Made by a program: the position numbers and the translations under genes. 64,000 nucleotides of DNA from Aliidiomarina soli (lineage in GTDB: Bacteria; Pseudomonadota; Gammaproteobacteria; Enterobacterales; Alteromonadaceae): the NCBI RefSeq assembly GCF_003986975.1, contig NZ_PIPO01000001.1:434001-498000 (forward strand), given 5' to 3'. The notes beneath the pieces are model-generated. The model saw only the letters and a list, made by a program, of their open reading frames with translations. It was not told where the DNA came from and ran no database searches. The stretch's first letter is position 1. Each line of letters begins with the position of its first letter. Shown here one piece after another: positions 1-64,000 of this stretch.

Positions 1-691
1 GGGCAACGTCGAACAATGCTTCAGATGTATTGCATACCATAGCCGCATTTGTCGCAGGATGATTCTTCGTGTCAACGTCCTTTAATGGCCAGACTTCATA
101 TTTGCCTGTATTCGGGAACTTGTGTTGTAAACAAGCGTGATTAACCAAGTCGGCCGGGGTTTGCGGATGACCTTGCTGCTTTACATAATTTGGTGATGCC
201 ACTAAGACTAAGCTGTATTTCCCAAGCACGCGAGACATTAGTCTCGAATCCGTTGGTTCTCCCGTACGGATAACGGCATCGAAACCTTCTTCAATGACAT
301 CCACCATACGATCAGAGAAGTCTACATCCAGTTCAATCAAGGGATAACGATGCATAAATGCGGTAAGCGCCGGCATAACTAACCTATTGACCAGCGGCAG
401 GCTTACACGTAGTTTTCCCTTAGGTTCTTTATGGACCTCTGACAACTCCAACTCAGCCGCTTCCACTTCGCATAATATACGGCGACCGCGTTCAAGAAAT
501 AATTCTCCTTCCGCGGTCAAGGTGATACTGCGTGTACTTCGATGCAGCAAACGAACTCCCAGGTTAGCTTCTAACCTTGCGACACTTTTCCCTACCGCCG
601 ATGAGGACACGCCGAGATTGCGGGCAGCTTCGGAGAAGCTGCGAGTCTCAGCGGCCTGCACAAAAAATGCAATACCGCTTAGTACACTCAT
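1..691 (-). CDS. LysR-family regulator, 3' end beyond window
   Basis: The reverse strand reads open from an ATG at 691 to the window edge, giving about 230 residues. The first 60 residues form the LysR winged helix (FSEAARNLGVSSSAVGKSVARLE, broken here as FSEAARNLGV and SSAVGKSVARLE), followed by the linker helix and a periplasmic-binding-like effector domain with the family signature VDVIEEGFDAVIR. The C terminus is outside the window. It lies head to head with the MFS exporter at 845, the usual arrangement for a LysR protein controlling a divergent efflux gene. The ligand cannot be told from sequence. Confidence 0.9.
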   Translation of the reverse strand, partial: MSVLSGIAFFVQAAETRSFSEAARNLGVSSSAVGKSVARLEANLGVRLLHRSTRSITLTAEGELFLERGRRILCEVEAAELELSEVHKEPKGKLRVSLPLVNRLVMPALTAFMHRYPLIELDVDFSDRMVDVIEEGFDAVIRTGEPTDSRLMSRVLGKYSLVLVASPNYVKQQGHPQTPADLVNHACLQHKFPNTGKYEVWPLKDVDTKNHPATNAAMVCNTSEALFDVA

Positions 692-710
692 ATTCTTCCA
701 ATTAAAGAAT
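692..710. promoter_or_regulatory. Inverted repeat between lysR and MFS gene
   Basis: ATTCTT and AAGAAT form perfect arms separated by seven bases, directly upstream of the lysR start codon in the divergent control region. The size and spacing fit a LysR-type binding site (T-N11-A class). That it is bound by the adjacent regulator is inference. Confidence 0.4.
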
Positions 711-844
711 TTATGTCCGATATGTTTGGAAATTTAGCATTCTTGTCTTGTGTCTTCAATAAACCTAAAGTTGCCCTCTACTCTCATCAGCGTTGGCGGG
801 GGCTACTGAATAAAGCGGCGCCGGCGCTTCAAGCGGACTTAATA

Positions 845-2053
845 ATGATGAACACAAATGAAACGAGTATTTTAAGCGGAGACAACGACGAGTTTGAGCA
901 ATCGAATCGACTACCTATTACTGCATTGCTGGCACTGGCATTAGCCGGTTTTGTCACAATTCTGACGGAGGCTTTACCTGCTGGCCTTCTTCCTCAAATT
1001 GGAGAAGGGCTGGGTGTTTCTCAATCGCTTGCGGGGCAACTTGTTACTGTATACGCTATCGGATCTTTGGTCGCTGCTATTCCGTTAATGGCGATCACAC
1101 AAGGTGTAAGGCGACGACCATTGCTATTGGTAGCAATAGTAGGCTTTGCCATTGCTAATACGGTCACGACTTTTTCTACGAATTATATATTGACGATAGT
1201 TGTGCGTTTTCTGGCAGGCGTATCCGCAGGCCTGTTGTGGGCACTATTAGCAGGATACGCTGCTCGCATGGTACCTGAACATCTCAAGGGACGTGCTATC
1301 GCTATTGCAATGGTGGGGACACCGTTGGCGCTTTCTCTGGGGGTTCCTGCGGGGACATTTATCGGTACGTTGGTGGGGTGGCGCGCTTGTTTCGGAATCA
1401 TGAGCGTACTAGCACTGATTCTTATTGTGTGGGTTCGGGTGAACGTGCCAGATTTCCCAGGGCAGGCCGTGGGAAAGCGGTTTTCACTTAAACAGGTATT
1501 CATTCTGCCCGGTATTCGCTCGGTATTATTCGTCGTGCTGACTTTTGTGCTAGCACACAACATTCTCTACACCTATATTGCTCCGTTTCTTCGTAACGCC
1601 AATATGTCCGAGCGAACTGACTTCGCTTTACTTGTTTTTGGGGTCACCGCGATGTTTGGTATCTGGATCATCGGTATGTTGGTCGATCGCCATCTTCGTG
1701 CGCTAACACTTGGTAGTACCGTATTGTTCGGGGCAGCAGCACTAGTGCTTGGCATCGCTAGTGATATGCCCCTCGCTATCTATGGCGCTATTAGTGCGTG
1801 GGGACTCTCATTTGGTGGGGCTGCGACGCTGTTTCAAACTGCTCTCGCCAAGGCCGCTGGAGGGGCGGCTGATGTAGCTCAGTCTATGCTGGTTACAGCA
1901 TGGAATTTAGCTATTGCAGGGGGTGGTATTGTCGGTGGTATATTATTGGATAGCATTGGTCCTGGGGCGTTTTCGCCTGCTCTGTTAATGCTACTCATAG
2001 CAGCACTACTGGCGATATGGAGTGCGCGGCGGTATGGTTTTCCAGCATTATAA
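845..2053 (+). CDS. MFS efflux transporter, DHA1 type
   Basis: The protein has about 402 residues and 12 hydrophobic segments, typical of drug/sugar exporters of the AraJ/YdhP kind in the major facilitator superfamily. Visible marks are the N-terminal ITALLALALAGFVTILTEAL segment, conserved arginines after TM2 (TQGVRRRP), the TM5 glycine/proline motif (SLGVPAGTFIG) and WRACF after it. The reading frame is open back to 713, but that stretch is not membrane-like, so I choose the tandem ATGs at 845/848. The Shine-Dalgarno is weak. It would be an inner-membrane proton antiporter; the substrate is unknown. The divergent LysR gene is the likely regulator. Confidence 0.88.
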   Translation: MMNTNETSILSGDNDEFEQSNRLPITALLALALAGFVTILTEALPAGLLPQIGEGLGVSQSLAGQLVTVYAIGSLVAAIPLMAITQGVRRRPLLLVAIVGFAIANTVTTFSTNYILTIVVRFLAGVSAGLLWALLAGYAARMVPEHLKGRAIAIAMVGTPLALSLGVPAGTFIGTLVGWRACFGIMSVLALILIVWVRVNVPDFPGQAVGKRFSLKQVFILPGIRSVLFVVLTFVLAHNILYTYIAPFLRNANMSERTDFALLVFGVTAMFGIWIIGMLVDRHLRALTLGSTVLFGAAALVLGIASDMPLAIYGAISAWGLSFGGAATLFQTALAKAAGGAADVAQSMLVTAWNLAIAGGGIVGGILLDSIGPGAFSPALLMLLIAALLAIWSARRYGFPAL

Positions 2054-2265
2054 CATTGGATACAACGAGCTTTTTATTCTGTTATTACTTTCTGGGTTTG
2101 TATCGTAAAACTTGAATTGTATAAAAACACTAAAGAAGTCCAAATGCCTAAGGTCATCAAGTAAAGTGCATCATAAGCTTTAACTGGAATTTTAAGTATT
2201 ATTATGAACAGTCCGCACCTTGTTGATCTCGATTTAAAGCGCTTGAAAGATGGGTCTTCGGATAC

Positions 2266-2511
2266 ATGACTAAATTAAAGCACACCTTATTCATACTGCT
2301 GATAGCGCTACTTGCGTATGGCGTAAGTATACTGTGGTGGCGCGCTTGGATGTATCAAGGTGTCTTCGGTCCGATACCGCTAATGCATTGGCTTATGAGC
2401 AGTGATGGGGAAGGAGCATACCGACTCATCGAGCTCGATATGTTCCTGCAGATGTTTGCGGTGTTGCTGCTGACGGGCTTGGGTTACCGCCGTTTAACTT
2501 CCAGGTCTTAG
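2266..2511 (+). CDS. Small two-TM membrane protein
   Basis: This 81-residue protein has a hydrophobic helix at about 6-27 and another at about 60-75, joined by an aromatic loop (WWRAWMYQGVFGP). I do not recognise the family. It stands alone between the MFS gene and ybaK, 60 bp upstream of the latter, and might share a transcript with it. The upstream 210 bp (2054-2265) is A+T-rich and shows no gene. Confidence 0.6.
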   Translation: MTKLKHTLFILLIALLAYGVSILWWRAWMYQGVFGPIPLMHWLMSSDGEGAYRLIELDMFLQMFAVLLLTGLGYRRLTSRS

Positions 2512-2572
2512 CTTTGTAAGTCGGTATTTTTAGAGCTGCAAATGACATTGGATTTTAGGTGAGCGCACAATA

Positions 2573-3040
2573 ATGACTCCTGCAATTAATATAGCTAAAA
2601 AGCATCAAATAGGGCACACAGTGCATGAGTACGTTCATGATGCGTCGGTGTCGTCTTATGGTGCCGAAGCGGCAGAGAAACTGGGTGCGCCTGCAGAGCA
2701 GGTATTTAAAACCCTGGTGGTGTCTCTAGATGACAGAGAATTGGCGGTCGCCATTATTCCCGTGCTATCCAGACTTAGTCTCAAACATGCGGCAAAAGCG
2801 CTTGGCGCGAAACGTGCCCTGATGGCTACCAAGTCGGATGTAGAACGCTCGACAGGATATGTTCTGGGCGGGGTCAGCCCACTAGGTCAAAAGAAACGCC
2901 TGAGAACGGTCATTGATATATCGGCGGATCGCCATACTTCAATCTTTGTTAGCGCCGGTCGCCGAGGGGTCGATCTGGAGCTGAGCCCGAGCGACTTAAA
3001 AACGCTGTTAAATGGGAAGTTCGCGGAACTGTGTCAGTAA
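2573..3040 (+). CDS. ybaK: YbaK/EbsC-type Cys-tRNA(Pro) deacylase
   Basis: The 155-residue length matches YbaK, which removes cysteine wrongly attached to tRNA(Pro) after ProRS mischarging. The family residues are visible: the catalytic lysine in EQVFKTLVV (about residue 45), the nucleotide-pocket glycines in YVLGGVSPLGQKK, and the ISAGRRGVDLELSP-like tail (here FVSAGRRGVDLELSP). It acts in the cytoplasm as a trans-editing factor. The ATG at 2573 is preceded by a G-rich GGTGAG. The next gene starts 54 bp after its stop. Confidence 0.92.
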   Translation: MTPAINIAKKHQIGHTVHEYVHDASVSSYGAEAAEKLGAPAEQVFKTLVVSLDDRELAVAIIPVLSRLSLKHAAKALGAKRALMATKSDVERSTGYVLGGVSPLGQKKRLRTVIDISADRHTSIFVSAGRRGVDLELSPSDLKTLLNGKFAELCQ

Positions 3041-3093
3041 ACTTCATTGGGTCAGTCAGTTGCGCTGGGTCATTGAATTATTTAAGGAAGAAC

Positions 3094-3441
3094 ATGCTCA
3101 GAAGCCTTACCTTGCTACTACTGTTACCTTTCCCAGTATTCGCTGAGGTGTCAGACAAAATGCCTTCGCAGCAGAATCTGTGGGTAACAGGCCTGGTGCT
3201 GGCGGTGTGCCTGGGCTTAGCTGTACGCTGGTCGACATGGGCGAACTTGTTCGCCTGGCCGCTTGCTGGTCTGTGTTTTTATGGCGCCTATGATTTGCTG
3301 ACCCAAGCGGACGTCGGGCCAGCAATTATGCGTGAACAGGGTAGCGCCTACATGATTGCAGCATATGGTTCGGCGGTGTTGGTGCTGGTGGGCGTGATCG
3401 CAGGTAACCTGTTACGGCGCAGGAAATTAAATCACGTATGA
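3094..3441 (+). CDS. Hypothetical membrane protein with signal sequence
   Basis: The frame is open from 3031, but the good Shine-Dalgarno AAGGAAG just before the ATG at 3094 and the signal-like MLRSLTLLLLLPFPVFAE argue for 3094, giving 115 residues. After the cleavable-looking leader there are three hydrophobic stretches (about 31-45, 52-68 and 86-105) and a basic tail RRRK. No family is recognised. It follows ybaK on the same strand. Confidence 0.65.
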   Translation: MLRSLTLLLLLPFPVFAEVSDKMPSQQNLWVTGLVLAVCLGLAVRWSTWANLFAWPLAGLCFYGAYDLLTQADVGPAIMREQGSAYMIAAYGSAVLVLVGVIAGNLLRRRKLNHV

Positions 3442-3639
3442 CCTTTATACTTTTCGGGGATTTTCACACTAAAGAGCTTTAAGGCCTATTATCAAAACCC
3501 CAAAAAATTATCTGCGCATTTTACAAGCGCACTGGCAACCTTGTGGTTAGTCAGTGCTGCTGACAGTGGCCCGAAATGCACTTTATTTCCTCGATATGTT
3601 ACCCGGCCCCGGTTGTTTATGACCAGTTGGAGTCTATTG

Positions 3640-3693
3640 CCAGCCCGGCGGATGGATTCTTCACGCCAATAAAGAACCTAAGTGCCGGGCTGG
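3640..3693. repeat. 10-bp inverted repeat beyond TonB-receptor stop
   Basis: CCAGCCCGGC at 3640-3649 and GCCGGGCTGG at 3684-3693 are perfect complements 34 bases apart, starting five bases beyond the receptor's stop codon. The stem is strong and G+C-rich, but the loop is long and there is no T-tract on either strand, so it is not a standard intrinsic terminator. It may stabilise the 3' end of the receptor mRNA. Nothing else is seen in the 256-bp gap. Confidence 0.4.
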
Positions 3694-3697
3694 TGGG

Positions 3698-6313
3698 TTA
3701 GAACTCGTAACGTACTGCTAAGTCAACAAAACGTCCACGCGCGTTGTATTGAGTAATGTCATAGAAGTAAGACCCCGCCGACGGGTCGAACGGCGGTTGT
3801 CGGTCCAACAGATTTTGTACTGAGAAACTAATTACGGTGCCCGCAAAACCGGCATAACTTACCTGCGAATTAATCGAGGTGTGGCTACTGACCCGGTCAC
3901 TAAGGCCAGGGTTGCTGCTTTCGCTTGCGATACGCTGTGCATAACCATGGGTGTAGTTGGCGCTTAATGTTAAAGACCAGTCGTTGCGTTGCCAGTTTGC
4001 AACGCTGCTACTTTTCCATTTGGGCAGTGCGCCAAATTGGTTGTTACCTGCGCCGTTCACGGCAGGCTGGTCAGCCACCAGGGCTTGCCGGTATTCAAGC
4101 AAACGAGACCAGCTGGTACTGAGTTGAGTGTCACCGCCTAAGAAACTGAAACGGTAACCCAGATCTAAATCGACGCCGGAGGTGGTGCGGGTTCCCTGGT
4201 TGGCGTACTGGTTGGTAATAATTTGCAACCTGCCAGCATCGTCACGCTGCACGCGATCGGCGAAATTTGCTTCATTATTAATGATAAATTGCGCATTATC
4301 CGGGGAAATGACGTCATCCTGCTCAATGCGGAAGTAATCAATAGCAGCGCTTAAGCCACGTTGCGGTGACCAAACCAGGCCGATATTGACGTTGGTTGAG
4401 CGTTCGGCTTCGAGATCAGGGTTACCACTTCTTAACTGAGTGAAGCCGCGGGTGACACCGGGTTCAACGGGATCATTAGGGTCAATGACTGAGCCGTAAC
4501 TAATGGTATTACTTTGTGATATTTCCGGTAGCGACGGTGCTCTGAATCCACGTGACCACGAACCACGCAGCAGCCAGTCATCGCTGAGCAGGTAATCAGC
4601 TGAGATCTTGGGCGAAACAGCGCTACCAAAATCATCATAATGATCAGCGCGCACGGCGGTGTTTACGTTCAATCCCTCAAGAAGGGGAAAGTCTAATTCC
4701 ACATAACCTGCCACCACATCGCGTTCACCGTTGACCAGATTAATAGCAGGGCGTAGCTCGGTACCCGAGAGCACTTCTGGTGAGGTGCCTGCGTTCATTT
4801 GCTCGTTACGCCAGTCCACGCCGGTAGCGAAACCAACATCGCCATAGCGCCAGTGAGCTAAGGTGCGAGAAGCATTCAGATTCACCGACTGGGTCTGGTA
4901 AAAGCCTGGACGACGGGTGTCGAGGCGTAACGATTCAATAGCCTCGGCGCTGTTGTTACCGCCCACGAAGTCATAATCGCCACTTTCGAGCAGCTCTTCG
5001 AAGGCATATCGGTTAATAAAGTTGTCAACATACTCACGTTGGCGACTTTGCGACTGCAGGGCATTAAAATTAACGTCCCAAACGTCGCCGCGATAACGGG
5101 CCCCGACTAAAAAGCGATTGAAGATCTGGGTATTCGACTTAAGCCGTTCGCCGACATCAAAGAAGGTGTACTCAAAGGGTAAGGGCTCGTCCCCCGGGTT
5201 ATTGGGGTGACCAACCGGGAAAACCACTGGAATGTTGACTAAGGTTCCGCTGTCCTGATCATATGCGCGCAGGCCTGGTCCAATACTCAACGGAGCGCCA
5301 AAGGTGTGGCTCGATTCGTTGTAGCTATACAGAGCTTCAGCAAAGGCTTCTACCTGCCGGGAAACCTGATACGTGCTTTGCAGTGAAAGCTGACGGCGAC
5401 TGACTTCAGGTTGCAGGGTGTTGTAGGGCTGGCCGTTGAAGGCACAGACCTGACCGTCGCGACCTGGCGTAAAATCGGTCCAGTCGCGCAGTTCAGATTC
5501 GCCCGGGCATTGTTCAAAGGGCCGCGGATTCTGCGGGTCATCAAGGTAGTTTCCGCCTTGAGTCAACCAACCAGCCAAACGGCCGCCGGGCTGATGGCGA
5601 AAATCACCGCTGCGGGTAATTTTTCGCTCACCGGCGTTCAGCTCGTCGCGCTCGAGCAAGTCGATGCTTAAGGTGACGTTGAAACCATCCTCATATAAGT
5701 CACCCGTACCAGCCAGAATACCGGCGCTGTACTGGTTCAGACCACCTTCAGTCGCACCACCAGCGGAAGCTGATAAACGCGCGCCTTCATAGTCGCGACG
5801 CAGAATAATATTGACCACGCCGGCAATTGCATCGGAACCATAAGCAGCCGAAGCGCCGTCTTTCAGCACTTCAATGCGCTCAACCGCACCTAAGGGCAGG
5901 GCATTTAAGTCAACAAAAGTGTCTTGCGTACCCAGAGCGAACCCATAATTGGAGACGCGCTGGCCATTGACCAGTAGCAGCGTGTTTTTGGGACTTAAAC
6001 CACGCAAACCAATGGAGGCAGAACCTGCGGAAAAGCTACTGGTGAACTGCTCATCATAGCTATTGCCAGTGTTGACCGTGAGATCACGTAAGACATCGGT
6101 CAGGGTGATTTTCCCACTTCGTTCAATGTCCTCTGCAGAGAGAATTTGCAGCGGAGTGGCGTCTTCATTGTGGGTGCGACGGATATGAGATCCGGTGACC
6201 TGAACACGTTCCATCTCTGCACTGGCATCGACGGCCAGAAGAGACGGAGATGCTGCAGCCGCAGCGACTCCTACCAGGTAGGCTAGTGATGAGAGCACGA
6301 AAGTTTTGGGCAT
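3698..6313 (-). CDS. TonB-dependent outer-membrane receptor
   Basis: The 871 residues begin with a signal peptide (about 1-28, ending AVDASA). A plug domain follows at about 35-175, with the typical ATPLQILSAEDIERSG, TDVLRDL, GLRGLSPKNTLLLVNGQR and ERIEVLKDGASAAYGSDAIA segments. The rest is a 22-strand barrel ending in the aromatic VDLAVRYEF, as outer-membrane proteins do. It should import a bulky ligand using TonB/ExbBD energy. It resembles the peptide/carbohydrate receptors common in marine gammaproteobacteria, not a clear siderophore receptor. No uptake partner sits next to it. A 22-bp palindrome lies 33 bp upstream of the start. Confidence 0.93.
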   Translation of the reverse strand: MPKTFVLSSLAYLVGVAAAAASPSLLAVDASAEMERVQVTGSHIRRTHNEDATPLQILSAEDIERSGKITLTDVLRDLTVNTGNSYDEQFTSSFSAGSASIGLRGLSPKNTLLLVNGQRVSNYGFALGTQDTFVDLNALPLGAVERIEVLKDGASAAYGSDAIAGVVNIILRRDYEGARLSASAGGATEGGLNQYSAGILAGTGDLYEDGFNVTLSIDLLERDELNAGERKITRSGDFRHQPGGRLAGWLTQGGNYLDDPQNPRPFEQCPGESELRDWTDFTPGRDGQVCAFNGQPYNTLQPEVSRRQLSLQSTYQVSRQVEAFAEALYSYNESSHTFGAPLSIGPGLRAYDQDSGTLVNIPVVFPVGHPNNPGDEPLPFEYTFFDVGERLKSNTQIFNRFLVGARYRGDVWDVNFNALQSQSRQREYVDNFINRYAFEELLESGDYDFVGGNNSAEAIESLRLDTRRPGFYQTQSVNLNASRTLAHWRYGDVGFATGVDWRNEQMNAGTSPEVLSGTELRPAINLVNGERDVVAGYVELDFPLLEGLNVNTAVRADHYDDFGSAVSPKISADYLLSDDWLLRGSWSRGFRAPSLPEISQSNTISYGSVIDPNDPVEPGVTRGFTQLRSGNPDLEAERSTNVNIGLVWSPQRGLSAAIDYFRIEQDDVISPDNAQFIINNEANFADRVQRDDAGRLQIITNQYANQGTRTTSGVDLDLGYRFSFLGGDTQLSTSWSRLLEYRQALVADQPAVNGAGNNQFGALPKWKSSSVANWQRNDWSLTLSANYTHGYAQRIASESSNPGLSDRVSSHTSINSQVSYAGFAGTVISFSVQNLLDRQPPFDPSAGSYFYDITQYNARGRFVDLAVRYEF

Positions 6314-6345
6314 AAAAGTAAATCCTCTTTTTGTTTTATAGATAT

Positions 6346-6367
6346 TTAGATGTCTAGACGTCTAAAA
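6346..6367. promoter_or_regulatory. 22-bp palindromic operator upstream of TonB receptor
   Basis: TTTAGATGTCTAGACGTCTA, continuing to AA at 6367, is a palindrome with ten of eleven pairs matching, centred on CTAG between bases 6356 and 6357. It lies 33 bp upstream of the receptor's ATG and 155 bp from the sigma-factor start. The size and symmetry suit a dimeric repressor (TetR/LacI class). No such repressor gene is in this window, so the regulator would act from elsewhere. Confidence 0.5.
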
Positions 6368-6521
6368 TATACAATAAGAAAAATTCTAAGGAAAGAGGTT
6401 TTTAGAACTTATTTAGCAAGCTTCAATTTATTAGCTGATTGTATTTTGCCCAATTTCTGCCTTATGCTGCGTTATCAGTTAACCAAATGCTGCTCTGTTA
6501 GTATTCTGTTGGAGTCCGTCG

Positions 6522-7157
6522 ATGCGTCTCAGCCAATATGCTCAGCTTTGCTCGCTCGCGCGACATATCATGAACGATGTCAGTGAAGCGGAAGACGTTG
6601 TACAGGATGCCTATGTGGCGGCTTTTCTGTCTGATCGCTTAGACTTCGACGCCGTAGAAACCAGAAAATGGTTAGTGGGCACAGTGCGCAATAAAGCACG
6701 AATGGCCTTACGTGGAGCGGTTCGTAGAAGAAGCCGTGAAAGCCAGTGGCAAATGGAGCCTTCGAACTTGTCGCTTGACGATCAGCAGGATATCTCCCAA
6801 CTGCTTTATACCTTGACGCCAGCTCTTAAAGCGGTCGCAGCGTTAGTGTTGTCGGGTCATACTCGAAAAGAGATCGCGTACTTGCTGAACCTGACAGACG
6901 TCGCGCTTCGCCAGCGTGTTCAAGATCTAAAATGTCGGATAACCACAACTGATATCGTGATGCCCTCTGAATTGATCGGGTTAAATAAAGAGGTAGATTA
7001 CGGCTGTATTCGCAGTGCTTTGTTGTCAAAACTGCTTCATCAGGACGGAGTTTTGGCCAGCCATGACCCAGATGGTCATCTTTTTGTGATTCGTACTCAC
7101 AAAACGGAGTCTGGTGGCAATACTAAGGTAACTAAACCAATGAGGAAAACCTTATGA
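6522..7157 (+). CDS. ECF-like sigma-70 family factor
   Basis: In this 211-residue protein, residues 1-60 match sigma region 2 (SEAEDVVQDAYVAAF, then a tryptophan in RKWLVGTVRNKA), and about 90-140 match region 4 (LYTLTPALKAVAALVLSGHTRKEIAYLLNLTDVALRQRVQDLK). The roughly 65-residue tail beyond region 4 is longer than in a minimal ECF factor and ends KPMRKTL. A clear GGAGTCC precedes the ATG. The stop overlaps the next start by four bases (ATGA), so translation of the VOC gene is probably coupled to it. No anti-sigma gene is adjacent. It lies divergent from the TonB receptor, but a FecI/FecR arrangement is not evident. Confidence 0.8.
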   Translation: MRLSQYAQLCSLARHIMNDVSEAEDVVQDAYVAAFLSDRLDFDAVETRKWLVGTVRNKARMALRGAVRRRSRESQWQMEPSNLSLDDQQDISQLLYTLTPALKAVAALVLSGHTRKEIAYLLNLTDVALRQRVQDLKCRITTTDIVMPSELIGLNKEVDYGCIRSALLSKLLHQDGVLASHDPDGHLFVIRTHKTESGGNTKVTKPMRKTL

Positions 7158-7540
7158 GCTTTAAACCCAAGCACGCCAGCATCGTTTTTTATGTCAGCGA
7201 TATCCTGCGTACAGAAAAATTCTACAACGACACTCTGTCTCTTGGTCTGGAACGAATGGAAGGCGCTGAACCCTTCTGGTTGCAGGGGCGTCTGGAAAAT
7301 GGCCTGGACCTGATCTTCTTTCAGATGGAAGGCAAACGGGGAAATACGCCGGCCTTAGTATTTGATGTCATTGAAGGCGGGATTGATGATGTGGTTGCTG
7401 AACTGGCGGACGCGGGTGTGACTATTGTAACCCCAGTTTCCGAAGCGCCTGGTGGTTGGAGCGCAGATTTCCTCGATCCGGATGGCTTTGGCTTAGGGCT
7501 TTGGCAATCAGACGATCTGCCGCGTTCACTGAAGTCCTAG
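7154..7540 (+). CDS. VOC-family (glyoxalase/bleomycin-resistance fold) protein
   Basis: This 128-residue single-domain protein has the paired beta-alpha-beta-beta-beta units of the vicinal oxygen chelate fold: KHASIVFYVSDILRTEKFYND at the start, and GGWSADFLDPDGFGLGLWQS at the end carrying the usual metal-ligand neighbourhood. The enzyme activity cannot be assigned. Its start overlaps the sigma-factor stop, and an alpha/beta hydrolase starts 36 bp downstream, so the three probably form one transcript. Confidence 0.85.
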   Translation: MSFKPKHASIVFYVSDILRTEKFYNDTLSLGLERMEGAEPFWLQGRLENGLDLIFFQMEGKRGNTPALVFDVIEGGIDDVVAELADAGVTIVTPVSEAPGGWSADFLDPDGFGLGLWQSDDLPRSLKS

Positions 7541-7576
7541 CCATACGCAGTACCAGGAAACTTAAGGATCATAATA

Positions 7577-8443
7577 ATGGAAGCCAAAGTAGTCACTGAT
7601 AACAATATTTCACTTTATACCGAATCGTTTGGTAACCCAGCTCATGAACCCATTATTTTGATCATGGGGGCAATGTCGTCGGCGGTATGGTGGCCTGATG
7701 ATTTTTGTGCACGGCTTGCTGCAATGAACTGTTACGTAATCAGATATGATCATCGTGATACCGGGAAATCAACGAGTTATGAACCAGGCGAGGCCCCTTA
7801 TTCTGTGGAAGAGTTGGCAGATGATGTGGTGCGCGTTATTGACGGTTATGGTCTTGAGGCAGCACATCTGGTCGGTATGTCCTTGGGAGGCTTTTTATCT
7901 CAGCTTGTTGCTCTCAAATACCCACAACGGGTAAAAAGCCTGACGCTGATTGCTTCAGAACGCCTTGCCGAGACAGATCCAGAGATTCCGCCTATAAGTC
8001 CTGCACTTATCGAATATCACCAACAGGCGGCAACGCTTGACTGGTCTGATAGAGATGCGGTGGTCGAGTATCAGGTTGGAGCATGGCGAATCAACTCCGG
8101 TACTGCCCATGCATTTGACGCTGAAAGAATTCGTCAAATAGCTCAGGCAAACTTTGACCGTACACCAAATATATTGACGACATTCAATCACACTACCTTA
8201 GGGGGTGGCGAAGAATGGCTCGGGCGATTAAATGAGATCACTGCATCAACACTGATTATTCATGGCACGGAGGATCCGGTGCTTCCTTATGCGCATGGTT
8301 TGGCTTTGAAAGCCGCCATTGCTAATTCGGAACTGCTTACATTACAAGGTACGGGACATGAACTTCATTCCGAGGACTGGCAAGTGATTCTTCAGGCCGT
8401 GAAGAGACAGACATCAGAGTCAAAGCCCGGCGGCGCGCCTTGA
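7577..8443 (+). CDS. Alpha/beta hydrolase
   Basis: The 288 residues carry the full catalytic set of the alpha/beta-hydrolase fold: the nucleophile elbow GMSLGG (Ser102), the acid in HGTEDPVLP (about residue 235) and the histidine in GTGHELH (about 258). An oxyanion-type segment [11 protein letters not shown] lies near residue 30, and [10 protein letters not shown] matches the haloperoxidase/aclacinomycin-methylesterase-like group. The substrate is unknown. It lies in the sigma/VOC operon; AAGGAT precedes its ATG. Confidence 0.88.
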
Positions 8444-8521
8444 CCTCAACTTAGGTTTAAGTTTTATGCTTGGCACTTGTGTACCAAGCGAAGCTTCAGA
8501 AGCAAACCAAGGAGGTCGAGT

Positions 8522-8848
8522 GTGCCAACTAAAACAGCTATATATCGGGTGGATAAATTCTCAGTGCCACAGGCTGCAAAGGACGAGTTCCTGAAAAGAG
8601 TGCGTGACACTCACCATGTACTTCGCCGCCAGCCAGGGTTCATTCGGGATACGCTTCTCGAACAGGTTGCTGGCCCGGGTCAGTTCAATATAGTCACCAT
8701 AGCTGAGTGGGAAAATCAGCAAGCAATTGATGCAGCGCGCACTGTTGTGATGCAGGCTCACGTGGAGAGCGGATTTAATCCGCAAGAAGCGATGGCAAGA
8801 CTTGGCATCGAAGCAGATATTGCAAATTACAGACGTATGGATGACTGA
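8522..8848 (+). CDS. Antibiotic-biosynthesis-monooxygenase (ABM) domain protein
   Basis: I start it at the GTG at 8522 because AAGGAGGTCGAG lies just before it; upstream in-frame codons have no such signal. The 108-residue product has the small ferredoxin-like dimeric fold of the ABM family: IYRVDKFSVPQAAKDEF, then RQPGFIRDTLLEQV, then FNIVTIAEWENQQAIDAA. Such proteins include quinol monooxygenases and heme-degrading enzymes, and many are uncharacterised. It lies 78 bp after the hydrolase on the same strand. Confidence 0.75.
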   Translation: MPTKTAIYRVDKFSVPQAAKDEFLKRVRDTHHVLRRQPGFIRDTLLEQVAGPGQFNIVTIAEWENQQAIDAARTVVMQAHVESGFNPQEAMARLGIEADIANYRRMDD

Positions 8849-8930
8849 CAAGTCGCTATTAACACTATCGTTGCGGCCTCACTTTGCATAATCAATATGA
8901 GCATACCTGGCAAAAAGCTTTAAATATAAT

Positions 8931-8958
8931 TTGACATGCAACCATATGGTTGCATAAT
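8931..8958 (+). promoter_or_regulatory. arsR-type promoter with embedded 20-bp palindrome
   Basis: A consensus -35 TTGACA at 8931-8936 and a -10 CATAAT at 8953-8958 are 16 bp apart. The spacer is a perfect palindrome, ATGCAACC-ATAT-GGTTGCAT, at 8936-8955. An operator that fills the spacer is the classic layout for ArsR-type autorepression. The gene starts about eight bases after the -10, so the transcript may be almost leaderless. Confidence 0.75.
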
Positions 8959-8965
8959 GAGGTTT

Positions 8966-9295
8966 ATGACTACTGATATGAACAATGTATTTAAAGCGCT
9001 CGCTGACCCCCATCGCCGGGAACTCCTGGACCTTTTGTATAAAGAGAATGGGCAGACGTTGGGTGATCTTTGTAAGTGCATGTCAATGAGTCGGCAGGGA
9101 GTTGCAAAACACCTGGCGCTGCTTGAGGTTGCTCAGCTTGTTGTGGTGGTGTGGCAGGGTAGAGAAAAACTGCATTACCTCAACCCTGTGCCAATTCAAC
9201 AAATTCACGACCGCTGGATTGGTAAGTTCGAAGGCGAGCGTTTGCAAGCGCTGGAAACGCTAAGGAAGGCTCTTGATGATCAAAATGATGCGTAA
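8966..9295 (+). CDS. ArsR-family repressor (ArsR/SRPBCC pair)
   Basis: The frame opens at 8936, but that ATG lies inside the promoter, so I use the ATG at 8966 (109 residues; 8978 is also possible). The winged helix is clear: VFKALADPHRRELLDLLY, then MSMSRQGVAKHLALLEVAQLV as the recognition helix. There are no ArsR metal-binding cysteines in the usual ELCVCD position, though TLGDLCKCMSM has two cysteines nearby. Members beside SRPBCC genes are usually autoregulated, with an unknown organic ligand. The embedded palindrome upstream is the probable operator. Confidence 0.88.
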   Translation: MTTDMNNVFKALADPHRRELLDLLYKENGQTLGDLCKCMSMSRQGVAKHLALLEVAQLVVVVWQGREKLHYLNPVPIQQIHDRWIGKFEGERLQALETLRKALDDQNDA

Positions 9296-9315
9296 GCATT
9301 CAAAAGGAGCTAATC

Positions 9316-9795
9316 ATGGCCAAACCAGAATTTGTATATGTAACTTACATTGACACCACGCAGGATAAGCTGTGGCAGGCACTGACCAGTGGCGAGTTTA
9401 CCCGGCAGTACTGGGGTGGGCGAACGATAGAATCAGACTGGAAGAAAAACTCGCCAGTAAAGCACTTCAAAGAGGACGGGACCCTGGACTGGTCAGGCAA
9501 AGTGTTGGAAGCGGATCCGCCCAAACGTCTGTCTTACACATTTGACCCTGCAGTGGATGACGAGATGCCGGACTACCAGGGAGAAAAAGTCGATCTCAAT
9601 CATCCGGAAAAGCCATCCCGGGTGACTTTCGAAATCGACAAGTACATGGGTAAAGTACGGTTAACGCTGACTCATGACCACTTTGAAGAGGGCAGTAAAG
9701 TACTGCAGGGCATCAGCATGGGCTGGCCAGCGATTCTTTCGGGCCTGAAGTCTTTATTGGAGCGTAACGAACCGCTTTTCCCTGACTGGCGTTAA
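9316..9795 (+). CDS. SRPBCC/AHSA1-domain protein
   Basis: The 159 residues have the START-like helix-grip fold of the AHSA1 group: YVTYIDTTQDKLWQALTSGEFTRQYWGG at the start, LDWSGKVLEADPPKRLSYTF in the middle, and a C-terminal helix with GWPAILSGLKSLLE. Such proteins bind a hydrophobic ligand in a deep pocket. It starts 20 bp after the ArsR gene, behind AAAAGGAGC, so both share one repressed operon. The function is unknown beyond that pairing. Confidence 0.88.
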   Translation: MAKPEFVYVTYIDTTQDKLWQALTSGEFTRQYWGGRTIESDWKKNSPVKHFKEDGTLDWSGKVLEADPPKRLSYTFDPAVDDEMPDYQGEKVDLNHPEKPSRVTFEIDKYMGKVRLTLTHDHFEEGSKVLQGISMGWPAILSGLKSLLERNEPLFPDWR

Positions 9796-9865
9796 CTGAC
9801 TTCGGTTAACAACCTCTGACAGCCGTTTCAGAGTATGTCGATTGGGCGCAACGTCATTCGACTAA

Positions 9866-9912
9866 CTGGCGAGGGGCCACAGCGAACCCTGGATGCCCCT
9901 CGTCAGCTTTTA
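9866..9912 (+). terminator. Probable intrinsic terminator of arsR-SRPBCC operon
   Basis: CTGGCGAGGGGC (9866-9877) and GCCCCTCGTCAG (9895-9906) pair over 12 positions with one G-U, and the stem is followed by CTTTT. It lies 70 bp beyond the SRPBCC stop. The T-run is short, so termination may be partial before the next gene. Confidence 0.55.
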
Positions 9913-9926
9913 CGGGAGAAAATACA

Positions 9927-10844
9927 ATGACTGCGAGTAAACAAAAAATAGTGCCCAACCTGTGGTTCGATAACGAAGCAATAGAGGCGGCCCACTTCTA
10001 TTGTTCCATCTTTCCAGACTCCGCCATCACTCACACCACGACCTTGCACGATACCCCCTCGGGTGACTGTGATCTGGTGTCTTTTTCGCTGTCTGGGTAC
10101 TCGTTTATGGCCATCAGTGCCGGACCGTTATTCAAGTTCAATCCTTCAGTGTCATTTATGGTGAACTTCGATCCGTTACAGGATCACGATGCTAAGAAAC
10201 GAATTGACGAGGTCTGGGCAAAGCTGTCGGAAGGCGGCAAGGTGCTGATGCCTATCGATAAATACCCATTTAGCGGGCGTTACGGATGGATTCAGGATAA
10301 ATATGGTCTCTCGTGGCAGTTGATTCTCACTGATCCCGACGCTGAAGTACGGCCCTTTATTATCCCCTCGCTTATGTTCGTCGGCGATGTATACGCAAAG
10401 GCCGAAGAGGCCTCTGATTTCTATCTTGCTACCTTCAATGACAGCAAGCGCGGTGAGCTGGTGCGTTATCCGGCGGGCATGGAGCCGGATCAAGAAGGTA
10501 CAGTTATGTTCACAGACTTCACGCTTGAGGGACAGTGGTTTGCGGCTATGGACAGTGCCCGAGAGCACGGCCTTGCGTTTAACGAAGCTATTTCCTTTAT
10601 GGTCAACTGTAATGACCAGAGCGAAATTGATAGCTACTGGCAAACGCTTTCAGCAGTCGCTGAGGCGGAGCAATGTGGCTGGCTGAAGGACAAATACGGT
10701 CTTTCCTGGCAAATAGTTCCCAGCGTTTTAAGCGAGATGATGGAGGATAACGACCTTGCGCGACGAGACCGGGTCACTCAGGCCTTGTTGCAAATGAAGA
10801 AATTTGATCTTGCGGCGCTGCATCGCGCCTATGAAGACCGGTAA
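9927..10844 (+). CDS. Duplicated VOC/PhnB-like protein
   Basis: The 305 residues contain two tandem copies of the PhnB-like VOC domain. About 1-140 has IVPNLWFDNEAIEAAHFYCSIF-type residues (split here as IVPNLWFDNEAIEAA and HFYCSIF) and ends IQDKYGLSWQLI. About 145-275 has IIPSLMFVGDVYAKAEEASDFY and ends LKDKYGLSWQIVPSVL. Databases often name this group 3-demethylubiquinone methyltransferase, which is a misnomer for the fold. GGGAGAAAATACA precedes the ATG. The enzymatic role is unknown. Confidence 0.87.
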   Translation: MTASKQKIVPNLWFDNEAIEAAHFYCSIFPDSAITHTTTLHDTPSGDCDLVSFSLSGYSFMAISAGPLFKFNPSVSFMVNFDPLQDHDAKKRIDEVWAKLSEGGKVLMPIDKYPFSGRYGWIQDKYGLSWQLILTDPDAEVRPFIIPSLMFVGDVYAKAEEASDFYLATFNDSKRGELVRYPAGMEPDQEGTVMFTDFTLEGQWFAAMDSAREHGLAFNEAISFMVNCNDQSEIDSYWQTLSAVAEAEQCGWLKDKYGLSWQIVPSVLSEMMEDNDLARRDRVTQALLQMKKFDLAALHRAYEDR

Positions 10845-10900
10845 GCCCCGGGCTGCCAGGTCTTAACAACATAGGTCCTAACAATAATAAGGAAAACCTG

Positions 10901-12754
10901 ATGAAAAAACTGTTGCTAGCCTTGAGCCTCGCGCTGACCGTCCCGATGGGAATGGCAGCCATGGCTGAGGAGAAAAAGGATGATGGGTCCAGTTTCCACC
11001 AGCAGCTGGATGACTTCACCTCACAGATTATCAATGCCGATCCGGAACTGCGCAGCGTACTAGGGCTTACCGACGACGGAATTGGCGATCTGTCTCACCT
11101 GATGAGCGATGTTTCACTATCACGACGAGCGCAATTGCGCGCAGAGTTCGCGCAGGCATTGGAAGCGCTAGCGGAATACGACCGCGACGATTTGCAGGGG
11201 CAGGAGCGCTGGAGCCATGACATGGCAGCCTGGTTGTATCATACTCAACTCGACCTCTTAGCATTTGATTGGGCCCCGGCCTGGATGCCGGGTGGAGGCT
11301 CAGTCTATGCAGTCGACCAGTTGTTTAGCATCCCGGTGATGATCCCACAGTTTATGCAGAACCATCATGCCATCAGCGATGAAGATGATGCGCTGAACTA
11401 CATCGCCCGACTCGAGGCCATTGGCCAAAAGCTGGACCAGATTCTCGCGAACTATGACATGCAGGCTGAACAGGGGGTGATACCGCCCAAGGTCGCATTG
11501 GAAGGTGCGGCTGCGCAAATACGCCAGTTATTGGCAGCGGATATCGGCTCCAGTGTGTTTGTTGAAGCTCTGCGGGATAAACTGGAAGGTGTCCCTGAGA
11601 TCGATGCGGAGCGCCGCCAGGCCTTATTGAGCGACGCCGAAACCGCTGTTGAAGAGCATACTAACCCAGCGTACGCACGGTTATTGGAGCGTCTGCAAGG
11701 CACACTCGATGACAATCCACCGAATAGAGGCGTATGGGCGTTACCCGACGGCAAAGCATTTTATGATGCTGCACTGCGCTGGAATACCAGCACCGATCTT
11801 GATGCCGAAGCTATTCATCAGCTAGGTATCGAGGAAGTCGCCCGTGTTGAACAGCAGATGGATGAATTACTGCGTGCTCAGGGACTGAACGAAGGTAGCG
11901 TCGGAGAGCGGGTGACGGAATTAGCAAAGGATCCGCGCTATGGTTATGAAGACTCTGACGCAGGCAGGGAAGAGGTGATTGCCGATATTGAAGCGGCACT
12001 TGCACGTCTTGACCCTTATATCCCAGAGTATTTTAACCGGGTGCCAGAGCAGTCATTGCAGGTGCTCCCTGTACCCGAACATGCGCAGGAAACGTCCCCC
12101 GGTGGCTACTACTTTCCGCCAGCGATGGATGGGTCGCGGCCCGGTACCTTCTTTATTAACCTCGGTGATATCGAATCAAACAATCGCTGGAGTCTGCCGA
12201 CCCTTGCGTACCACGAAGGTGCGCCCGGACATCACTTCCAGATATCGCTGAATCAGACTCTTGAGGATCTGCCTTTATTACGGCGTATTCTTAATCCCAG
12301 TCCGTTTACCGAAGGCTGGGCGCTGTATGCCGAGCAGCTTGTTGCTGAAATGGGCGTATACAACGACGACCCGCTCGGTGACCTGGGCCGACTGCAGGCC
12401 GAGATGTTCCGCTCCGTGCGCTTAGTGGTCGACACGGGGTTGCATCGCAAGCGCTGGACGCCGGAGCAAGCTGAAACCTATATGATTGATAAAACAGGTA
12501 TGAACCCTCGCGATGTCCGTGCTGAAATCAATCGCTATTTGGTGCAACCGGGGCAGGCTAGTTCCTACAAGATCGGCCACCTGAAAATGCTAAGCCTGCG
12601 TGAGAATGCCAAAGAGCGTTTGGGCGAGCATTTCGACATCCGCGGCTTCCACGACGTGGTCCTGGGAAATGGCGCATTGCCGTTGTTGGTTTTGGAGCAG
12701 GTTGTCGATGAGTGGGTAACTTCAGTGGAGGAAAAGCATGGATCTTCTGATTAA
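10901..12754 (+). CDS. DUF885 metallopeptidase-like secreted protein
   Basis: The 617 residues start with a signal peptide (about 1-22, KKLLLALSLALTVPMGMAAMA). The rest is the DUF885 fold, with the zinc-site-like motif YHEGAPGHHFQ around residue 438 (HExxxGHH) and a glutamate-rich helix with FTEGWALYAEQL about 40 residues later. That order resembles gluzincin carboxypeptidases. It should act in the periplasm. AAGGAAAACCTG precedes the start. It follows the VOC gene by 56 bp and is 12 bp from the next gene, so it is probably in one operon. Confidence 0.85.
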   Translation: MKKLLLALSLALTVPMGMAAMAEEKKDDGSSFHQQLDDFTSQIINADPELRSVLGLTDDGIGDLSHLMSDVSLSRRAQLRAEFAQALEALAEYDRDDLQGQERWSHDMAAWLYHTQLDLLAFDWAPAWMPGGGSVYAVDQLFSIPVMIPQFMQNHHAISDEDDALNYIARLEAIGQKLDQILANYDMQAEQGVIPPKVALEGAAAQIRQLLAADIGSSVFVEALRDKLEGVPEIDAERRQALLSDAETAVEEHTNPAYARLLERLQGTLDDNPPNRGVWALPDGKAFYDAALRWNTSTDLDAEAIHQLGIEEVARVEQQMDELLRAQGLNEGSVGERVTELAKDPRYGYEDSDAGREEVIADIEAALARLDPYIPEYFNRVPEQSLQVLPVPEHAQETSPGGYYFPPAMDGSRPGTFFINLGDIESNNRWSLPTLAYHEGAPGHHFQISLNQTLEDLPLLRRILNPSPFTEGWALYAEQLVAEMGVYNDDPLGDLGRLQAEMFRSVRLVVDTGLHRKRWTPEQAETYMIDKTGMNPRDVRAEINRYLVQPGQASSYKIGHLKMLSLRENAKERLGEHFDIRGFHDVVLGNGALPLLVLEQVVDEWVTSVEEKHGSSD

Positions 12755-12766
12755 TAAGGAAAAACA

Positions 12767-13219
12767 ATGACGAATAGAGTGAACCTTGGAAAGTCTGCGC
12801 CTGACCTGTATCAGGCAGTTATCGAGCTGGACCGGCTAGCGTCGGAAGCAGCGAACGAAGCCGGTATCGACGAAGGGTTTTCCCACCTTTTGCGCTTGCG
12901 TGCGTCCCAGATTAATCAGTGCGCATTTTGTGTCAGGTTGCATACACGGGATGCACTTGCCAGTGGGGAGTCCAGCGACCGAATCGCAGTGCTTCCGGCG
13001 TGGCGAGAAACTGCGTATTTCAGCGCGAAAGAAAGTGCAGCGCTGGAACTGATCGAAGCAATAACCATGATTTCAGACGGTCAGTTGCCGGATGAACTCT
13101 ATCAGCGCGCAGCAGAGAATTTGAGTAATGAGGAGATATCAGCTGTTGAATGGCTCGCTATAGTGATCAACACATGGAATCGGATTGCCATTTCCAGTCG
13201 CTACCCTGTACAAGAGTAG
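12767..13219 (+). CDS. Carboxymuconolactone-decarboxylase/AhpD-like protein
   Basis: The 150 residues carry the AhpD-type redox motif CAFCVRLH at residues 52-59 (Cys52, Cys55, His59) in [15 protein letters not shown]. This is the active site of the alkylhydroperoxidase-like CMD family. It is likely a cytoplasmic peroxide-handling or disulfide-exchange protein. It sits directly after the DUF885 gene (12 bp gap, AAGGAAAAACA) and just ahead of soxR, which fits an oxidative-stress setting. Confidence 0.87.
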
Positions 13220-13257
13220 GTATTGGTAACGATCAGGCGCAGAGGGCAGGAGGCTTT

Positions 13258-13743
13258 ATGGCGGACGAACCTAACTACAAGGTTGAAGGTGCAATTCTAT
13301 CTATCGGGCAGGTGGAAAAACGCAGCGGCGTTGCCGCTTCAGCCCTGCGTTTCTATGAGAAGAAAGGCCTGATCACCAGCACCCGTAATGCGGGCGGTCA
13401 ACGCCGTTACTTTCGTGAGGTATTGCGCAGGGTGGCGGTGATAAAAGCGGCGCAACGGCTGGGCATGCCGCTAGAAGACATCGCCGCCGCATTTTCGGCA
13501 CTGCCTGATGGGCGCACGCCAACGGTAGAAGACTGGCATAACCTGTCCACGCGTTGGCGCAGCCAGCTTGATGAGCGTATCGAACGGCTGCAGCTATTAA
13601 GAGACCAGCTGGATGACTGCATCGGTTGTGGCTGCCTGTCACTTAAAGCCTGTCCGTTGCGCAACCCTCATGATATTGCCGGGGAAGGCAGTCAGGGTGC
13701 GTCGCTGTTTGAGACAATGCACAACGAGGAGGGCGGTTCCTGA
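13258..13743 (+). CDS. soxR: Redox-sensing MerR-family activator SoxR
   Basis: This 161-residue MerR-type regulator has an N-terminal helix-turn-helix ([21 protein letters not shown], split here as [11 protein letters not shown] and [14 protein letters not shown]), a dimerisation coiled coil, and the [2Fe-2S] ligand set Cys121-x2-Cys124-x-Cys126-x5-Cys132, the SoxR spacing. Oxidation of the cluster would switch on target promoters in response to redox-cycling compounds. I start at 13258 because GGCAGGAGGCTTT precedes it; the frame is open to 13150 but overlaps the AhpD-like gene. No soxS is seen, as expected outside enterics. Confidence 0.93.
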
Positions 13744-13861
13744 CTCTATGTGACTGAAGCATTAAGGCGTCCATTTTGAAGTACGTACCTGAAGGCGTAC
13801 ACTGATCTTCGGCTTTGGAGCCACTACGAATAGGGTCCCCTAATTAAGGAATACATAGAAA

Positions 13862-14368
13862 GTGCAATTAGTTCTCCCCCACGCAAAGTACGAGCAGAGC
13901 TACCGCGACTACATCGCGGAGCTTGGCGATGAAGAGCGCTACCCGTTTCCGCTCGATTTTGAACATTCTAACTTTGATGAATTGCTCGCCAAGATAGAGC
14001 GCTTCAGAAATGGCATTGACCTCCCCGACGGCTTTGTCGCATCGACCACCTACTGGCTTGTGGATGGCGATGAAATTGTTGGAGTGGCCAATCTCAGGCA
14101 TTATCTGAATGATCGCATACGCCACGCCGGCGGCCATATTGGGCTTGGCGTTCGACCAGCTCGAAGAGGGCATGGCCTTGGTATTTTGTTGCTCAAACTA
14201 ACCTTAGAAAAGGCGTTTGAGCGTGGTATAAATCCAGTTCATATCCATTGCCACAAACACAATGAAGCATCCGCCAAGATGATTGTCGCCAATGGTGGGG
14301 TTCTGGAGTCGGAGCTCACTGACGACGGCGAGGTTGTGCAGCGGTATTTGGTTGCTACGGCACCGTAG
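13862..14368 (+). CDS. GNAT N-acetyltransferase
   Basis: The 168-residue protein starts at GTG 13862. The acetyl-CoA site is visible as HIGLGVRPARRGHGLGILLL (motif A, R/Q-x2-G-x-G/A) at about residues 99-118, followed by HCHKHNEASAKMIVANGG, the usual motif-B asparagine helix. The N terminus resembles the YjaB/RimI-like predicted acetyltransferases. The substrate is unknown. It stands alone between soxR and a small membrane gene. Confidence 0.85.
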   Translation: MQLVLPHAKYEQSYRDYIAELGDEERYPFPLDFEHSNFDELLAKIERFRNGIDLPDGFVASTTYWLVDGDEIVGVANLRHYLNDRIRHAGGHIGLGVRPARRGHGLGILLLKLTLEKAFERGINPVHIHCHKHNEASAKMIVANGGVLESELTDDGEVVQRYLVATAP

Positions 14369-14405
14369 CGTCTTATGAAGCGGAGTTTCTAAGAAGGGAT
14401 AGTGA

Positions 14406-14666
14406 ATGTTTGCGATGTTTGTTGTTCTTATCGTAGTGCCATTCTTGTTAGCTTGCGTTCTTCAGCCTTTTGCAGAAAGAACCGCTATTGCGGTTGGTAT
14501 TCTGGTACCAGTGATTGTTATAACCGCTATACCATATTTCGACCCCGATGCTGTAGGCGCACTTTATGGAGTACTTTACTTCATCTACGTGCCTATTTTT
14601 GCGATGGCAACGTATGGGTTCTGGGTTATTATTGGCGCTGTAATTGAAAGGATTAGAAATCACTGA
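14406..14666 (+). CDS. Small three-TM hydrophobic protein
   Basis: The 86 residues are almost wholly hydrophobic: helices at about 1-20, 27-43 and 51-80, ending in a charged ERIRNH tail. A second frame beginning at 14402 is cysteine- and tyrosine-rich and is a shadow. I choose 14406 for its clean membrane profile and AAGGGATAGTGA upstream. The family is not recognised. Confidence 0.55.
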   Translation: MFAMFVVLIVVPFLLACVLQPFAERTAIAVGILVPVIVITAIPYFDPDAVGALYGVLYFIYVPIFAMATYGFWVIIGAVIERIRNH

Positions 14667-14788
14667 CTATGTTGTGCTTACAGTCCCTTTAATAACTTTA
14701 CGCTGCTTTTTCTCTTTCTTGTCGGACAAAAAACAACCAGTTATTGATACTTAAACGACACCCTGTTTAAGAGTCCCAAGTAAGGGAA

Positions 14789-15073
14789 ATGAGTATGACT
14801 GGCGCGCCACAAGTTGAATTAGCAAAACTGCACGACGAATTCCCCATTCTGAACGATGTCCAGGGCACACTGGCCTTTCGAATGAATGAGGGAGAGTCAC
14901 AACCTGGCACTCTGATTTGGAGTCTTGATAGTGCGGTACAGCACCATCTCACCAGACTGGGAATCACAGCTCGCCTGCAGCGCCTTCTAGTGCATCTGGT
15001 TAAAGATCGGGACGGCGCCAACTGTGAAGGTAAAATAGAGTTTCAGCGCGGCCGTTTTCGGGTCTATTTTTAG
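14789..15073 (+). CDS. Hypothetical 94-residue protein
   Basis: The product is mixed and soluble, with QVELAKLHDEFPILNDVQGTLAFRMN (split as QVELAKLHDEF and PILNDVQGTLAFRMN) and a basic C terminus RGRFRVYF. TAAGGGAA lies upstream of the ATG. I do not recognise the family. It ends 39 bp before the racemase gene. The preceding 120 bp show no gene. Confidence 0.5.
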   Translation: MSMTGAPQVELAKLHDEFPILNDVQGTLAFRMNEGESQPGTLIWSLDSAVQHHLTRLGITARLQRLLVHLVKDRDGANCEGKIEFQRGRFRVYF

Positions 15074-15112
15074 TACTATCATGAGTCATCCGGCGAATAA
15101 AAGAGGTTCATC

Positions 15113-15808
15113 TTGAAAACCATAGGTTTAATTGGGGGCATGAGCTGGGAGTCAACGCAGACGTATTATCGGCTGATAAATCAAAAAGTAAGAGATGAAC
15201 TTGGTGGTTTGCATTCGGCAAAGCTGGTTCTCTACAGCGTCGACTTTGCCGAAATTGAGAGGTTACAGCACCAGGGAGACTGGCCTGCAACAGCTAAAAT
15301 ACTAAGCTCAGTTGGCCAGTCGGTTGAGTCGGCAGGTGCTGATTTTTTAGTGCTCTGTACGAACACCATGCATAAAGTTGCATCCGACATCGAGCAGGCA
15401 GTCGAGATCCCTTTTCTTCATATCGCCGATGCAACCGCCAATGTGCTTAAAAAGGATGGGCTAACCTGTGTAGGGCTGCTCGGCACCAAATTTACGATGG
15501 AGCAGAGGTTTTACATCGAGCGCCTCCAGCAGCATGGTATTCAGGTTGTTGTGCCAGATGAACAACAAAGGGACGAGATTCACTCTGTTATTTTCAATGA
15601 ATTGTGCCTGGGTGTGATTAAACCTAATTCGAAAATCCTGTATTTGGATGCAGTGACATCATTGGCAGCGCGTGGCGCTCAAGGTGTAATCCTGGCGTGT
15701 ACGGAGATTGGTCTTTTGATCCAGGCATCGGACACAGCAGTGAAGCTTTATGACACTACCGAAATTCATGCCGGGCAGGCAGTGCAATTAGCCTTGGGAA
15801 GAATCTGA
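15113..15808 (+). CDS. Aspartate/glutamate racemase family protein
   Basis: The 231 residues start at TTG 15113, behind AAAAGAGG. The family start MKTIGLIGGMSWESTQTYY is exact, and both catalytic cysteines of the cofactor-independent racemase fold are present: Cys82 in LVLCTNTMH and Cys196 in ILACTEIG. It should interconvert L- and D-aspartate or a similar amino acid in the cytoplasm. The YgeA-like start suggests a broad-specificity racemase. It stands alone, so the physiological substrate is open. Confidence 0.92.
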   Translation: MKTIGLIGGMSWESTQTYYRLINQKVRDELGGLHSAKLVLYSVDFAEIERLQHQGDWPATAKILSSVGQSVESAGADFLVLCTNTMHKVASDIEQAVEIPFLHIADATANVLKKDGLTCVGLLGTKFTMEQRFYIERLQQHGIQVVVPDEQQRDEIHSVIFNELCLGVIKPNSKILYLDAVTSLAARGAQGVILACTEIGLLIQASDTAVKLYDTTEIHAGQAVQLALGRI

Positions 15809-15915
15809 TAAATACCTCAGTTTAAGCTCACCAAATCTATGAAAGGAAACTTTGAGAGCAGGAAGGCGTCTGACTCTCAGTTTTGTGCAACCTTCCTTAT
15901 ATAGTTGGATTAATT

Positions 15916-16506
15916 ATGAAAAATAATAAAATACTCTTATTAATTGGTGCGCTTGTTGTGTTGACTGCATGCAGCAGCATTCCGCTTGGCACTATGATCA
16001 AAATGGTTAGACTGAATCCGTTGGATATGGACCCGCAGCAATTGGTGGTTGCGGTGAAGACACCTGAGGGACTAAAAGTACAAGAGGGTGATGTCGTTAT
16101 TGATTTTAGTTTTCGAACCGACGATCCAGATGTCAGCTTTGATCATCAGTTTCCGGTTGTGATCAACGATGACTATGCTGTGCCTGAGGGCTTAACAAAA
16201 GGCCTCAAGGAAAATGAAAGCATAACCGTGATGCAGCTGTCAGAAGACGACGCCCTTACCATGTACAACGCGCAGCAAGCGGTAAAAGAGTATCGCCGTA
16301 ATCATGAAGGTGGCGCCGGTAACATTGATTTAAGACTGGTTTCCGCTTGCCGGGACGAGAATTTTTCGTGGAGCGACTCGAAGTTGAATGTGTATTTGAA
16401 AACCACCGATGAAGAGAATTTTTTCCTATTTTTAAGAAACATGGATGTGACTGAGTTAGATGACGATATACAGCGTGATCTCAATTCGCTTTCCAGTTGT
16501 GCCTAA
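15916..16506 (+). CDS. Predicted lipoprotein
   Basis: The ATG at 15916 gives 196 residues with a lipoprotein signal: KNNKILLLIGALVVLTAC, lipobox LTAC, with the mature protein beginning CSSIPLG. An upstream frame opening at 15883 would place seven polar residues ahead and is less likely. The mature part is acidic and probably beta-rich, with no recognised family. Ser+2 after the cysteine suggests outer-membrane sorting. The stop is 16 bp before the beta-lactamase start, so the two may be co-transcribed. Confidence 0.7.
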   Translation: MKNNKILLLIGALVVLTACSSIPLGTMIKMVRLNPLDMDPQQLVVAVKTPEGLKVQEGDVVIDFSFRTDDPDVSFDHQFPVVINDDYAVPEGLTKGLKENESITVMQLSEDDALTMYNAQQAVKEYRRNHEGGAGNIDLRLVSACRDENFSWSDSKLNVYLKTTDEENFFLFLRNMDVTELDDDIQRDLNSLSSCA

Positions 16507-16522
16507 GTGAGCGAGCTATAGA

Positions 16523-17311
16523 ATGAAACTTAATTTGTTCCCACTCTTACTAGTCAGCATCGTATTTCCCGCTTTTGCGGCCAGCCAGGAACAGCCTGAC
16601 TGGAGCGATGTATTTGAAGAACATAATGCTGAAGGCACCATCGTTGTGGTTGACGGGCGTACGGACCGTAAACCTCCGATGGTGTTTGATGAAGAGCGGG
16701 CGGCAACACGCTTTTCACCAGCGTCGACCTTTAAGATCCCGCATACGCTGTTTGCTCTGGACGCGGGAGTAGTTGAGGACGAGTTTCAGGTCTTTGAATG
16801 GGACGGTGTAGAACGTGATTTCGCCGGGCACAACGGTGATCAGGATTTACGCTCAGCGATGCGTAATTCGACGGTATGGGTGTATCAGCAATTTGCCGAA
16901 CAAATCGGCGCTGAGAATGCGCAAGGCTATTTAGAGCGTATCGACTATGGCAACGCCGATCCCACAGTGGACAATGGCATTTATTGGATTAACGGTGAGC
17001 TTGCCATCTCTGCGCATGAGCAGATTGAGTTTCTGCAACGGCTGTATCGTAACGAACTACCGTTCTCAGTTGAGAACCAGAGACTGGTAAAAGATCTGAT
17101 GGTAGTGGAAGCTGGACGCGACTGGATTCTACGGGCAAAAACAGGTTGGGACGGGAGCCTCGGCTGGTGGGTCGGCTGGGTAGAATGGCCAACCGGGCCG
17201 GTGTTTTTCGCCCTCAATATAGACACACCAAATCGAATGGCCGACCTCGCGAAACGCGAGCAAATTACCCGTGAAATTTTGCTCGCCATCGGCGCATTGC
17301 CCGCCCCTTAA
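16523..17311 (+). CDS. Class D beta-lactamase, OXA-2-like
   Basis: This 262-residue serine beta-lactamase has a signal peptide (about 1-20, ending FAA). All class D motifs are visible: Ser68-Thr-Phe-Lys71, Ser116-Thr-Val118, Tyr142-Gly-Asn144, Trp155 near the carboxylated lysine and Lys206-Thr-Gly208. Long stretches, such as STFKIPHTLFALDAG, RSAMRNSTVWVY, AKTGW and WWVGWVEWPTGPVFFALNID, match OXA-2 as I remember it much more closely than OXA-10 or OXA-48. It would hydrolyse penicillins in the periplasm. No attC site or integrase flanks it; it sits behind a lipoprotein gene, so it looks chromosomal. Confidence 0.95.
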   Translation: MKLNLFPLLLVSIVFPAFAASQEQPDWSDVFEEHNAEGTIVVVDGRTDRKPPMVFDEERAATRFSPASTFKIPHTLFALDAGVVEDEFQVFEWDGVERDFAGHNGDQDLRSAMRNSTVWVYQQFAEQIGAENAQGYLERIDYGNADPTVDNGIYWINGELAISAHEQIEFLQRLYRNELPFSVENQRLVKDLMVVEAGRDWILRAKTGWDGSLGWWVGWVEWPTGPVFFALNIDTPNRMADLAKREQITREILLAIGALPAP

Positions 17312-17328
17312 TAGGGCGGCAGGTTACC

Positions 17329-19734
17329 TTAATCCGTGGTGATACCGACCTCCAGGGCAATGAGTTCGTCGTCCACTGAGTCGATTTCTTCGGGTTCCAT
17401 AATACGCACGCGGTCGGCTGCGAAATCGATGTCCTCTTCTGAAGTGACTAATGCGTCCCGTATCGCTGCTGCGCGGGCGTTGCCAATGGCTTTTAACTCC
17501 TCATCGCTAACGGATTGCGCGGCGATGACTTGTTCAGCCAGGTAATTGCGGTAGGCGAGGGCGTCGAATTCAGCTTCATCCGATGAACCATTTTGCTCTT
17601 CAGTAAACCGGGAGCGCACGGCTTCAAGGTCGCTGTCCGCATAGGATGAGCTGAACATCGCCTCGACTATGTCCTGATTGGTCTCGCTGGTCAGGCTTGG
17701 GTCTTCAGCATCGCGGTCTGCGTCAGCCAGACGCTGGCGTAAGGCGTCGATGGCTTTTTCACGTTTTATGGCCTGACCATCAAAATTTCGGCTGAACGGA
17801 CCGGCAAGCTCCAGGGTTAGCGCGGGGCGCTGATTAAGAGCCTCACGCAGCTCGGCGATACGTTGGCGTTGAGGGGGGCTCAGCTCTGTGCTGCCCTCCG
17901 AGAATCCAATCTGGCCAAGGTCCTCTGAATCAGCGCCAATCAAATTCGCCAGGAACCTGAAGGGTGCTTCCAGAACCGAGGTAACCGCTTGCCCGATCGC
18001 CTCACGGATAATCGCATTGAAGTCGAACTCCGGATTGCTGACATCCCCGGTTACCGGTAGCGTGATATTTATAACACCCTCGCTGTCCTCGAGCAGGGCG
18101 ATGGCGAGGTTCAGTGGTAAATCCATGGCGTCGCTGGACTCAATCCGTTCACCCAGTTCTAGATTACGCAGTACTAGTTTGTTTTCGCCGGCCAGTTGTT
18201 CGTTGTCGATGGTGTATTCAAGATCAAGATCCATGGTGCCGCCTGCAATCGCGCGCCCCGCGAAGTCGACGGTGTAAGGCGAGTACTCGGGGATCTCCAG
18301 GTTGCGAAACGTCACTGTTACAGTGGTCTGGCGGGTTGGCTGCCAGGCGTGAAAACTGCCTTCAGCACGTGCCAGTCCGTAGTCCTCGACCTGACCTTCA
18401 AGCTCTATGCGCGCAGGTTCAGCGGAGGTCGAACTGATAGTCGACACGTTCCCATTCAACGACTGAATATTGGTTGAAAAGGGCAACGGCAGCGAGTTGT
18501 CCGCAAAATGGATGGCGCCGTCGGTCAGTTCAATGCCTTCAATGGTGATGCTGAACGGCTCGGCCTCGCTGTCTTCGTCCTTTGCTTGGTTATTTGCTTC
18601 GTTCTTTGCGTCGGCACTGGTTTCGGTACTGGTTTCGGCATCGGCAGGGGGAGTTTTCCCCAGATCGCCGAAATTGGTGGTCTTATCCTCGTTAATAATG
18701 ATCTGACCGGACAGTTCATTGACAGCAATCACGCCGGTCTCAAGCGCGCTCTCACGTATATTGAGGTCAATCTGATCGGTTTGTAAACTTTCCCAGCCGA
18801 TGAGTGTTTCATCATCCGGTCCCTGGCTGATACGAAGTTCACGAATACCTGCGCTGCCTTCAAATGCAAAGGGTTGCTCTGTACCTGTATGTATTTGGCC
18901 ATTCAACGACAGGGCTCCGCTATCCAGCCGTACGCCGGCAAAGTACTGCAGATAAGTCATGCCCTGTACCAGCGCCAGTTCATCGATACTGAGATCACCT
19001 TCCAGGGTCGGTTCGGGTACCATTTGCAGGGTGCCGTCGAAATCGAGCATACCGCCGTCAGCGAGTTGCCCTTCCACGCGCAGGGCGGCTTGCGTATCGT
19101 CATGCAGAGTGAAATTTTCTAGCGTCAGCCTGATACCCTCAAGCGTCAGTGACACCTGTTGCGGTGTATCAGTATCTCCATTTGTTTCGTTGCTCTCTTT
19201 TTCGGTGCTATCGGCTTCAATGTCGAAGTTGTCCGTGAAGCGCAACTCACCGCCTTCAACATGCAGATTGTTGAGACGCAATGCTGGTGGGGCAGACTCG
19301 CCGTCTGACTCTTCGCCAGATGTGTCAGTCGCCGCCGCAGCGAGCCGGGTAAATCGGGTTTCACCGGATTCAAAACGTTCTTCGTGAATGATGGGGTCAT
19401 CAAGGCGAATGCGGTTAAACGTCCAGGCGCTGTTGATGATGCTTGCCCAGGCAAAATTAACGGACAGCCGTTCGAGGCTAATCAGCTCTTGCTCGTCAAT
19501 GTCGTTAAGCACAAGACCATCGACACGCAGCGTGAGAGTGAAAGGATTGGCGCGTACTGACTCAATCTGCAGTTCGCGATCGAAGTCCTGCTCAGCTGTG
19601 TTCGTTGCAAAGTAATGGACGGCCCAGGGGACAGCGAAGAATCCAAGCAGGGTGTAGAGAATAAGCAGCACCAGCAGCCAAAAACGAACGCGACGCGGAG
19701 AGGCCCATTTTGTCCGCAGATAACCACTGTGCAT
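17329..19734 (-). CDS. DUF748/AsmA-like large envelope protein
   Basis: The start is the ATG at 19734, preceded by AAGGTGG on the reverse strand; the frame continues to 19824 but without a signal. The 801 residues have one N-terminal transmembrane anchor (VRFWLLVLLILYTLLGFFAV) and then long repeating beta segments such as LRLNNLHVEGGELRFTDN and ITIEGIELTDGAIHFADNS, typical of the AsmA/TAM-like DUF748 proteins. A C-terminal part near 600-680 with EGSTELSPPQRQRIAELREAL looks OmpA-like. The family is thought to bridge the periplasm in lipid transport; that role here is inference. Confidence 0.85.
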   Translation of the reverse strand: MHSGYLRTKWASPRRVRFWLLVLLILYTLLGFFAVPWAVHYFATNTAEQDFDRELQIESVRANPFTLTLRVDGLVLNDIDEQELISLERLSVNFAWASIINSAWTFNRIRLDDPIIHEERFESGETRFTRLAAAATDTSGEESDGESAPPALRLNNLHVEGGELRFTDNFDIEADSTEKESNETNGDTDTPQQVSLTLEGIRLTLENFTLHDDTQAALRVEGQLADGGMLDFDGTLQMVPEPTLEGDLSIDELALVQGMTYLQYFAGVRLDSGALSLNGQIHTGTEQPFAFEGSAGIRELRISQGPDDETLIGWESLQTDQIDLNIRESALETGVIAVNELSGQIIINEDKTTNFGDLGKTPPADAETSTETSADAKNEANNQAKDEDSEAEPFSITIEGIELTDGAIHFADNSLPLPFSTNIQSLNGNVSTISSTSAEPARIELEGQVEDYGLARAEGSFHAWQPTRQTTVTVTFRNLEIPEYSPYTVDFAGRAIAGGTMDLDLEYTIDNEQLAGENKLVLRNLELGERIESSDAMDLPLNLAIALLEDSEGVINITLPVTGDVSNPEFDFNAIIREAIGQAVTSVLEAPFRFLANLIGADSEDLGQIGFSEGSTELSPPQRQRIAELREALNQRPALTLELAGPFSRNFDGQAIKREKAIDALRQRLADADRDAEDPSLTSETNQDIVEAMFSSSYADSDLEAVRSRFTEEQNGSSDEAEFDALAYRNYLAEQVIAAQSVSDEELKAIGNARAAAIRDALVTSEEDIDFAADRVRIMEPEEIDSVDDELIALEVGITTD

Positions 19735-19835
19735 AGGACCACCTTGCTGGCAATGAGTAATAGGGGAAGTGTAGACGGATGAGTGAGCAGTGCCAGTTTG
19801 GCCCTGGCAAAACCCCTCCAGCATCTCTTACTCTT

Positions 19836-20267
19836 CTAGTGTTCTTTTAGATAGCTGGATATTTTGTCAGCCCCTAGCTTATCCAGCGTGATTTGTCCGA
19901 ATCTTTTCAGCATTAAAGCTTCCGCTTCGTTCATGACGTCATTCAGAGCCTCATTAACGGCTTGTTCAATCACACACTGGGTGTGTTCGTCGCTTAAACC
20001 AATCGTAAAAATACTTCCGTCCCCAAGTGCATGGTGAATATCCAGTAACGTAATGTCGGCAAGTGGTTTGGCGAGTTTCCAGCCGCCGTGGTGGCCCTTG
20101 GTCGAGGTGACATAATTTGCTTTACGCAAAAGCGCCATAGTGCGGCGAACCACCACGGGATTCGTCGATATCATCTCGGCCATTTGTTCGGACGTTACTG
20201 GCCGTTCAATGGCCTGCAGATGCACAAGTATGTGGAGGACCCGGGATAGTCTGCTGTCTTTTCTCAT
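19836..20267 (-). CDS. Rrf2-family transcriptional regulator
   Basis: The 143 residues fit Rrf2: SRLSRVLHILVHLQAIERPV as the first helix pair, SEQMAEMISTNPVVVRRTMALL as the helix-turn-helix, and STKGHHGGWKLAKPLADITLLDIHHAL (split as STKGHHGGWKLAKPL and ADITLLDIHHAL) as the wing. It has only one cysteine (HTQCVIEQ), so it lacks the three-cysteine [Fe-S] site of IscR/NsrR and may sense by a single thiol. It is divergent from the flavoprotein at 20398, which is its likely target. Confidence 0.9.
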   Translation of the reverse strand: MRKDSRLSRVLHILVHLQAIERPVTSEQMAEMISTNPVVVRRTMALLRKANYVTSTKGHHGGWKLAKPLADITLLDIHHALGDGSIFTIGLSDEHTQCVIEQAVNEALNDVMNEAEALMLKRFGQITLDKLGADKISSYLKEH

Positions 20268-20356
20268 CGTTCACCCTGTGCTGACGTCGAAGTATTGTAT
20301 CGAGCTTATCATGAAACTTTTCAAGTTACATGTATTGTGCTTCCGTGGCTTTTAAT

Positions 20357-20373
20357 GTAACAATAAAAGTTAC
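20357..20373. promoter_or_regulatory. Putative Rrf2 operator
   Basis: GTAAC and GTTAC flank seven A/T bases (GTAACAATAAAAGTTAC). A further GTTACAT at 20325-20331 is the inverted match of ATGTAAC at 20355-20361. These repeats fill the 130-bp divergent region between the Rrf2 gene and the flavoprotein and resemble the A/T-rich dyads that Rrf2 proteins bind. Confidence 0.5.
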
Positions 20374-20397
20374 TTCAAATGATAGGAGCACCTAAGA

Positions 20398-21294
20398 ATG
20401 TTAGACGTACTGATAGTTGGAGGAAATTTCGCTGGGTTAGCGGCCGCAATGCCTTTGGTTCGGGGGCATCGCAAGGTGGTGGTACTGGATACTAAAACAC
20501 CGCGCAATCGCTTCGCCCGTGTGTCTCACGGCGTTTTCTGTCTGGACGGACAGCAGCCGGCTGGAATTCACGCTGTCGCGTTATCCCAGTTACAGCAATA
20601 TCCGACGTTTGCATACCAGGAAGACGAAGCGGTAACTATTAGCCTCATAAATAGTGGTTTTGTTGTAACCACCAAAACAGGCAGCAGATACCAGGCGAAG
20701 AAGATAATTCTCGCCTGCGGTGTAAAAGACCAGTTGCCTGATATACCAGGTTTGCACTCTCACTGGGGTCGAAGTGTCATCCATTGCCCGTATTGCCATG
20801 GTTACGAGTTAAGTGGTGGGCCGTTGGGCGTGCTGGCGACTCACGTTATGTCGCCACATCAAGCTGCCATGATCCCTGATTGGGGGGCAACGACGTTTTT
20901 CACTCAGGGAGATCTCGAACTAAGCAGTGAGCAGGCAGAGACATTAGGTAACCGCGGGGTAGCGATTGAACAGACGCCAGTTATAGAAATTGTCGGTGAT
21001 GGTGAACAGCTTTCGTCTGTCGTGCTTGAAGACGGTCGCAGTATCGTGCTGCGGGGATTGTATGTTGCTCCGACCATTACTATACAGTCGCCATTGGTTG
21101 ATGCACTGGCCCTGGAGTTGAACGAAACCCCCATGGGAACATTTATCGCTGTCGACGAATTTAAGGAAAGCTCGTTGAAGGGCGTCTTTGTTGCGGGTGA
21201 TATGTCCAATCCTATGCAAAATGGAACCTTTGCAATAGCTTCTGGCACGATGGCCGGCGTCGCCGCACATCGCGCGCTAATGTTTAATCTGTGA
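20398..21294 (+). CDS. FAD/NAD(P)-dependent thioredoxin-reductase-like oxidoreductase
   Basis: The 298 residues start with the FAD dinucleotide fold (DVLIVGGNFAGLAAA). A redox-active CPYC pair is at Cys130/Cys133 (HCPYCHGYEL), as in low-molecular-weight thioredoxin reductases, and the C-terminal FAD motif GVFVAGDM is present. It would pass electrons from NADPH to a disulfide or small molecule. Homologues paired with Rrf2 regulators and a methyltransferase are often seen in detoxification operons. GATAGGAGCACC precedes the ATG. The methyltransferase starts nine bases after its stop. Confidence 0.9.
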   Translation: MLDVLIVGGNFAGLAAAMPLVRGHRKVVVLDTKTPRNRFARVSHGVFCLDGQQPAGIHAVALSQLQQYPTFAYQEDEAVTISLINSGFVVTTKTGSRYQAKKIILACGVKDQLPDIPGLHSHWGRSVIHCPYCHGYELSGGPLGVLATHVMSPHQAAMIPDWGATTFFTQGDLELSSEQAETLGNRGVAIEQTPVIEIVGDGEQLSSVVLEDGRSIVLRGLYVAPTITIQSPLVDALALELNETPMGTFIAVDEFKESSLKGVFVAGDMSNPMQNGTFAIASGTMAGVAAHRALMFNL

Positions 21295-21303
21295 GGGGCT
21301 GTT

Positions 21304-22002
21304 ATGCCAGATATTATTGACCATTTCTCCACTACGGCAGGCAGTTATGACACGAAAAATCGGCCTTTGGCGGCCATTGCCGATGCGATGCACTTATTGA
21401 TTCGATTGATACTACAACGTGCCCCCGCTGACGCGCGAGTGCTGTGTGTAGGGGTAGGCACTGGAGCCGAGATATTGGCATTATCAAAAGTATTTCCGGG
21501 ATGGACATTTGTTGCTATTGATCCTGCCAAAGGGATGCTTGAAGTTTGCCGCGAACGACTGCAGCAAGCGGGCATACTGGAGCGTTGTGAGCTCATTCAT
21601 GGCTACCTTGACGAGGTAGCGCAAGGTGAAGGTTTTGATGTCGTCTTGAATATTCTGGTCGCTCACTTTGTGAAACGGGACGACCGGAGAGGATTATACC
21701 AGGCAATGTGGAGCCGGCTTCGCGAAAACGGTCATCTAATCAGCACTGAGATTAGTTATGACCTGACATCTGAGACGTATCCCTTGATGCTAGATAACTG
21801 GAGAGAAGTACAGTTGTTAATGGGAGCCAGTGTTGAGTCGCTGGCAAAGCTACCGTTGGCGCTGCGCAATCAACTTACTGTTATCTCTTCGCAAGACACA
21901 GACGCTTTGCTCAAGCAGTCTGGTATAGACATGCCAGTACGGTTTTTTCAGGCATTCATGATAAATGGCTGGTACGCGATAAAATCAAGCGGCTATCTCT
22001 AG
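21304..22002 (+). CDS. Class I SAM-dependent methyltransferase
   Basis: The 232 residues have motif I as RVLCVGVGTGAEILALS (about 40-56), the acidic end of beta-2 as WTFVAIDPAKGML and motif IV as FDVVLNILVAHFV. The substrate cannot be read from sequence. It starts nine bases beyond the flavoprotein stop, so both are on one transcript divergent from the Rrf2 gene. A joint role in modifying a reactive or toxic compound is inference. Confidence 0.85.
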   Translation: MPDIIDHFSTTAGSYDTKNRPLAAIADAMHLLIRLILQRAPADARVLCVGVGTGAEILALSKVFPGWTFVAIDPAKGMLEVCRERLQQAGILERCELIHGYLDEVAQGEGFDVVLNILVAHFVKRDDRRGLYQAMWSRLRENGHLISTEISYDLTSETYPLMLDNWREVQLLMGASVESLAKLPLALRNQLTVISSQDTDALLKQSGIDMPVRFFQAFMINGWYAIKSSGYL

Positions 22003-22035
22003 ATGATATAGATGGGGCCGTGTCTACCCGAGTTC

Positions 22036-22926
22036 TCATTCGTCCCCGGGGTCGTGCCGGACGCGCAGGAAACTGGCGAAGCGGGGCAGGCCGTTGTTGG
22101 TGTAGCCGTGATATTTAAAGGTAATGGTACTGCCGATCGGTGGTGGTTCCGCACGTTCACTGTCAGTGAAACCAGTGCCAATCGAGAACTCGACTCCCTG
22201 GTTGTTTCTTACCCGCAGCGCGCCCAGCATGTCGGTGTACTTGCCACGGCCCGGTAGATGCGCGATCACCACGGCCTCGTCATCATAGTAAGGTTTTAAC
22301 TTCAACAACGCGTTGCTTCTAGCGGGCTGGCCTCTACCTGGATAATGTGCGGAGGCTAAGTGCAGCATCAGGCCCTCCGCTCCGTTTTCAACCACGGTTT
22401 GCAGATGGTCGTTTAAGGCATGGTTTGAATGAAAACGCTGCTGATTCACCGCCTTGATATGCTCGGTATCTATCCTTTCGATCAAGCTGGAATAGTTTAC
22501 ATAGCGCTGTGCAAAAGGAAGCTGGGCATCCGGCATGTCAAACACCATATAACTTACCTGACGCCAGCGTTCATCGTCTGGGGTTTGAGTTCGCACGATA
22601 GACGTCAGGGTTTCAAAATCCTGACGGTGCGTCCATAACTCTCCATCTAGCCATACGCCGGCAGGTAAGGGCGCAGTGAACCAGTCAGGTGCGGGAATCA
22701 AATTGCTTTGCCTGGTCAACAGTTGCTCGCCGGTCCAGATCGCCCGTACCCCGTCATATTTCTCACTGACCAGATAGTCGCTGACGGGGTTGGCGCTGTC
22801 CTGCTCGTACACACTGGCGAGTTGGGCCTGCACCGGTGCTTGCGCAGCCAATGCTGTACAGGTGTAAAACGCTGCGAAATACAGACAAGTAAAATAGATG
22901 AACGGGAATTTAAAATATTTCAACAT
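22036..22926 (-). CDS. ligE: Minimal ATP-dependent DNA ligase, LigE type, with signal peptide
   Basis: The 296 residues start with a hydrophobic leader (FIYFTCLYFAAFYTCTALAAQA), then the nucleotidyltransferase domain: motif I SEKYDGVRA with adenylated Lys56, motif III-like WLDGELW, motif IV GAEGLMLH, motif V LLKLKPYYDDEAVV, and a short OB-fold from about 210 (GSTITFKYHGY). There is no extra DNA-binding domain. This is the small ligase found in many gammaproteobacteria. The leader predicts periplasmic location, and a link to DNA uptake has been suggested for the family. It overlaps no operon. Confidence 0.9.
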   Translation of the reverse strand: MLKYFKFPFIYFTCLYFAAFYTCTALAAQAPVQAQLASVYEQDSANPVSDYLVSEKYDGVRAIWTGEQLLTRQSNLIPAPDWFTAPLPAGVWLDGELWTHRQDFETLTSIVRTQTPDDERWRQVSYMVFDMPDAQLPFAQRYVNYSSLIERIDTEHIKAVNQQRFHSNHALNDHLQTVVENGAEGLMLHLASAHYPGRGQPARSNALLKLKPYYDDEAVVIAHLPGRGKYTDMLGALRVRNNQGVEFSIGTGFTDSERAEPPPIGSTITFKYHGYTNNGLPRFASFLRVRHDPGDE

Positions 22927-23117
22927 GACTGCGTCCTTGCTTTCATGATGGCTAGCTTGAATAAGGGTACATACAGATTCTAGCGCTGGGCATAAAGGTT
23001 AGCACTGGGTCAATGGCGTATTTTTCCCTTAGCAGATATTTGAAACTGTCTCGCTAGTGGCGGCCAAGAGGTAATTTTAGTAAGGTCAATAACATACTAT
23101 TAACTTGAGTTTAGCTG

Positions 23118-23852
23118 ATGCGATGGTCTGGAGAGTTTTCGTTTGGTCAGTCATGGGTCGCTTTTCGTGGACGCTGCGGGGACAATGCGTTTCATCGTCA
23201 TGCGACCGCTCAAATCAGCGTGGGTTTAGACGGCCCGGTCACAATCCGACAAGCTGATAATAGCGTCGTTACTGGAAATGCTCTGTTTGTAAGGCCGGGA
23301 GTAAGCCACCAGCTTGAGGCTCATGGTGCCGCGCTGCTTATTTTGGTTGAACCACAGGCTTTTGTTGGCCGAAGGCTGATGTCAGAGACCGAACCGCAAA
23401 ACGTATCCAGGCTTCCTGCGGAGTTACAGCGCCTTATTCAAACCGATGGCGCGCTTTCTGCGTGTATTGCCGCACTAGATGACGACGAGGCTTTTAAATT
23501 ACCAATGGATGTCCGCTTAGGTGAAGCATTAACGTTTATCGAAACGTCCAATGGAGCTCGTATTATTGAGCGGGCAGCCAATGAGGTTAACTTATCGGTC
23601 TCGCGGTTACGCGCACTTGCGCAGCGTCATTTAGGTATTTCGTTAGCAAAGTGGATGATGTTGCGTAAATTACGGTGTGCCGCAGAGGCGCTGGCATCAG
23701 GCTGTACATTAGCAGAGGCTGCTATAGATGCAGGATTCTCTGACCAGGCCCACCTAAGTAGAAGTATGCGACAGGTGTTTGGGGTGACACCGTTAAGCGC
23801 TGCGGGCGCTATTGGAACCGAGCAGGCGAAACATTCAATATCTTCCGAATAG
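23118..23852 (+). CDS. AraC-family regulator
   Basis: In 244 residues, an N-terminal cupin-like sensor domain (HRHATAQISVGLDGPVTI, then VRPGVSHQLEAHG) is followed by a C-terminal double helix-turn-helix with NLSVSRLRALAQRHLGISLAKWMMLRKL (split as NLSVSRLRALAQRHLG and ISLAKWMMLRKL) and DAGFSDQAHLSRSMRQVFGVTP. The latter is the AraC signature. The gene lies 46 bp upstream of the DUF3703 gene on the same strand and may control it and the DoxX-like protein. The 190 bp before it show no gene. Confidence 0.88.
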   Translation: MRWSGEFSFGQSWVAFRGRCGDNAFHRHATAQISVGLDGPVTIRQADNSVVTGNALFVRPGVSHQLEAHGAALLILVEPQAFVGRRLMSETEPQNVSRLPAELQRLIQTDGALSACIAALDDDEAFKLPMDVRLGEALTFIETSNGARIIERAANEVNLSVSRLRALAQRHLGISLAKWMMLRKLRCAAEALASGCTLAEAAIDAGFSDQAHLSRSMRQVFGVTPLSAAGAIGTEQAKHSISSE

Positions 23853-23898
23853 ACAGGGGTAAATTGATTGCATATGTTGACGCCAAGGAATACCCCTT

Positions 23899-24306
23899 AT
23901 GAAACCTGAGTTAGCTACTGCTTTTAATAAAGAAATGACTGATGCACGCATGGCCTGGACAGCTCGTGATTTGAGTACGTGTTTTCGCTCGCTAGAGCGG
24001 GCTCATATCCTCGGCCAGCGTAATTTGTGGCCTCATATCCTGACCCATGGCTGGATGTTACGGGTCGGATGGGCACGATGTGATTATCGCGAAGTAGTTG
24101 GGCAAATACTGCGATTAATCGCAACCTTGCCCGGCGCTTTATTTGGATGGGTACCAGAGGGAAACACAGGTGGTGCCAATGTTTCTGCGCTTAAACCGAT
24201 GCCGGTGCCAGATGAATTCAAACCTTATTTTGCTAAAAACAGCATGCTAAAGGGCATGTTACTTCGCGTGCTGATCATCTCGGTCATTATGGTTTTGATG
24301 ATTTGA
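23899..24306 (+). CDS. DUF3703 protein
   Basis: The 135 residues match the small DUF3703 family: ARDLSTCFRSLERAHILGQRN, HILTHGWMLRVGWARCDYREVVGQILR (split as HILTHGWMLRVGW and ARCDYREVVGQILR), and GWVPEGNTGGANVSALKPMPVP. A C-terminal hydrophobic helix (LLRVLIISVIMVLMI) anchors it in the membrane. The function is unknown. It lies in a row with AraC upstream and a membrane protein 61 bp downstream. Confidence 0.75.
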   Translation: MKPELATAFNKEMTDARMAWTARDLSTCFRSLERAHILGQRNLWPHILTHGWMLRVGWARCDYREVVGQILRLIATLPGALFGWVPEGNTGGANVSALKPMPVPDEFKPYFAKNSMLKGMLLRVLIISVIMVLMI

Positions 24307-24367
24307 GGCTATCTGAGCTGGGTATCGCTTAAGCAAAGCATGGCGCAGACTGAACTTTGAGGGACTT

Positions 24368-24859
24368 ATGATAACGCCAATTATTATTCTGTGTTTATTG
24401 TCATCTCCTTTATTGGTGGCATTTATAGTGTCGAGGTTTACTAATAGCGAGTTAGCTGTCAGGAAGTATGCTTGCTGGGGGCTCGGCATAGCTTTTATTT
24501 ACTTTTTCATTGGTCATCTCGTTGAAACCGAAGGCATGGTCCAAATGCTGCCTGAGTGGGTTCCTCTTCGGGTGCAGCTTATCTATGTTACGGGCTTGAT
24601 CGAGTTAGCAATAGGGGGCGCGCTTTTTATCCCTAAATACCAGAAGGTTGCAGCAAAAGTCGCCATTTTGGTGTTTATTGTGTTCTTTCCGGCCAATGTC
24701 TATGCTGCTTTAAACGGTGTTGGTCTTGGCGGCCACCAATGGGGCCCTGAGTATTTGCTGATACGCGCCCCGCTGCAAGTTCTCTTAATCGCTTGGGCTT
24801 ACTTTTTATGCGTGAAAGTACCTAACAGACCGCAACCAAGTAACAAGGACGTAGCATGA
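24368..24859 (+). CDS. DoxX-like membrane protein
   Basis: The 163 residues have four to five hydrophobic helices (1-20, 34-52, 70-90, 95-112 and 130-150). The pattern VPLRVQLIYVTGLIELAIGGAL then FVVFFPANVYAAL-like IVFFPANVYAALNG is typical of the DoxX/DUF417-like four-helix group. The biochemical role is unknown. GAGGGACTT precedes the ATG. Confidence 0.6.
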   Translation: MITPIIILCLLSSPLLVAFIVSRFTNSELAVRKYACWGLGIAFIYFFIGHLVETEGMVQMLPEWVPLRVQLIYVTGLIELAIGGALFIPKYQKVAAKVAILVFIVFFPANVYAALNGVGLGGHQWGPEYLLIRAPLQVLLIAWAYFLCVKVPNRPQPSNKDVA

Positions 24860-24961
24860 AAAATACCGTGGGTGTGACCAGAATTAACTGAATAGCCTCC
24901 GATTATGTTGCTAAACTTTCTTCAGCAAAGAATCTAACACCAGCAACATAAGGACGCCCCT

Positions 24962-25969
24962 ATGCCACCAAATAACGGCACGCCGCGCCAAACAGACTCA
25001 TCGTCCGGGGATAGCTATGGGCGACAAGCCAAGAAGCCATGGGAGATCTCCTGGCGAGGTTGGTGGGAAATTGCGCAACGAGTCATCAACAACGTGGCTC
25101 GGCACGATATTTCGCTGCTCGCGGCCGGGGTGGCGTTGTTCGTTATGTTGTCGATTTTCCCGGCGCTGAATGTCGCAGTGTCGTTGTATGCGCTTTTTTC
25201 ATCCCCGGAAAATATCATTTCTCAGGTAGAACCGCTGCGGCAGCTGCTGCCCGAGCAGGCATTTGAAATAATAACCGAGCAGTTGACCGAGCTTGCTGAA
25301 ACTGGCGGTGCTACCTTTAGTTTAACTCTGGTCGCGTCGCTACTGGTGTGGTTTTGGGTGGCGCGCAAGGGCGCGATGGCGCTGATAAAGGCCTGCAATA
25401 TTATTTACGATGAACATGAAAAACGCCCATTTTGGCGCTTATTGCTGCTGTCGCTCTTATTTACCGTGGTAGGAATTTTCGGGTTTGTAGTTCTGGCGCT
25501 GCTGGCCATTTTACTGCCTATCGCCCTTGGTGTGATCCCTATGGGCGAATCGGTGGAAACGTTATTGCGAACTCTACGCTGGCCCATTCTGGCAATACTG
25601 TTAATTTTTGTACTTGAGTGCGTGTACCGCTTCGCCCCCAATAGAGAGAATGCCAAATGGCGCTGGGTCAGTGTAGGGGCGGTTATCGCAACATTGCTAT
25701 GGCTGGCAGCGTCTGTCGGGTTCACTGTCTATGTGCAAAATTTTTCCAATTACAATGAAACCTACGGCGCTATCGGCAGTGTGATTATTCTTATCTTCTG
25801 GTTTTATATCAGCGCTTTTGTGGTGCTGCTAGGAGCCGAAATAAACGCTGAAATGGAGCATCAAACCGAACTCGACTCCACGGTCGGCGACGACAAACCG
25901 ATGGGCGAGCGCGGTGCCTATGTAGCAGACACGGCTGGCTCCCAAGCATCAGAGGAGAAAGAGCACTAA
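24962..25969 (+). CDS. YihY/BrkB-family inner-membrane protein
   Basis: The 335 residues have six transmembrane helices and the family landmarks NNVARHDISLLAAGVALFVMLSIFPALN (split as NNVARHDISLLAAGVAL and FVMLSIFPALN) near residue 40, the PEQAFEIITEQL loop, AIGSVIILIFWFYISAFVVLLGAEINAE near 280 (split as AIGSVIILIFWFYIS and AFVVLLGAEINAE), and a polar tail. The family was once called RNase BN and is now regarded as a membrane protein of uncertain transport role. The stop codon overlaps the convergent LysR stop by three bases. Confidence 0.9.
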   Translation: MPPNNGTPRQTDSSSGDSYGRQAKKPWEISWRGWWEIAQRVINNVARHDISLLAAGVALFVMLSIFPALNVAVSLYALFSSPENIISQVEPLRQLLPEQAFEIITEQLTELAETGGATFSLTLVASLLVWFWVARKGAMALIKACNIIYDEHEKRPFWRLLLLSLLFTVVGIFGFVVLALLAILLPIALGVIPMGESVETLLRTLRWPILAILLIFVLECVYRFAPNRENAKWRWVSVGAVIATLLWLAASVGFTVYVQNFSNYNETYGAIGSVIILIFWFYISAFVVLLGAEINAEMEHQTELDSTVGDDKPMGERGAYVADTAGSQASEEKEH

Positions 25970-26871
25970 CCTTGGTCGGACAGAGTATTTAAACGTTTTT
26001 GCAGGGGCTCGACCACTGAATCCAGGAATTGCCGCACTCGGGACGACAGCAAACGACTGTGGGGAAACACAAACTGAACGGGCAGGGGAAGAGGGTTGTA
26101 TTTTGTTAGCACTGGCACCAGCGCGCCCCGGTCTAAATCCTCTTGGGCCTGATAACCTAGTACCCTGCAGATGCCGAGTCCGTCCCGGGCCGCAGCCAGT
26201 TCCGTATCGATCTGGTTGGCGCTGATGACGGGGGTTACTGGCTGCTCCCAGAGCGCTCCGTCCACCTGAAACTGCCATACTTCACCGGATGGAGCGAAAC
26301 ATATTGTCGGCCAGTCTGACAGTTGTTGTGGGTGGCTGGGTGCTCCGTGTTGCTCGATAAACGCTGGGCTCGCGCAGAGTATATAGGGCGTGCTGCCAAT
26401 CTGTCGTGCCACTAGTGAGCTGTCCGCCAGGTGACCAATCCGCAGAGCCAAATCAAAGCCCTCCTCAATCACATCCACGACCCTGTCCAGCAGAATTAAT
26501 TCGGCCCGCATGGCGGGGTTTTGCTTTAACCACTGGTTCAGCAGGGGCGCTATATGCAAGCGGCCAAAGGTTACAGGTGCGGTAATCGACAATTTACCCG
26601 CTGGCTCCACTCGCCGGCTTTCGAGCTGGAACTCCATAGTCTGAATGTCCGTTAAAATCCGCCGGCAATGTTGCAGGTACTCGTGCCCTTCATCAGTAAG
26701 AGCTATACGACGAGTGCTGCGATTAAGCAGACGCACGCCAAGGTTCTGCTCCAGAGCAGCAAGAGTTCGCACCACCGCAGCAGGGGACCGGTCGAGTTTA
26801 TCTGCAGCAGCAGACAGACTGCCCTGATCAACAATGGCGACAAAAGTAGTCATGGCTTTGAGTTTGTCCAT
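25966..26871 (-). CDS. LysR-family regulator
   Basis: In 301 residues, the N-terminal helix-turn-helix (FVAIVDQGSLSAAADKLDRSPAAVVRTLAALE, split as FVAIVDQGSLSAAADKL and DRSPAAVVRTLAALE) is followed by the effector domain with VDVIEEGFDLALRIG. It is divergent from the VOC and GST genes at 27018/27452, its probable targets. In the CrgA-like subgroup such regulators often control nearby detoxification enzymes. Confidence 0.92.
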   Translation of the reverse strand: MDKLKAMTTFVAIVDQGSLSAAADKLDRSPAAVVRTLAALEQNLGVRLLNRSTRRIALTDEGHEYLQHCRRILTDIQTMEFQLESRRVEPAGKLSITAPVTFGRLHIAPLLNQWLKQNPAMRAELILLDRVVDVIEEGFDLALRIGHLADSSLVARQIGSTPYILCASPAFIEQHGAPSHPQQLSDWPTICFAPSGEVWQFQVDGALWEQPVTPVISANQIDTELAAARDGLGICRVLGYQAQEDLDRGALVPVLTKYNPLPLPVQFVFPHSRLLSSRVRQFLDSVVEPLQKRLNTLSDQG

Positions 26872-27017
26872 CGGCAGGCACCATCGTAGTGTCAGAATCG
26901 CAGCGTCAGATATCAGATTTGTGCAAAAAGCTGAATAATCATATCAGGCTGGCGGCATTTATTGAATCTGCTAAATGGCGTTTACTAGCGCAACACCATT
27001 TTCACCAGGAGTCAGCA

Positions 27018-27437
27018 ATGAAGCAACCGCAGCCCATTCGTCAATACGACCATGTCGGCATTCGGGTAAGTGACCGCCAGCAGGCGGTGGCGTTCTACGA
27101 GCAACTTGGATTCAAAGAGGTTCGCCGTTTTGAGAAGTACGAAGCCAATGAGATGGAATCACCGGATGGTGTGCGTATTAATTTGATCTATAACGCGACA
27201 AAGTTACACCACGGCCGCAACGTGTTGCTGGATGAGCCGATAAAGCTACCCGGCGTGACTCACCCTGCATTTGTTGTCGATGATCTCTATGCCTTGAAAG
27301 ACTGGCTAGAGCAGGTGGGCATACCTATTACCGAGGGAATTCACCGGCTTGGGCCACGTCGAATCACTTTGTTTATTCGCGACCCCGACAGGAACGTACT
27401 TGAGTTCAATCAGCTATTGCCCGAAGACCAACTTTAA
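27018..27437 (+). CDS. VOC-family dioxygenase-fold protein
   Basis: I start at the ATG at 27018 (139 residues) because CACCAGGAGTC precedes it; the frame is open to 26889 without a start signal. The fold shows YDHVGIRVSDRQQAVAFYEQLGF, then HPAFVVDDLYALKDWLEQVG, then the metal-ligand strand FIRDPDRNVLEFNQ. It probably binds a divalent metal. It lies divergent from a LysR gene and 14 bp before the GST, suggesting a glyoxalase or glutathione-conjugate pathway; this is inference. Confidence 0.83.
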   Translation: MKQPQPIRQYDHVGIRVSDRQQAVAFYEQLGFKEVRRFEKYEANEMESPDGVRINLIYNATKLHHGRNVLLDEPIKLPGVTHPAFVVDDLYALKDWLEQVGIPITEGIHRLGPRRITLFIRDPDRNVLEFNQLLPEDQL

Positions 27438-27451
27438 CCAAGGACTAAACC

Positions 27452-28048
27452 ATGAAATTATACGATCTGGATGTATCCGGTAACTGCTACAAAGTTCGCC
27501 TGTTCGCTGCTCTGGCAGGCATTAATCTGGAACTGGAACCAGTGGATGTTGCCGCTGGTGAACATAAACGCTCACCGTTAATCGATCTGAACCCCTGGGG
27601 TCAGGTACCAGTGCTAACCGATGACGATGTTGTACTGCGAGATTCCCAGGCAATTTTGGTTTATTTGGCCCGCCAATATGGCGGCAATCAGTGGTGGCCG
27701 GATGGTGCAGCTCAACAGGGTGAGGTGATGCAGTGGTTGTCGACGGCTGCCAACGAGATTCATAGTGGTCCTAACGCAGCGCGTTTAATTGACAAATTTG
27801 GTGCCTCGCTAAACAAAGAACGCGCGTTGGAAGTCAGCACTCAGGCTTTATCGTTGATTGAACAGCACCTGGGCAAACATAAATGGCTGGCATTGGGCCG
27901 ACCAACCATCGCAGATTGTGCGGTGTATCCCTATATTGCAGTGGGCTGGGAAGGGGGTGTGACGCTGGAACAATACCCGGCTATTGAGGCCTGGGTCGAG
28001 CGCATCAAGGCTCTGCCTGGTTATATCAGCATGCCTGGGATTGACTAA
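27452..28048 (+). CDS. Glutathione S-transferase
   Basis: The 198 residues have an N-terminal thioredoxin-fold domain (GNCYKVRLFAALAGINLELE; VLTDDDVVLRDSQAILVYLARQYG, split as VLTDDDVVLRDSQ and AILVYLARQYG) with the glutathione-contacting Asp-Ser pair in RDSQAI, and an all-helical C-terminal domain (RPTIADCAVYPYIA). It would conjugate or reduce electrophiles using glutathione. It is in a two-gene unit with the VOC protein, likely LysR-controlled. Confidence 0.9.
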   Translation: MKLYDLDVSGNCYKVRLFAALAGINLELEPVDVAAGEHKRSPLIDLNPWGQVPVLTDDDVVLRDSQAILVYLARQYGGNQWWPDGAAQQGEVMQWLSTAANEIHSGPNAARLIDKFGASLNKERALEVSTQALSLIEQHLGKHKWLALGRPTIADCAVYPYIAVGWEGGVTLEQYPAIEAWVERIKALPGYISMPGID

Positions 28049-28088
28049 CCTCAGCGGCTCGTATCTTAGGGCGCTTGGGTTGTTATCG

Positions 28089-29000
28089 CTAACGTCCTCG
28101 TTTACCTGCAAACGCACCGGGAGAAAGACCTTCGTGCCGGACGAATGCCATCCCGAAGGCGCTGGCACTTCCGTAACCGACCCGCAGCGCGATCTCTGTG
28201 TTGGTAAGTTTGCCCTGGCGCAGCAGGGTCTTGGCGATGGCCATGCGCCAGGCCGTTACGTATTCCATCGGCGCCTGTCCGATTTCCTTGCGAAACTTGT
28301 CGAAGAAGCCGGAGCGTGACATGGCTGCGTCTTTAGCCAGCCCAGAAACAGAAATCTCGGTACCTGCACTCGAATGGATGCGCTGTAAGGCGGTGGCCAG
28401 TTGCGGATCGGAGAGGCCCCGCAGCAGTCCCGGCGGCATGTCCACGTCAGGCTCCGAGCGCAACGCCTCGATAAGCAACACCTCCAGCAGCCGCTGGAGG
28501 ACAAGCTCTCGACCTGGTCGGTCGGCGCGGGTCTCATCGTGGATTGCCGGTACCAGGGCCATCAAGCGCTGGTGTCCACTGATATGGATCATCTCAGGTA
28601 GCAGTGACACCAACAGATCGCGTGTGGGCGCTTCGAAGCGGCAATGCCCGACCAGCGCACGCATCTCCACGGGGGCATCCGCTGGGCCGAGACGAACTCG
28701 CCCAGGTCCGATTTCAAGCGGCTGAGCGGGGCTCTTCAGTTCCGGGGGCACCTCGCTGGTCATGCTAAAGTCATGCAAATCCGGGATCAGGACGAAGTCT
28801 CCAGCTGCCAGCGTGACTGGCGTTCGACCGCTCACCTTAAGCTGGCAGACCCCTTCGACCATCGCGCAATAGAAGGGGCTTGCCATATTCTTCCGCTCGA
28901 CCTGCCACAGGCCACCGGCCTCGACCATCTTTGAGATAGACACCGCCGGTTTGAGCAGCGTGACCACACTTGAAAGGGGATCATCACTAGCATTAAACAT
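28089..29000 (-). CDS. AraC-family regulator with cupin sensor
   Basis: The start at 29000 (303 residues) follows CAGGAGTCC; the frame extends to 29084 without a signal. An N-terminal cupin domain (GDFVLIPDLHDFSMTS) precedes a C-terminal AraC DNA-binding domain with VSGLAKDAAMSRSGFFDKFRKEIGQAPMEYV (split as VSGLAKDAAMSRSGFFD and KFRKEIGQAPMEYV) and LRVGYGSASAFGMAFVRHEGLSPGAF. It is divergent from the hydrolase at 29156, its likely target. Its codons are visibly richer in G and C than those of its neighbours, suggesting acquisition together with that hydrolase. Confidence 0.9.
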   Translation of the reverse strand: MFNASDDPLSSVVTLLKPAVSISKMVEAGGLWQVERKNMASPFYCAMVEGVCQLKVSGRTPVTLAAGDFVLIPDLHDFSMTSEVPPELKSPAQPLEIGPGRVRLGPADAPVEMRALVGHCRFEAPTRDLLVSLLPEMIHISGHQRLMALVPAIHDETRADRPGRELVLQRLLEVLLIEALRSEPDVDMPPGLLRGLSDPQLATALQRIHSSAGTEISVSGLAKDAAMSRSGFFDKFRKEIGQAPMEYVTAWRMAIAKTLLRQGKLTNTEIALRVGYGSASAFGMAFVRHEGLSPGAFAGKRGR

Positions 29001-29099
29001 ACTCTTGGACTCCTGATGAATAATCACGGACTTTTGTATATAGAATGCACGGAAATCACTATTTATACTATCCCTGTTCATCAAACAAGGAGATCAGAT

Positions 29100-29159
29100 A
29101 TGCCCCCTATATTCATCATCGCCACCGCGGCTGCAATTTCAAAAGAGGCTACTAAATGA
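29100..29159 (+). CDS. 19-residue leader peptide coupled to hydrolase
   Basis: A strong AAGGAGATCAG stands seven bases before an ATG at 29100. The 19 codons end in a TGA that overlaps the hydrolase ATG as ATGA, so ribosomes finishing the leader can restart on the hydrolase. The peptide is short and hydrophobic in the middle (MPPIFIIATAAAISKEATK). The hydrolase itself has no clear ribosome site of its own. It may be a coupling cistron, or the remnant of a longer gene. Confidence 0.55.
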   Translation: MPPIFIIATAAAISKEATK

Positions 29160-30100
29160 ACCGACTAATTAATCAGTCCCGCGCTCTGCCAGCACCAGAG
29201 CCTGCTATGACAGTGGCCTACACGCCGATCTGCCTGGAAATGCCTGGCCGCCAACCTTTGGAGCTGCGCCTTACCGCGCCCGCAGTTGGGGATGCCTTGC
29301 CGATCGTAATCCTGTCGCACGGCTATGGTCCATCGAACTATATTCCTTCCAAGGACGGTTACGCCCCACTCGTCCAGTTCTGGGCAGAACGGGGCATCGC
29401 CGTGATTCAGCCGACACACGCCAGTTCACGGGTTGGCGGACTTAACCCCGATCTGCCTGAGGGCCCTTTCTTCTGGCGCGAGCGCGTGGCCGAGATGCGC
29501 GCTATTCTCGACCAACTGGCCGAAATCGAGCGACAGGCTCCAGCTGTCGCAGGGCGACTGGACCACGAGCGGATAGCCGTAGCGGGCCACTCCTTCGGCG
29601 GGCATACCTGCAGTCTGCTACTTGGCGGGCGTTTGCAGGGCGAGAATTTTTCCGATCCGCGCATCCGCGCCGGCATGCTATTGGCGACCCCAGGCCGCGG
29701 CGGTGCCGATCTGATGCCCGACTATGCTACACGGTTTTCCTTTTTCGACGTGGATTTTAGTGGTATCGAATTGCCGACGCTTGTGGTTTGTGGTGCAGAG
29801 GATAATCCCCATTTCACGCCGCGCGGCCCCGAATGGCACGCGGATGCCTTTTATGATGCGCCGGGGGCTGATGCTCTGCTGACGATCAATGGCGTGGGGC
29901 ATGGGCTGGGCGGAGTCGCCGGGCTAGACGCACGAGAGACCGAGGCAGAAGACCCCGAGGCACTGGAAACAACCCGGCGTTTGACACTGGCCTGGTTGCG
30001 GAGCATGTTCTCCATCGAGCAGGATGCCTGGGCAAAAAGCCAAACAGCACTCCGGGCTAACGCGGCCAGCATCGCAAAGATCACCGTGAAAGAGAACTGA
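29156..30100 (+). CDS. Alpha/beta hydrolase, dienelactone-hydrolase/chlorophyllase-like
   Basis: The 314 residues show the oxyanion-hole region VILSHGYGPS, the nucleophile elbow AGHSFGGHT with Ser146, the acid in VVCGAEDNPHF and the histidine in INGVGHGLGG. It resembles predicted dienelactone hydrolases and chlorophyllase-like proteins. Divergent from the AraC regulator, it shares that gene's high G+C codons. Translation is likely coupled to the 19-residue leader. Confidence 0.86.
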   Translation: MNRLINQSRALPAPEPAMTVAYTPICLEMPGRQPLELRLTAPAVGDALPIVILSHGYGPSNYIPSKDGYAPLVQFWAERGIAVIQPTHASSRVGGLNPDLPEGPFFWRERVAEMRAILDQLAEIERQAPAVAGRLDHERIAVAGHSFGGHTCSLLLGGRLQGENFSDPRIRAGMLLATPGRGGADLMPDYATRFSFFDVDFSGIELPTLVVCGAEDNPHFTPRGPEWHADAFYDAPGADALLTINGVGHGLGGVAGLDARETEAEDPEALETTRRLTLAWLRSMFSIEQDAWAKSQTALRANAASIAKITVKEN

Positions 30101-30228
30101 GAGAGGGTCTGATTGATGTGAATTCTACATCAGGTCATCCGACATTAAACGGATAGTTGTCTAAATTCAACACGCCTACAATGACGTTTCTTGAATCTTT
30201 AGCACATACAACTTCCAGGAGATGGCAG

Positions 30229-31059
30229 ATGACAAAGACATGGTTTATTACAGGAACTTCCTCAGGGCTTGGTCGCTTGATGGTTGAGAAGCTTCTGGCG
30301 CGTGGTGACACTGTTGCCGCTACATTGCGCAAAGAAGGCAGTCTGGACGATTTGAAAGCACAGTACGGCGAGCGTCTTTGGATTGGGCATTTAGATGTCA
30401 CTGATACCGCTATGATACGGAAGGTAATTGATTCCGCATTTAGTCAGCTAGGCCGGATCGACGTCATTGTAAACAATGCTGGTTACGGCCTCTTTGGCGC
30501 CGCCGAAGAAGTAAGTGATGCCCAAATTGACCGTCAGATCGCGACCAACCTTACTGGTTCTATTCAGCTCATTCGTGCTGTTCTTCCTTATTTACGTGCG
30601 CAGGGTGGGGGCCGTATCGTTCAGGTCTCGTCAGAGGGCGGGCAGACCGCTTACCCGAATTTTAGCCTCTACCATGCAACAAAGTGGGGCATCGAGGGGT
30701 TTGTTGAATCAGTCGCTAAGGAAGTGGCGCCATTCGGGATTGATTGCCTGATTGTTGAGCCAGGTCCAACTGAAACTCAATTCGCTGTTGGTCTGGATCA
30801 TGCTCGACCTTTGGCCTGTTACGACAATACCCCAGCGGGTGAGATTCGGCGAATGTTAACATCCGGTACGTTCGAAGTTAAAGGTGATGCTGCAAGGACA
30901 GTTGACGCCATGATAGCGACGGCCGATGGTGAGAAGCCACCTTTCCGCCTTGCCTTGGGAAGTACCGCCTATGCGTCTGTTAGTCAGGTATTGACCGAGC
31001 GACTGCGCTCGTTGGAGGAGCAAAAAGAGGTGACCTTTTCTGCCGATCGGGCAAGCTGA
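30229..31059 (+). CDS. Short-chain dehydrogenase/reductase
   Basis: The ATG at 30229 follows CCAGGAGATGG; the frame opens at 30157 but without signals. The 276 residues show the cofactor motif TGTSSGLG, NNAGYG, the catalytic serine in IVQVSSEGG, YHATKWG with the YxxxK pair, and PGPTETQF. Being a classical SDR lacking an acidic residue after beta-2 in easy view, NADP use is plausible. A LysR gene follows 123 bp downstream on the same strand. The substrate is unknown. Confidence 0.9.
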   Translation: MTKTWFITGTSSGLGRLMVEKLLARGDTVAATLRKEGSLDDLKAQYGERLWIGHLDVTDTAMIRKVIDSAFSQLGRIDVIVNNAGYGLFGAAEEVSDAQIDRQIATNLTGSIQLIRAVLPYLRAQGGGRIVQVSSEGGQTAYPNFSLYHATKWGIEGFVESVAKEVAPFGIDCLIVEPGPTETQFAVGLDHARPLACYDNTPAGEIRRMLTSGTFEVKGDAARTVDAMIATADGEKPPFRLALGSTAYASVSQVLTERLRSLEEQKEVTFSADRAS

Positions 31060-31182
31060 AATCAGAAAGTGCGCGCATTTTACGCACGCCCGGCGCGTTA
31101 TCAGTGCAGCATAAGGCAATTGTAGGAGAGGTGGCTTTGTGCAACTATCTTTCAGTAATGGACCAGCAAATATAGATTTCAC

Positions 31183-32103
31183 ATGAACAAAAAGCCTGAC
31201 CTGAATGTACTGACTGCGTTCGCCGCCATTGCTGCACATAGTAGTTTTCGCAAGGCGGCGGACGAGCTGGGTATGCCGCCATCCACGCTGAGTCACATGA
31301 TGCGCACGCTGGAAGGGCAGTTAAATGTACGACTATTCAATAGAACAACCAGGAGTGTAGCCCTAACCGAAGCCGGCGCGAAATTATTGGGCCGTATTCG
31401 TCCGTTATTGCGTGACTTCGATGCCGCTTTTGAAGATATAGAACTACAACAGAACCGGCTGAGTGGTGTCGTTCGGCTGAATTCAAATGAACCTGCTGCT
31501 CGGATGCTGCTGCGTCATGTTCTTCCTGTTTTTCACCAGAAATTCCCCGATATTGAAGTCGATCTTGTCACCGAGGGTAGTTTGGTGGATATCGTAGCAG
31601 AGGGCTTTGATGCGGGTATTCGTTTGGGCGAAGACGTGCCGCAGGATATGATCGCAGTGCGTTTCGGCCCGCAGATTCGATTCATTGCAGTTGCTTCACC
31701 CGCGTATCTTTCTTCCAATTCTTCACCACAAAAACCTGAAGAGTTATTAAAGCACAAGTGTATCCGTCATCGTCTGCCCAGTGGCAAGCTTTATCGCTGG
31801 GAATTCGAAAAGGATGGTGAAGAAATTGCTATCGAGGTGCATGGTCCACTAACCTTTGATCACTTAAACCTTATGGCCGACGCAGCAGCGGCTGGAATGG
31901 GTATAGCCTATCTGCCAGACATGGTCGCGGAGCCCTATTTATTACAGGGCGATCTAGAGCCTGTGCTGTCCGATTGGTGCCCTCAGGGGCCAGGATTATG
32001 CGTCTATTACCCTGGGCACCGACATGTACCTGGACCGTTGCGTGCGTTTCTGGATGTGCTCAAAGCAGTAGAAGTTCCCACCTCGCAACAGCCTCTTCGG
32101 TGA
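31183..32103 (+). CDS. LysR-family regulator
   Basis: The 306 residues have a helix-turn-helix at about 10-60 (FRKAADELGMPPSTLSHMMRTLE, split as FRKAADELGMPPS and TLSHMMRTLE) and an effector domain ending in GPGLCVYYPGHRHVPGPLRAF, the signature of the group that controls SDR and aldo-keto genes. It follows the SDR gene on the same strand. A degraded relative of its C-terminal third lies at 59886-60113 in reverse orientation. Confidence 0.92.
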   Translation: MNKKPDLNVLTAFAAIAAHSSFRKAADELGMPPSTLSHMMRTLEGQLNVRLFNRTTRSVALTEAGAKLLGRIRPLLRDFDAAFEDIELQQNRLSGVVRLNSNEPAARMLLRHVLPVFHQKFPDIEVDLVTEGSLVDIVAEGFDAGIRLGEDVPQDMIAVRFGPQIRFIAVASPAYLSSNSSPQKPEELLKHKCIRHRLPSGKLYRWEFEKDGEEIAIEVHGPLTFDHLNLMADAAAAGMGIAYLPDMVAEPYLLQGDLEPVLSDWCPQGPGLCVYYPGHRHVPGPLRAFLDVLKAVEVPTSQQPLR

Positions 32104-32405
32104 TATCCATGCAGTCACGGCGTTTACGCACGTCAGGCATTATTACAACTCAGCGCCAGTTGAACCTTTACAAACCCCTTGCACTTCATAGCCTTGCGTA
32201 CGCAACATGGATTTTATAGAGTCAAACGCAGTAATCACGCACGCTAGGGATAGCAGGCATAGCGATATGGCACCTGATCACACTCGGTTGCTTACTCAGG
32301 GAATGAGCTTTTCATGAGTTCTCCTCGCTGTTCCAATGCTCTGTTTCACTAGCTGTGGCATGCCGCTGGCTGCAATCCGAGCCGACATTGGAGTTTGAAT
32401 CAGAG
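32104..32405. other. 302-bp gap with possible decayed repeat copy
   Basis: I see no gene here. At 32247-32268 the sequence GGGATAGCAGGCATAGCGAT, plus two bases, matches the left end of the interspersed repeat at 40101 in about 19 of 22 positions, after which similarity fades. It could be a truncated copy of that repeat, just upstream of the cluster of small genes that follows. Confidence 0.3.
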
Positions 32406-33521
32406 ATGAAATATTTAAATAATATCTTCGGCAAAAAGAGTTGTTACGGCGAACCAGTGAAAACGCCCGCAGAGAGAGTCACATCGTATATTTCTCACTG
32501 GCATCAGCAATGGTCAAAAGCTGAGATAAAAAGCAAGCAGGAAGAGGATAACGGTGAGGGTTTTGATTTTGGCTATTGGCACGATCTCCTATCCGATGTG
32601 AATAAAGCTCATTTTGCAGAGGGGAGCACTTCCGGCTCGGAAAATGTGTTTGGGTCAACGCCTGAACACGATCCAGATAACGAGAAAATTATTGAGTGCG
32701 AGATTGAGGGTGATTTGGCTCACGTCTTTACCGCCTTATACGAAGACAAACCTAAACCCTCGAAATATCATGCCTATGAACTTCATTCTGATGCAGACAA
32801 AGGGTGGAAGATAAAGCAGATATTGACGCTTTTCGATCCTCCAAAAACTCCGGTTATCGCCCCCGAACAGCACGCCGAGATCCTCGCGATGGCAAGCGTC
32901 GATGCGCCTTTTAAAGCTAGTGAAGATAACTTAGCGCTCAACGAGCATACGCTTTTTCAGCAAGACCGACGTGTCAAAACGCCATATTTAGATGAAGCTG
33001 AGGCAAAACTGGAAGAGGTCGGCAAGCTAAAAATCACATCAGGGGTTCTGGGTATTCTAGATTTTGGCTACGACATTTACCGGTTTGAGCCGCTGCAACG
33101 AAAGGTAAAACCTGGCAGTTATCTGGTTGAAACAGTGACTACCCATAATCGGGTTGCAGGTATTCGGGTGAAGCTCAGTGACAGCGAACAGGCAGTAAAA
33201 TGGTATGCAGCGAATACGCCGAGTGGCAATGGTGTATACGGAGTAGACGCCGGAAATCTGGCTATCTTCGATGTTGGGAATCTGCTTGAGCTTAGTCATT
33301 TAAAAAAGGAGAAGCTTTTTGACAGATGGTCCGTCGCGGGGAAGCCAGAATTGTTATCGATGACAGGTCAAGATGACTGTGTTATTTCGACCAGTGGTTT
33401 TGGTGATGGAGCTTACCCTGCATTTTGGGGCGTTAATGACCAGGACGAAGTGGTTTCGCTTTATATCGATTTTATGATCCTTGTGCAGGAAAATGAACAA
33501 GGGTTGCTTGAGTCTATTTAG
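32406..33521 (+). CDS. NTF2-like plus DUF4241 protein
   Basis: The ATG at 32406 gives 371 residues; the frame opens at 32355. The C-terminal half (about 195-365) matches DUF4241, with the GVYGVDAGNLAIFDVGNLL stretch and the closing SGFGDGAYPAFWGVN and VVSLYIDFMIL. The N-terminal part (25-140) has a helix VTSYISHWHQQW and beta strands resembling NTF2-fold immunity domains. DUF4241 proteins are found among polymorphic-toxin immunity genes, but no toxin is seen here. Probably cytoplasmic. Confidence 0.65.
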   Translation: MKYLNNIFGKKSCYGEPVKTPAERVTSYISHWHQQWSKAEIKSKQEEDNGEGFDFGYWHDLLSDVNKAHFAEGSTSGSENVFGSTPEHDPDNEKIIECEIEGDLAHVFTALYEDKPKPSKYHAYELHSDADKGWKIKQILTLFDPPKTPVIAPEQHAEILAMASVDAPFKASEDNLALNEHTLFQQDRRVKTPYLDEAEAKLEEVGKLKITSGVLGILDFGYDIYRFEPLQRKVKPGSYLVETVTTHNRVAGIRVKLSDSEQAVKWYAANTPSGNGVYGVDAGNLAIFDVGNLLELSHLKKEKLFDRWSVAGKPELLSMTGQDDCVISTSGFGDGAYPAFWGVNDQDEVVSLYIDFMILVQENEQGLLESI

Positions 33522-33789
33522 AGTACCCGTTTATCAAAGGTTACGTGCTCAACGGAATAGGAATATTGCTTTGCGAGATGCGCTAAGAAACAAGATCATC
33601 GAAGTGTGCGATCAAAAAATCGAGAAAAAGGGCCTGAATGTGGGGCTGTCTTTTTATGCGTTTTTTAAAAATAAGAACGATCAACCAGAAATCCTTATGG
33701 AAGCAGCAAAATGGTGGATTGAAACGCATCAATTAGATCACTTCGAGAAAGCCCAAAAAATTAAAGATATGGTCAAAGCCGGTGTTTAA
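33493..33789 (+). CDS. DUF6500-like small protein
   Basis: I start at the ATG at 33493, which overlaps the previous gene's last nine codons and follows CAGGAAA; the start is uncertain. The conserved core is LRNKIIEVCDQKIEKKGLNVGLSFYAFFKN, split as LRNKIIEVCDQKIEKK and GLNVGLSFYAFFKN, then MEAAKWWIETHQLDHFEKA. This resembles the uncharacterised DUF6500 family as I recall it. It belongs to the run of small unknown genes here. Confidence 0.6.
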   Translation: MNKGCLSLFRVPVYQRLRAQRNRNIALRDALRNKIIEVCDQKIEKKGLNVGLSFYAFFKNKNDQPEILMEAAKWWIETHQLDHFEKAQKIKDMVKAGV

Positions 33790-33837
33790 CGATGCCCGCG
33801 GTTGGCTGTTTACTTAATCCACTATCAGGCAATACGA

Positions 33838-34236
33838 ATGAAAAAATTCACCGGTAACCTAGCTTTAGTTTTTTCTTTATTGGCTTTCCCTCTGTTAGCC
33901 GCGGGCGCTGAGTATAAACCCTATGAGGAGCCTAATATTTCACCAGAGCAGTGGGATTCGTATAGAGCGACCGTGGTTGAAAAATACGGAGATTCTGTCC
34001 AGCTCTTCACAGAACAGCACCTGGCGGTGTATTTCAACGAGCAACAAGCAACCAGCTACGCATTCACAACCGAAGGGCACGCCGCCCACCCAGCCTGGAT
34101 TACCCGTCAAGTTGTTGAAGATGAGGGGCAAGTGAGCATTGAGCAAATTGGCTACTTTGCCGGAGAAGAAGCACCTTTCTCAGTGCTGTTTCGCCAGTAT
34201 CTCGAGCTCAATGAACAAATTCAGAACGGGCACTAG
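33838..34236 (+). CDS. Secreted hypothetical protein
   Basis: The ATG at 33838 starts a 132-residue protein with a signal peptide (KKFTGNLALVFSLLAFPLLAAGA). The mature part is small and acidic with many aromatic residues (EEPNISPEQWDSY, HPAWITRQVVEDEGQVSI). The family is not recognised; the predicted location is periplasmic. It lies between two hypothetical genes in the 32-37 kb cluster. Confidence 0.6.
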   Translation: MKKFTGNLALVFSLLAFPLLAAGAEYKPYEEPNISPEQWDSYRATVVEKYGDSVQLFTEQHLAVYFNEQQATSYAFTTEGHAAHPAWITRQVVEDEGQVSIEQIGYFAGEEAPFSVLFRQYLELNEQIQNGH

Positions 34237-34307
34237 CGTTTCTGCGAATATCAGAGGTTGGTAGGGATGATTATGAGTGTGTTGCACTGCCAGTAAACCT
34301 GCCTTTC

Positions 34308-34823
34308 ATGGACCTTGTGAATGTGGCTGGCATTTTCGGGGTATGGTGCGCTGCATATGAAGGTCTGCCAGACACTCACCCGGAATGGCCAGAGCTATTT
34401 GCATCGAATCAGAATTCTAAAGAGAATTTTAATGTGCTACCGCAGCAGATGATGTCGTTCGCATATGAAGACGAGTCGTCAGCCAGCTTATTCGCGATGT
34501 CTGTCGCCAATGAAGACTTTGGCAGGGTTTATTACTATTACGATGATTACTTGTATAGGCTTTTTGGCCGACAACGCATGCTCGATGCGCATGGGTATTG
34601 TTACTACGATCGTAAGATGCAAGGTATATTAACCAAGCATGGGATTAACCTGGCTGAGGTTAAGCACTGGCAGGACAAAGGGCATCTGGACTCTGTAGAG
34701 ATTATAAACAATGTCGAGGGTCTCTCCGCGCGTTGTGTATTTGATTTGCAAAGGGTTAAGTTTATTCCCATCGCCGACTCTTTTAACGAATTTCTTAGCA
34801 AGCTTACTTTGCAAAGCTGCTGA
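34308..34823 (+). CDS. SUKH-like hypothetical protein, possibly truncated at 5' end
   Basis: The 171 residues from ATG 34308 include FGRVYYYYDDYLYRLFG and the close ARCVFDLQRVKFIPIADSFNEFLSKL, split as ARCVFDLQRVKF and IPIADSFNEFLSKL, which resembles the end of SMI1/KNR4 (SUKH) domains used as toxin immunity proteins. The frame stays open upstream to 34215 with protein-like codons but no ATG, GTG or TTG, and the usual N-terminal SUKH helix is missing. It may be a remnant or use an unusual start. Confidence 0.45.
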   Translation: MDLVNVAGIFGVWCAAYEGLPDTHPEWPELFASNQNSKENFNVLPQQMMSFAYEDESSASLFAMSVANEDFGRVYYYYDDYLYRLFGRQRMLDAHGYCYYDRKMQGILTKHGINLAEVKHWQDKGHLDSVEIINNVEGLSARCVFDLQRVKFIPIADSFNEFLSKLTLQSC

Positions 34824-34839
34824 GCCCGGGACACGAATT

Positions 34840-35151
34840 ATGTATTGGGTAAATCATCTTACGGGCGACTCTGATGTTGAGTATCCGTTAGAGCAGCTTT
34901 CAGCGCTGTATGCTGAACTATCTCAGGCTGACGCGGAGCACACCGATGTGTCGCTGACTCACGAATCTGAGTGGTGTCTGTCTGCCTTTGCTTCAGGGCT
35001 GCTGATGTGGGAGAACGTGGCAGGTGAGGGCGAGCCCAGACACATGCCTGAGGTGGCACAGCAAACCGTCATTGAGCTATGGTCGCTTCTCGCCTCTGGC
35101 TCGATTGAGGAAATACACCAACGCGATTGGTTACCAGGTTACGGTAGGTGA
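34840..35151 (+). CDS. Hypothetical acidic 103-residue protein
   Basis: It starts at ATG 34840, seventeen bases after the preceding stop, with GCCCGGGACACG upstream and no strong ribosome site. It is rich in Glu, Leu and Trp (EYPLEQLSALYAELSQADAE; WCLSAFASGLLMWENVAG). No family is recognised. Its size and context suit an immunity-type protein, but this is only a guess from neighbours. Confidence 0.5.
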   Translation: MYWVNHLTGDSDVEYPLEQLSALYAELSQADAEHTDVSLTHESEWCLSAFASGLLMWENVAGEGEPRHMPEVAQQTVIELWSLLASGSIEEIHQRDWLPGYGR

Positions 35152-35155
35152 CAAG

Positions 35156-35590
35156 TTGAATATCGAAATCATGCAAGCCCTTATCACTATCATTGCTGTG
35201 CTAGTCTTTACCACCATTTTGTATAAAGCCATGCCTTATCGGGAACTTAGCGCAACTAAGCCGGGGTTTGTGTTCTTTCCCAAATACAAGCATCGGGTGG
35301 CAAAACCTGATTCAGACTTTCACGTTGAAGAGGTTATGTCGTCGTTAGGGTTCAGGAAAAAAGAATCCCTAAATGGCATAACGATGTACTCACGAGGTTC
35401 CGTACTTGGCGATATATCGATAAAACTTATAAAGGTGAATGTTACCTTTACGCCAATGAATGATGGCAGTCTTGAGTACACAGTTGAACCGGCCTGGGTT
35501 GTAGCTTTCGATACCGGAGACCACTGGCTTTTTAGCAAGGAATTGGGCGACAAGCTGCTATCCGAATCGGATACCAGTAGTGACAATTAG
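35156..35590 (+). CDS. Hypothetical membrane-anchored protein
   Basis: I use the TTG at 35156 (144 residues) because TAGGTGACAA precedes it; ATG 35171 is the alternative. The protein opens with one transmembrane helix (MQALITIIAVLVFTTILYKA) and continues with a soluble domain of alternating strands (ISIKLIKVNVTFTPMNDGSLEYTV). The family is unknown. It follows the preceding gene by four bases and is likely co-transcribed. Confidence 0.5.
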   Translation: MNIEIMQALITIIAVLVFTTILYKAMPYRELSATKPGFVFFPKYKHRVAKPDSDFHVEEVMSSLGFRKKESLNGITMYSRGSVLGDISIKLIKVNVTFTPMNDGSLEYTVEPAWVVAFDTGDHWLFSKELGDKLLSESDTSSDN

Positions 35591-35678
35591 CATGAATCGC
35601 ACTGACGTCTGGTGCTGCAAACAGAAAAGGCAAAAAGGAAGATATTGTCCGGGCTTCAGCGGATAAGGAGATTTATAG

Positions 35679-36002
35679 TTGGACATACAGGTGTCGATTC
35701 TTTTGTTCATTGTGGCGATTCCGCTGTTAACAATCGCGGTAGCGCCGACCTGGCTGGTTTGGCAGCTGGCTGCTAAATGGCTTCCAACTAAACTCATTAC
35801 GCGGCCAAATACGATGGCCTTGGTGAGTGTCACACTTTCATTGGTGACAGCGTACCAGTTCAAACTGGAACTGGAAGGCGGCGCCTTCTCGGCGCCAGGA
35901 TTGTTACTCGGATTATCATTAGTATGGTCGGTACTGCTTATTCCGGTTTGTGCTCTGGCTCAATATTTACGACGACTCAGGTATAAAGAGCGGCGGATGT
36001 AG
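35679..36002 (+). CDS. Three-TM hypothetical membrane protein
   Basis: The TTG start at 35679 follows GGATAAGGAGATT, a strong site. The 107 residues have hydrophobic helices at 5-30, 44-57 and 70-92 and end in a basic RRLRYKERRM tail. No family is recognised. Confidence 0.55.
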   Translation: MDIQVSILLFIVAIPLLTIAVAPTWLVWQLAAKWLPTKLITRPNTMALVSVTLSLVTAYQFKLELEGGAFSAPGLLLGLSLVWSVLLIPVCALAQYLRRLRYKERRM

Positions 36003-36044
36003 CTCAGAAAAGTAAGCTGCGACATGTCGATTTTTTGTGGGAGA

Positions 36045-36569
36045 ATGAAAATTAAGAATCTTTTATTGACGCTGGTTTTCTTGCTTAGCGCCTGCAGCTC
36101 TGCTGAGGTTACGGACTACATTCATCAGCCCACCCAGGAGTTGCGTGACAGCATTATCCATAGCGGCCAGCAGGAAGTTAGCGGCATCCATGGGCGTGAA
36201 TTTATCATTGTGCCTGACTTCAGTACGTTTTCTCGATCTTACTCCATCAACCAGGCACGTCTGATCATTGTTTCAGAACGAACTACCTCGATTAGCATTA
36301 AAGAGGCCAGATTAATCCATACAGATTCAGGTGAGTCCGAACTTATAGAGTTGAATCAGCAGTATGAGGTAGCGACCTTAGTGCCAGGCGCTGGGGTCTA
36401 CCTTGGGTTTGTACCGCTGTTAGATATAGATTTTGCCGATTATGAACATTTCAACCAGGCCAAAGAGCTCGACCTGGTTATTTCTTACCGCATCGCAGGC
36501 GGTGAGTTAAAAACTCAAACCATGAGACTGAAATTGGTGACCAGGAACGACATTGCATGGGTCACATAG
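36045..36569 (+). CDS. Predicted lipoprotein
   Basis: ATG 36045 follows GTGGGAGA. The 174-residue product has a lipoprotein signal KIKNLLLTLVFLLSACSS (lipobox LSAC). The mature part is beta-rich (HGREFIIVPDFSTFSRSYS; LDLVISYRIAGGELKTQTM). No family is recognised. Ser+2 and Ser+3 suggest transfer to the outer membrane by the Lol pathway. Confidence 0.65.
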   Translation: MKIKNLLLTLVFLLSACSSAEVTDYIHQPTQELRDSIIHSGQQEVSGIHGREFIIVPDFSTFSRSYSINQARLIIVSERTTSISIKEARLIHTDSGESELIELNQQYEVATLVPGAGVYLGFVPLLDIDFADYEHFNQAKELDLVISYRIAGGELKTQTMRLKLVTRNDIAWVT

Positions 36570-36640
36570 CGAATTGCACCAACATAGCGGCGCTACGTGT
36601 GTCGTAAGGCGTTTTTAAAGGATTAAAGGTTGAGGGAATT

Positions 36641-37009
36641 ATGGATTTAGGGAATTGGGACAGCGCCGTCGTGAAAGCCGTCTTTATCACGTCATTAATC
36701 GCTCCAGTGTATTTTTTCTTTGCAGCAGGGAGCCCCAGCACATTTGACCAATTCACTGGCTATTTGATGGTGGTATTCTTTTTTTACTGCGTCTATCTGA
36801 TGCAGTCAGTGATGGGCTGGGCGTTTGTGGGTTTTCCAGTGCATTGGCTGATTACCAAATATGGAAATGGCAGGCCTTACTGGTATGTGGTGGCGGTTGC
36901 CTTACTTACGGTGCTGATGATGATTGTTTTGGCGCATCCGGTGGCTCTTATTTATGGCGCGGCTGCGCTGATTCAGGCTGTGTTGTTCAGATATTACGCG
37001 TATAAATAG
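36641..37009 (+). CDS. Hypothetical polytopic membrane protein
   Basis: The 122 residues have four hydrophobic stretches (11-28, 36-55, 60-72 and 82-115). A conserved-looking FVGFPVHWLITKYGNG loop is reminiscent of small uncharacterised inner-membrane families. AGGTTGAGGGAATT precedes the ATG. This is the last gene of the small-gene run. Confidence 0.55.
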   Translation: MDLGNWDSAVVKAVFITSLIAPVYFFFAAGSPSTFDQFTGYLMVVFFFYCVYLMQSVMGWAFVGFPVHWLITKYGNGRPYWYVVAVALLTVLMMIVLAHPVALIYGAAALIQAVLFRYYAYK

Positions 37010-37069
37010 GGACCGTGTCAGCGTATAGACGCATAAGCACCGCCATTCGCGGATTTACTTCGTATTCAC

Positions 37070-37108
37070 AAAAAAAACGGAGCGGTTCCTAACGTGGCGC
37101 CGCTCCGT
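37070..37108 (-). terminator. Intrinsic terminator of DUF3096 gene
   Basis: On the reverse strand a nine-base stem (ACGGAGCGG / CCGCTCCGT, 37077-37108) with a 14-base loop is followed by eight Ts (37070-37077 read in reverse). It lies 50 bp beyond the stop of the 45-residue gene and faces it. Confidence 0.75.
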
Positions 37109-37158
37109 CGTTCATAGGCTTAAGGACTGTCGAAAACTGCCCGAGTCGCTTGCCTGAT

Positions 37159-37296
37159 TTACAGCCCCAAAATTTGGATGACGCCGATAGCAATAAGGTA
37201 AATAGCCACAACATAGTTAAGCAGCTTAGGCTTAATCAATATCAGAATGCCAGCTATGATGGAGAGTACCGGAATAAGAGTGATGTGCAGAGTCAT
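37159..37296 (-). CDS. DUF3096 small membrane protein
   Basis: A 45-codon reverse-strand gene runs from ATG 37296, preceded by AAAAGGACAAG, to TAA at 37159. The product is one long hydrophobic hairpin: LHITLIPVLSIIAGILILI, KPKLLNYVVAIYLIAIG, VIQILGL. This matches the short DUF3096 family, whose members are about 45-60 residues with a central PKLLNYIVAIYLI-like stretch. The function is unknown. A good intrinsic terminator follows. Confidence 0.75.
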   Translation of the reverse strand: MTLHITLIPVLSIIAGILILIKPKLLNYVVAIYLIAIGVIQILGL

Positions 37297-37455
37297 AATC
37301 TTGTCCTTTTATTCTGTAGCTTAATTAATTAGTTAGTTGGTCAGGGCAGTGTGCGCCCCGCAGCGGCGGAAGGCAATGGATTAAAATAGCGAGTTACGGC
37401 TGCATACACGGGGTAAAGTGAGCAGTACTCCCGGGGGAACTCTCCAGATAAGGTT

Positions 37456-38292
37456 GTGATTATGAAACACACTGCATTATCAGCGATATCGCTGCAAAAA
37501 TACTTGCCACGCCTCGTTGGCTTGCTTCCTGTCGTGCTGGTGCTGAGCTTTTCGGTTCGCGAGGGTTCCATCGTTAATAAGCATGTGCCACTGAGTTCAA
37601 CGGCGGCGCTTGGCTCTATTTTCCTTTTGTTGGTGTTGGTTGTGTTGTGGGGCGTAGGAAACCTTTTAGGGCGTATACTGATGCGTGTTTACGCTAAGTT
37701 AGGCGGCCCTCCGTCAGTATCTGCGCTGAAATTTAGTATCGCTGCGATAGCGTTAACCATAGCCGGAGCGGCCATGGGTTATCACTTTGGTACTCAGGCG
37801 GGGCAGGTTGTTGCCGAGCGGTGGCAACCGCGTGTTATCTTAAATTCAGAAGGCCTTGTCAGGCAAACACTCAGCCATGAGGGAGCAGAGGTCAGCGAGA
37901 TGCGACCGACGCAAAGGAACTGGCCTCATGAGTTTAACTGGAATTCAGAACAGGCGACGCTGACACTCGATGCAGATAGGGCGGTTAGTATTCGTGTGCC
38001 GTTTCTGCAGCAACTAATTTCCTATAAGCCTGAAATAAGCTACGTATCGTTCATCAGGGTTCAACCCGTGGTGTGGCATGACAACGAGTATCTGGCGGTA
38101 CTGATGACGCTGCGACCTACCTCTCAGCGTTCTGCATTGGCTGTTTTTGATGTGCAGGGGCAACTCATTTATGAGGAGCTATTACAGCGATGCCTGCATC
38201 CTGAAGAACAACAGTTTGCGAGCTCCAATGTAGGCGGCAGTCAGATGCTGATGGTGAATCATTGCCATGCATTTACCCTGGTCGCCTTTTAG
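37456..38292 (+). CDS. Hypothetical membrane protein with periplasmic domain
   Basis: The 278 residues start at ATG 37456 (or 37462). Three hydrophobic helices are visible at 18-36, 48-70 and 90-112, then a soluble C-terminal domain of about 150 residues with strands such as QATLTLDADRAVSIRVPFLQ and SALAVFDVQGQLIYEELLQ. Two cysteines near the end (QRCLHPE, NHCHAF) could form a disulfide if the domain is periplasmic. The family is not recognised. Confidence 0.6.
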   Translation: MIMKHTALSAISLQKYLPRLVGLLPVVLVLSFSVREGSIVNKHVPLSSTAALGSIFLLLVLVVLWGVGNLLGRILMRVYAKLGGPPSVSALKFSIAAIALTIAGAAMGYHFGTQAGQVVAERWQPRVILNSEGLVRQTLSHEGAEVSEMRPTQRNWPHEFNWNSEQATLTLDADRAVSIRVPFLQQLISYKPEISYVSFIRVQPVVWHDNEYLAVLMTLRPTSQRSALAVFDVQGQLIYEELLQRCLHPEEQQFASSNVGGSQMLMVNHCHAFTLVAF

Positions 38293-38345
38293 CTCTCAAT
38301 CCGCTATGGTAGGTTTCATAAAATCAATAACCGCCAGCTGACACT

Positions 38346-39221
38346 ATGACCAGTAGTATTTTTTCGCAGTTAGTATTACCGCTAAGCCTGTTTATTATCA
38401 TGTTCGGTATGGGCCTGAGCTTGCAGCGCCAGGACTTCGCGCGTGTAGTGAAATTCCCCAAAGCAGTGGCTATAGGGTTGTTAGGTCAAATGGTGTTGTT
38501 ACCGGCGATGGGCTTTCTCATTGCAGCGTTGTTTCTCGGCACGCCAGCGCTGGCAGTCGGCCTGGTCTTACTGGCAGCTTGCCCTGGTGGCACCACGTCG
38601 AATTTAATTTCATACCATGCGCGTGGCGATCTTGCGTTGTCAGTGACTCTGACCGCTATTACCAGCGTGCTGACCATCATCACAATTCCGATTGTGGTGG
38701 GACTGGCACTTGCCGTATTTAAAAATACTGAAGTACCAATCGAATTACCCATCGCACGCATGGTGCTGACCCTCTTTCTGATCACCTTATTGCCCATTTT
38801 CCTCGGCATGTTGGTGCGTGCTTTACGCACCCAACTAGCGCAGCGTTTAGAGCCTAAAATCAGCGCCTTTGGCGCGATATTTTTAGGCCTACTGATCATC
38901 ATTATCCTGTATCAACAGGGCGACAGCTTACTCGGCCAGTTAGTGAGTGCAGGGCCGACTGCGCTGTTATTGAATGTGGCAATGATGGCAGTCGGCTTTA
39001 TGTTGGCCGTGTGGTTCAATCTTAATGATCGTCAGCGCGCGTCTATTACCGTTGAAGTGGGCGTACAAAACTCCACCCTGGCGATTTTAATTGCCTCAAC
39101 CGTGCTCAATGACGGCACCATTGCACTGCCTGCTGCCATGTATTCATTGGCGATGTATCTGACCGGCGGGAGTTTTATAGTGTGGCGTCGGTGGCAGGGT
39201 AAGCGGGCTTTAGCGCTGTAA
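38346..39221 (+). CDS. Bile acid:sodium symporter (BASS) family protein
   Basis: The 291 residues have nine to ten transmembrane helices. Family marks are FGMGLSLQRQDFARV near the start, LAACPGGTTSNLISYHARGDLALSVTLTAI near residue 77-105 (split as LAACPGGTTSNLISY and HARGDLALSVTLTAI), and EVGVQNSTLAILIASTVL near 238. The GGTTSN and EVGVQN segments form the sodium site in characterised members. It probably takes up an organic acid with Na+, which suits a marine cell. The substrate is unknown. Confidence 0.9.
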   Translation: MTSSIFSQLVLPLSLFIIMFGMGLSLQRQDFARVVKFPKAVAIGLLGQMVLLPAMGFLIAALFLGTPALAVGLVLLAACPGGTTSNLISYHARGDLALSVTLTAITSVLTIITIPIVVGLALAVFKNTEVPIELPIARMVLTLFLITLLPIFLGMLVRALRTQLAQRLEPKISAFGAIFLGLLIIIILYQQGDSLLGQLVSAGPTALLLNVAMMAVGFMLAVWFNLNDRQRASITVEVGVQNSTLAILIASTVLNDGTIALPAAMYSLAMYLTGGSFIVWRRWQGKRALAL

Positions 39222-39258
39222 CTGCTATAACCATTCGTTTTTACTTTTCGGAGGTTTC

Positions 39259-39957
39259 TTGGGGGCTTCAACTAGTATTGATGACTTTATCGCGCCCGCC
39301 TGCGATGCGTTTGTGGATATTTTATTCCAGGACGAAGCTATCTTATTGATTAACAAGCCTGCGGGCCTGCTTAGTCTATCCGGTAAAAACTCACGTAACC
39401 TCGACTCGGTACATTATCGCCTGGTTAATGGTCAGCCAGGGGTTAGCGCTCCGTTTTGCGAAGCTAAATTACCGCACCGGCTCGATTTCGGCACCTCAGG
39501 TGTCATGGTGGTTGCGCTCAACCAGCAGGCTACACAGCACCTTAATCATCAGTTCCAGGTCGGCACAGTGCAAAAGCGCTATCTCGCTATATTGGAAGGG
39601 TGGGTGAACGAGAACGAAGGCGTCATCAGCGCGCCGATCGCTAAAGATAAAAGCCAGTTTCCGCGGGTTAAAATTTGCAGCAGCACCGGCAAAGCGGCAA
39701 CCAGCCACTTCCGTGTCTTAGAACGGCTCACTCAACCGCAGCGAACCCTGGTGGAATTTACCCCTGTGACCGGACGCACGCATCAGCTCAGGATCCATAG
39801 CCTGTTTATGGGCCACCCCATTCTTGGTTGTGATTTATATCACAACGCAACCAGTCAACAACTGGCAGATAGATTGCAACTGCACGCCAGCGATCTATAT
39901 TTTCAACATCCGCTGACCGGCGAGCCGTGTCATGGTCACTGCACCAGCCCTTTTTAA
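39259..39957 (+). CDS. RluA-family pseudouridine synthase
   Basis: The 232 residues start at TTG 39259 behind CGGAGG. The catalytic motif HRLDFGTSGVMV holds the nucleophilic Asp76, and the family residues LLINKPAGLLS and TGRTHQLRIH are clear. There is no S4 domain, so it resembles the small RluA type acting on 23S rRNA and tRNA. The exact target uridine cannot be told. It stands immediately upstream of the first interspersed repeat. Confidence 0.9.
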   Translation: MGASTSIDDFIAPACDAFVDILFQDEAILLINKPAGLLSLSGKNSRNLDSVHYRLVNGQPGVSAPFCEAKLPHRLDFGTSGVMVVALNQQATQHLNHQFQVGTVQKRYLAILEGWVNENEGVISAPIAKDKSQFPRVKICSSTGKAATSHFRVLERLTQPQRTLVEFTPVTGRTHQLRIHSLFMGHPILGCDLYHNATSQQLADRLQLHASDLYFQHPLTGEPCHGHCTSPF

Positions 39958-40103
39958 AGAGATGCCTGACAGGTTGTGGTCTCCCTGCTTCTTTACCATT
40001 CGCTGTCACTACGCGTATAGCCGAAGCAGGGCGCACGCGTTGCAGTTGCGGGCGGGAGTTAATTTCAGTATGGTTAATAACATAATAGTAACGTTCGCCA
40101 GGG

Positions 40104-40229
40104 ATATCAGGCATAGTGATACTGCGCATCGAGTAAGCTCAGTTTGTTTCCCAAGGGAAAGAGTCTCCTCATAACGAAATCCCCGCTATATCAATTACCT
40201 GACGCCGATACCGCTCGCAAAACCGCGTG
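40104..40229 (+). repeat. Interspersed repeat, copy A
   Basis: About 126 bp, matching copy B (41922-42048) throughout, including an uninterrupted ~30-base core (CCCAAGGGAAAGAGTCTCCT onwards). The core contains the dyad TTTCCC-AA-GGGAAA. Both copies start ATATCAGGCA and end in AAACCG-type sequence. No gene lies inside. Together copies A and B are direct repeats around the CDGSH gene. Confidence 0.8.
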
Positions 40230-40261
40230 GGCCGATTATAAAAATTTGTTCTGTGCTTCGC

Positions 40262-40311
40262 GCTCCAACAGACGCGGCTAAGGCCGCGCCGCTTAGCTTA
40301 GGCGTTATGCC
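40262..40311 (+). other. Degenerate attC-like site
   Basis: GACGCGGC-taag-GCCGCGCC forms a hairpin, followed by GCTTAGCTTAGGCGTTATGC. The last seven bases, GTTATGC, equal the right-hand core of the good attC at 42600, and the approach GCTTA..TTAGGC is the usual attC spacing. The left core box is only weakly recognisable (CTCCAAC), so the site is partial or decayed. Confidence 0.45.
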
Positions 40312-40333
40312 TGTTGAAGAGTAAGGTAAGATT

Positions 40334-41884
40334 ATGAATCCAATAGTTGCAGATAATAAACCCGCCAAAGTAACCCTCTTAAAAGATACGGAGTATTATT
40401 TTTGCTCCTGTGGTCGTTCTGGCAATCAACCATTTTGTGATGGTTCGCATGCAGGAACAGACTTTAAGCCCAAATCATTTATCGCCGAAGAAAGCGGCGA
40501 AGCGTATTTATGTCAATGTAAGCATTCTACTGACCTGCCTTTTTGTAATGGGGCTCACAAGCAGTTCGATGATACTGCGATTGGAAAAGAAGGTCCTGGG
40601 ATCCAAAACAATGCGGACAATATCCCGGTTGCGAATGTATCGAAGGAAGAACCCACCGTTGAGTTCATTCATCAATTAGCCCGGGAAGGCTTATCCAAGA
40701 TGGGGCACCATGGCCCCATGACGTCAATGGGGGTGCCGCGTTATCAGTTGCCGCTCTGGGATGACATTCAGGTGATGGTGGCACAAATGGCAACCAAACC
40801 ATTGTTCGAGGACGCCCTTGTAAATACTGAGTTAGTGATCGGGCCCAAAGCAAAGAAGCCATTGATATTAAAGATTCCATTATTCGTTTCTGATATGAGT
40901 TTTGGCGCCTTATCTGAAGAGGCTAAACTGGCTTTGGCAAAAGGTGCCGAGTTAGCTGGTACAGGTATTTGCTCTGGCGAGGGCGGCATGCTACCTGAAG
41001 AGCAGCAAGCTAATTCTCGCTACTTTTATGAGCTCGCCAGCGCGCAGTTTGGCTATGACGAAGCAAAACTGAAAGATGTTCAGGCTTTTCATTTTAAAGG
41101 CGGGCAAGGTGCCAAGACTGGAACAGGCGGTCACCTTCCGGGCAATAAAAATATTGGCAAAATTTCTGAAGTTCGTGGTATTCCAGCGGGAGAGGCAGCA
41201 ATATCGCCGCCAACGTTTAAAGATTTACACACTGCTGAAGATTTTAAAAAATTTGCTGATCGCGTTCGCGAAGTGACTGGCGGCATCCCGATTGGTTTTA
41301 AACTGAGTGCCAACCACATTGAAAAAGATATTCAATTCGCTTTGGATGCCGGCGCAGACTATATCATTTTGGATGGTCGCGGCGGCGGTACTGGTGCCGC
41401 GCCTGCAATGTTTCGTGACCACATTAGTGTGCCAACTATACCGGCTCTGGCGCGCGCAAGACGCTATCTTGACGCACAAGGTGTAGGTAATGACGTCACT
41501 CTTATTATTACCGGCGGCCTGCGTGTCCCAATGGATTTTGTGAAAGCAATGGCATTAGGTGCTGACGGCGTCGCTCTGTCAAACAGTGCAATGCAATCCA
41601 TAGGCTGTGTAGCTGCACGCATGTGCAACACAAACAATTGTCCGGCGGGAATTGCTACCCAAAAAGCAGATTTGCGTCAGCGACTCAATGTTGATAAATC
41701 AGCAGGACAACTGAAGAATTTCTTTGAAGCGTCGGTTGAACTTATGCAAGTCATGGCGAGAGCCTGTGGCCATGATGCGTTGGCCCATTTCAATAAAGAA
41801 GACCTGGCAACGTTCAATCGCGAGATGGCACTGCTGTCTGGGATACCATATTCAGGATTTGCGGACCTGGAAAAATCGGTATAA
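40334..41884 (+). CDS. CDGSH iron-sulfur / FMN glutamate-synthase fusion protein
   Basis: In 516 residues, two N-terminal CDGSH zinc-finger-like [2Fe-2S] sites are present: Cys24-x-Cys26...Cys35-Asp-Gly-Ser-His39, and Cys60-x-Cys62...Cys71-Asn-Gly-Ala-His75 (Asp replaced by Asn). From about 100 the glutamate-synthase FMN barrel follows, with LFVSDMSFGALSEEAK, GGQGAKTGTGGHLPG, DGRGGGTGAAPAMF and CNTNNCPAGIATQ. It lacks the GltB amidotransferase and GltD partners, so the electron donor and substrate are open. It is flanked by direct repeats A and B and by an attC-like core 20 bp upstream. Confidence 0.9.
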   Translation: MNPIVADNKPAKVTLLKDTEYYFCSCGRSGNQPFCDGSHAGTDFKPKSFIAEESGEAYLCQCKHSTDLPFCNGAHKQFDDTAIGKEGPGIQNNADNIPVANVSKEEPTVEFIHQLAREGLSKMGHHGPMTSMGVPRYQLPLWDDIQVMVAQMATKPLFEDALVNTELVIGPKAKKPLILKIPLFVSDMSFGALSEEAKLALAKGAELAGTGICSGEGGMLPEEQQANSRYFYELASAQFGYDEAKLKDVQAFHFKGGQGAKTGTGGHLPGNKNIGKISEVRGIPAGEAAISPPTFKDLHTAEDFKKFADRVREVTGGIPIGFKLSANHIEKDIQFALDAGADYIILDGRGGGTGAAPAMFRDHISVPTIPALARARRYLDAQGVGNDVTLIITGGLRVPMDFVKAMALGADGVALSNSAMQSIGCVAARMCNTNNCPAGIATQKADLRQRLNVDKSAGQLKNFFEASVELMQVMARACGHDALAHFNKEDLATFNREMALLSGIPYSGFADLEKSV

Positions 41885-41921
41885 CAGGTTTATTCAGCGG
41901 GTCGCATGTGCGAACACCCAT

Positions 41922-42048
41922 ATATCAGGCACAGCGATATCGCGAAACGAGCATGCTCAGTTTGTTTCCCCAAGGGAAAGAGTCTCCTCATAACGAAACC
42001 CTCGCTATATCAATTGCCTGACTTCGATACCGCTAGAAAAACCGAGTG
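41922..42048 (+). repeat. Interspersed repeat, copy B
   Basis: About 127 bp with the same order as copy A: ATATCAGGCA, then a variable 20 bp, GCTCAGTTTGTTTCCCC, the ~30-base core, TCGCTATATCAATT, and a GATACCGCT tail. It begins 38 bp after the CDGSH gene's stop. Between this copy and the next gene lies TTAGACGCC...TTAGTTAGGG, a weak attC-type boundary at about 42086-42113. Confidence 0.8.
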
Positions 42049-42125
42049 CACAAAGCGCGCTGGCGTACTATACAAAGGTTAGCGGCTCGATTAGACGCCT
42101 TGCCTTAGTTAGGGGTAGGTCAGAC

Positions 42126-42584
42126 GTGAAAGCAAAAGAGATTACCTTAGATGACGACCTTCATAGTCTTGTTGGGCAGATTAACTGCGCTTCGTGGGAT
42201 GAGGCCAACGAAATGTCTGAATACGATTATGAGAGCCTCAAAAGATATCTTGAACGCTCCGACACTATCTTCATCGCGTGCAACGAGGAATCTGAGCAAG
42301 GTACTGTCCTTCTAGGTATCGCTTCTTCCAGAATTGAGATGAAGCCATACAGAATGGACCTATGGCTTTACGTTGATGAAGTAGACGTTTGCGTAGACCA
42401 GAGGAACAAAGGAGCTGGAAAACTTATCATGCAGACCCTAATCGAGATCGCAAAAAAAGAAGGTTGCAAGCAAGTATGGTTGGGCACAGAGGTTGATAAC
42501 GCTCCGGCAAATGCTCTATATCGATCTCTTGATCCAGATGAGGTTGCCGAAGTCATTGGGTACACCTATGAAACCGATGAGTAG
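42126..42584 (+). CDS. GNAT acetyltransferase, gene cassette
   Basis: The 152 residues start at GTG 42126. Motif A reads DVCVDQRNKGAGKLIMQTLIEIA (split as DVCVDQRNKGAGK and LIMQTLIEIA), followed by QVWLGTEVDNAPANALYRSL, the motif-B region typical of aminoglycoside/other GNATs in cassettes. Immediately downstream is a canonical attC, so this is a gene cassette. The gene is A-rich compared with flanking chromosomal genes. The substrate is unknown. Confidence 0.85.
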   Translation: MKAKEITLDDDLHSLVGQINCASWDEANEMSEYDYESLKRYLERSDTIFIACNEESEQGTVLLGIASSRIEMKPYRMDLWLYVDEVDVCVDQRNKGAGKLIMQTLIEIAKKEGCKQVWLGTEVDNAPANALYRSLDPDEVAEVIGYTYETDE

Positions 42585-42599
42585 CCACAATCGTCCGGC

Positions 42600-42657
42600 G
42601 CATAACAATCAAATGCAGCGGACGCAGTAAACTGCGTCGCTGATTTAGGCGTTATGC
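42600..42657 (+). other. Integron attC recombination site
   Basis: The outer cores are GCATAAC (42600-42606) and GTTATGC (42651-42657), exact complements. Inside, CAGCGGACGCAGT pairs with ACTGCGTCGCTG leaving one G unpaired on the left arm, the extrahelical base that orients attC folding. TTTAGGC just before the right core is the usual attC flank. The site is 58 bp, near the lower limit for attC. Confidence 0.85.
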
Positions 42658-42675
42658 TTTTGAAAGGAACTAAAG

Positions 42676-43020
42676 ATGATATTCAATACAGAAGATTTTG
42701 AAAAAGAGCTTCCCCTACCAGCAAATCAAAAATGGGAGGAGGGTGTTTGGGACATTGAGGCATATAAAAGAGGTAGCATGTCTCTTATTTATTTCGCGCC
42801 TGAAGGGCATGATTATCAAACACCGCATGACCAAGATGAGCTTTACTTTGTAATTGAGGGGGCCGGTCAAATTGAAATAGAGGGTGTCATTCATCCTTTT
42901 AAAAGAGGTTCGTCCATTTTCGTTGCAGCGGGTCAGCAACACCAATTTATTGGCGAGCTTTCTGGTATGAAAATGTGGGTAGTATTTTGGGGGCCAAAAG
43001 GTGGCGAGTCAAAAGCATAA
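42676..43020 (+). CDS. Cupin-domain protein, gene cassette
   Basis: The 114-residue single cupin has both motifs: HDYQTPHDQDELYFVIEGAGQIEIEG (split as HDYQTPHDQDELYFVIEG and AGQIEIEG) supplies the His/Glu ligands, and FVAAGQQHQFIG the second His. It probably binds a metal. It starts 18 bp after the attC right core behind GAAAGGAAC, and GCATAAC overlaps its stop codon, so it is the second cassette of the pair. The function is unknown. Confidence 0.85.
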   Translation: MIFNTEDFEKELPLPANQKWEEGVWDIEAYKRGSMSLIYFAPEGHDYQTPHDQDELYFVIEGAGQIEIEGVIHPFKRGSSIFVAAGQQHQFIGELSGMKMWVVFWGPKGGESKA

Positions 43021-43060
43021 CAGTCGGCTCATGTACGACCTCCGTTCCGTCAGCTGGAAA
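43015..43060 (+). other. Truncated attC (left half only)
   Basis: GCATAAC at 43015-43021 overlaps the cupin stop exactly as at the GNAT cassette, and is followed by AGTCGGCTCATGTACGACC. No GTTRRRY partner follows before the LysR gene ends at 43072. The array seems to have been broken at this point. Confidence 0.55.
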
Positions 43061-43071
43061 ACGAAGACTAG

Positions 43072-44019
43072 TCACGCCGGGGGCTGCGGCGCATTGCGAT
43101 ACTCCACCAGCCCATCAATAAACTGCCTGATTTTTGCTGCTAAATGCTTACGGCTCGGGTAGATGACCTGAATGGGCGTCGTAGGACCCTGGAAACTCGG
43201 TAATAACTTCACCAGACGCCCGGCGTCAATGTCGGCTTCTAAAAGTGACGAGGGAAGGAATGCGATACCCATGCCCAGAATGGCGGCTTCCCGAATGGCC
43301 TCGCCACTATCGAAACGAAAAAGCCGCCCGCCATTAATTAGTATAGATTCTCCGTCAGGCGCTGTTAACGCCCAACTGCCGGGTCTGGGGTTCAACCCAT
43401 AAATAAGTCGTTGATGGTTTGCCAAATCTTCAGGTGTGTTCGGTGTACCGAAGTTTTCGAGATAATCTGGCGCGGCGTACATACCGCCTTTTGCATGCTC
43501 TATGACGCGAGCGATTAACAAAGAGTCTTGAGCGACTTCTCCTATGCGGATGCTCAGGTCGAAACCTTCTTCAGTCACATCGACAATCCGGTCGGTAAAG
43601 CTGATCTCAACATCAAGCTCCGGCCACTGCTCGAGGAATTTGTTGAGAAAAGGCAGAATAACCGCACGACCATATATTTCCGAAACCGTCATTCGGAGCG
43701 TCCCTGATGGTTGCGGACTGTCCTGTCGAATACTGGATTCAGCTTCTGCCAGATCCTGCAGTATTTGAATGCTGCGTTCATAGAATCGTTGCCCATCGAC
43801 TGTCAGAGACAAGCTTCTCGTCGTTCTGTGGAAAAGTCGCGTGCCAAGATGTGCCTCCAGCCTGGCCACTGCCTTTCCCGCTGCAGAGCGAGTCAGCCCC
43901 CTGGCTTTTCCGCCCGCAATGAAACTGCCTGATTCGGCAATGGCAACGAAGATGCGAAGTGCTTTGAGATCAAGATCGGAATCTTGTTTGTGAGCAGTAG
44001 GGAGGGAACGGAAACTCAT
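43072..44019 (-). CDS. LysR-family regulator
   Basis: The 315 residues have an N-terminal helix-turn-helix (FIAGGKARGLTRSAAGKAVARLE, split as FIAGGKARGLTRS and AAGKAVARLE) and an effector domain with VDVTEEGFDLSIRIG. It is divergent from the RidA gene at 44106. Its 3' end abuts the broken cassette array, so this is chromosomal backbone again. Confidence 0.92.
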   Translation of the reverse strand: MSFRSLPTAHKQDSDLDLKALRIFVAIAESGSFIAGGKARGLTRSAAGKAVARLEAHLGTRLFHRTTRSLSLTVDGQRFYERSIQILQDLAEAESSIRQDSPQPSGTLRMTVSEIYGRAVILPFLNKFLEQWPELDVEISFTDRIVDVTEEGFDLSIRIGEVAQDSLLIARVIEHAKGGMYAAPDYLENFGTPNTPEDLANHQRLIYGLNPRPGSWALTAPDGESILINGGRLFRFDSGEAIREAAILGMGIAFLPSSLLEADIDAGRLVKLLPSFQGPTTPIQVIYPSRKHLAAKIRQFIDGLVEYRNAPQPPA

Positions 44020-44105
44020 TGGCGAACCTAATTCAACAATTTAAGGTGTAGAGTACCACCCTGGAATCTTGTTCCGCAAAGCCCTTTATTGATTCAGGAG
44101 AGAAT

Positions 44106-44513
44106 ATGGCACATCCAATCGTCCGTCTTAACCCTTCAACATTGCCGAATGCCGCAGACATGGGGTACTCGCAAATATCCGTAATCGAGCCAGGTCGTAT
44201 GGCCTATATCTCGGGCCAGGTAGCATGGCAGGCAAACGGCGTGCTAGTACCAGACAGCCTGGTAGAGCAAATGAAACTGGTTGCAAAGAATGCACGGTCA
44301 GCGTTAGATGCTGTGGGTGCAAAACCTGAGCATGTGGTGGTGGCGCGCGTCTACTTAGTGAATCTCACACCCGACAGGTTAGCGCAATTGATGCCTCCGT
44401 TTTTAGCCACCTTTGACGGTGCTCAACCTTGCGTGACTGGCATCGGCGTTGAAGCACTAGCTGCGCCCGACCTGCAGGTGGAAATGGAACTGGTTGTCAG
44501 GCTTCCTGATTAA
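44106..44513 (+). CDS. RidA/YjgF-family protein
   Basis: In 135 residues, the family features are RMAYISGQVAWQANG, a NARSALDAVGAKPEHVVVARVYLVN helix-strand (split as NARSALDAVGAKPEHV and VVARVYLVN) and the closing VEALAAPDLQVEMELV with a Pro-Asp replacing the usual arginine neighbourhood. RidA proteins deaminate reactive enamines or imines. This subgroup, next to LysR genes, often has other substrates. It is divergent from the LysR gene. Confidence 0.88.
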   Translation: MAHPIVRLNPSTLPNAADMGYSQISVIEPGRMAYISGQVAWQANGVLVPDSLVEQMKLVAKNARSALDAVGAKPEHVVVARVYLVNLTPDRLAQLMPPFLATFDGAQPCVTGIGVEALAAPDLQVEMELVVRLPD

Positions 44514-44596
44514 CTGGTAACTAAGCTTTTCGGATTACGGAGGAAACGGCAGATGAACTGGAAAAGATTTTGACAAAAGCGTTTTTTTGTTTAAAT

Positions 44597-44626
44597 ATGT
44601 AGCGCACTACATTATAGCGGGCTATA
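44597..44626. promoter_or_regulatory. Double palindrome, probable MarR operator
   Basis: ATGTAG-cgca-CTACAT (44597-44612) is followed without a gap by TATAGC-gg-GCTATA (44613-44626), ending three bases before the marR start. TTGACA at 44570-44575 with an A/T-rich -10 near 44593 places the dyads at or just after the transcription start, a repressing position. Confidence 0.65.
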
Positions 44627-44629
44627 TGA

Positions 44630-45064
44630 ATGACAAAGATAACACGAAGCGCTGCATCGGAGCTTTCCTTCGCCCTGCACGCCGCCGCGAATCGGATGGT
44701 TCGCTTGCACAAACCGTTTCTTGAACCACTAGGTCTGACGTTCTCGCAGTATCTGGTCACGCTAGAACTGCTGAATGGTGCACCACTATCGGTTGGTGAG
44801 CTATGTACCCGCCTGGATATGGAAACAGGCACCCTGACGCCACTGCTCAAGCGACTACAAGCTGCTGGTGTGGTCACCCGCACGCGTGATCCTTCAGATG
44901 AACGCCGGGTTCTCATCGATCTCTCCAGGCACAGTAAAGATATGGAAGAGGAGCTTCGCGGTATACCCGACAAAATTAGAGTGGCCTGCCAGCTAACCGC
45001 AGGTGAACTCGAAGCGCTGCGTCTGACGCTTGACGGCCTCGGCCGTCCGTTAGCTGACTCTTAA
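44630..45064 (+). CDS. MarR-family repressor (OhrR-like)
   Basis: The 144-residue winged helix has LTFSQYLVTLELLNGAPLSVGELCTRL, split as LTFSQYLVTLELLNG and APLSVGELCTRL, then the recognition helix TGTLTPLLKRLQAAGVVTR and the wing with DPSDERRVLIDLS. There is no N-terminal cysteine in the OhrR position that I can point to with confidence. It is probably autoregulated through the double palindrome and controls the two oxidoreductase genes downstream (34 bp gap). Confidence 0.9.
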   Translation: MTKITRSAASELSFALHAAANRMVRLHKPFLEPLGLTFSQYLVTLELLNGAPLSVGELCTRLDMETGTLTPLLKRLQAAGVVTRTRDPSDERRVLIDLSRHSKDMEEELRGIPDKIRVACQLTAGELEALRLTLDGLGRPLADS

Positions 45065-45098
45065 GACGTAAAATCAAATCACACTGAAAGGAGCACAT

Positions 45099-45845
45099 AT
45101 GAAAATTGGTATCATCGGCATTGGTAGTATCGGCGGCACACTTGCTCGCAAACTCAGCGAGTCAGGGCATGAAGTTCGCGTGGCCAACTCAAAAGGTGCA
45201 GAGGCTGTGCGTCCCTTCGCCGACGAAATTGGTGCCATTCCCGCGAACGCCCATGGGGCCGTCAAGGGCGCAGAACTCGTGATCCTCTCAATCCCGCTCG
45301 CTGCCGTGGTGGAACTCCCCAAAGATTTGTTCGATGCGTTGGGCGCGAACGCGCCGATCATCGATACGGGCAATTACTATCCTGACGTCCGGGACCCCCG
45401 CATTGCAGAGATCGATGACGGAAAGGCCGAAAGCGTCTGGGTTTCCGAACAGATAGGTCGACCTGTGATCAAGGCCTTCAACAACATTCTTGCCCATTCG
45501 CTCACCGAACTCGGCCGGCCGCCTGGGTCTCCCGACCGTATCGCTGTGGCAGTGGCCGGGGATGACGCTCAATCCAAGACGCTAGTCATGGACATCGTGA
45601 GTCAGATCGGCTTCGACCCGGTAGATGGCGGTTCATTGTCGGAATCCTGGCGTCAGCAGCCCGGTACCCCAGGCTACTGCTGTGATTACGATGCAAAGGC
45701 AATGCGAAACGCCTTGGAACAAGCAGTTCCCGGCAAAGCGCCCAGGGTCCTTCAAGAAGTATTCAGCCGCTTCGGGCAGCTTGGACCCAATCCCAGTCAT
45801 GCGGACATCATCAACATGAATCGTTCGGTACATTCCGATGACTGA
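45099..45845 (+). CDS. NAD(P)-binding, F420-reductase-like oxidoreductase
   Basis: In 248 residues, the Rossmann start MKIGIIGIGSIGGTLARKLS and VRVANSKG mark the NADPH-binding domain of the F420-dependent NADPH reductase family (DUF2000/NAD_binding_10-like). ILSIPLAAV and IDTGNYYP follow. AAGGAGCAC precedes the ATG. It is paralogous to the next gene, so a tandem duplication is likely. The codons are richer in G+C than those at 40-43 kb. Confidence 0.85.
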   Translation: MKIGIIGIGSIGGTLARKLSESGHEVRVANSKGAEAVRPFADEIGAIPANAHGAVKGAELVILSIPLAAVVELPKDLFDALGANAPIIDTGNYYPDVRDPRIAEIDDGKAESVWVSEQIGRPVIKAFNNILAHSLTELGRPPGSPDRIAVAVAGDDAQSKTLVMDIVSQIGFDPVDGGSLSESWRQQPGTPGYCCDYDAKAMRNALEQAVPGKAPRVLQEVFSRFGQLGPNPSHADIINMNRSVHSDD

Positions 45846-45872
45846 GTCGAAACAACCAACGTTGAGGATTAC

Positions 45873-46622
45873 ATGATGAAAATTGGAATTTTAGGCAGCG
45901 GATTTATCGGAGGAACTCTGGCTCGGCGTTTCAGCGCTTGCGGCCATACCGTCAAGGTAGCGAACTCACGTGGACCAGAGACAATCGACCCGGACGTGCT
46001 CGCTACGGGCGCACATGCGGTTACGAAGGAAGAAGTCGTAACCGACATTGACGTGCTGATCCTCTCGATTCCTTTCATCCGGATTCCGGATCTCGCGCCG
46101 GTGCTAGCCGAGCTTCCCGCTGAGACAGTGGTGATAGATACGTCAAATTATATTCCTATGCGCGATGACAGGATTGAGGCGATCGAAAAAGGGAAGCCTG
46201 ATAGCGTCTGGGTGACCGAAAAACTAGGCCGTCCTATCGTAAAGGCGTGGAATTCGATTTATTCCGCAACGCTCAAAGAGATGAACCGGCCCGCAGGCGA
46301 CCCCGAACGTGTCGCCGCTCCCGTTGCGGCGGATCGTGACCGTGATCGGGACGTGGCAATGGCACTGGTCGAAGAGTCAGGCTTTGATGCCTATGATGCC
46401 GGGACGATAGCGGACTCATGGCGCCAGCAATGTGGTGCCCCTTGCTACTGCACCGAAGTCACGCTCGCAGAGCTGCCACAGGCATTGGCAAATGCAGACC
46501 TGGAACGTTCACGCAAGCGCCAGGACCTCGCCTTCGCGGTGTACGAGGAACGGTTTGGTACCTCTGGAATAAACCCAGGTCGGGACTTTATCGTTCAACT
46601 ATCTCGCTTACTTAACTTATAG
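45873..46622 (+). CDS. NAD(P)-binding, F420-reductase-like oxidoreductase (paralogue)
   Basis: The 249 residues begin KIGILGSGFIGGTLARRFS and share VANSRG, ILSIPFIRI, VIDTSNYIP, GRPIVKAWNSI and the closing SWRQQCGAPCYCTE with the gene before it (SWRQQPGTPGYCCD there). The cysteine-rich CGAPCYC segment is conserved between the pair. Co-transcription is likely (28 bp gap). Confidence 0.85.
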   Translation: MMKIGILGSGFIGGTLARRFSACGHTVKVANSRGPETIDPDVLATGAHAVTKEEVVTDIDVLILSIPFIRIPDLAPVLAELPAETVVIDTSNYIPMRDDRIEAIEKGKPDSVWVTEKLGRPIVKAWNSIYSATLKEMNRPAGDPERVAAPVAADRDRDRDVAMALVEESGFDAYDAGTIADSWRQQCGAPCYCTEVTLAELPQALANADLERSRKRQDLAFAVYEERFGTSGINPGRDFIVQLSRLLNL

Positions 46623-46652
46623 ATAGACCTGCATCTCGTTCGCTAATCCGTT

Positions 46653-46675
46653 CAGTGGCAGGGAGTCTGCCACTG
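46653..46675. terminator. Perfect nine-base hairpin beyond oxidoreductase pair
   Basis: CAGTGGCAG-ggagt-CTGCCACTG lies 30 bp after the stop of the second oxidoreductase. It has no T-tract, so it would be a weak intrinsic terminator or an mRNA 3'-end stabiliser. Confidence 0.4.
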
Positions 46676-46721
46676 GACAGGTGCTGCGTGACGAACATTT
46701 GTACTACCCAAACACACAACT

Positions 46722-46817
46722 ATGGTGCTGATGACCATCAGCGTCCTCATCGCTTTCCCCACCACCTACTTTTTAGTCGAATGGTGGCTCGCAGGCTTCA
46801 GCGTTCGCGCTAGATGA
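46722..46817 (+). pseudogene. Remnant of a MacB/FtsX-type permease C terminus
   Basis: Thirty-one codons read MVLMTISVLIAFPTTYFLVE then WWLAGFSVRAR and a stop. They align without gaps to the permease at 55995 near its C terminus (MVLMAISVLIAVPGTYFVVE, WWLSGFNVRAS). Divergence from the intact copy is greater than that of the 60.6-kb copy, so it derives from an older or different paralogue. Nothing of the rest of the gene is visible. Confidence 0.75.
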
Positions 46818-46888
46818 AGTTAAGCGAATCATTGAAGCTGATGGCATCGAAAGTTTAATAGGATGAGGCAGGTTCATTTGAATCGTTC

Positions 46889-46973
46889 ACATAACCAGTC
46901 GCATCAGCACGCACCTGCGGTGCTGGACACTCACGTTGTTCGTGCCGCTGTACTCGGGCGTTAAGAGCCCGAG
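46889..46973 (+). other. attC-like element with terminal hairpin
   Basis: ACATAAC (46889) and GTTAAGA (46960) resemble attC core boxes, and CAGCAC-n9-GTGCTG pairs between them. However, CTCGGGC-GTTAAGA-GCCCGAG (46953-46973) is also a perfect seven-base hairpin that would explain the right end simply as a terminator for converging transcripts. I therefore hold the attC reading as weak. The rest of the 46623-46983 gap is non-coding. Confidence 0.35.
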
Positions 46974-46983
46974 TTACCCATCT

Positions 46984-47877
46984 TTACGGGGAGTGGTACT
47001 TGAGTGCTTCCACGAACTTGCGGAACGCCCTTGTATGCTGATGTCGTGTGGCGAAGTAGAGGTGATAGCCCGTAAAGGGTTCAGACCAGTCCTGCAGGAC
47101 TCGCACCAATGCTCCAGAGGACAGTTGCAAGTCCACCAGATCCTCAATGATATAAAGGAGACCGAAACCCTCGGTCGCGGCGGCGACCATCAGGTCCCCA
47201 TCGTTGAAGACCGGCCCCCGTCCAGGCTTTACGGTTATCTCGTGTTTATTCTGCTCAAAGGTCCAGGGCGAGAGCTCACCACTGCCGTTCCGGAAACTGA
47301 TGCACTGATGTTGCGAAATGTCCGACGGCTTCGTAGGCGTTCCATGAAGAGTGAGATATCCAGGCGACGCAACCACGGCGATTCGCATTCTAGGCCCGAC
47401 GGGCACTGCAACCATGTCTTTCTCTAAGCGCTCGCCCAACCTAATGCCCGCGTCGAACCGGGAAGCAACGATATCGACGTAGTCATCCTGCACGCAAACC
47501 TCTACCTCGATGCCCGGATTCTCGCGCATTAGTGGTACCAGGGCAGGCCACAGGATAGTGTCGGCCGCGTGCTTCCCTGCAGTCACCTTGACCGTTCCAA
47601 CAGGTTCACTCTGATCGTCGGACAGTTGTCCAACCTCTGTCGCGATCTCTTTCAGGGCTGGCGACAGCTTCGCCAAGACGCGGGCACCGGCCTCCGTGGG
47701 AGAGGTGCTGCGGGTGGTCCTATGCAGAAGCCGAAATCCGAGTTCGTTTTCCAGGCGCTTCAGGGACTGGCTGAGTGCAGATTGCGTAATGCCCATCCGC
47801 CTTGCAGCGCGCGTGAAACTTCTCTCGGTCGCTATTACTTCGAACATCGCGAGTTCACGAAACAGATCCGGCCTCAT
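46984..47877 (-). CDS. LysR-family regulator
   Basis: In 297 residues, the helix-turn-helix RSFTRAARRMGITQSALSQSLKRLE (split as RSFTRAARRMGITQS and ALSQSLKRLE) and the effector domain ending GYHLYFATRHQHTRAFRKFVEAL (split as GYHLYFATRHQHTR and AFRKFVEAL) are typical. The codons are G+C-rich like the divergent SDR at 47977, which it probably controls. The 99-bp space between them is very A/T-rich. Confidence 0.92.
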   Translation of the reverse strand: MRPDLFRELAMFEVIATERSFTRAARRMGITQSALSQSLKRLENELGFRLLHRTTRSTSPTEAGARVLAKLSPALKEIATEVGQLSDDQSEPVGTVKVTAGKHAADTILWPALVPLMRENPGIEVEVCVQDDYVDIVASRFDAGIRLGERLEKDMVAVPVGPRMRIAVVASPGYLTLHGTPTKPSDISQHQCISFRNGSGELSPWTFEQNKHEITVKPGRGPVFNDGDLMVAAATEGFGLLYIIEDLVDLQLSSGALVRVLQDWSEPFTGYHLYFATRHQHTRAFRKFVEALKYHSP

Positions 47878-47976
47878 TAATTACCCTCTCTAATAAACCT
47901 TATAACCAATGATTCGCTTGTCTAATTAAATTAAATCACTTAATTTGACGAAATCCAATATTAATCGGAGATCGAC

Positions 47977-48813
47977 ATGGCAAACGTATGGCTTATTACA
48001 GGAGCGAGCCGAGGGCTCGGACTTGAGATCGCGCGTAGCGCATTGGCGGCGGGGCATACGGTCGTCGCAACCTCGCGATCGGTAGAAGATGTGAAAAGCG
48101 CGTTCGAAGCTGAGCGAGGCGACGTTCACACATACGCTTTGGACATTATGGACAACGATGCGGCCGTTTCTGTAGTCAAAGCGGTGACAGACCGTTTCGG
48201 CAGGATCGACGTGCTTGTCAATAACGCCGGTCAGGCGCAACTCGGTTGGTTTGAGACGATCCGCGCCGAACATGTTCGTCGTCAGTTCGATATCAACGTC
48301 TTCGGCACGATGAACGTAACGCGTGCGGTGGTTCCTTACATGCGGGCTCGGCGATCCGGCCTCCTCATCACCATTTCTTCGGTTAACGGGCTGCTTTCGC
48401 ACCCGGGAGGTTCGGTCTACGCCTCCTCCAAGTTCGCCATCGAGGGTTGGATCGAGGGCTTTGCCCAGGAACTAGCGCCGCTCGGGGTCAGGTCGTTGAT
48501 CGTCGAACCCGGTATGCTGCGCACCGACTTCCTGGACAACCGATCCGCAAACCATGGCGACATCGACATCGCCGATTATGCCGACGCGGTTCGGCAGTTC
48601 CGCTCATTCATAGTGGAAGCCAACCACAATCAGCCGGGCGATCCTGCAATGCTCGCCTCGACGATCGTCACGCTCGCCAGTGCCGGCGACCCACCGGCGC
48701 GGTTTGTTTTTGGCGAAGATGCCCTGGCGTGGGTAGCAGAAAAGTTGGAGAAGTTGAAAGCCGAACTGAAGTACTCAAGCGATTATGGCGTCGGCAAATC
48801 TATTGGTGATTGA
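47977..48813 (+). CDS. Short-chain dehydrogenase/reductase
   Basis: In 278 residues, cofactor motif TGASRGLG, NNAGQAQLGW, LITISSVNG with the catalytic serine, YASSKFAIEGW with YxxxK and PGMLRTDFLD are in order. GGAGATCGAC precedes the ATG. The basic residue after the glycine motif (ASRGLG) suits NADPH. Its high G+C coding contrasts with the toxin-antitoxin genes right after it. Confidence 0.92.
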   Translation: MANVWLITGASRGLGLEIARSALAAGHTVVATSRSVEDVKSAFEAERGDVHTYALDIMDNDAAVSVVKAVTDRFGRIDVLVNNAGQAQLGWFETIRAEHVRRQFDINVFGTMNVTRAVVPYMRARRSGLLITISSVNGLLSHPGGSVYASSKFAIEGWIEGFAQELAPLGVRSLIVEPGMLRTDFLDNRSANHGDIDIADYADAVRQFRSFIVEANHNQPGDPAMLASTIVTLASAGDPPARFVFGEDALAWVAEKLEKLKAELKYSSDYGVGKSIGD

Positions 48814-48970
48814 GAAACCCGGAATTACCTCGAGTCTACCTACCGCTTGATTTAAATACCGAGCAGACTGACTATCTCGCGATCTATTTCTATACGATAT
48901 TCGATAAATCCTAAATTTTAGCTTAATATTTTGATATTAAATAATATTTTATCTTTGATTCGCTACCTTT

Positions 48971-49011
48971 AGTGTCGTATATTTGTACTGAAGTAGTGTC
49001 GTAAATATGTA
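48971..49011 (+). promoter_or_regulatory. Direct repeats upstream of AbiEi-type gene
   Basis: AGTGTCGTATATTTGTA (48971) and AGTGTCGTAAATATGTA (48995) are near-identical 17-base repeats one 24-base period apart, ending ten bases before the antitoxin start. AbiEi proteins repress their own promoter by binding repeats of this sort, so these are probable operators. The preceding 150 bp (48814-48970) are A/T-rich without a gene. Confidence 0.55.
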
Positions 49012-49021
49012 GAGGTCTGTC

Positions 49022-49435
49022 ATGGCGCTTAACTCTTTAAAAAGCAAGGTGAAATATCGGATTAGCCGTAGTAAGGGAGCTGTATTCACCCCGACGGATT
49101 TCTTTGATCTCTCGGATCGTGACCAGGTTGGCCGGGTGTTACGGCAGCTTGTGAGTGATGAGATTTTGATCAAGTTTGGCCAGGGCTTATACGCAAAGGC
49201 TAAACGTTCGTCTTTGACTGGCAAATTAATCCCTGTTAAACCATTGCCGCAACTTGCTACGGAAGCTCTCCGCGAGAAGCTGAAAGTGAAAGTAGTGCCC
49301 GCTAAGGATTTGCAGCGGTACAACAGCGGCCAGACGAGCCAAGTGCCGACAGGCCGAGTGATTGCTGTTAAAGGACGGGTATCCCGTAAAATGGAATATG
49401 ACGGCAAGTCGATAAAGTTTCAGTATGTCTCTTAA
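49022..49435 (+). CDS. AbiEi/DUF6088-type antitoxin
   Basis: The 137 residues have an N-terminal winged helix (GAVFTPTDFFDLSDRDQVGRVLRQLVSDEILIKFGQGLYAKA, split as GAVFTPTDFFDLSDRDQ, VGRVLRQLVSDE and ILIKFGQGLYAKA) and a basic C-terminal part, as in the DUF6088/AbiEi antitoxins of type IV toxin-antitoxin systems. These neutralise the toxin without binding it directly. The last 11 bases overlap the toxin gene. Confidence 0.82.
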   Translation: MALNSLKSKVKYRISRSKGAVFTPTDFFDLSDRDQVGRVLRQLVSDEILIKFGQGLYAKAKRSSLTGKLIPVKPLPQLATEALREKLKVKVVPAKDLQRYNSGQTSQVPTGRVIAVKGRVSRKMEYDGKSIKFQYVS

Positions 49436-50339
49436 CTACAAATTCGTCGATGAAATCGCTGCCGAGTTAGGGATAGATCCAGCCTTTGTAGAAAAGGACT
49501 GGTATTCAGTACAAGTTCTGAAAACGGTTGCTGAACATCAAAGCGAATTCATTGAAACGCTGTTTGCCGGAGGCACCAGCCTTTCAAAAGGTTATGGCCT
49601 AATCCAGCGGTTTTCAGAGGACTTGGACTTCCGTTGTCGATACACCACACCCAGCTCAGGTAATCAAAACAAAAAGGTACGCAGTGCCTATCGCTCGGGC
49701 ATGCTTGATTGTATTCAAGCCATCGACCATATTGAGCTGGATGAATCAAAAATGGCAGTGGCTAGCAAATACATCAAGTTCCCCATGAGCTACCCGCAGC
49801 AGTACGATGTTCATGCCTCCTTACGTCCAAATCTCGAAATAGAATTTAGCTTTACTCAGCCTCGTTTACCTGCACAGAAGAAGCCAATCCAGTCTTTAAT
49901 TGCTAAGTTTACAGGTGGGTCTCCGGAAACCGAGATTTTGTGTTTGTCTCCTATTGAAACGGGAGCAGATAAACTCAGTGCATTGACATGGAGAGTATTG
50001 AAACGTGATCGAAGTCACGCTTCAGATGATCCTGCTATGATTAGGCATCTGCATGATTTATGTGCTTTGAATTCTGTCATTGAACAGGAACAGGCATTGT
50101 TCATTGATACCGCACACGCTTCTTTTGAGGGTGATCAAGAAACTGGTAAGCGAGATACAGAAAAGGCGCTTTATCCATCTCTGCAATCTGTTCTGGCGCA
50201 ATTGCAGAGTGATAGCCTTTACCGACAAGAGTATCAGCAGTTTGTGGATGCGATGTCTTATGCTAACGACGAAGACATGATCAGTTTTGATCATGCAGTG
50301 ACCAGTCTTGAGGCAATGATTTCACTGTTTGAAGCCTGA
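49425..50339 (+). CDS. AbiEii/AbiGii-type nucleotidyltransferase toxin
   Basis: In 304 residues, the nucleotidyltransferase signature GGTSLSKG (Gly49-Ser52) and SEDLDFR (Asp66/Asp68 region) is intact, followed by the substrate-binding core KLSALTWRVLKRD and a C-terminal helical part. AbiEii toxins transfer nucleotides to a cellular target, tRNA in characterised homologues, and abort phage growth. It forms an 11-bp overlapping pair with the antitoxin. It lies next to the kinase gene's 3' end, as if dropped between chromosomal blocks. Confidence 0.88.
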   Translation: MSLNYKFVDEIAAELGIDPAFVEKDWYSVQVLKTVAEHQSEFIETLFAGGTSLSKGYGLIQRFSEDLDFRCRYTTPSSGNQNKKVRSAYRSGMLDCIQAIDHIELDESKMAVASKYIKFPMSYPQQYDVHASLRPNLEIEFSFTQPRLPAQKKPIQSLIAKFTGGSPETEILCLSPIETGADKLSALTWRVLKRDRSHASDDPAMIRHLHDLCALNSVIEQEQALFIDTAHASFEGDQETGKRDTEKALYPSLQSVLAQLQSDSLYRQEYQQFVDAMSYANDEDMISFDHAVTSLEAMISLFEA

Positions 50340-50404
50340 GTTTATTTACTTAGGTACTGCATACTTTTACGCACACCTTAACGTACAAGCACCACTGTAT
50401 TTAT

Positions 50405-51763
50405 TCACCCAAACACACAACGGAAATGCCCGTGTTCGGTGGCGTCGAGCAGTAGCAGGTTGCCGCCTTGCGAGAGCATTAGCGAGCGGGCGAGGGGCAG
50501 GCCGATGCCGCTGCCGGTGGTTTTGGTTGTGAAGAAGGGTACAAAGATGCTGGTGGCGGCGTGTTCGTTGATACCGCTGCCATTGTCGATGATATCCAGG
50601 CACACCTGCTCGTCGAGGCGTTGGGCAACCAACTGAACGCGGCGATGGCTCTGTCCGGTGGTCGCTTCGGCGGCGTTTTTCAACAGGTTAATCAGTACCT
50701 GTTCGAATAAGCTCGGGTCGAGATTCACCTCAAGGGTGTTGTCGATATCGAGCTCAATCTCAATTCCTTCAAACTCTGTTTGCAGCAACCTTAATACCTC
50801 GGTGACCTGAGACCGTAGCGGTTGCACGCTGAGTTTAGCGCGAACCGTTACACTCAAGGCTTTGAACGACTGAATAAACTGGGTCAGGTGCTGGCCGCGG
50901 CGGGTTATGGTGGCGAGGGCTTCGGCTAAATCGTCGCTGCCTTCCACGCCACTATGCAGCATATGGGTGCTTATACTCTGTGCGCTTTGGGTGAGGGAGA
51001 CCATCGGCGTAATCGAGTTTGCCACTTCATGGGTCAGTACTTTTACCAGTTGCTGATGGGCTTTCACCTCTTGGGCGACGAGTTGCTTCTCGATGCTTTG
51101 CAGGGTGAGCAACGTGCGCTGCTGGCCTTGGTTAAAGCCATGAATCAAGGTGTAGAGCAGGGTTTCTCTGCGGTTTGGATAATGCCAGGTGAGCTCGCCG
51201 CGGCTGCCCGTGGTATTGGCACTCACCAGCCGTTGTAACGCTTGTATATTGGGTCTGAGGCCTGGGTTAGACGCATCTGAGCCTTGTCCGGGAACTGAGC
51301 GTCGCCATGCATGCAAGAAGCTTAGCCCGAGCAGACGTTCAGCCGCCGGATTTGACTGCATGATGTGGCCGTCGCTGTCAAACTCCAGCACTGCGATATC
51401 CAGCTGTGCAATGAGTGCTTTTAAATAGCTCGCCTGAATTTCAGCGTCATCGCGGCTGCGGCCGATCTCTTGCTGAACTTGCTTTAGCAGGGGAGCGATC
51501 TCTGGTGCGCCAGGCAAGCTCAAGCTGGCATCGCGGTTGATGAGTGACTTAAGAACCTGACTGATGTGGCTTTGCTGGCGGCTAAACGCGCGCCTGATCA
51601 TCCATAATGAAATAAGCGCAATGACGGCGAATAAGGTTAACGTGGCGGGGCCTGGCAGCAGTGTATGCTCGATATCACCAGACAGATAACTTGCTGTCAC
51701 ACTCGCGACTAATAACACCATTGCCAACGAAAACACTCCAAGCCATATCAGCATTGTTTTCAT
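50405..51763 (-). CDS. Sensor histidine kinase
   Basis: In 452 residues, two N-terminal transmembrane helices (about 4-26 and 40-56) enclose a very short periplasmic loop. A PAS-like segment covers 110-150 (LDIAVLEFDSDGHIMQSNPA). The phospho-acceptor is His245 in LTHEVANSITPM. N box NLLKNAAEA, G1 DNGSGI and G2 GSGIGLPLA complete the ATPase. It resembles NtrY-type kinases. Its start overlaps the regulator's stop by four bases, so they are co-translated. A short loop suggests sensing within the membrane, for example of envelope stress; this is inference. Confidence 0.92.
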   Translation of the reverse strand: MKTMLIWLGVFSLAMVLLVASVTASYLSGDIEHTLLPGPATLTLFAVIALISLWMIRRAFSRQQSHISQVLKSLINRDASLSLPGAPEIAPLLKQVQQEIGRSRDDAEIQASYLKALIAQLDIAVLEFDSDGHIMQSNPAAERLLGLSFLHAWRRSVPGQGSDASNPGLRPNIQALQRLVSANTTGSRGELTWHYPNRRETLLYTLIHGFNQGQQRTLLTLQSIEKQLVAQEVKAHQQLVKVLTHEVANSITPMVSLTQSAQSISTHMLHSGVEGSDDLAEALATITRRGQHLTQFIQSFKALSVTVRAKLSVQPLRSQVTEVLRLLQTEFEGIEIELDIDNTLEVNLDPSLFEQVLINLLKNAAEATTGQSHRRVQLVAQRLDEQVCLDIIDNGSGINEHAATSIFVPFFTTKTTGSGIGLPLARSLMLSQGGNLLLLDATEHGHFRCVFG

Positions 51764-53115
51764 AAGCCGTATTTCTCCATGCGCCGGTACATAGCGCCGC
51801 GGGTCAGGCCGAGCGCTTTGGCCGCATGGCTGACGTTGCCCTGATAGAACTGCAGCGCTTGTTGAATGGTTTTGCGCTCGACATATTCGAGCAGAAAGGG
51901 GCTTTCGCTGGTGCCGGTGGCATCCGCGTCTTGTTGAACGGGCATAGTGGATTGCCTGGCCAACTGCGAAAAATCCAGATACTCGCCATCTGCAAGTACC
52001 ACCGCTCGCTCGACGCTATGCGCAAGCTCGCGCACATTGCCCGGCCATTGGTACGTGTGCAGCCATTTGCGGTCGCTGTCTTTAATGCGTAGTTCTGGAC
52101 GCCCGTAACGAGCCGTGTACCGCGCGCAATACCAGTCGAGCAGCAAATCGATGTCACTGCCACGCTCACGCAACGGCGGTAAGTGGATCTCGACGGTGTT
52201 GATACGATAAAACAGATCCTGACGAAAGGCGCCTGTAGCGACCTGTTGATGCAGGTCTTCATTAGTGGCGCTAATCAACCGGATATCAATGGGTTTTGGT
52301 GACTGAGCACCCAATGCGGTCACCGCACGGTTTTGTAGCGCGGTCAGCAGTTTGCCTTGTTGCGGCAGGGGTAAGTTACCAAGCTCGTCGAGAAACAGCG
52401 TGCTTTTATCAGCAAGGGCCATACGCCCGGGGCTGTCCTGCATCGCGCCGGTGAAGCTGCCTTTTTTATAGCCAAAGAGTTCGCTCTCAAACAGGTTGTC
52501 GGGCAGGGTGCCCATATCGACTCCAACGAAGCTTTTATCACGCCGGGCAGATAGCTGATGAATCTGCTGCGCGACCACCTCTTTACCGGTGCCGCTCTCG
52601 CCTAAAATAAGCACATTGGCATCGCTTAGCGCGACTTTCTCAATCAGTTGCTTGACGGCCTGCATCGGTTCGCTATCGCCAATCAGCGGGGTTTTGTCGT
52701 CGCTTGCTGCAGTGCGCGATGTCTCAGTCTTAACCCCAGAATCTGCTGCCAGCAATGCATCAATCAGTTGTTGGTTGTCCCAGGGCTTAGCCACAAAGTC
52801 CTTCGCGCCCAGGTGCATGGCTTTGACCGCGAGCGTGACATCGGTATAGGCGGTCATCATCACCACCGGCATATTCGGGTGCGCAGCAACAATTTGCTTT
52901 AAGTAAAAAATGCCTTCTTCGCCGCTACTGGCGTCGCGGGTGAAGTTCATGTCCAGCAGTACAAGGTCGATTTTGTTGACCTTGAGTACGCCCATCAGCT
53001 CGGTGGGGTTGGCCAGGGTCAGGACGTCATCCACATGTGGCTTCAGGCATAGCCTGCATGCCGTCAGAATATCCTGATTATCATCAACAACTAACACACG
53101 CATGGGCTTGGACAT
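51760..53115 (-). CDS. NtrC-type sigma-54-dependent response regulator
   Basis: In 451 residues from the ATG at 53115, a receiver domain (phospho-acceptor Asp55 in LVLLDMNF), an AAA+ domain with Walker A GESGTGKE, the sigma-54 contact loop GSFTGA (GAFTGA in most members) and ERGSDIDLLLDWY, then a C-terminal Fis-type helix-turn-helix (NVSHAAKALGLTRGAMYRRM) are in order. It should activate sigma-54 promoters on phosphorylation by the adjacent kinase. The frame runs to 53193 but without a start signal. Confidence 0.93.
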   Translation of the reverse strand: MSKPMRVLVVDDNQDILTACRLCLKPHVDDVLTLANPTELMGVLKVNKIDLVLLDMNFTRDASSGEEGIFYLKQIVAAHPNMPVVMMTAYTDVTLAVKAMHLGAKDFVAKPWDNQQLIDALLAADSGVKTETSRTAASDDKTPLIGDSEPMQAVKQLIEKVALSDANVLILGESGTGKEVVAQQIHQLSARRDKSFVGVDMGTLPDNLFESELFGYKKGSFTGAMQDSPGRMALADKSTLFLDELGNLPLPQQGKLLTALQNRAVTALGAQSPKPIDIRLISATNEDLHQQVATGAFRQDLFYRINTVEIHLPPLRERGSDIDLLLDWYCARYTARYGRPELRIKDSDRKWLHTYQWPGNVRELAHSVERAVVLADGEYLDFSQLARQSTMPVQQDADATGTSESPFLLEYVERKTIQQALQFYQGNVSHAAKALGLTRGAMYRRMEKYGL

Positions 53116-53179
53116 AGGCCGCCAGGTAAGAATTAAAACGCTATCTAAACGGAAATCCGCCGGCGGGTCAAAAAAAGCT

Positions 53180-53209
53180 CCGCAAGTGTCCATTTATGGA
53201 CACTTGCGG
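53180..53209. promoter_or_regulatory. 30-bp perfect palindrome, regulator site or terminator
   Basis: The left arm CCGCAAGTGTCCAT (reverse-strand reading) pairs perfectly with ATGGACACTTGCGG around a two-base centre. It carries TGTCCAT-n2-ATGGACA, the motif seen again at 53812. On the reverse strand it is also followed by a run of seven Ts, so it may terminate the secreted-protein gene as well as bind the regulator upstream of the regulator's own start. Confidence 0.6.
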
Positions 53210-53272
53210 GCGTTCTTTGTAACAAATGACTTGTAACCAATGACCTGAAACTAATGATCTGCAACCAACAGG

Positions 53273-53734
53273 CTACAAAGGTTTCACGCCAATATACACA
53301 AACACTTCGTCCCGCCCTTCAAGTACGTTAACGTCGATTATCTTATCACCGTACCAATCCCCTTTGGGCTTCACTGAAAACATCACGCCACCCTCTGGTA
53401 GAGGGCTTCTCACCGAGTTCATGGGGCCGGTTCTATCGTCAAACGAGGCTATCACGCCTGCTTCAGGGGTGTCTGCCTGATAGACCTCTAATCCTTGTTC
53501 AACCCCTTCGTGGCCGAGCAAGAAAAAAGCGAGAGTGTCGTGCCCCTCGTACCCGTTTATTTGAAAGCAATTGTCATAGCCCTCTGCAAATCGAAGCCGC
53601 AGTTCAACCTCTGCATCTTCCTCGAGCGTTACACACTCGTTGCTCTGGGCGCTGGCGGATGGAATGAAAAAGAAAGACACAAGCGAAAAGACCATGAGTC
53701 CTGACATAACACCGGTACGGTAAGGCACAAACAT
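53273..53734 (-). CDS. Secreted hypothetical protein of efflux locus
   Basis: The product has up to 153 residues with a signal peptide (LMVFSLVSFFFIPSASA). AGGAG abuts the ATG at 53734 too closely; a GTG at 53728 would have better spacing. The mature part is small and acidic, with two cysteines (NECVTLEE and DNCFQING) likely forming a periplasmic disulfide. No family is recognised. It lies between the regulator gene and the divergent exporter operon, so it may be part of the same response. Confidence 0.65.
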   Translation of the reverse strand: MFVPYRTGVMSGLMVFSLVSFFFIPSASAQSNECVTLEEDAEVELRLRFAEGYDNCFQINGYEGHDTLAFFLLGHEGVEQGLEVYQADTPEAGVIASFDDRTGPMNSVRSPLPEGGVMFSVKPKGDWYGDKIIDVNVLEGRDEVFVYIGVKPL

Positions 53735-53811
53735 CTCCTGAATGTGGGATCTGAGCTGACATCGAATGGCAGGATTTTAGCACCGACAACGGCGCAGCAT
53801 AAGCGTTGAAC

Positions 53812-53850
53812 TGTCCATTTACGGACACTTAACTGTTCCATCCATGGACA
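53812..53850. promoter_or_regulatory. Two TGTCCAT-type sites upstream of exporter operon
   Basis: TGTCCAT-TT-ACGGACA (53812-53827, one mismatch) and TGTTCCAT-CC-ATGGACA (53834-53850) share the dyad of the palindrome at 53180. They lie 54-92 bp upstream of a sigma-54-like promoter, the normal distance for NtrC-type enhancer sites. Confidence 0.62.
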
Positions 53851-53903
53851 CCTCCGTAAGTATAAATCTCAATAACTAATTGAAAAATATATAAATTAAC
53901 GGT

Positions 53904-53918
53904 TGGCACAAAACTGGG
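53904..53918 (+). promoter_or_regulatory. Sigma-54-like promoter of exporter operon
   Basis: TGGCAC at 53904-53909 and TGGG at 53915-53918 match the -24 element well and the -12 element (TTGC) poorly; GG-N10-GG replaces GG-N10-GC. It is 47 bp upstream of the membrane-fusion gene and downstream of the enhancer-like dyads. Confidence 0.45.
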
Positions 53919-53964
53919 ATAGTCAGGGCATGACGAATATTTCGAGAACGCCCAGAGAGTACCC

Positions 53965-55215
53965 ATGGATAAACAGATAGCAAAATCATCGCTGCCACTG
54001 AAAAAGATACTGATCGCACTTAGCGTACTTGCGGCAATCGCGCTGGCGAGTTGGCACCTTAGTAACGGTAGTAACAGTTTGCAGAGCAGTATGACCTTAA
54101 ACGACATCTCCGTTGCTACGGTCGAGCCACGCATCCTGCGGGAAAGCATTAGTTTGCGTGCCAGCGCCGTACCCCAGCAAACCGTGTTTTTAGATCTCAC
54201 CGATGGCGGCCGCGTAGAAGAGCGTTTGGTCGAGCAGGGCAGTTACGTGGAGAAGGGCGATCCGCTGGTACAACTGAGTAATACCAGCTTGCAGCTGGAT
54301 CTGATTAGCCGCGAAGCCCAGGTCACCGAGCAGATGAACTTTCTGCGCAACACCCAGATGACGATAGAGACCAATCGGCTGAATTTACAGCGCGATATAC
54401 TGGATGCGGAACACCAGATCCAGACGCTGCAACGCCATATCGCACAAAGCGAAAAACTCCACGCCCATTCAATGGTGTCGGAGGAAGAGCTAACCGGCTT
54501 GCGCGAAAATCTCAGTTACCAACAAAGCGTTCTCGATCTGGCCCGCCAGCGCCAGGAAACTGAAGAAGCTATTCGCGAGCTGCAACTGAGCCAGCTCGAA
54601 GACAGCGTCGATATGCTCACTCGCAATCTTGAGTTCGCCCGTCAGAACGTGAGGAACTTACTCGTTCGTGCGCCGATTAGCGGCTATTTAAGTGAATTCA
54701 ACGTCGAAACCGGTGAATCCCGTGCTGCGGGTAGCCGCCTCGGTCAAATTGACTTGCCTGAACGCTACAAACTGGTCGCCAGCATTGACGAGTTTTATCT
54801 CAACCGTGTGCAACTGGGCATGTCGGCCAGTGCAACCATTGCCGGGCAAACCTTCGATCTCAAGGTAGATCGCATCGACAGCCGGGTCACCAACAGCCAG
54901 TTTCAAATCGAATTTAATCTCACCGACGACATTCGCATGACCCGAGGCCAGTCTTTTAACCTGACCTTACACCTTGAAGAGGGCGAACAGCAGCGTCTGG
55001 CCATTCCACGTGGTCCGTTTCTGCAGGAAGGCGGTGGCAACTTTGTCTACGTGCTGGATGAAGACTCACATCGCGCTGTGCTGACGCCGGTGCGTTTAGG
55101 CAGACAAACCCCAGAGTGGGTTGAAGTGTTAGAGGGCGTGTCTGCGGGCACGAAAATCATCACATCAAGCTATCGTGACTTTCAACAAGCCGATAGTATT
55201 CAGTTACAACAATAA
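53965..55215 (+). CDS. Periplasmic adaptor (HlyD/MFP family) of ABC exporter
   Basis: In 416 residues, an N-terminal anchor helix (KILIALSVLAAIALASWHLS) precedes a lipoyl-like half-motif (GGRVEERLVEQGSYVEKGDPLVQLSNTSL, split as GGRVEERLVEQGSYVEKG and DPLVQLSNTSL), a long coiled-coil hairpin at about 110-225 and the second half (NLLVRAPISGYLSEFNVETGE). These are the marks of MacA-like adaptors. It would link the inner-membrane ATPase/permease to an outer-membrane channel encoded elsewhere. No channel gene is in this window. Confidence 0.9.
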   Translation: MDKQIAKSSLPLKKILIALSVLAAIALASWHLSNGSNSLQSSMTLNDISVATVEPRILRESISLRASAVPQQTVFLDLTDGGRVEERLVEQGSYVEKGDPLVQLSNTSLQLDLISREAQVTEQMNFLRNTQMTIETNRLNLQRDILDAEHQIQTLQRHIAQSEKLHAHSMVSEEELTGLRENLSYQQSVLDLARQRQETEEAIRELQLSQLEDSVDMLTRNLEFARQNVRNLLVRAPISGYLSEFNVETGESRAAGSRLGQIDLPERYKLVASIDEFYLNRVQLGMSASATIAGQTFDLKVDRIDSRVTNSQFQIEFNLTDDIRMTRGQSFNLTLHLEEGEQQRLAIPRGPFLQEGGGNFVYVLDEDSHRAVLTPVRLGRQTPEWVEVLEGVSAGTKIITSSYRDFQQADSIQLQQ

Positions 55216-55225
55216 GGATCAACCG

Positions 55226-56002
55226 ATGAAAGATTCAATCAGCGACACTCTCAGCGACAACATTAGCAGTGCACTAATAAGTCTGGACAACCTGTCGCGC
55301 GTGTTTCGCACCGAGCAGCTGGAAACCACCGCACTCAATGCTATTAACCTGAATATTCAGGCCGGTGATTTTGTCGCAGTGATGGGCCCGTCCGGTTGCG
55401 GCAAGTCGACCCTGCTGAGTATCCTCGGTATGCTCGATTCCCCAAGCTCAGGCGCCTACCATTTCAAGGGAAATGACATCGCCGCTTACAACGAGCGTAA
55501 GCTGGCGAATTTGCGCAAATCAGAACTTGGCTTTGTGTTCCAAAGCTTCAACCTGATTGACGAGCTGAGCGTACGTGAGAATGTCGAGCTGCCGTTGCAA
55601 TACTTAGGCATGCCCAGGCAGCAACGTCGTGAACGCGCCGAAGCCATCCTCAAACGCATGAACATTGATCACCGTGCTGAACATCGGCCGATCCAGCTGT
55701 CTGGTGGTCAGCAACAACGGGTTGCAGTCGCCCGTGCATTGGTGATTAATCCGGCCGTAATCCTCGCCGATGAGCCCACCGGTAATCTCGACTCAAAAAA
55801 CAGTGACGATGTGATGCAGTTGCTGCGTCAGCTCAATAAAGAGGGCACCACCATTGTGATGGTCACCCACTCGGAACATGAAGCCCGTTATGCCAGCCGT
55901 ATTGTACGTATGCTCGATGGGCGGATTGTGTCTGAAAACGTCAGTGATAATTTGAACGAAAGCAGCAGTGCAACACTAAGCGAGGTGGTGAACCATGGGT
56001 GA
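55226..56002 (+). CDS. ABC transporter ATP-binding protein (MacB/LolD type)
   Basis: In 258 residues from ATG 55226, Walker A GPSGCGKST (54-62), Q-loop FQSFNLIDELSVRENV, signature LSGGQQQRVAVARAL, Walker B VILADEPTG and the H-loop VTHSEHEA are intact. It fits the MacB/LolD/FtsE group that powers mechanotransmission permeases. AATAAGGATCAAC precedes the start, and the stop overlaps the permease start by eight bases, so the two are coupled. Confidence 0.95.
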   Translation: MKDSISDTLSDNISSALISLDNLSRVFRTEQLETTALNAINLNIQAGDFVAVMGPSGCGKSTLLSILGMLDSPSSGAYHFKGNDIAAYNERKLANLRKSELGFVFQSFNLIDELSVRENVELPLQYLGMPRQQRRERAEAILKRMNIDHRAEHRPIQLSGGQQQRVAVARALVINPAVILADEPTGNLDSKNSDDVMQLLRQLNKEGTTIVMVTHSEHEARYASRIVRMLDGRIVSENVSDNLNESSSATLSEVVNHG

Positions 56003-58409
56003 TCAATTCGCGATGTTCGCCAGCTACCTGAAAACCGGCTTGCGTGCGCTACTGCAGCAAAAAGTGCATCTGGCACTGAATTTAATCGGCCTGTCGGTCG
56101 GCTTAGCTGCGGCGGTGCTGATATTGCTTTACGTGCAGTTCGAGCGTGGTTATGACCAGATGCACCCAGAGGCTGAACAGACCTACCGGGTTGAACAGTT
56201 CTTTACCCCTTTGGATCAACGGTTTCCTATCAGCAGCCCGGCCATTATCGCCGAGTTTCAGACTTTCGATTCGCGCATTGAAGGCACCCGGCTATTCGAC
56301 AGCTCGCTTGATGTCCGGCCGCAAGATGCCCGGTTACCCATGCAACTCGACTATTTAGCGGTTGAAGACAACTTCAGCGAGTATTTTTTGGTGGACGTCT
56401 TAGCGGGTGATCTGGACACAGTGCTACGTGACCCCAGCAACATAGCGTTGTCGGAAGACCAGTCGCAGCGCCTTTTTGGACGCACCAACAGTGTCGGGGA
56501 AACACTCACCACGGATAGTGCCACCTATACAGTTGCAGCGGTTTTCGAGGTACCCGAGCAAAGCCACCTGCATGCCGATGCCCTGATGTTAGTGTCCGAA
56601 GCAGATTTGGATCAGCCTCTACTTTCAAACAATGCGCTGGTGTATTTGCATATTCCTGATGATGCGAATTTTGAAGGTTTATTGGAAGGAGTGTCGCAGG
56701 CGCTTGCTGACAAAGTCTATCACGAGCGGGGCGTCGCAGAAGTCATGCTGCGCAAGCTGACAGATATTCACCTGCGCTCACAACTGTCTTATGAACTGAA
56801 AACCAATGGCTCGCGCGCCACGTTGTTAACCGCAGCGGTGCTTGCAGGTTTATTGTTGTTGGTGGCAAGCATCAACTTTATCAATATGAGTATTGCCCGC
56901 TCTGGCAGTCGCGCGAAAGAAGTCGGCGTGCGCAAAACCCTGGGCGCCACCCGCTGGCAACTATTTAGCCAGTTTATGCTGGAATCGCTGATGGTGGCCC
57001 TTATTGCGGGCTTTATCGCGGCGATCTTAGTTGAACTCAGTGTTGGCGCTTTCAGTAACCTGGTCAACCGGCCTATAGTCCTTGAGTATTTTGGTAGCTA
57101 CGGCGCCTTACTGTTGCTTTGCAGCACGGTGATTGGCTTGCTGGCTGGTATTTATCCGGCGTTGTTTATCTCGGCGTTTAACGCCAAGCGGGTGCTCAGC
57201 GGTGATTTGCAGCGCGGCAATACGGCGGTGTGGGTGCGCAAAGGTCTATTGGTGGTGCAGGGCGCCATTACGGTGGCGCTGCTTATCGGCAGTGCGATCC
57301 TGCAACAACAGCTCGATATTTTGCTGAACCAGGACCCGGGTTACCAAACTGAATCGCGATTAATCGTGCGCGATATCGATAATTCCTACCTTTTTTGGTC
57401 AGACAATCAAAGCCTCGTCACTGATATTTCAGCGATGAATGGGGTGCGCGCGGTCAGTCCAACCGATGTTGAGCTCACGCAAACATACGCTCAGGTATCA
57501 ACACTACGTATACCAGGCCAGACCCAAGCTGACCGCTTGCCACCCGTGGCAACTTTTGGTGCCGGCTACGATTTTGTTGAAACCACAGGCATACGTTTAC
57601 TGGCAGGGCGCGACTTTGATGCAGAACGGCAGGCGGACTGGTTTACGCTAGGCGATACCCATGCAACCGCTTCCGCGATTGTTACCGCCTCACTCGCCCG
57701 TCAGGCCGGTTACAGCGACTTAGACTCGGTGCTGGGAGAGCGCTGGATGATAGGCGAAGACAACGTCCCCACTGAGCTGCATATTGTTGGTGTAGTGGAC
57801 GACTTTCAGGTGGGCGCTGCGACGCAATATGTGGGTTTAGCGCTGATGGTTGCAGGCCGGTCATCAATGCCAGAGGCAGATTTAATTATTCATCTAGAAC
57901 CAGCCACTGCCCTCAGCACACGCAGTGAGATTGAAGCCATGTTGCAGCAGCGCCTCAACCGCATGGACATACATACGTCCTGGTTAGGCGCGGACTTCTC
58001 CGCCATGTACCAAAACCAGGAGCGACAGCGCACCATCATTATACTGTTCGCAGGCCTCGCCATCCTGTTGACCTGTATCGGGCTATTCGGCCTTGCTGCC
58101 TTCAGTGCAGAGCAACGCAGCAAAGAAGTCGCCATGCGCAAAGTCCTCGGTGCCTCGCGCATGCAAATCGTCAACACCCTGGCCAGGGAATACATGGTGT
58201 TGATGGCGATCAGTGTGTTGATTGCGGTGCCTGGTACTTACTTTGTGGTTGAGTGGTGGCTCTCCGGCTTTAATGTACGAGCCAGCCAAAACGCAGGCCT
58301 ATACCTGATTGCGGCTGCGCTGACCGTTGCCATCTGCTGGCTGACCGTGGCGGGGATCAGCATGCGGGTGGCTAGTCGTAAGCCGGGGTTAGTGTTGCGG
58401 CAGTTTTAA
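55995..58409 (+). CDS. MacB/FtsX-type ABC permease
   Basis: In 804 residues, the layout is helix (30-47), a large periplasmic domain (MacB_PCD, about 50-270), a three-helix FtsX module (about 280-410, VASINFINMSIARSGSRAKEVGVRKTLGA, split as VASINFINMSIARSGSRAKE and VGVRKTLGA), a second periplasmic domain (430-670) and a second FtsX module (GLFGLAAFSAEQRSKEVAMRKVLGA, split as GLFGLAAFSAEQRSKE and VAMRKVLGA). Duplicated FtsX modules are typical of the 800-residue two-module exporters. It should export a peptide, lipid or drug. Two decayed copies of its C-terminal end exist elsewhere in the window. Confidence 0.93.
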   Translation: MGDQFAMFASYLKTGLRALLQQKVHLALNLIGLSVGLAAAVLILLYVQFERGYDQMHPEAEQTYRVEQFFTPLDQRFPISSPAIIAEFQTFDSRIEGTRLFDSSLDVRPQDARLPMQLDYLAVEDNFSEYFLVDVLAGDLDTVLRDPSNIALSEDQSQRLFGRTNSVGETLTTDSATYTVAAVFEVPEQSHLHADALMLVSEADLDQPLLSNNALVYLHIPDDANFEGLLEGVSQALADKVYHERGVAEVMLRKLTDIHLRSQLSYELKTNGSRATLLTAAVLAGLLLLVASINFINMSIARSGSRAKEVGVRKTLGATRWQLFSQFMLESLMVALIAGFIAAILVELSVGAFSNLVNRPIVLEYFGSYGALLLLCSTVIGLLAGIYPALFISAFNAKRVLSGDLQRGNTAVWVRKGLLVVQGAITVALLIGSAILQQQLDILLNQDPGYQTESRLIVRDIDNSYLFWSDNQSLVTDISAMNGVRAVSPTDVELTQTYAQVSTLRIPGQTQADRLPPVATFGAGYDFVETTGIRLLAGRDFDAERQADWFTLGDTHATASAIVTASLARQAGYSDLDSVLGERWMIGEDNVPTELHIVGVVDDFQVGAATQYVGLALMVAGRSSMPEADLIIHLEPATALSTRSEIEAMLQQRLNRMDIHTSWLGADFSAMYQNQERQRTIIILFAGLAILLTCIGLFGLAAFSAEQRSKEVAMRKVLGASRMQIVNTLAREYMVLMAISVLIAVPGTYFVVEWWLSGFNVRASQNAGLYLIAAALTVAICWLTVAGISMRVASRKPGLVLRQF

Positions 58410-58423
58410 TTCGTTAGGACAGG

Positions 58424-58446
58424 AGCCGCAGGGACGCGGCTTTTTT
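58424..58446 (+). terminator. Intrinsic terminator of exporter operon
   Basis: AGCCGC-agggac-GCGGCT followed by TTTTT lies 15 bp after the permease stop; six-base stem, six-base loop, clear T-run. Confidence 0.8.
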
Positions 58447-58612
58447 ATCTCTTGTAATCAATGCTCGTATAACGGGAGCATGGCATTCTCTCGGTGGAAT
58501 AACAGCGATGAACCTGAGCTTGTTCTTTCTGAGTTGATTAACCTGCTGAATAATTTACTTGTGATAGATTTGCAAAATCAGTAACATACGCCGCTCTATT
58601 TAAACAGGAACG

Positions 58613-58633
58613 GTAAAGAAGCATCTTCTTTAC
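58613..58633 (+). repeat. Nine-base hairpin in leader of following gene
   Basis: GTAAAGAAG-cat-CTTCTTTAC is a perfect stem 24 bp upstream of the ATG at 58657. It may affect mRNA stability or translation. The rest of the 58447-58656 gap shows no gene. Confidence 0.35.
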
Positions 58634-58656
58634 GGTAAACATGGAAGGTTATTATT

Positions 58657-59307
58657 ATGGAATTAATGAATGCGTTTAGCTCGATCCCGACAATTTGGGT
58701 TTATATTTTAGCCAGTTTGTCTGTCGTCATCTTATTGACTTTATTTGCCTGTATCCCATTTCGAGTCATCTTTACACAGCGTCCACTGATAGTGTCCTCC
58801 CGCGTTGTTGCTGCCTCTGCGTCCTTTTTTATCGGGTCTATGCTTTTTGTTTGGGTTATGAGTTTCGGTGCGTCATCCCATCGCCTTGAAGTGTATCAAT
58901 TAATAACCCCTGTTGCATTTTTAGTGATTTTGTTGGCCGTCTGGATTCGTCTGAAAGGCTATACCGTCATGGGGCGTAATATTGATTACTTTCGTGATGC
59001 AATAATGGCATCCGTCAAATCTCTAGGATTTACGGCTGAAGAAAGTACGTCCGGCAAAGATACTTACACGCTCAGAATTGAGGAAACAGGTGCAGAGATT
59101 CAGTTTGTAGTTATTCGAGGGTTTGGCGCAGTGCAAATTATGAGCGCAAATAAGCAGTCTAAAGCTATTACGTCGAAAATTGCAACTGAGATGGAAAGTT
59201 ATTTTAAAAACCATCAAGGTAAAATGAATTATGTCCTTCCGAGCGCGCTCTCAATCTTATGTTTTATGTTGATAGCCTTCAATATCCTCATTATCACAAC
59301 CCGGTAA
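58657..59307 (+). CDS. Hypothetical four-TM membrane protein
   Basis: In 216 residues, three hydrophobic helices are in the first half (9-37, 46-68 and 78-92), a cytoplasmic-sized alpha/beta domain lies in the middle (GKDTYTLRIEETGAEIQFVVI), and one helix is at the end (SALSILCFMLIAFNILIITT). GGAAGGTT precedes the ATG. The family is not recognised. It stands outside the exporter operon, behind that operon's terminator. Confidence 0.55.
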   Translation: MELMNAFSSIPTIWVYILASLSVVILLTLFACIPFRVIFTQRPLIVSSRVVAASASFFIGSMLFVWVMSFGASSHRLEVYQLITPVAFLVILLAVWIRLKGYTVMGRNIDYFRDAIMASVKSLGFTAEESTSGKDTYTLRIEETGAEIQFVVIRGFGAVQIMSANKQSKAITSKIATEMESYFKNHQGKMNYVLPSALSILCFMLIAFNILIITTR

Positions 59308-59400
59308 TGGCACCTAGTTTTTCAGTACGCCGCTAAACTAGCGGTGTACGTTCCGCCGTATAAGGCACTCCAACATGCAATTTACATATAAGGAAGTAAT

Positions 59401-59886
59401 GTGAAAGAAATTAAGTCTATTGGGAAGCTTAAAGAGCAAAGCACTTGGCGTTTGTTTGCTCTGGGGGTAATCACACTTGGGGTGTATTTTGCATTCTACA
59501 TAAAACGACAAACAGCCAAAATAAACGATATGGTTGATGAACACAAACAAATATCTACGGCTTTTGTAAACGCGATTATAGCCATGTCATTTATTTCGTT
59601 ATTCCTTCTTTTCGCCTCTATGCCGTTTCTCATGGTTACACCGCAAAGCGAGATTCATCCGGTAGTGGCAATAAGCGATTTGTCTAATTTCATTTGTGGA
59701 ATCATGTTGTTGGTTTGGGCAATTATAGCTCGAAATACACTGAATTCTGCTTATGAAATATCTAAAACTGATGATGAATGGTTTCATGGATTGTGGACAG
59801 TTCTCTTCACGACTATGTACTTTAATTACCATGTTAACCGTATCGGCGAGCAGCATGCAGAAAAAACGGCTACAGCAGGCTCCTAA
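59401..59886 (+). CDS. DUF4234-like membrane protein
   Basis: The 161 residues start at GTG 59401 behind AAGGAAG. STWRLFALGVITLGVYFAFYIKRQTAKIN (split as STWRLFALGVITLGVYFAF and YIKRQTAKIN) matches the DUF4234 opening (a helix, then W/Y-K). Helices at 18-34, 55-75, 90-108 and 130-145 follow. The function is unknown. The stop touches the LysR remnant. Confidence 0.65.
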   Translation: MKEIKSIGKLKEQSTWRLFALGVITLGVYFAFYIKRQTAKINDMVDEHKQISTAFVNAIIAMSFISLFLLFASMPFLMVTPQSEIHPVVAISDLSNFICGIMLLVWAIIARNTLNSAYEISKTDDEWFHGLWTVLFTTMYFNYHVNRIGEQHAEKTATAGS

Positions 59887-60113
59887 AATCGCGGTTCACC
59901 AGGCCGAGAAAGATTAGGAAACTTCACTTCCTTGAGCACATCAAGAAACGTGTGCAAGGGCGCCGGAACATGGCGGTGGCCGGGGTAATAGATACAAAGC
60001 CCCGGCCCGGTGGACACTCGCCAATGCAACTTCCTCTCCATCTTTTTCAAACTCCCAATGATAGAATTTCCCAGTTGGCAGGCGACGCCAGACACAGGCG
60101 TGAGCAACTGAGG
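59886..60113 (-). pseudogene. LysR C-terminal remnant
   Basis: Reverse-strand translation gives RRLPTGKFYHWEFEKDGEE in one frame and GPGLCIYYPGHRHVPAPLHTF plus LDVLKEVKFPN in another. Both align to the LysR protein at 31183 (HRLPSGKLYRWEFEKDGEE and GPGLCVYYPGHRHVPGPLRAF), with about 60 intervening residues missing and a frame change between. No helix-turn-helix remains. It is a dead fragment. Confidence 0.8.
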
Positions 60114-60118
60114 AAACT

Positions 60119-60595
60119 ATGAAACTGACATTTAGCCCCTGGTACCATTGGTCCTCCAGAAATGAATACCCCGGCATTGCTTTTCCGGGCATCTACGTCG
60201 TGGCTTTGTCTGAAGATAACCTTTGCGGGAAGGCATTTTCATTCAAAGACGGCGTTATTTATGTTGGCATGACCAATAGCGTTGCCGGCCTTCGTGGTCG
60301 CTTAACCCAGTTTGACAACACTATCGCCCAGAAACGCTGCCAACATGGGGGCGCCGACAGGGTGCTGTACAAGCATCAAAACTATCCTGCATTAGTGAAA
60401 AATCTCTATGTCTCACTTTGCCATGAGACATGCGAACCGGCAGCAGAAACTGCACTCGATCTTCGTGCGATGGGGAAGGTTTGTAATGCGGAATATGAAA
60501 TGATGGCTAGATGCGTCGAAGAGCTAGGACAACTCCCTGAATTCAACCGTAAGAAAGAGAGCCTTAAGTTCAGCCTTGCGCATGGTCGACGCTAA
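60119..60595 (+). CDS. GIY-YIG-like nuclease-fold protein
   Basis: The 158 residues have the GIY...YIG pattern as FPGIYVVALSED then DGVIYVGMTNSVAGLRGRLTQF, in which Tyr and Gly replace the canonical letters only slightly; the arginine of the fold is in GLRGRL. A later CHETCEPAAETALDLRAMG might be metal binding and ends in a Glu typical of the fold. I call it GIY-YIG-like with caution. It is whole, yet sits between two dead gene fragments, so it may have come with a mobile event. Confidence 0.6.
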   Translation: MKLTFSPWYHWSSRNEYPGIAFPGIYVVALSEDNLCGKAFSFKDGVIYVGMTNSVAGLRGRLTQFDNTIAQKRCQHGGADRVLYKHQNYPALVKNLYVSLCHETCEPAAETALDLRAMGKVCNAEYEMMARCVEELGQLPEFNRKKESLKFSLAHGRR

Positions 60596-60602
60596 CTAAT
60601 CA

Positions 60603-61146
60603 GGAACGTTCGCACCGAGCTTCATATTGTTGGTGTGGTGGACGACTTTCAGGTGAGCGCTGCGACATTGAAGCCATGTTGCAGCAACGCCTCAACCGGA
60701 TGGACATACATACGTCCTGGTTAGGCGCGGATTTCTCCGCCATGTACCAGAATCAGGAGCGACAGCGCACCATCATTATACTGTTCGCAGGGTTCGCCAT
60801 ACTGTTGGCCTGTATCGGGCTGTTCGGCCTTGCTGCCTTCAGTGCAGAGCAACGCAGCAAAGAAATCGCCATGCGCAAAGTTCTCGGTGCCTCGCGCATG
60901 CAAATCGTCAACACCCTGGCCAGGGAATACATGGTGTTGATGGCGATCAGCGTGTTAATTGCGGTGCCTGGTACTTACTTTGTGGTTGAGTGGTGGCTCT
61001 CCGGCTTTAATGTACGAGCCAGCCAAAACGCAGGCCTCTACCTGACTGCGGCTGCGCTGACCGTTGCAATCTGTTGGCTGACAGTGGCGGGGATCAGTAT
61101 GCGGGTGGCTAGTCGTAAGCCTGGGTTGGTGTTAAGGCAGTTTTGA
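60603..61146 (+). pseudogene. Partial decayed copy of ABC permease 3' end
   Basis: From about 60603 the sequence follows the permease gene at about 57766, then jumps at 60666 over roughly 108 bases and continues with the last 160 codons to the same stop. The final 156 codons are still open and nearly identical in protein (GLFGLAAFSAEQRSKEIAMR versus ...EVAMR). There is no promoter, start or ATPase. It is a recent partial duplication of the 55995 gene with an internal deletion. Confidence 0.85.
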
Positions 61147-61364
61147 TTATAAGTGCCTATAATTGGGTTTAACAAAGCGGCACGTTTGCTCAAATAAGCG
61201 CGTTTGTTGTTTTCAAGCTGATAATAATCGAAGTGGTTCCTTTTGGGTGGTGAAGTTTTGCGCTAAGTTCAGCAGGGTATGAATAAGCATTGTTGTTGGT
61301 TCGCTTAGAGTTGCGAGGCAAGAACAATTCCACTAGAGTCTTTTATATAAAATTAACTTGCCAC
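61147..61364. other. Non-coding gap before repeat copy C
   Basis: I see no gene here. The stretch is A/T-rich and includes GTTTAAC near 61170 and several GCGCGTTTG-like words, but no convincing attC or terminator. Confidence 0.4.
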
Positions 61365-61434
61365 GGATACTAGGCATAGCAATACAGTAATACGAGCCTG
61401 CTCAGTTTGTTTACCAAGGGAAAGAGTCTCTTCT
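61365..61434 (+). repeat. Interspersed repeat, copy C (truncated)
   Basis: About 70 bp reading GGATACTAGGCATAGC, a variable stretch, then CTGCTCAGTTTGTTTACCAA and GGGAAAGAGTCTCTTC. These match the left and central parts of copies A and B; the right third is missing. The cassette-like genes begin about 120 bp downstream. Confidence 0.7.
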
Positions 61435-61525
61435 GTTATCTATCTTATCTTAGCTGTTTCAGTATCTAGCTTGTTTTTTTGTGGGGTTTTGAGTGTTTTG
61501 AAAGCGCGCGTGAGCAATGTCATCT

Positions 61526-61532
61526 GTTAGGC
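61526..61532 (+). other. Lone GTTAGGC core box
   Basis: GTTAGGC is a perfect attC/attI right-hand core (GTTRRRY) 22 bp before the next start codon, where a cassette boundary is expected. No matching left core or stem is seen upstream, so chance cannot be excluded. Confidence 0.35.
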
Positions 61533-61554
61533 AACCAAATATCTGGATTAAAAT

Positions 61555-61998
61555 ATGGATAGAAGATTTCACATCATATATCAAGAGCTTATCGAGCTGT
61601 ACAGGGCAAGTCTAGCAACGGGATCCAGATTTCCGTTCCTGGAAAGAAGGATTCGTTCTGAAGCCTCATTAAAATCATTAGCAATCGTAACTGAAGCAGT
61701 TGATCAAGCAGTTTCATCCTTAGAGGGAAAGTACTCACTCCGCGCAGATGCATATCTATTTTTGATCGTGAATATCCATCAGATGGTCGCATTACCCCTA
61801 GCACAACATGATTCTCCCGTTGTGCTCAATGATGAAATAGAGCAAGGCATTCGAAGAGACACCGAGACCATCATAAGAATGGCTGCTGAGTCTGCAGGCG
61901 ATCGGCATGATATTCCAGCCTCTCATGTTTTATGGGGTGCCTCAAAGGTACTCAATGAACTCAACCTTAAGTCGTGGCGCATATGGGATCGGGATTAA
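61555..61998 (+). CDS. Unknown 147-residue protein, first gene of cassette-like unit
   Basis: It starts at ATG 61555. The protein is mainly helical and soluble (FHIIYQELIELYRASLATG; LKSLAIVTEAVDQAVSSLEG; DAYLFLIVNIHQMVALPLA). No domain is recognised. It overlaps the next gene by 16 bases. It lies between a GTTAGGC box and an attC, so it is probably the first half of a two-gene cassette. No strong Shine-Dalgarno is visible. Confidence 0.6.
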   Translation: MDRRFHIIYQELIELYRASLATGSRFPFLERRIRSEASLKSLAIVTEAVDQAVSSLEGKYSLRADAYLFLIVNIHQMVALPLAQHDSPVVLNDEIEQGIRRDTETIIRMAAESAGDRHDIPASHVLWGASKVLNELNLKSWRIWDRD

Positions 61999-62558
61999 CC
62001 ACAGAACAAGAATTGAAGATAGAAAATAGCCGCCAACTTACAAATGTGGCGCTTATCCTTCTTCCTGCAATAGGTGTAGTCGCAGGCCTAATTCTTCAAT
62101 TTAGAAATGTTGGCAATGTGTTTTGGTGGCTCGCTGGAGCCTCGGCCATTTTATGCGCGATTAGTATATATCTAGGTGGTTTGGGCATCAGCCGACTGCG
62201 AAGAGAGAAGCCAAGCCGTATTTCGCCATTTAATGGTCAAGCGGTATTGGTCACCATTGGGTTCCTTTTACTTTTATCTACGTATTTCTCAACTGGGGAC
62301 GACAAACAGAACAATATACAAGAGCAACTGATTGTTATTTCCAGAGATATTGGGCTCCTACAGGGCAAGCTACAAACCTTCGAAGGGGAGGTTTCATCTA
62401 TTAGCAGTGGACTAATGCAACTTGATTCTAAGTTTGCAAACTCAGAATTTATTGTCAAAGCCAGCCTAGATGACTTGGGTAGAGGTATGTGCGAGATTAC
62501 AGAGCAAGTGGAGGAAATACAAACAGCATTAGATAAACTCACTCCTGCTGAGGAATGA
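61983..62558 (+). CDS. Membrane protein with coiled coil, second gene of cassette-like unit
   Basis: ATG 61983 (GTG 61974 possible) gives 191 residues. Three transmembrane helices (about 20-37, 44-65 and 84-100) are followed by a coiled coil from 110 to 185 (IQEQLIVISRDIGLLQGKLQ ... EITEQVEEIQTALDKL). No family is recognised. It overlaps the preceding gene and ends 10 bp before an attC, so the pair probably moves together. A membrane-bound partner for the soluble first protein is one reading. Confidence 0.6.
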   Translation: MGSGLTTEQELKIENSRQLTNVALILLPAIGVVAGLILQFRNVGNVFWWLAGASAILCAISIYLGGLGISRLRREKPSRISPFNGQAVLVTIGFLLLLSTYFSTGDDKQNNIQEQLIVISRDIGLLQGKLQTFEGEVSSISSGLMQLDSKFANSEFIVKASLDDLGRGMCEITEQVEEIQTALDKLTPAEE

Positions 62559-62568
62559 CTGAGAACAT

Positions 62569-62669
62569 GTCTAACAATTGGATGCAACCGGACAAAGCTA
62601 GGCTGTGGCCCTTACGCTGGCGCGAAGGCCGCGCGAGCTAGACACTTTCGCTGATCTGCGGCGTTATGT
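62569..62669 (+). other. Integron attC-like recombination site
   Basis: GTCTAAC (62569-62575, matching RYYYAAC) with the usual CAATTGGATGCAACCGGAC flank, and GCTGATCTGCGGC leading into GTTATGT (62663-62669), bracket about 100 bp. The middle has GCTAG/CTAGC pairing and G+C-rich stems. The spacing and flank words match classical attC sites closely, though the right core departs from GTTRRRY at one position. Confidence 0.7.
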
Positions 62670-62688
62670 AGCAATAAGGAGAGAGTAC

Positions 62689-62826
62689 ATTGGCATAAAG
62701 GTGATTCTAACGTACAGAAATGAAAACGTGACAGTAGAAGCTCGCCTATTTAAAGGTTGGAATCTTCCTGTTGAATTTGCGTTCCAGAAAACTACTAGGG
62801 TTTATTCAGTCAGGCGTGGCTTTTAA
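62689..62826 (+). CDS. Possible 45-residue cassette protein with ATT start
   Basis: AAGGAG at 62676-62681 stands seven bases before an in-frame ATT (62689). No ATG, GTG or TTG has that spacing, though a GTG at 62701 is in frame. The product (VILTYRNENVTVEARLFKGW ... VYSVRRGF) has the alternating pattern of a small beta protein. The frame also stays open upstream across the attC, but that part cannot be real protein. Low confidence. Confidence 0.35.
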   Translation: MGIKVILTYRNENVTVEARLFKGWNLPVEFAFQKTTRVYSVRRGF

Positions 62827-62833
62827 AGAGCCG

Positions 62834-62862
62834 CTGCAACAAACTATGAGCGGGTGTTGCAG
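62834..62862. repeat. Eight-base inverted repeat after small cassette gene
   Basis: CTGCAACA and TGTTGCAG pair around 13 bases, just after the tiny gene's stop. No T-run follows on the forward strand; it may be a decayed attC stem or a weak terminator. Confidence 0.35.
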
Positions 62863-62937
62863 TTAATAGTTGAATTCGGGGCCTGTTAACTTTGTTAAGA
62901 CTTGCCCAGACTCAGAAAATTAAAGTGGGAAACTAGT

Positions 62938-64000
62938 ATGAAAAGGACTCTTAAAAGCGTGTTGTCTGCATTATTTGGTAGAAAAAAGCAAATACATAAA
63001 GAAACCTACACCGTTATACATAATTCAGTACATAGAGATTCTAATTTAAAGGAACAGGCAACTCAAAAGTTAACACGCGACCAAGAAAATGAATTGAAAG
63101 ATAAATTGCGATGCGAGCAAATCCTGAATTACTGGTTAGACACAGAATTGTTTGATTTACCTGAATGTCCAATGGACTATAAAAAGCAAATAATCAGCGA
63201 GCCAGCTGATTATTTCTCTAACTCATGGGGGGTGGAAGCTCCCAAAAAAATTCATGCAGGTAAGCTACAATTTACCACAGATAGCCGCTTATTCGTAATG
63301 TTTCAGTGCCATATAGCTGGTTATATAGCTAAAAGCGAAGAAAAGCATCCAAATTACATAACGCCTAGAACTTATTTGGTCGGACAAGCTTTAATACCCA
63401 AATGGGACAACGAAAAAAAACAGGTAAAATGGACGCGTTCTGAAGATGATGAAGATCTTGTAATCAACTTGGCGACCATCAGGACACTATACCGACGTTG
63501 TAATAGTTCAATTCCCAATTCGATGAGTTTATCTGATTGGGTAGAAGCAAGGATGATAGAAATTGAGTCCATGCTTCATAAAGAACTAAGTCCAGAAGAT
63601 GAAGGTAACGGACTAGATACAGAAGAGCTTCAAAATAAGATAATACATCTTAATAGGAAAATTGCAGAACAGTTTTGGCCTGATGAAAGTGCAAGAAAAT
63701 TTATGCTGAATCAATGCCAGCCAATCGAAAGTCGATTTGCTGATAAATTGGATCAACCTAGTGAATTAAAAAGTGGGGCGGTTACATTCCGTTGGCGCTA
63801 TTGCTACTATCCGGAAGGCAGTGAAAATCAACAGCTAGGTCCATTTTTTGTTGATGATCTTGAGCGAGCTATATCTTCAGTAGGGAAGAAAGGTGTTGGT
63901 GGTCTATCTAGACCATTGCAAGACTATCTGCTCGGTAGGAAAAAACAAATTGAAATAGGCAATGCTGTCAATCAAGGTGATTTGTTTTTGTCACTGACTA
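62938..64000 (+). CDS. Large unrecognised protein, 3' end beyond window
   Basis: From ATG 62938 (GTGGGAAACTAGT upstream) the frame stays open for 354 codons to the window edge. The first 15 residues are basic. Later segments include LRCEQILNYWLDTELFDLPECP, split as LRCEQILNYWLDTE and LFDLPECP, and GPFFVDDLERAISSVGKKG. The style is like the N-terminal part of large superfamily-1 helicase or AAA proteins of defence islands, but no Walker motif is reached, so that is a guess. The gene is A/T-rich, like foreign DNA. Confidence 0.7.
   Translation, partial: MKRTLKSVLSALFGRKKQIHKETYTVIHNSVHRDSNLKEQATQKLTRDQENELKDKLRCEQILNYWLDTELFDLPECPMDYKKQIISEPADYFSNSWGVEAPKKIHAGKLQFTTDSRLFVMFQCHIAGYIAKSEEKHPNYITPRTYLVGQALIPKWDNEKKQVKWTRSEDDEDLVINLATIRTLYRRCNSSIPNSMSLSDWVEARMIEIESMLHKELSPEDEGNGLDTEELQNKIIHLNRKIAEQFWPDESARKFMLNQCQPIESRFADKLDQPSELKSGAVTFRWRYCYYPEGSENQQLGPFFVDDLERAISSVGKKGVGGLSRPLQDYLLGRKKQIEIGNAVNQGDLFLSLT

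Follow-up and report, generated by a model that had tools for sequence, protein, structure and literature searches.

Copies of the repeat in the window

The DNA analysed here, a stretch of 64,000 nucleotides of the Aliidiomarina soli genome (the window), carries on its forward strand dispersed copies of a repeat, together with genes for a GNAT acetyltransferase, a cupin and several other products (Table 1). Copies were located by nhmmer using an HMM that spans the entire module (229 positions), the training set of which included copies 2 and 3 and left out copy 1 and the decayed copy 4. The first-pass annotation had described three copies of the repeat, each ahead of an attC-type boundary. The copies are real and correspond to a degenerate repeat at 40097-40170, 41915-41988 and 61360-61433, but two of the three cores assigned to them are wrong. 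The core at 61526 is correct for copy 3. For copy 2, the core had been placed at about 42109; it is in fact the GTTAGCG at 42078. The GTTATGC at 40305, assigned to copy 1, is not part of the repeat and belongs to an apparent attC right half. Copy 1 is itself truncated at the 3' side (HMM positions 199-229 are missing); genome G010 keeps a complete attI at the orthologous locus. The right part of the segment found in place of this end, which terminates in GCGTTATGC, tentatively resembles the right half of an attC, and the attC scan scored no complete attC within the segment.

Table 1. Predicted features of the repeat copies and neighbouring genes in the window.
Feature	Position	Strand	Evidence
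Possible fifth attI fragment, weak	23057..23106	+	nhmmer, HMM 13-62, E about 6e-5
Decayed attI, copy 4	32189..32380	+	nhmmer, HMM 9-206
Pc of copy 4, still legible: TTGCGT, 17, TAGAGT	32194-32222	+	sequence
Orphan attI, copy 1	40034..40231	+	nhmmer, HMM 2-198 of 229, E about 6e-49
Pc of copy 1: TTGCGG, 17-bp spacer, TATGGT	40046..40074	+	sequence reading
Segment in place of copy 1 attI end	40232..40311	+	sequence
516-aa ORF, CDGSH and glutamate-synthase domains	40334..41884	+	Pfam
Orphan attI, copy 2	41849..42081	+	nhmmer, E 2e-46
Core GTTAGCG of copy 2	42078..42084	+	sequence
GNAT acetyltransferase gene, cassette captured at copy 2	42126..42584	+	Pfam
Canonical attC, R'' GCATAAC, R' GTTATGC	42600..42657	+	score 14, dG -0.48 per base
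Cupin ORF	42676..43020	+	Pfam
Orphan attI, copy 3, complete	61304..61529	+	nhmmer, E 4e-41
Pc of copy 3: TTGCGA, 17-bp spacer, TAGAGT	61311..61339	+	sequence
Core GTTAGGC of copy 3	61526..61532	+	sequence
Two overlapping ORFs behind copy 3, 147 and 194 aa	61555..62558	+	

A decayed fourth copy, suspected earlier at 32247, was recovered with the whole-module HMM (E about 4e-16) outside the training set. Copy 2 has an intact 3' end; its left 70 bp or so, where the Pc promoter is expected, has diverged, and a motif search recognised no Pc there. When a 31-base core motif was searched with up to three mismatches, two matches were found in the window and none in shuffled sequences; copy 2 was missed in this search because it has one extra base. 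The window gave no matches to Rfam or in a tRNA scan.

The attC that follows the GNAT gene, the first gene behind copy 2, is the one clear attC of the whole window. It was the sole match with a score of at least 13 and a dG below -0.30, and the reversed control gave none; without the energy filter the attC finder is unspecific, a score of 12 alone yielding 15 matches in the window and 8 in the reversed sequence. Matches to the GNAT cassette gene at E<=1e-20 occur in two of 295 genomes of the family, the window genome counted. One homologue (59%) was found in another genus, with no attC detected there, and the gene was not found in the plasmids searched. The cupin ORF is probably a second cassette behind copy 2; an R''-like GCATAAC (43015-43021) overlaps its end, where the attC scan found no complete attC. 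The two ORFs behind copy 3 had no Pfam or PADLOC match and are followed only by a weak attC candidate (score 11, about 62582). Against the single clear attC of the window, there are three at locus L071 of G010; the CALIN criterion is two or more without intI.

The repeat as an attI site with a Pc promoter

The repeat belongs to a module of about 230 bp that extends from about 12 bp upstream of a -35 box to a GTT core. The same module is found directly upstream of the integrase gene intI in the related genome G011 (L053/L070; HMM 2-229, E 5e-49), in a copy that was part of the HMM training set. Both this full-length homology and the lack of an intI in the window genome (G000) support the earlier suggestion of a primary capture site that has no integrase close by. 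In G000, there were no matches at E<=1e-40 and the only two candidates at E<=1e-3 were identified as XerC and XerD. Seven genomes with a full-length attI had no intI match at E<=1e-40 (G000, G001, G004, G005, G008, G010 and G015), as judged from draft assemblies.

The genus regions that were fetched contained 40 copies reaching the 3' end, referred to as the full-length set. The first-pass annotation had considered that copies might prove unconnected with such cores or with variable genes. Instead, GTT is present in 38 of the 40, and a same-strand attC lies within 4 kb downstream of 24, compared to 1/40 in the reversed-sequence control and 6/40 upstream. A Pc box was recognised in 36 of the 40 copies, compared to 1.4% of random stretches; the predicted box has the form TTGCnn-17-TAnGGT. 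The bases after GTT differ among copies, with the strict form GTTRRRY in 11 of 35. In the 35 full-length copies used for an identity profile across the core, pairwise identity in 5-bp steps drops sharply on reaching the core, from 0.84 to 0.34 for type A copies, remaining at 0.23-0.32 thereafter, and from 0.80 to 0.30 for type B copies, then 0.24-0.28. No attC was detected within 4 kb of 16 of the 40 copies, three of which had under 1 kb of sequence to search; behind the others, the genes may have arrived by another route or the attC may have been missed.

Folding of the single strands, as had been proposed, left the final 80 bp almost without a stem common to the copies (RNAalifold consensus; -0.4 for 21 type A copies, 0.0 for 19 type B copies). 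Lacking a paired-stem fold, the repeat is therefore not an attC. A covarying hairpin had initially been suspected in the repeat alignment; it was dropped, the consensus fold of these same sets amounting to nearly nothing.

The window genome has seven BLAST copies of the repeat scattered over its chromosome. Among the 58 genomes searched the repeat is limited to one genus, and it was absent from phages and plasmids by blastn, and from viral contigs searched with one exact degenerate pattern. A dispersed, multi-copy sequence confined to one genus might be an unrelated REP- or MITE-like element that lies near cassettes by chance. This explanation is extremely improbable, as the repeat is the region found upstream of the G011 intI, stops at the cassette boundary and contains a promoter motif with defined spacing.

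Some cassettes occur behind orphan attI sites in one species and behind attC sites in others. An orphan attI of G008 is followed, from GTT on, by a cassette found also behind attC-type ends in G010, G000 and G011, in the last case within the intI array; its copies are 86-97% identical. A second cassette is common to an orphan attI in G005 and the G011 array (86% identical).

We consider it very probable that the repeat is the attI site, with Pc, of the integron of this genus, and that its scattered orphan copies, where no intI was found, capture cassettes by means of IntI acting in trans. The enzyme could be a resident one that has since been lost, or one brought in. Recombination by this enzyme would join the GTT of an orphan attI to the attC carried by a circular cassette; captured genes would then enter immediately downstream of the attI and be read from the Pc of the module. 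Sequence comparison documents the homology to the intI-linked attI, the end of this homology at the core, and gene content that differs from the core on at orthologous sites; it likewise documents the cassettes common to orphan attI and attC sites and the presence in sister species of an intI flanked by two modules. The Pc is presumably active and, in the window genome, would read into the cassettes, judging from the motif in copies 1, 3 and 4 but not 2. IntI would have reached the orphan sites in trans, and would not have been supplied by a former intI beside each of them.

Integrase genes and double-headed integrons

The full-length copies differ in their neighbours: 11 adjoin intI, seven adjoin intI remnants only and 22 adjoin neither. 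In five of the seven Aliidiomarina genomes that have intI, the gene lies between two divergent attI modules, both of type B, and genes extend outwards on both sides. This double-headed arrangement was unexpected. The second, inverted attI downstream of intI scored far above 60 shuffles at five of seven Aliidiomarina loci. At 28 of 29 other intI loci of the family, a second attI was not above the shuffles; the exception, L129, had a marginal score of 33 versus a shuffle maximum of 30. In G006, a cassette behind the 3'-side attI was found again behind attC-type ends in G008 and G011, and attC candidates are present on both sides of intI in G012 and G002. An overall organisation in which intI is enclosed by a divergent pair of attI-Pc modules, both of them capturing genes, with scattered attI-Pc landing pads served in trans, seems to us an evenly balanced proposition.

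Orthologous sites

It had been proposed that gene content might change exactly at the core when strains are compared. This is the case for three of six orthologous pairs; in the remaining three, divergence or loss has affected the end of the attI itself. At two orphan sites, G000 and G010 have a common left flank of 10,981 bp and 9,565 bp, respectively (94% identity), and differ from the core on. In the G010/G005 pair, similarity ends about 59 bp before the core, and two of the G000 sites in these comparisons are without a 3' end. Losses or homologous recombination could account for the differences between species in part.

No clean empty site for the module was found at the three sites called A, B and rlu. 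The left gene of site A occurs only in G000 and G010 among 17 genomes. The other genomes resemble site B only as far as the neighbourhood of the stop codon that ends its left gene. In G005, rlu is followed almost immediately by the gene found at 50409 in the window, a junction that does not account for the 76 bp separating rlu from the attI in G000.

Origin of the orphan modules

The modules would most likely have spread through segmental duplication combined with the deletion of intI in complete integrons, often double-headed ones; each of these processes is seen in individual cases. Deletion might by itself suffice if a complete integron had once stood at every orphan attI and had been deprived of its intI there, no module ever having moved alone. 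We consider this somewhat less likely than not. Three further divergent attI pairs (L149, L150 and L152) enclose only pieces of intI or its flanks, recognisable in L149 and L150 at the protein level as well (E 7e-4 to 2e-3), and the attI at G008:440k adjoins a 97-aa ORF containing 19 aa of IntI (79% identity). However, 22 of the 29 copies without intI have no intI similarity within 400 bp (24 by tblastn, from which DNA comparison removes two of L152). In addition, the similarity of type A copies starts within 10-15 bp of one point upstream of the -35 box, a common start that independent deletions would not readily give, and up to seven former integrons would be needed in one genome of 3.1 Mb.

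Duplication bears on the additional copies. Segmental duplication, or homologous recombination between attI copies and flanking genes, is a possible but rather doubtful source of those present in the window and in G011. In L068, a shortened piece of an rlu-type gene recurs directly before a second, complete attI, and a second copy of the window gene for the 516-aa product, 89% identical in DNA, follows a different truncated attI of the same genome (L042; blastn). Many non-orthologous pairs of copies, though, share little beyond the module.

It is also conceivable, if unlikely, that the modules spread as gene-attI units moved by IntI, comparable to delta-attI-type cassettes in which an attI replaces the attC. 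According to one report, IntI1 excised genes located between two equal attI1 sites at more than 97% (PMC12901181). Tandem attI-gene-attI series occur in L043 and L068, and, of the 21 independent orphan sites of type A, 20 have a co-directional ORF just ahead of them. Neighbouring bacterial genes are more often co-directional than not, which weakens the argument from ORF orientation, and among the three single orphans of type B, just one (L151 15589) is clearly preceded by an ORF of the same direction. Moreover, at three sites the left gene, encoding an RluA-type synthase, a peptidase-like or a response-regulator-like protein, lies within a long flank common to G000 and G010, so that these genes are probably chromosomal rather than cassettes.

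Comparison with known systems

In the usual description, an integron combines a single integrase with a single attI and a single array. The Aliidiomarina module resembles attI1 of class 1 integrons in its location between intI and the first cassette, in the GTT core at which homology ends, and in having an outward promoter box with attC-bearing genes behind it. It differs from class 1 attI in that 29 of the 40 full-length copies have no adjoining intI, one genome having seven BLAST copies, and in that sister species have an attI on each side of intI.

Cassettes with attC and without a nearby intI are known from Xanthomonas (PMC12444791). In the Aliidiomarina arrays, by comparison, a recognisable attI with Pc stands at the head, so that both an entry site and an expression platform have been kept; many have one attC or none detected. 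Delta-attI-type cassettes (PMC12901181) likewise involve an attI away from intI and attI-gene-attI series, but these are within the array of one integron as part of a mobile gene, whereas the Aliidiomarina modules are near-complete and occupy separate chromosomal loci behind chromosomal-looking genes. The attG sites named in the same source also receive cassettes away from an integron; it describes them as divergent from classical att sites, whereas the Aliidiomarina copies are homologous over about 230 bp. In Treponema integrons, whose intI is read towards attI, the attI is on the 3' side of intI, as in the second module here; the five Aliidiomarina genomes differ from that description (PMC3607928) in having both an upstream and a downstream attI, pointing apart. 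Neither the orphan nor the double-headed arrangement of attI was described among the literature matches listed, which did not extend to subscription papers.

In Aliidiomarina, the entry site appears to have been multiplied and parted from its enzyme while the promoter box was kept, and true integrons and orphan sites exchange the same cassettes. Cassette arrays that lack an integrase but have a defined point of entry could arise naturally in this way, and searches built around integrases or attC clusters may miss such platforms. The double-headed form makes it testable whether one IntI serves two sites, and what becomes of the two directions with respect to replication. If our reading is correct, cassette turnover in this genus would be a multi-locus process that outlasts any single integrase gene, and captured genes would be expressible from many positions on the chromosome.

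Identity of the repeat

The three repeat copies noticed in the window by the first-pass annotation were confirmed by repeat analysis and, as judged from sequence comparison, the repeat is an attI site. Seven clear copies were found in the A. soli genome (3.1 Mb, 11 contigs; E<=0.001); an eighth match spans 20 bases (E 0.055). Matches occurred in 6 of 58 genomes (A. soli and 57 relatives), all six of the genus Aliidiomarina. Alignment of 24 copies placed the repeat in the middle of a longer module, the 3' end of which is typically ACTATACAAATGTTA, with abrupt divergence beyond. The whole module makes up the sequence upstream of intI in G011, a MAG recorded as Idiomarina sp. (HMM positions 2-229, E 5e-49). 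Near the left end, 36 of the 40 full-length copies carry a box, TTGNNN-17-TANN(G/A)(T/C), found in 1.4% of length-matched random stretches, which we read as a putative cassette promoter, Pc. Among the 17 Aliidiomarina genomes searched, intI scored above the NCBIfam cut-off in six and was absent at that cut-off from A. soli, A. sedimenti GBSy1 (G010), A. maris CF12-14 (G005) and G008. Two A. soli proteins are IntI-like: XerD, above its own cut-off, and XerC (335.3 bits, cut-off 335.15).

The suspected decayed fourth copy proved to be an attI as well; of the three core positions first proposed, one stands and two were corrected. A. sedimenti has a complete attI at the place of copy 1. A. sedimenti lacks the 7-kb stretch that holds the decayed attI and a series of small genes, and the flanks directly adjoin one another there. 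The CDGSH and glutamate-synthase gene occurs twice in A. soli (89% identical), each time behind a 3'-truncated attI. Elsewhere in the window, direct repeats suggest a duplicated, truncated permease gene.

Features of the window and of stretches fetched from A. soli and relatives
Feature	Position	Remarks
attI copy 1	40034-40231	3' end lost; about 75 bp behind RluA-type pseudouridine synthase gene; then partial attC-like end, CDGSH/glutamate-synthase ORF, copy 2
attI copy 2	41849-42081	then GNAT gene, canonical attC, cupin gene
Canonical attC	42600-42657	belongs with GNAT gene behind copy 2
attI copy 3	61304-61529	complete; two ORFs without assigned function behind
Decayed attI	32189-32380	Pc box still readable
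Stretch absent from A. sedimenti	30099-37070	
CDGSH + glutamate-synthase gene	40334-41884; L042 9660-11249	
Direct repeats	57762-58220; 60605-60957	300 bp (94%) and 62 bp (90%); second copy overlaps ORF with FtsX domain
Tandem attI series	L043 6495-11000; L068 12540-15577	one complete each, others without 3' part
Single-headed integron, G007	L085 9258-12399	

Census of attI copies

Two attI profiles were used, type A (the form seen in the window) and type B (the form surrounding most intI genes). They gave 53 attI places in the fetched stretches: 40 reaching the 3' end (21 A, 19 B) and 13 partial. Stretches had been fetched where a search gave an attI, an intI or a flanking gene, and many counted copies had trained the profiles, so these counts are finds and not a random sample. 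The core GTT is retained in 38 of the 40, and similarity is at background level 5-10 bp past it (35 of the 40 copies, some type A left out). An intI, intact or broken, adjoins 11 of the 40. Beside 7 of the 29 intI-less copies there are remnants of intI (detected by tblastn for five and by DNA comparison for the two of L152); the other 22 have none within 400 bp.

Candidate attC sites were called with our own finder (score >=12 and dG below -0.30 per base), which is unspecific without the energy filter (15 hits in the window vs 8 in its reverse). Of the 40 copies, 24 have a same-strand candidate in the 4 kb downstream; upstream the figure is 6, and in reversed sequence 1. Sixteen have none downstream within that distance, three of these with <1 kb of sequence remaining.

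A complete type A attI also occurs on contig6 of Idiomarina xiamenensis 10-D-4 (L066), a record not named Aliidiomarina. The first genes behind intI-less attIs (L150, L071, L067, L081) include relatives of defence or toxin-antitoxin genes: AbiJ, a Swt1-like HEPN protein, a PDC-S06 candidate and a Phd-type antitoxin. PADLOC matched 3 of 10 proteins scanned.

Probable cassette entry at the core

Cassettes would enter at the core, as the following sequence comparisons indicate. A change of gene content at this point, which the first-pass annotation had proposed to test for, was seen in three of the six comparable orthologous attI pairs; the other three are not clean. At two orphan sites, 10,981 bp and 9,565 bp leading up to the core are 94% identical between A. 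soli and A. sedimenti, and the two genomes diverge immediately after it. In the third pair (G008/G011) the attI is 91% identical up to the core, with an interrupted left flank. Similarity between A. sedimenti and A. maris ends about 59 bp ahead of the core, and the 3' end is missing from two A. soli attIs (L042 and window copy 1). The proximal 4.6 kb of A. sedimenti at site A is unlike the proximal 6.5 kb of A. soli, but both then share a distal cassette and, beyond it, a 2.2-kb block, as expected if new cassettes enter beside attI.

The strongest results are cassettes that recur with the same first base behind different recombination sites. A cassette starting GTTAGGCATTCA follows an orphan attI in G008 and stands behind attC-type ends (identified by eye) in A. 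sedimenti, A. soli and the G011 intI array, the copies being 86-97% identical. A second is common to an A. maris orphan attI and the G011 array (86% identity).

Double-headed integrons

G003, G006 and G012 have in common a block of about 1.5 kb (76-87% identity) in the order GTT core, attI, intI, second inverted attI, GTT, beyond whose ends their sequences are unlike. When the two flanks of intI were tested for inverted similarity against shuffles, five of seven Aliidiomarina intI loci were positive (G003, G006, G012, G013, G002) and those of G007 and G011 negative. The G007 integron is single-headed, with a more diverged attI that the profiles match only in part and that still ends in TATACAAATGTTA. 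From other genera of the family, 30 loci were sampled (the best-scoring, one per genome, from 221 positive of 295 genomes): 28 were not above shuffles, one had too little flank, and only L129 was slightly above (33 vs 30).

At double-headed loci genes run outward on both sides, and in G012, G002 and G006 attC candidates flank intI on both sides. In G006 the cassette that follows the downstream attI has counterparts in G008 and G011, there preceded by attC-type ends. G003 and G006 also have a 299-bp stretch in common (99% identity), which begins at the upstream attI in the former and, in the latter, behind an attC candidate of the downstream-side array. IntI is full length in G003, G006, G007 and G012, with the R, HxxR and Y stretches, which we take to be the motif expected of IntI. 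Frame changes disrupt intI in G013 and G011; that of G002 is interrupted by a stop and lacks an N-terminal part.

Two pairs of back-to-back attIs in G015 and one in G006 have no intI. Their profile matches are 76-269 bp apart, and the sequence between holds pieces of intI or of its flanks, so intI has been deleted there. No intI was found in G015 at E<=1e-40, yet attC candidates lie on either side of one of its pairs.

Possible spread of single modules

Loss of intI in place is visible in these divergent pairs; it is visible at G008:440k too, in that a 97-aa ORF retains 19 aa of IntI. Segmental duplication is visible in G011, with a piece of an rlu-type gene repeated ahead of a second attI. 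Most type A copies show neither. Similarity among type A copies sets in at one shared position, 10-15 bp before the -35 element, which speaks for a discrete module. By our own count of unverified ORFs, 20 of 21 independent type A orphan sites lie behind a co-directional ORF (orthologous copies counted once, one pair with conflicting neighbours set aside). Among the single type B orphans, of which there are three, one clearly lies behind such an ORF, one does not and the third is ambiguous.

Comparison with known integrons

According to PMC3607928, every integron has a single attI. In class 1 integrons, attI-type sites within cassette arrays are known and functional (PMC12901181), and integrase-less attC clusters are known as well (PMC12444791, PMC8618304). 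Among the matches listed from open-licence literature, neither scattered attI-Pc modules nor an intI between two divergent attIs were described. The parts of the Aliidiomarina systems are those of integrons, but their number and arrangement differ.
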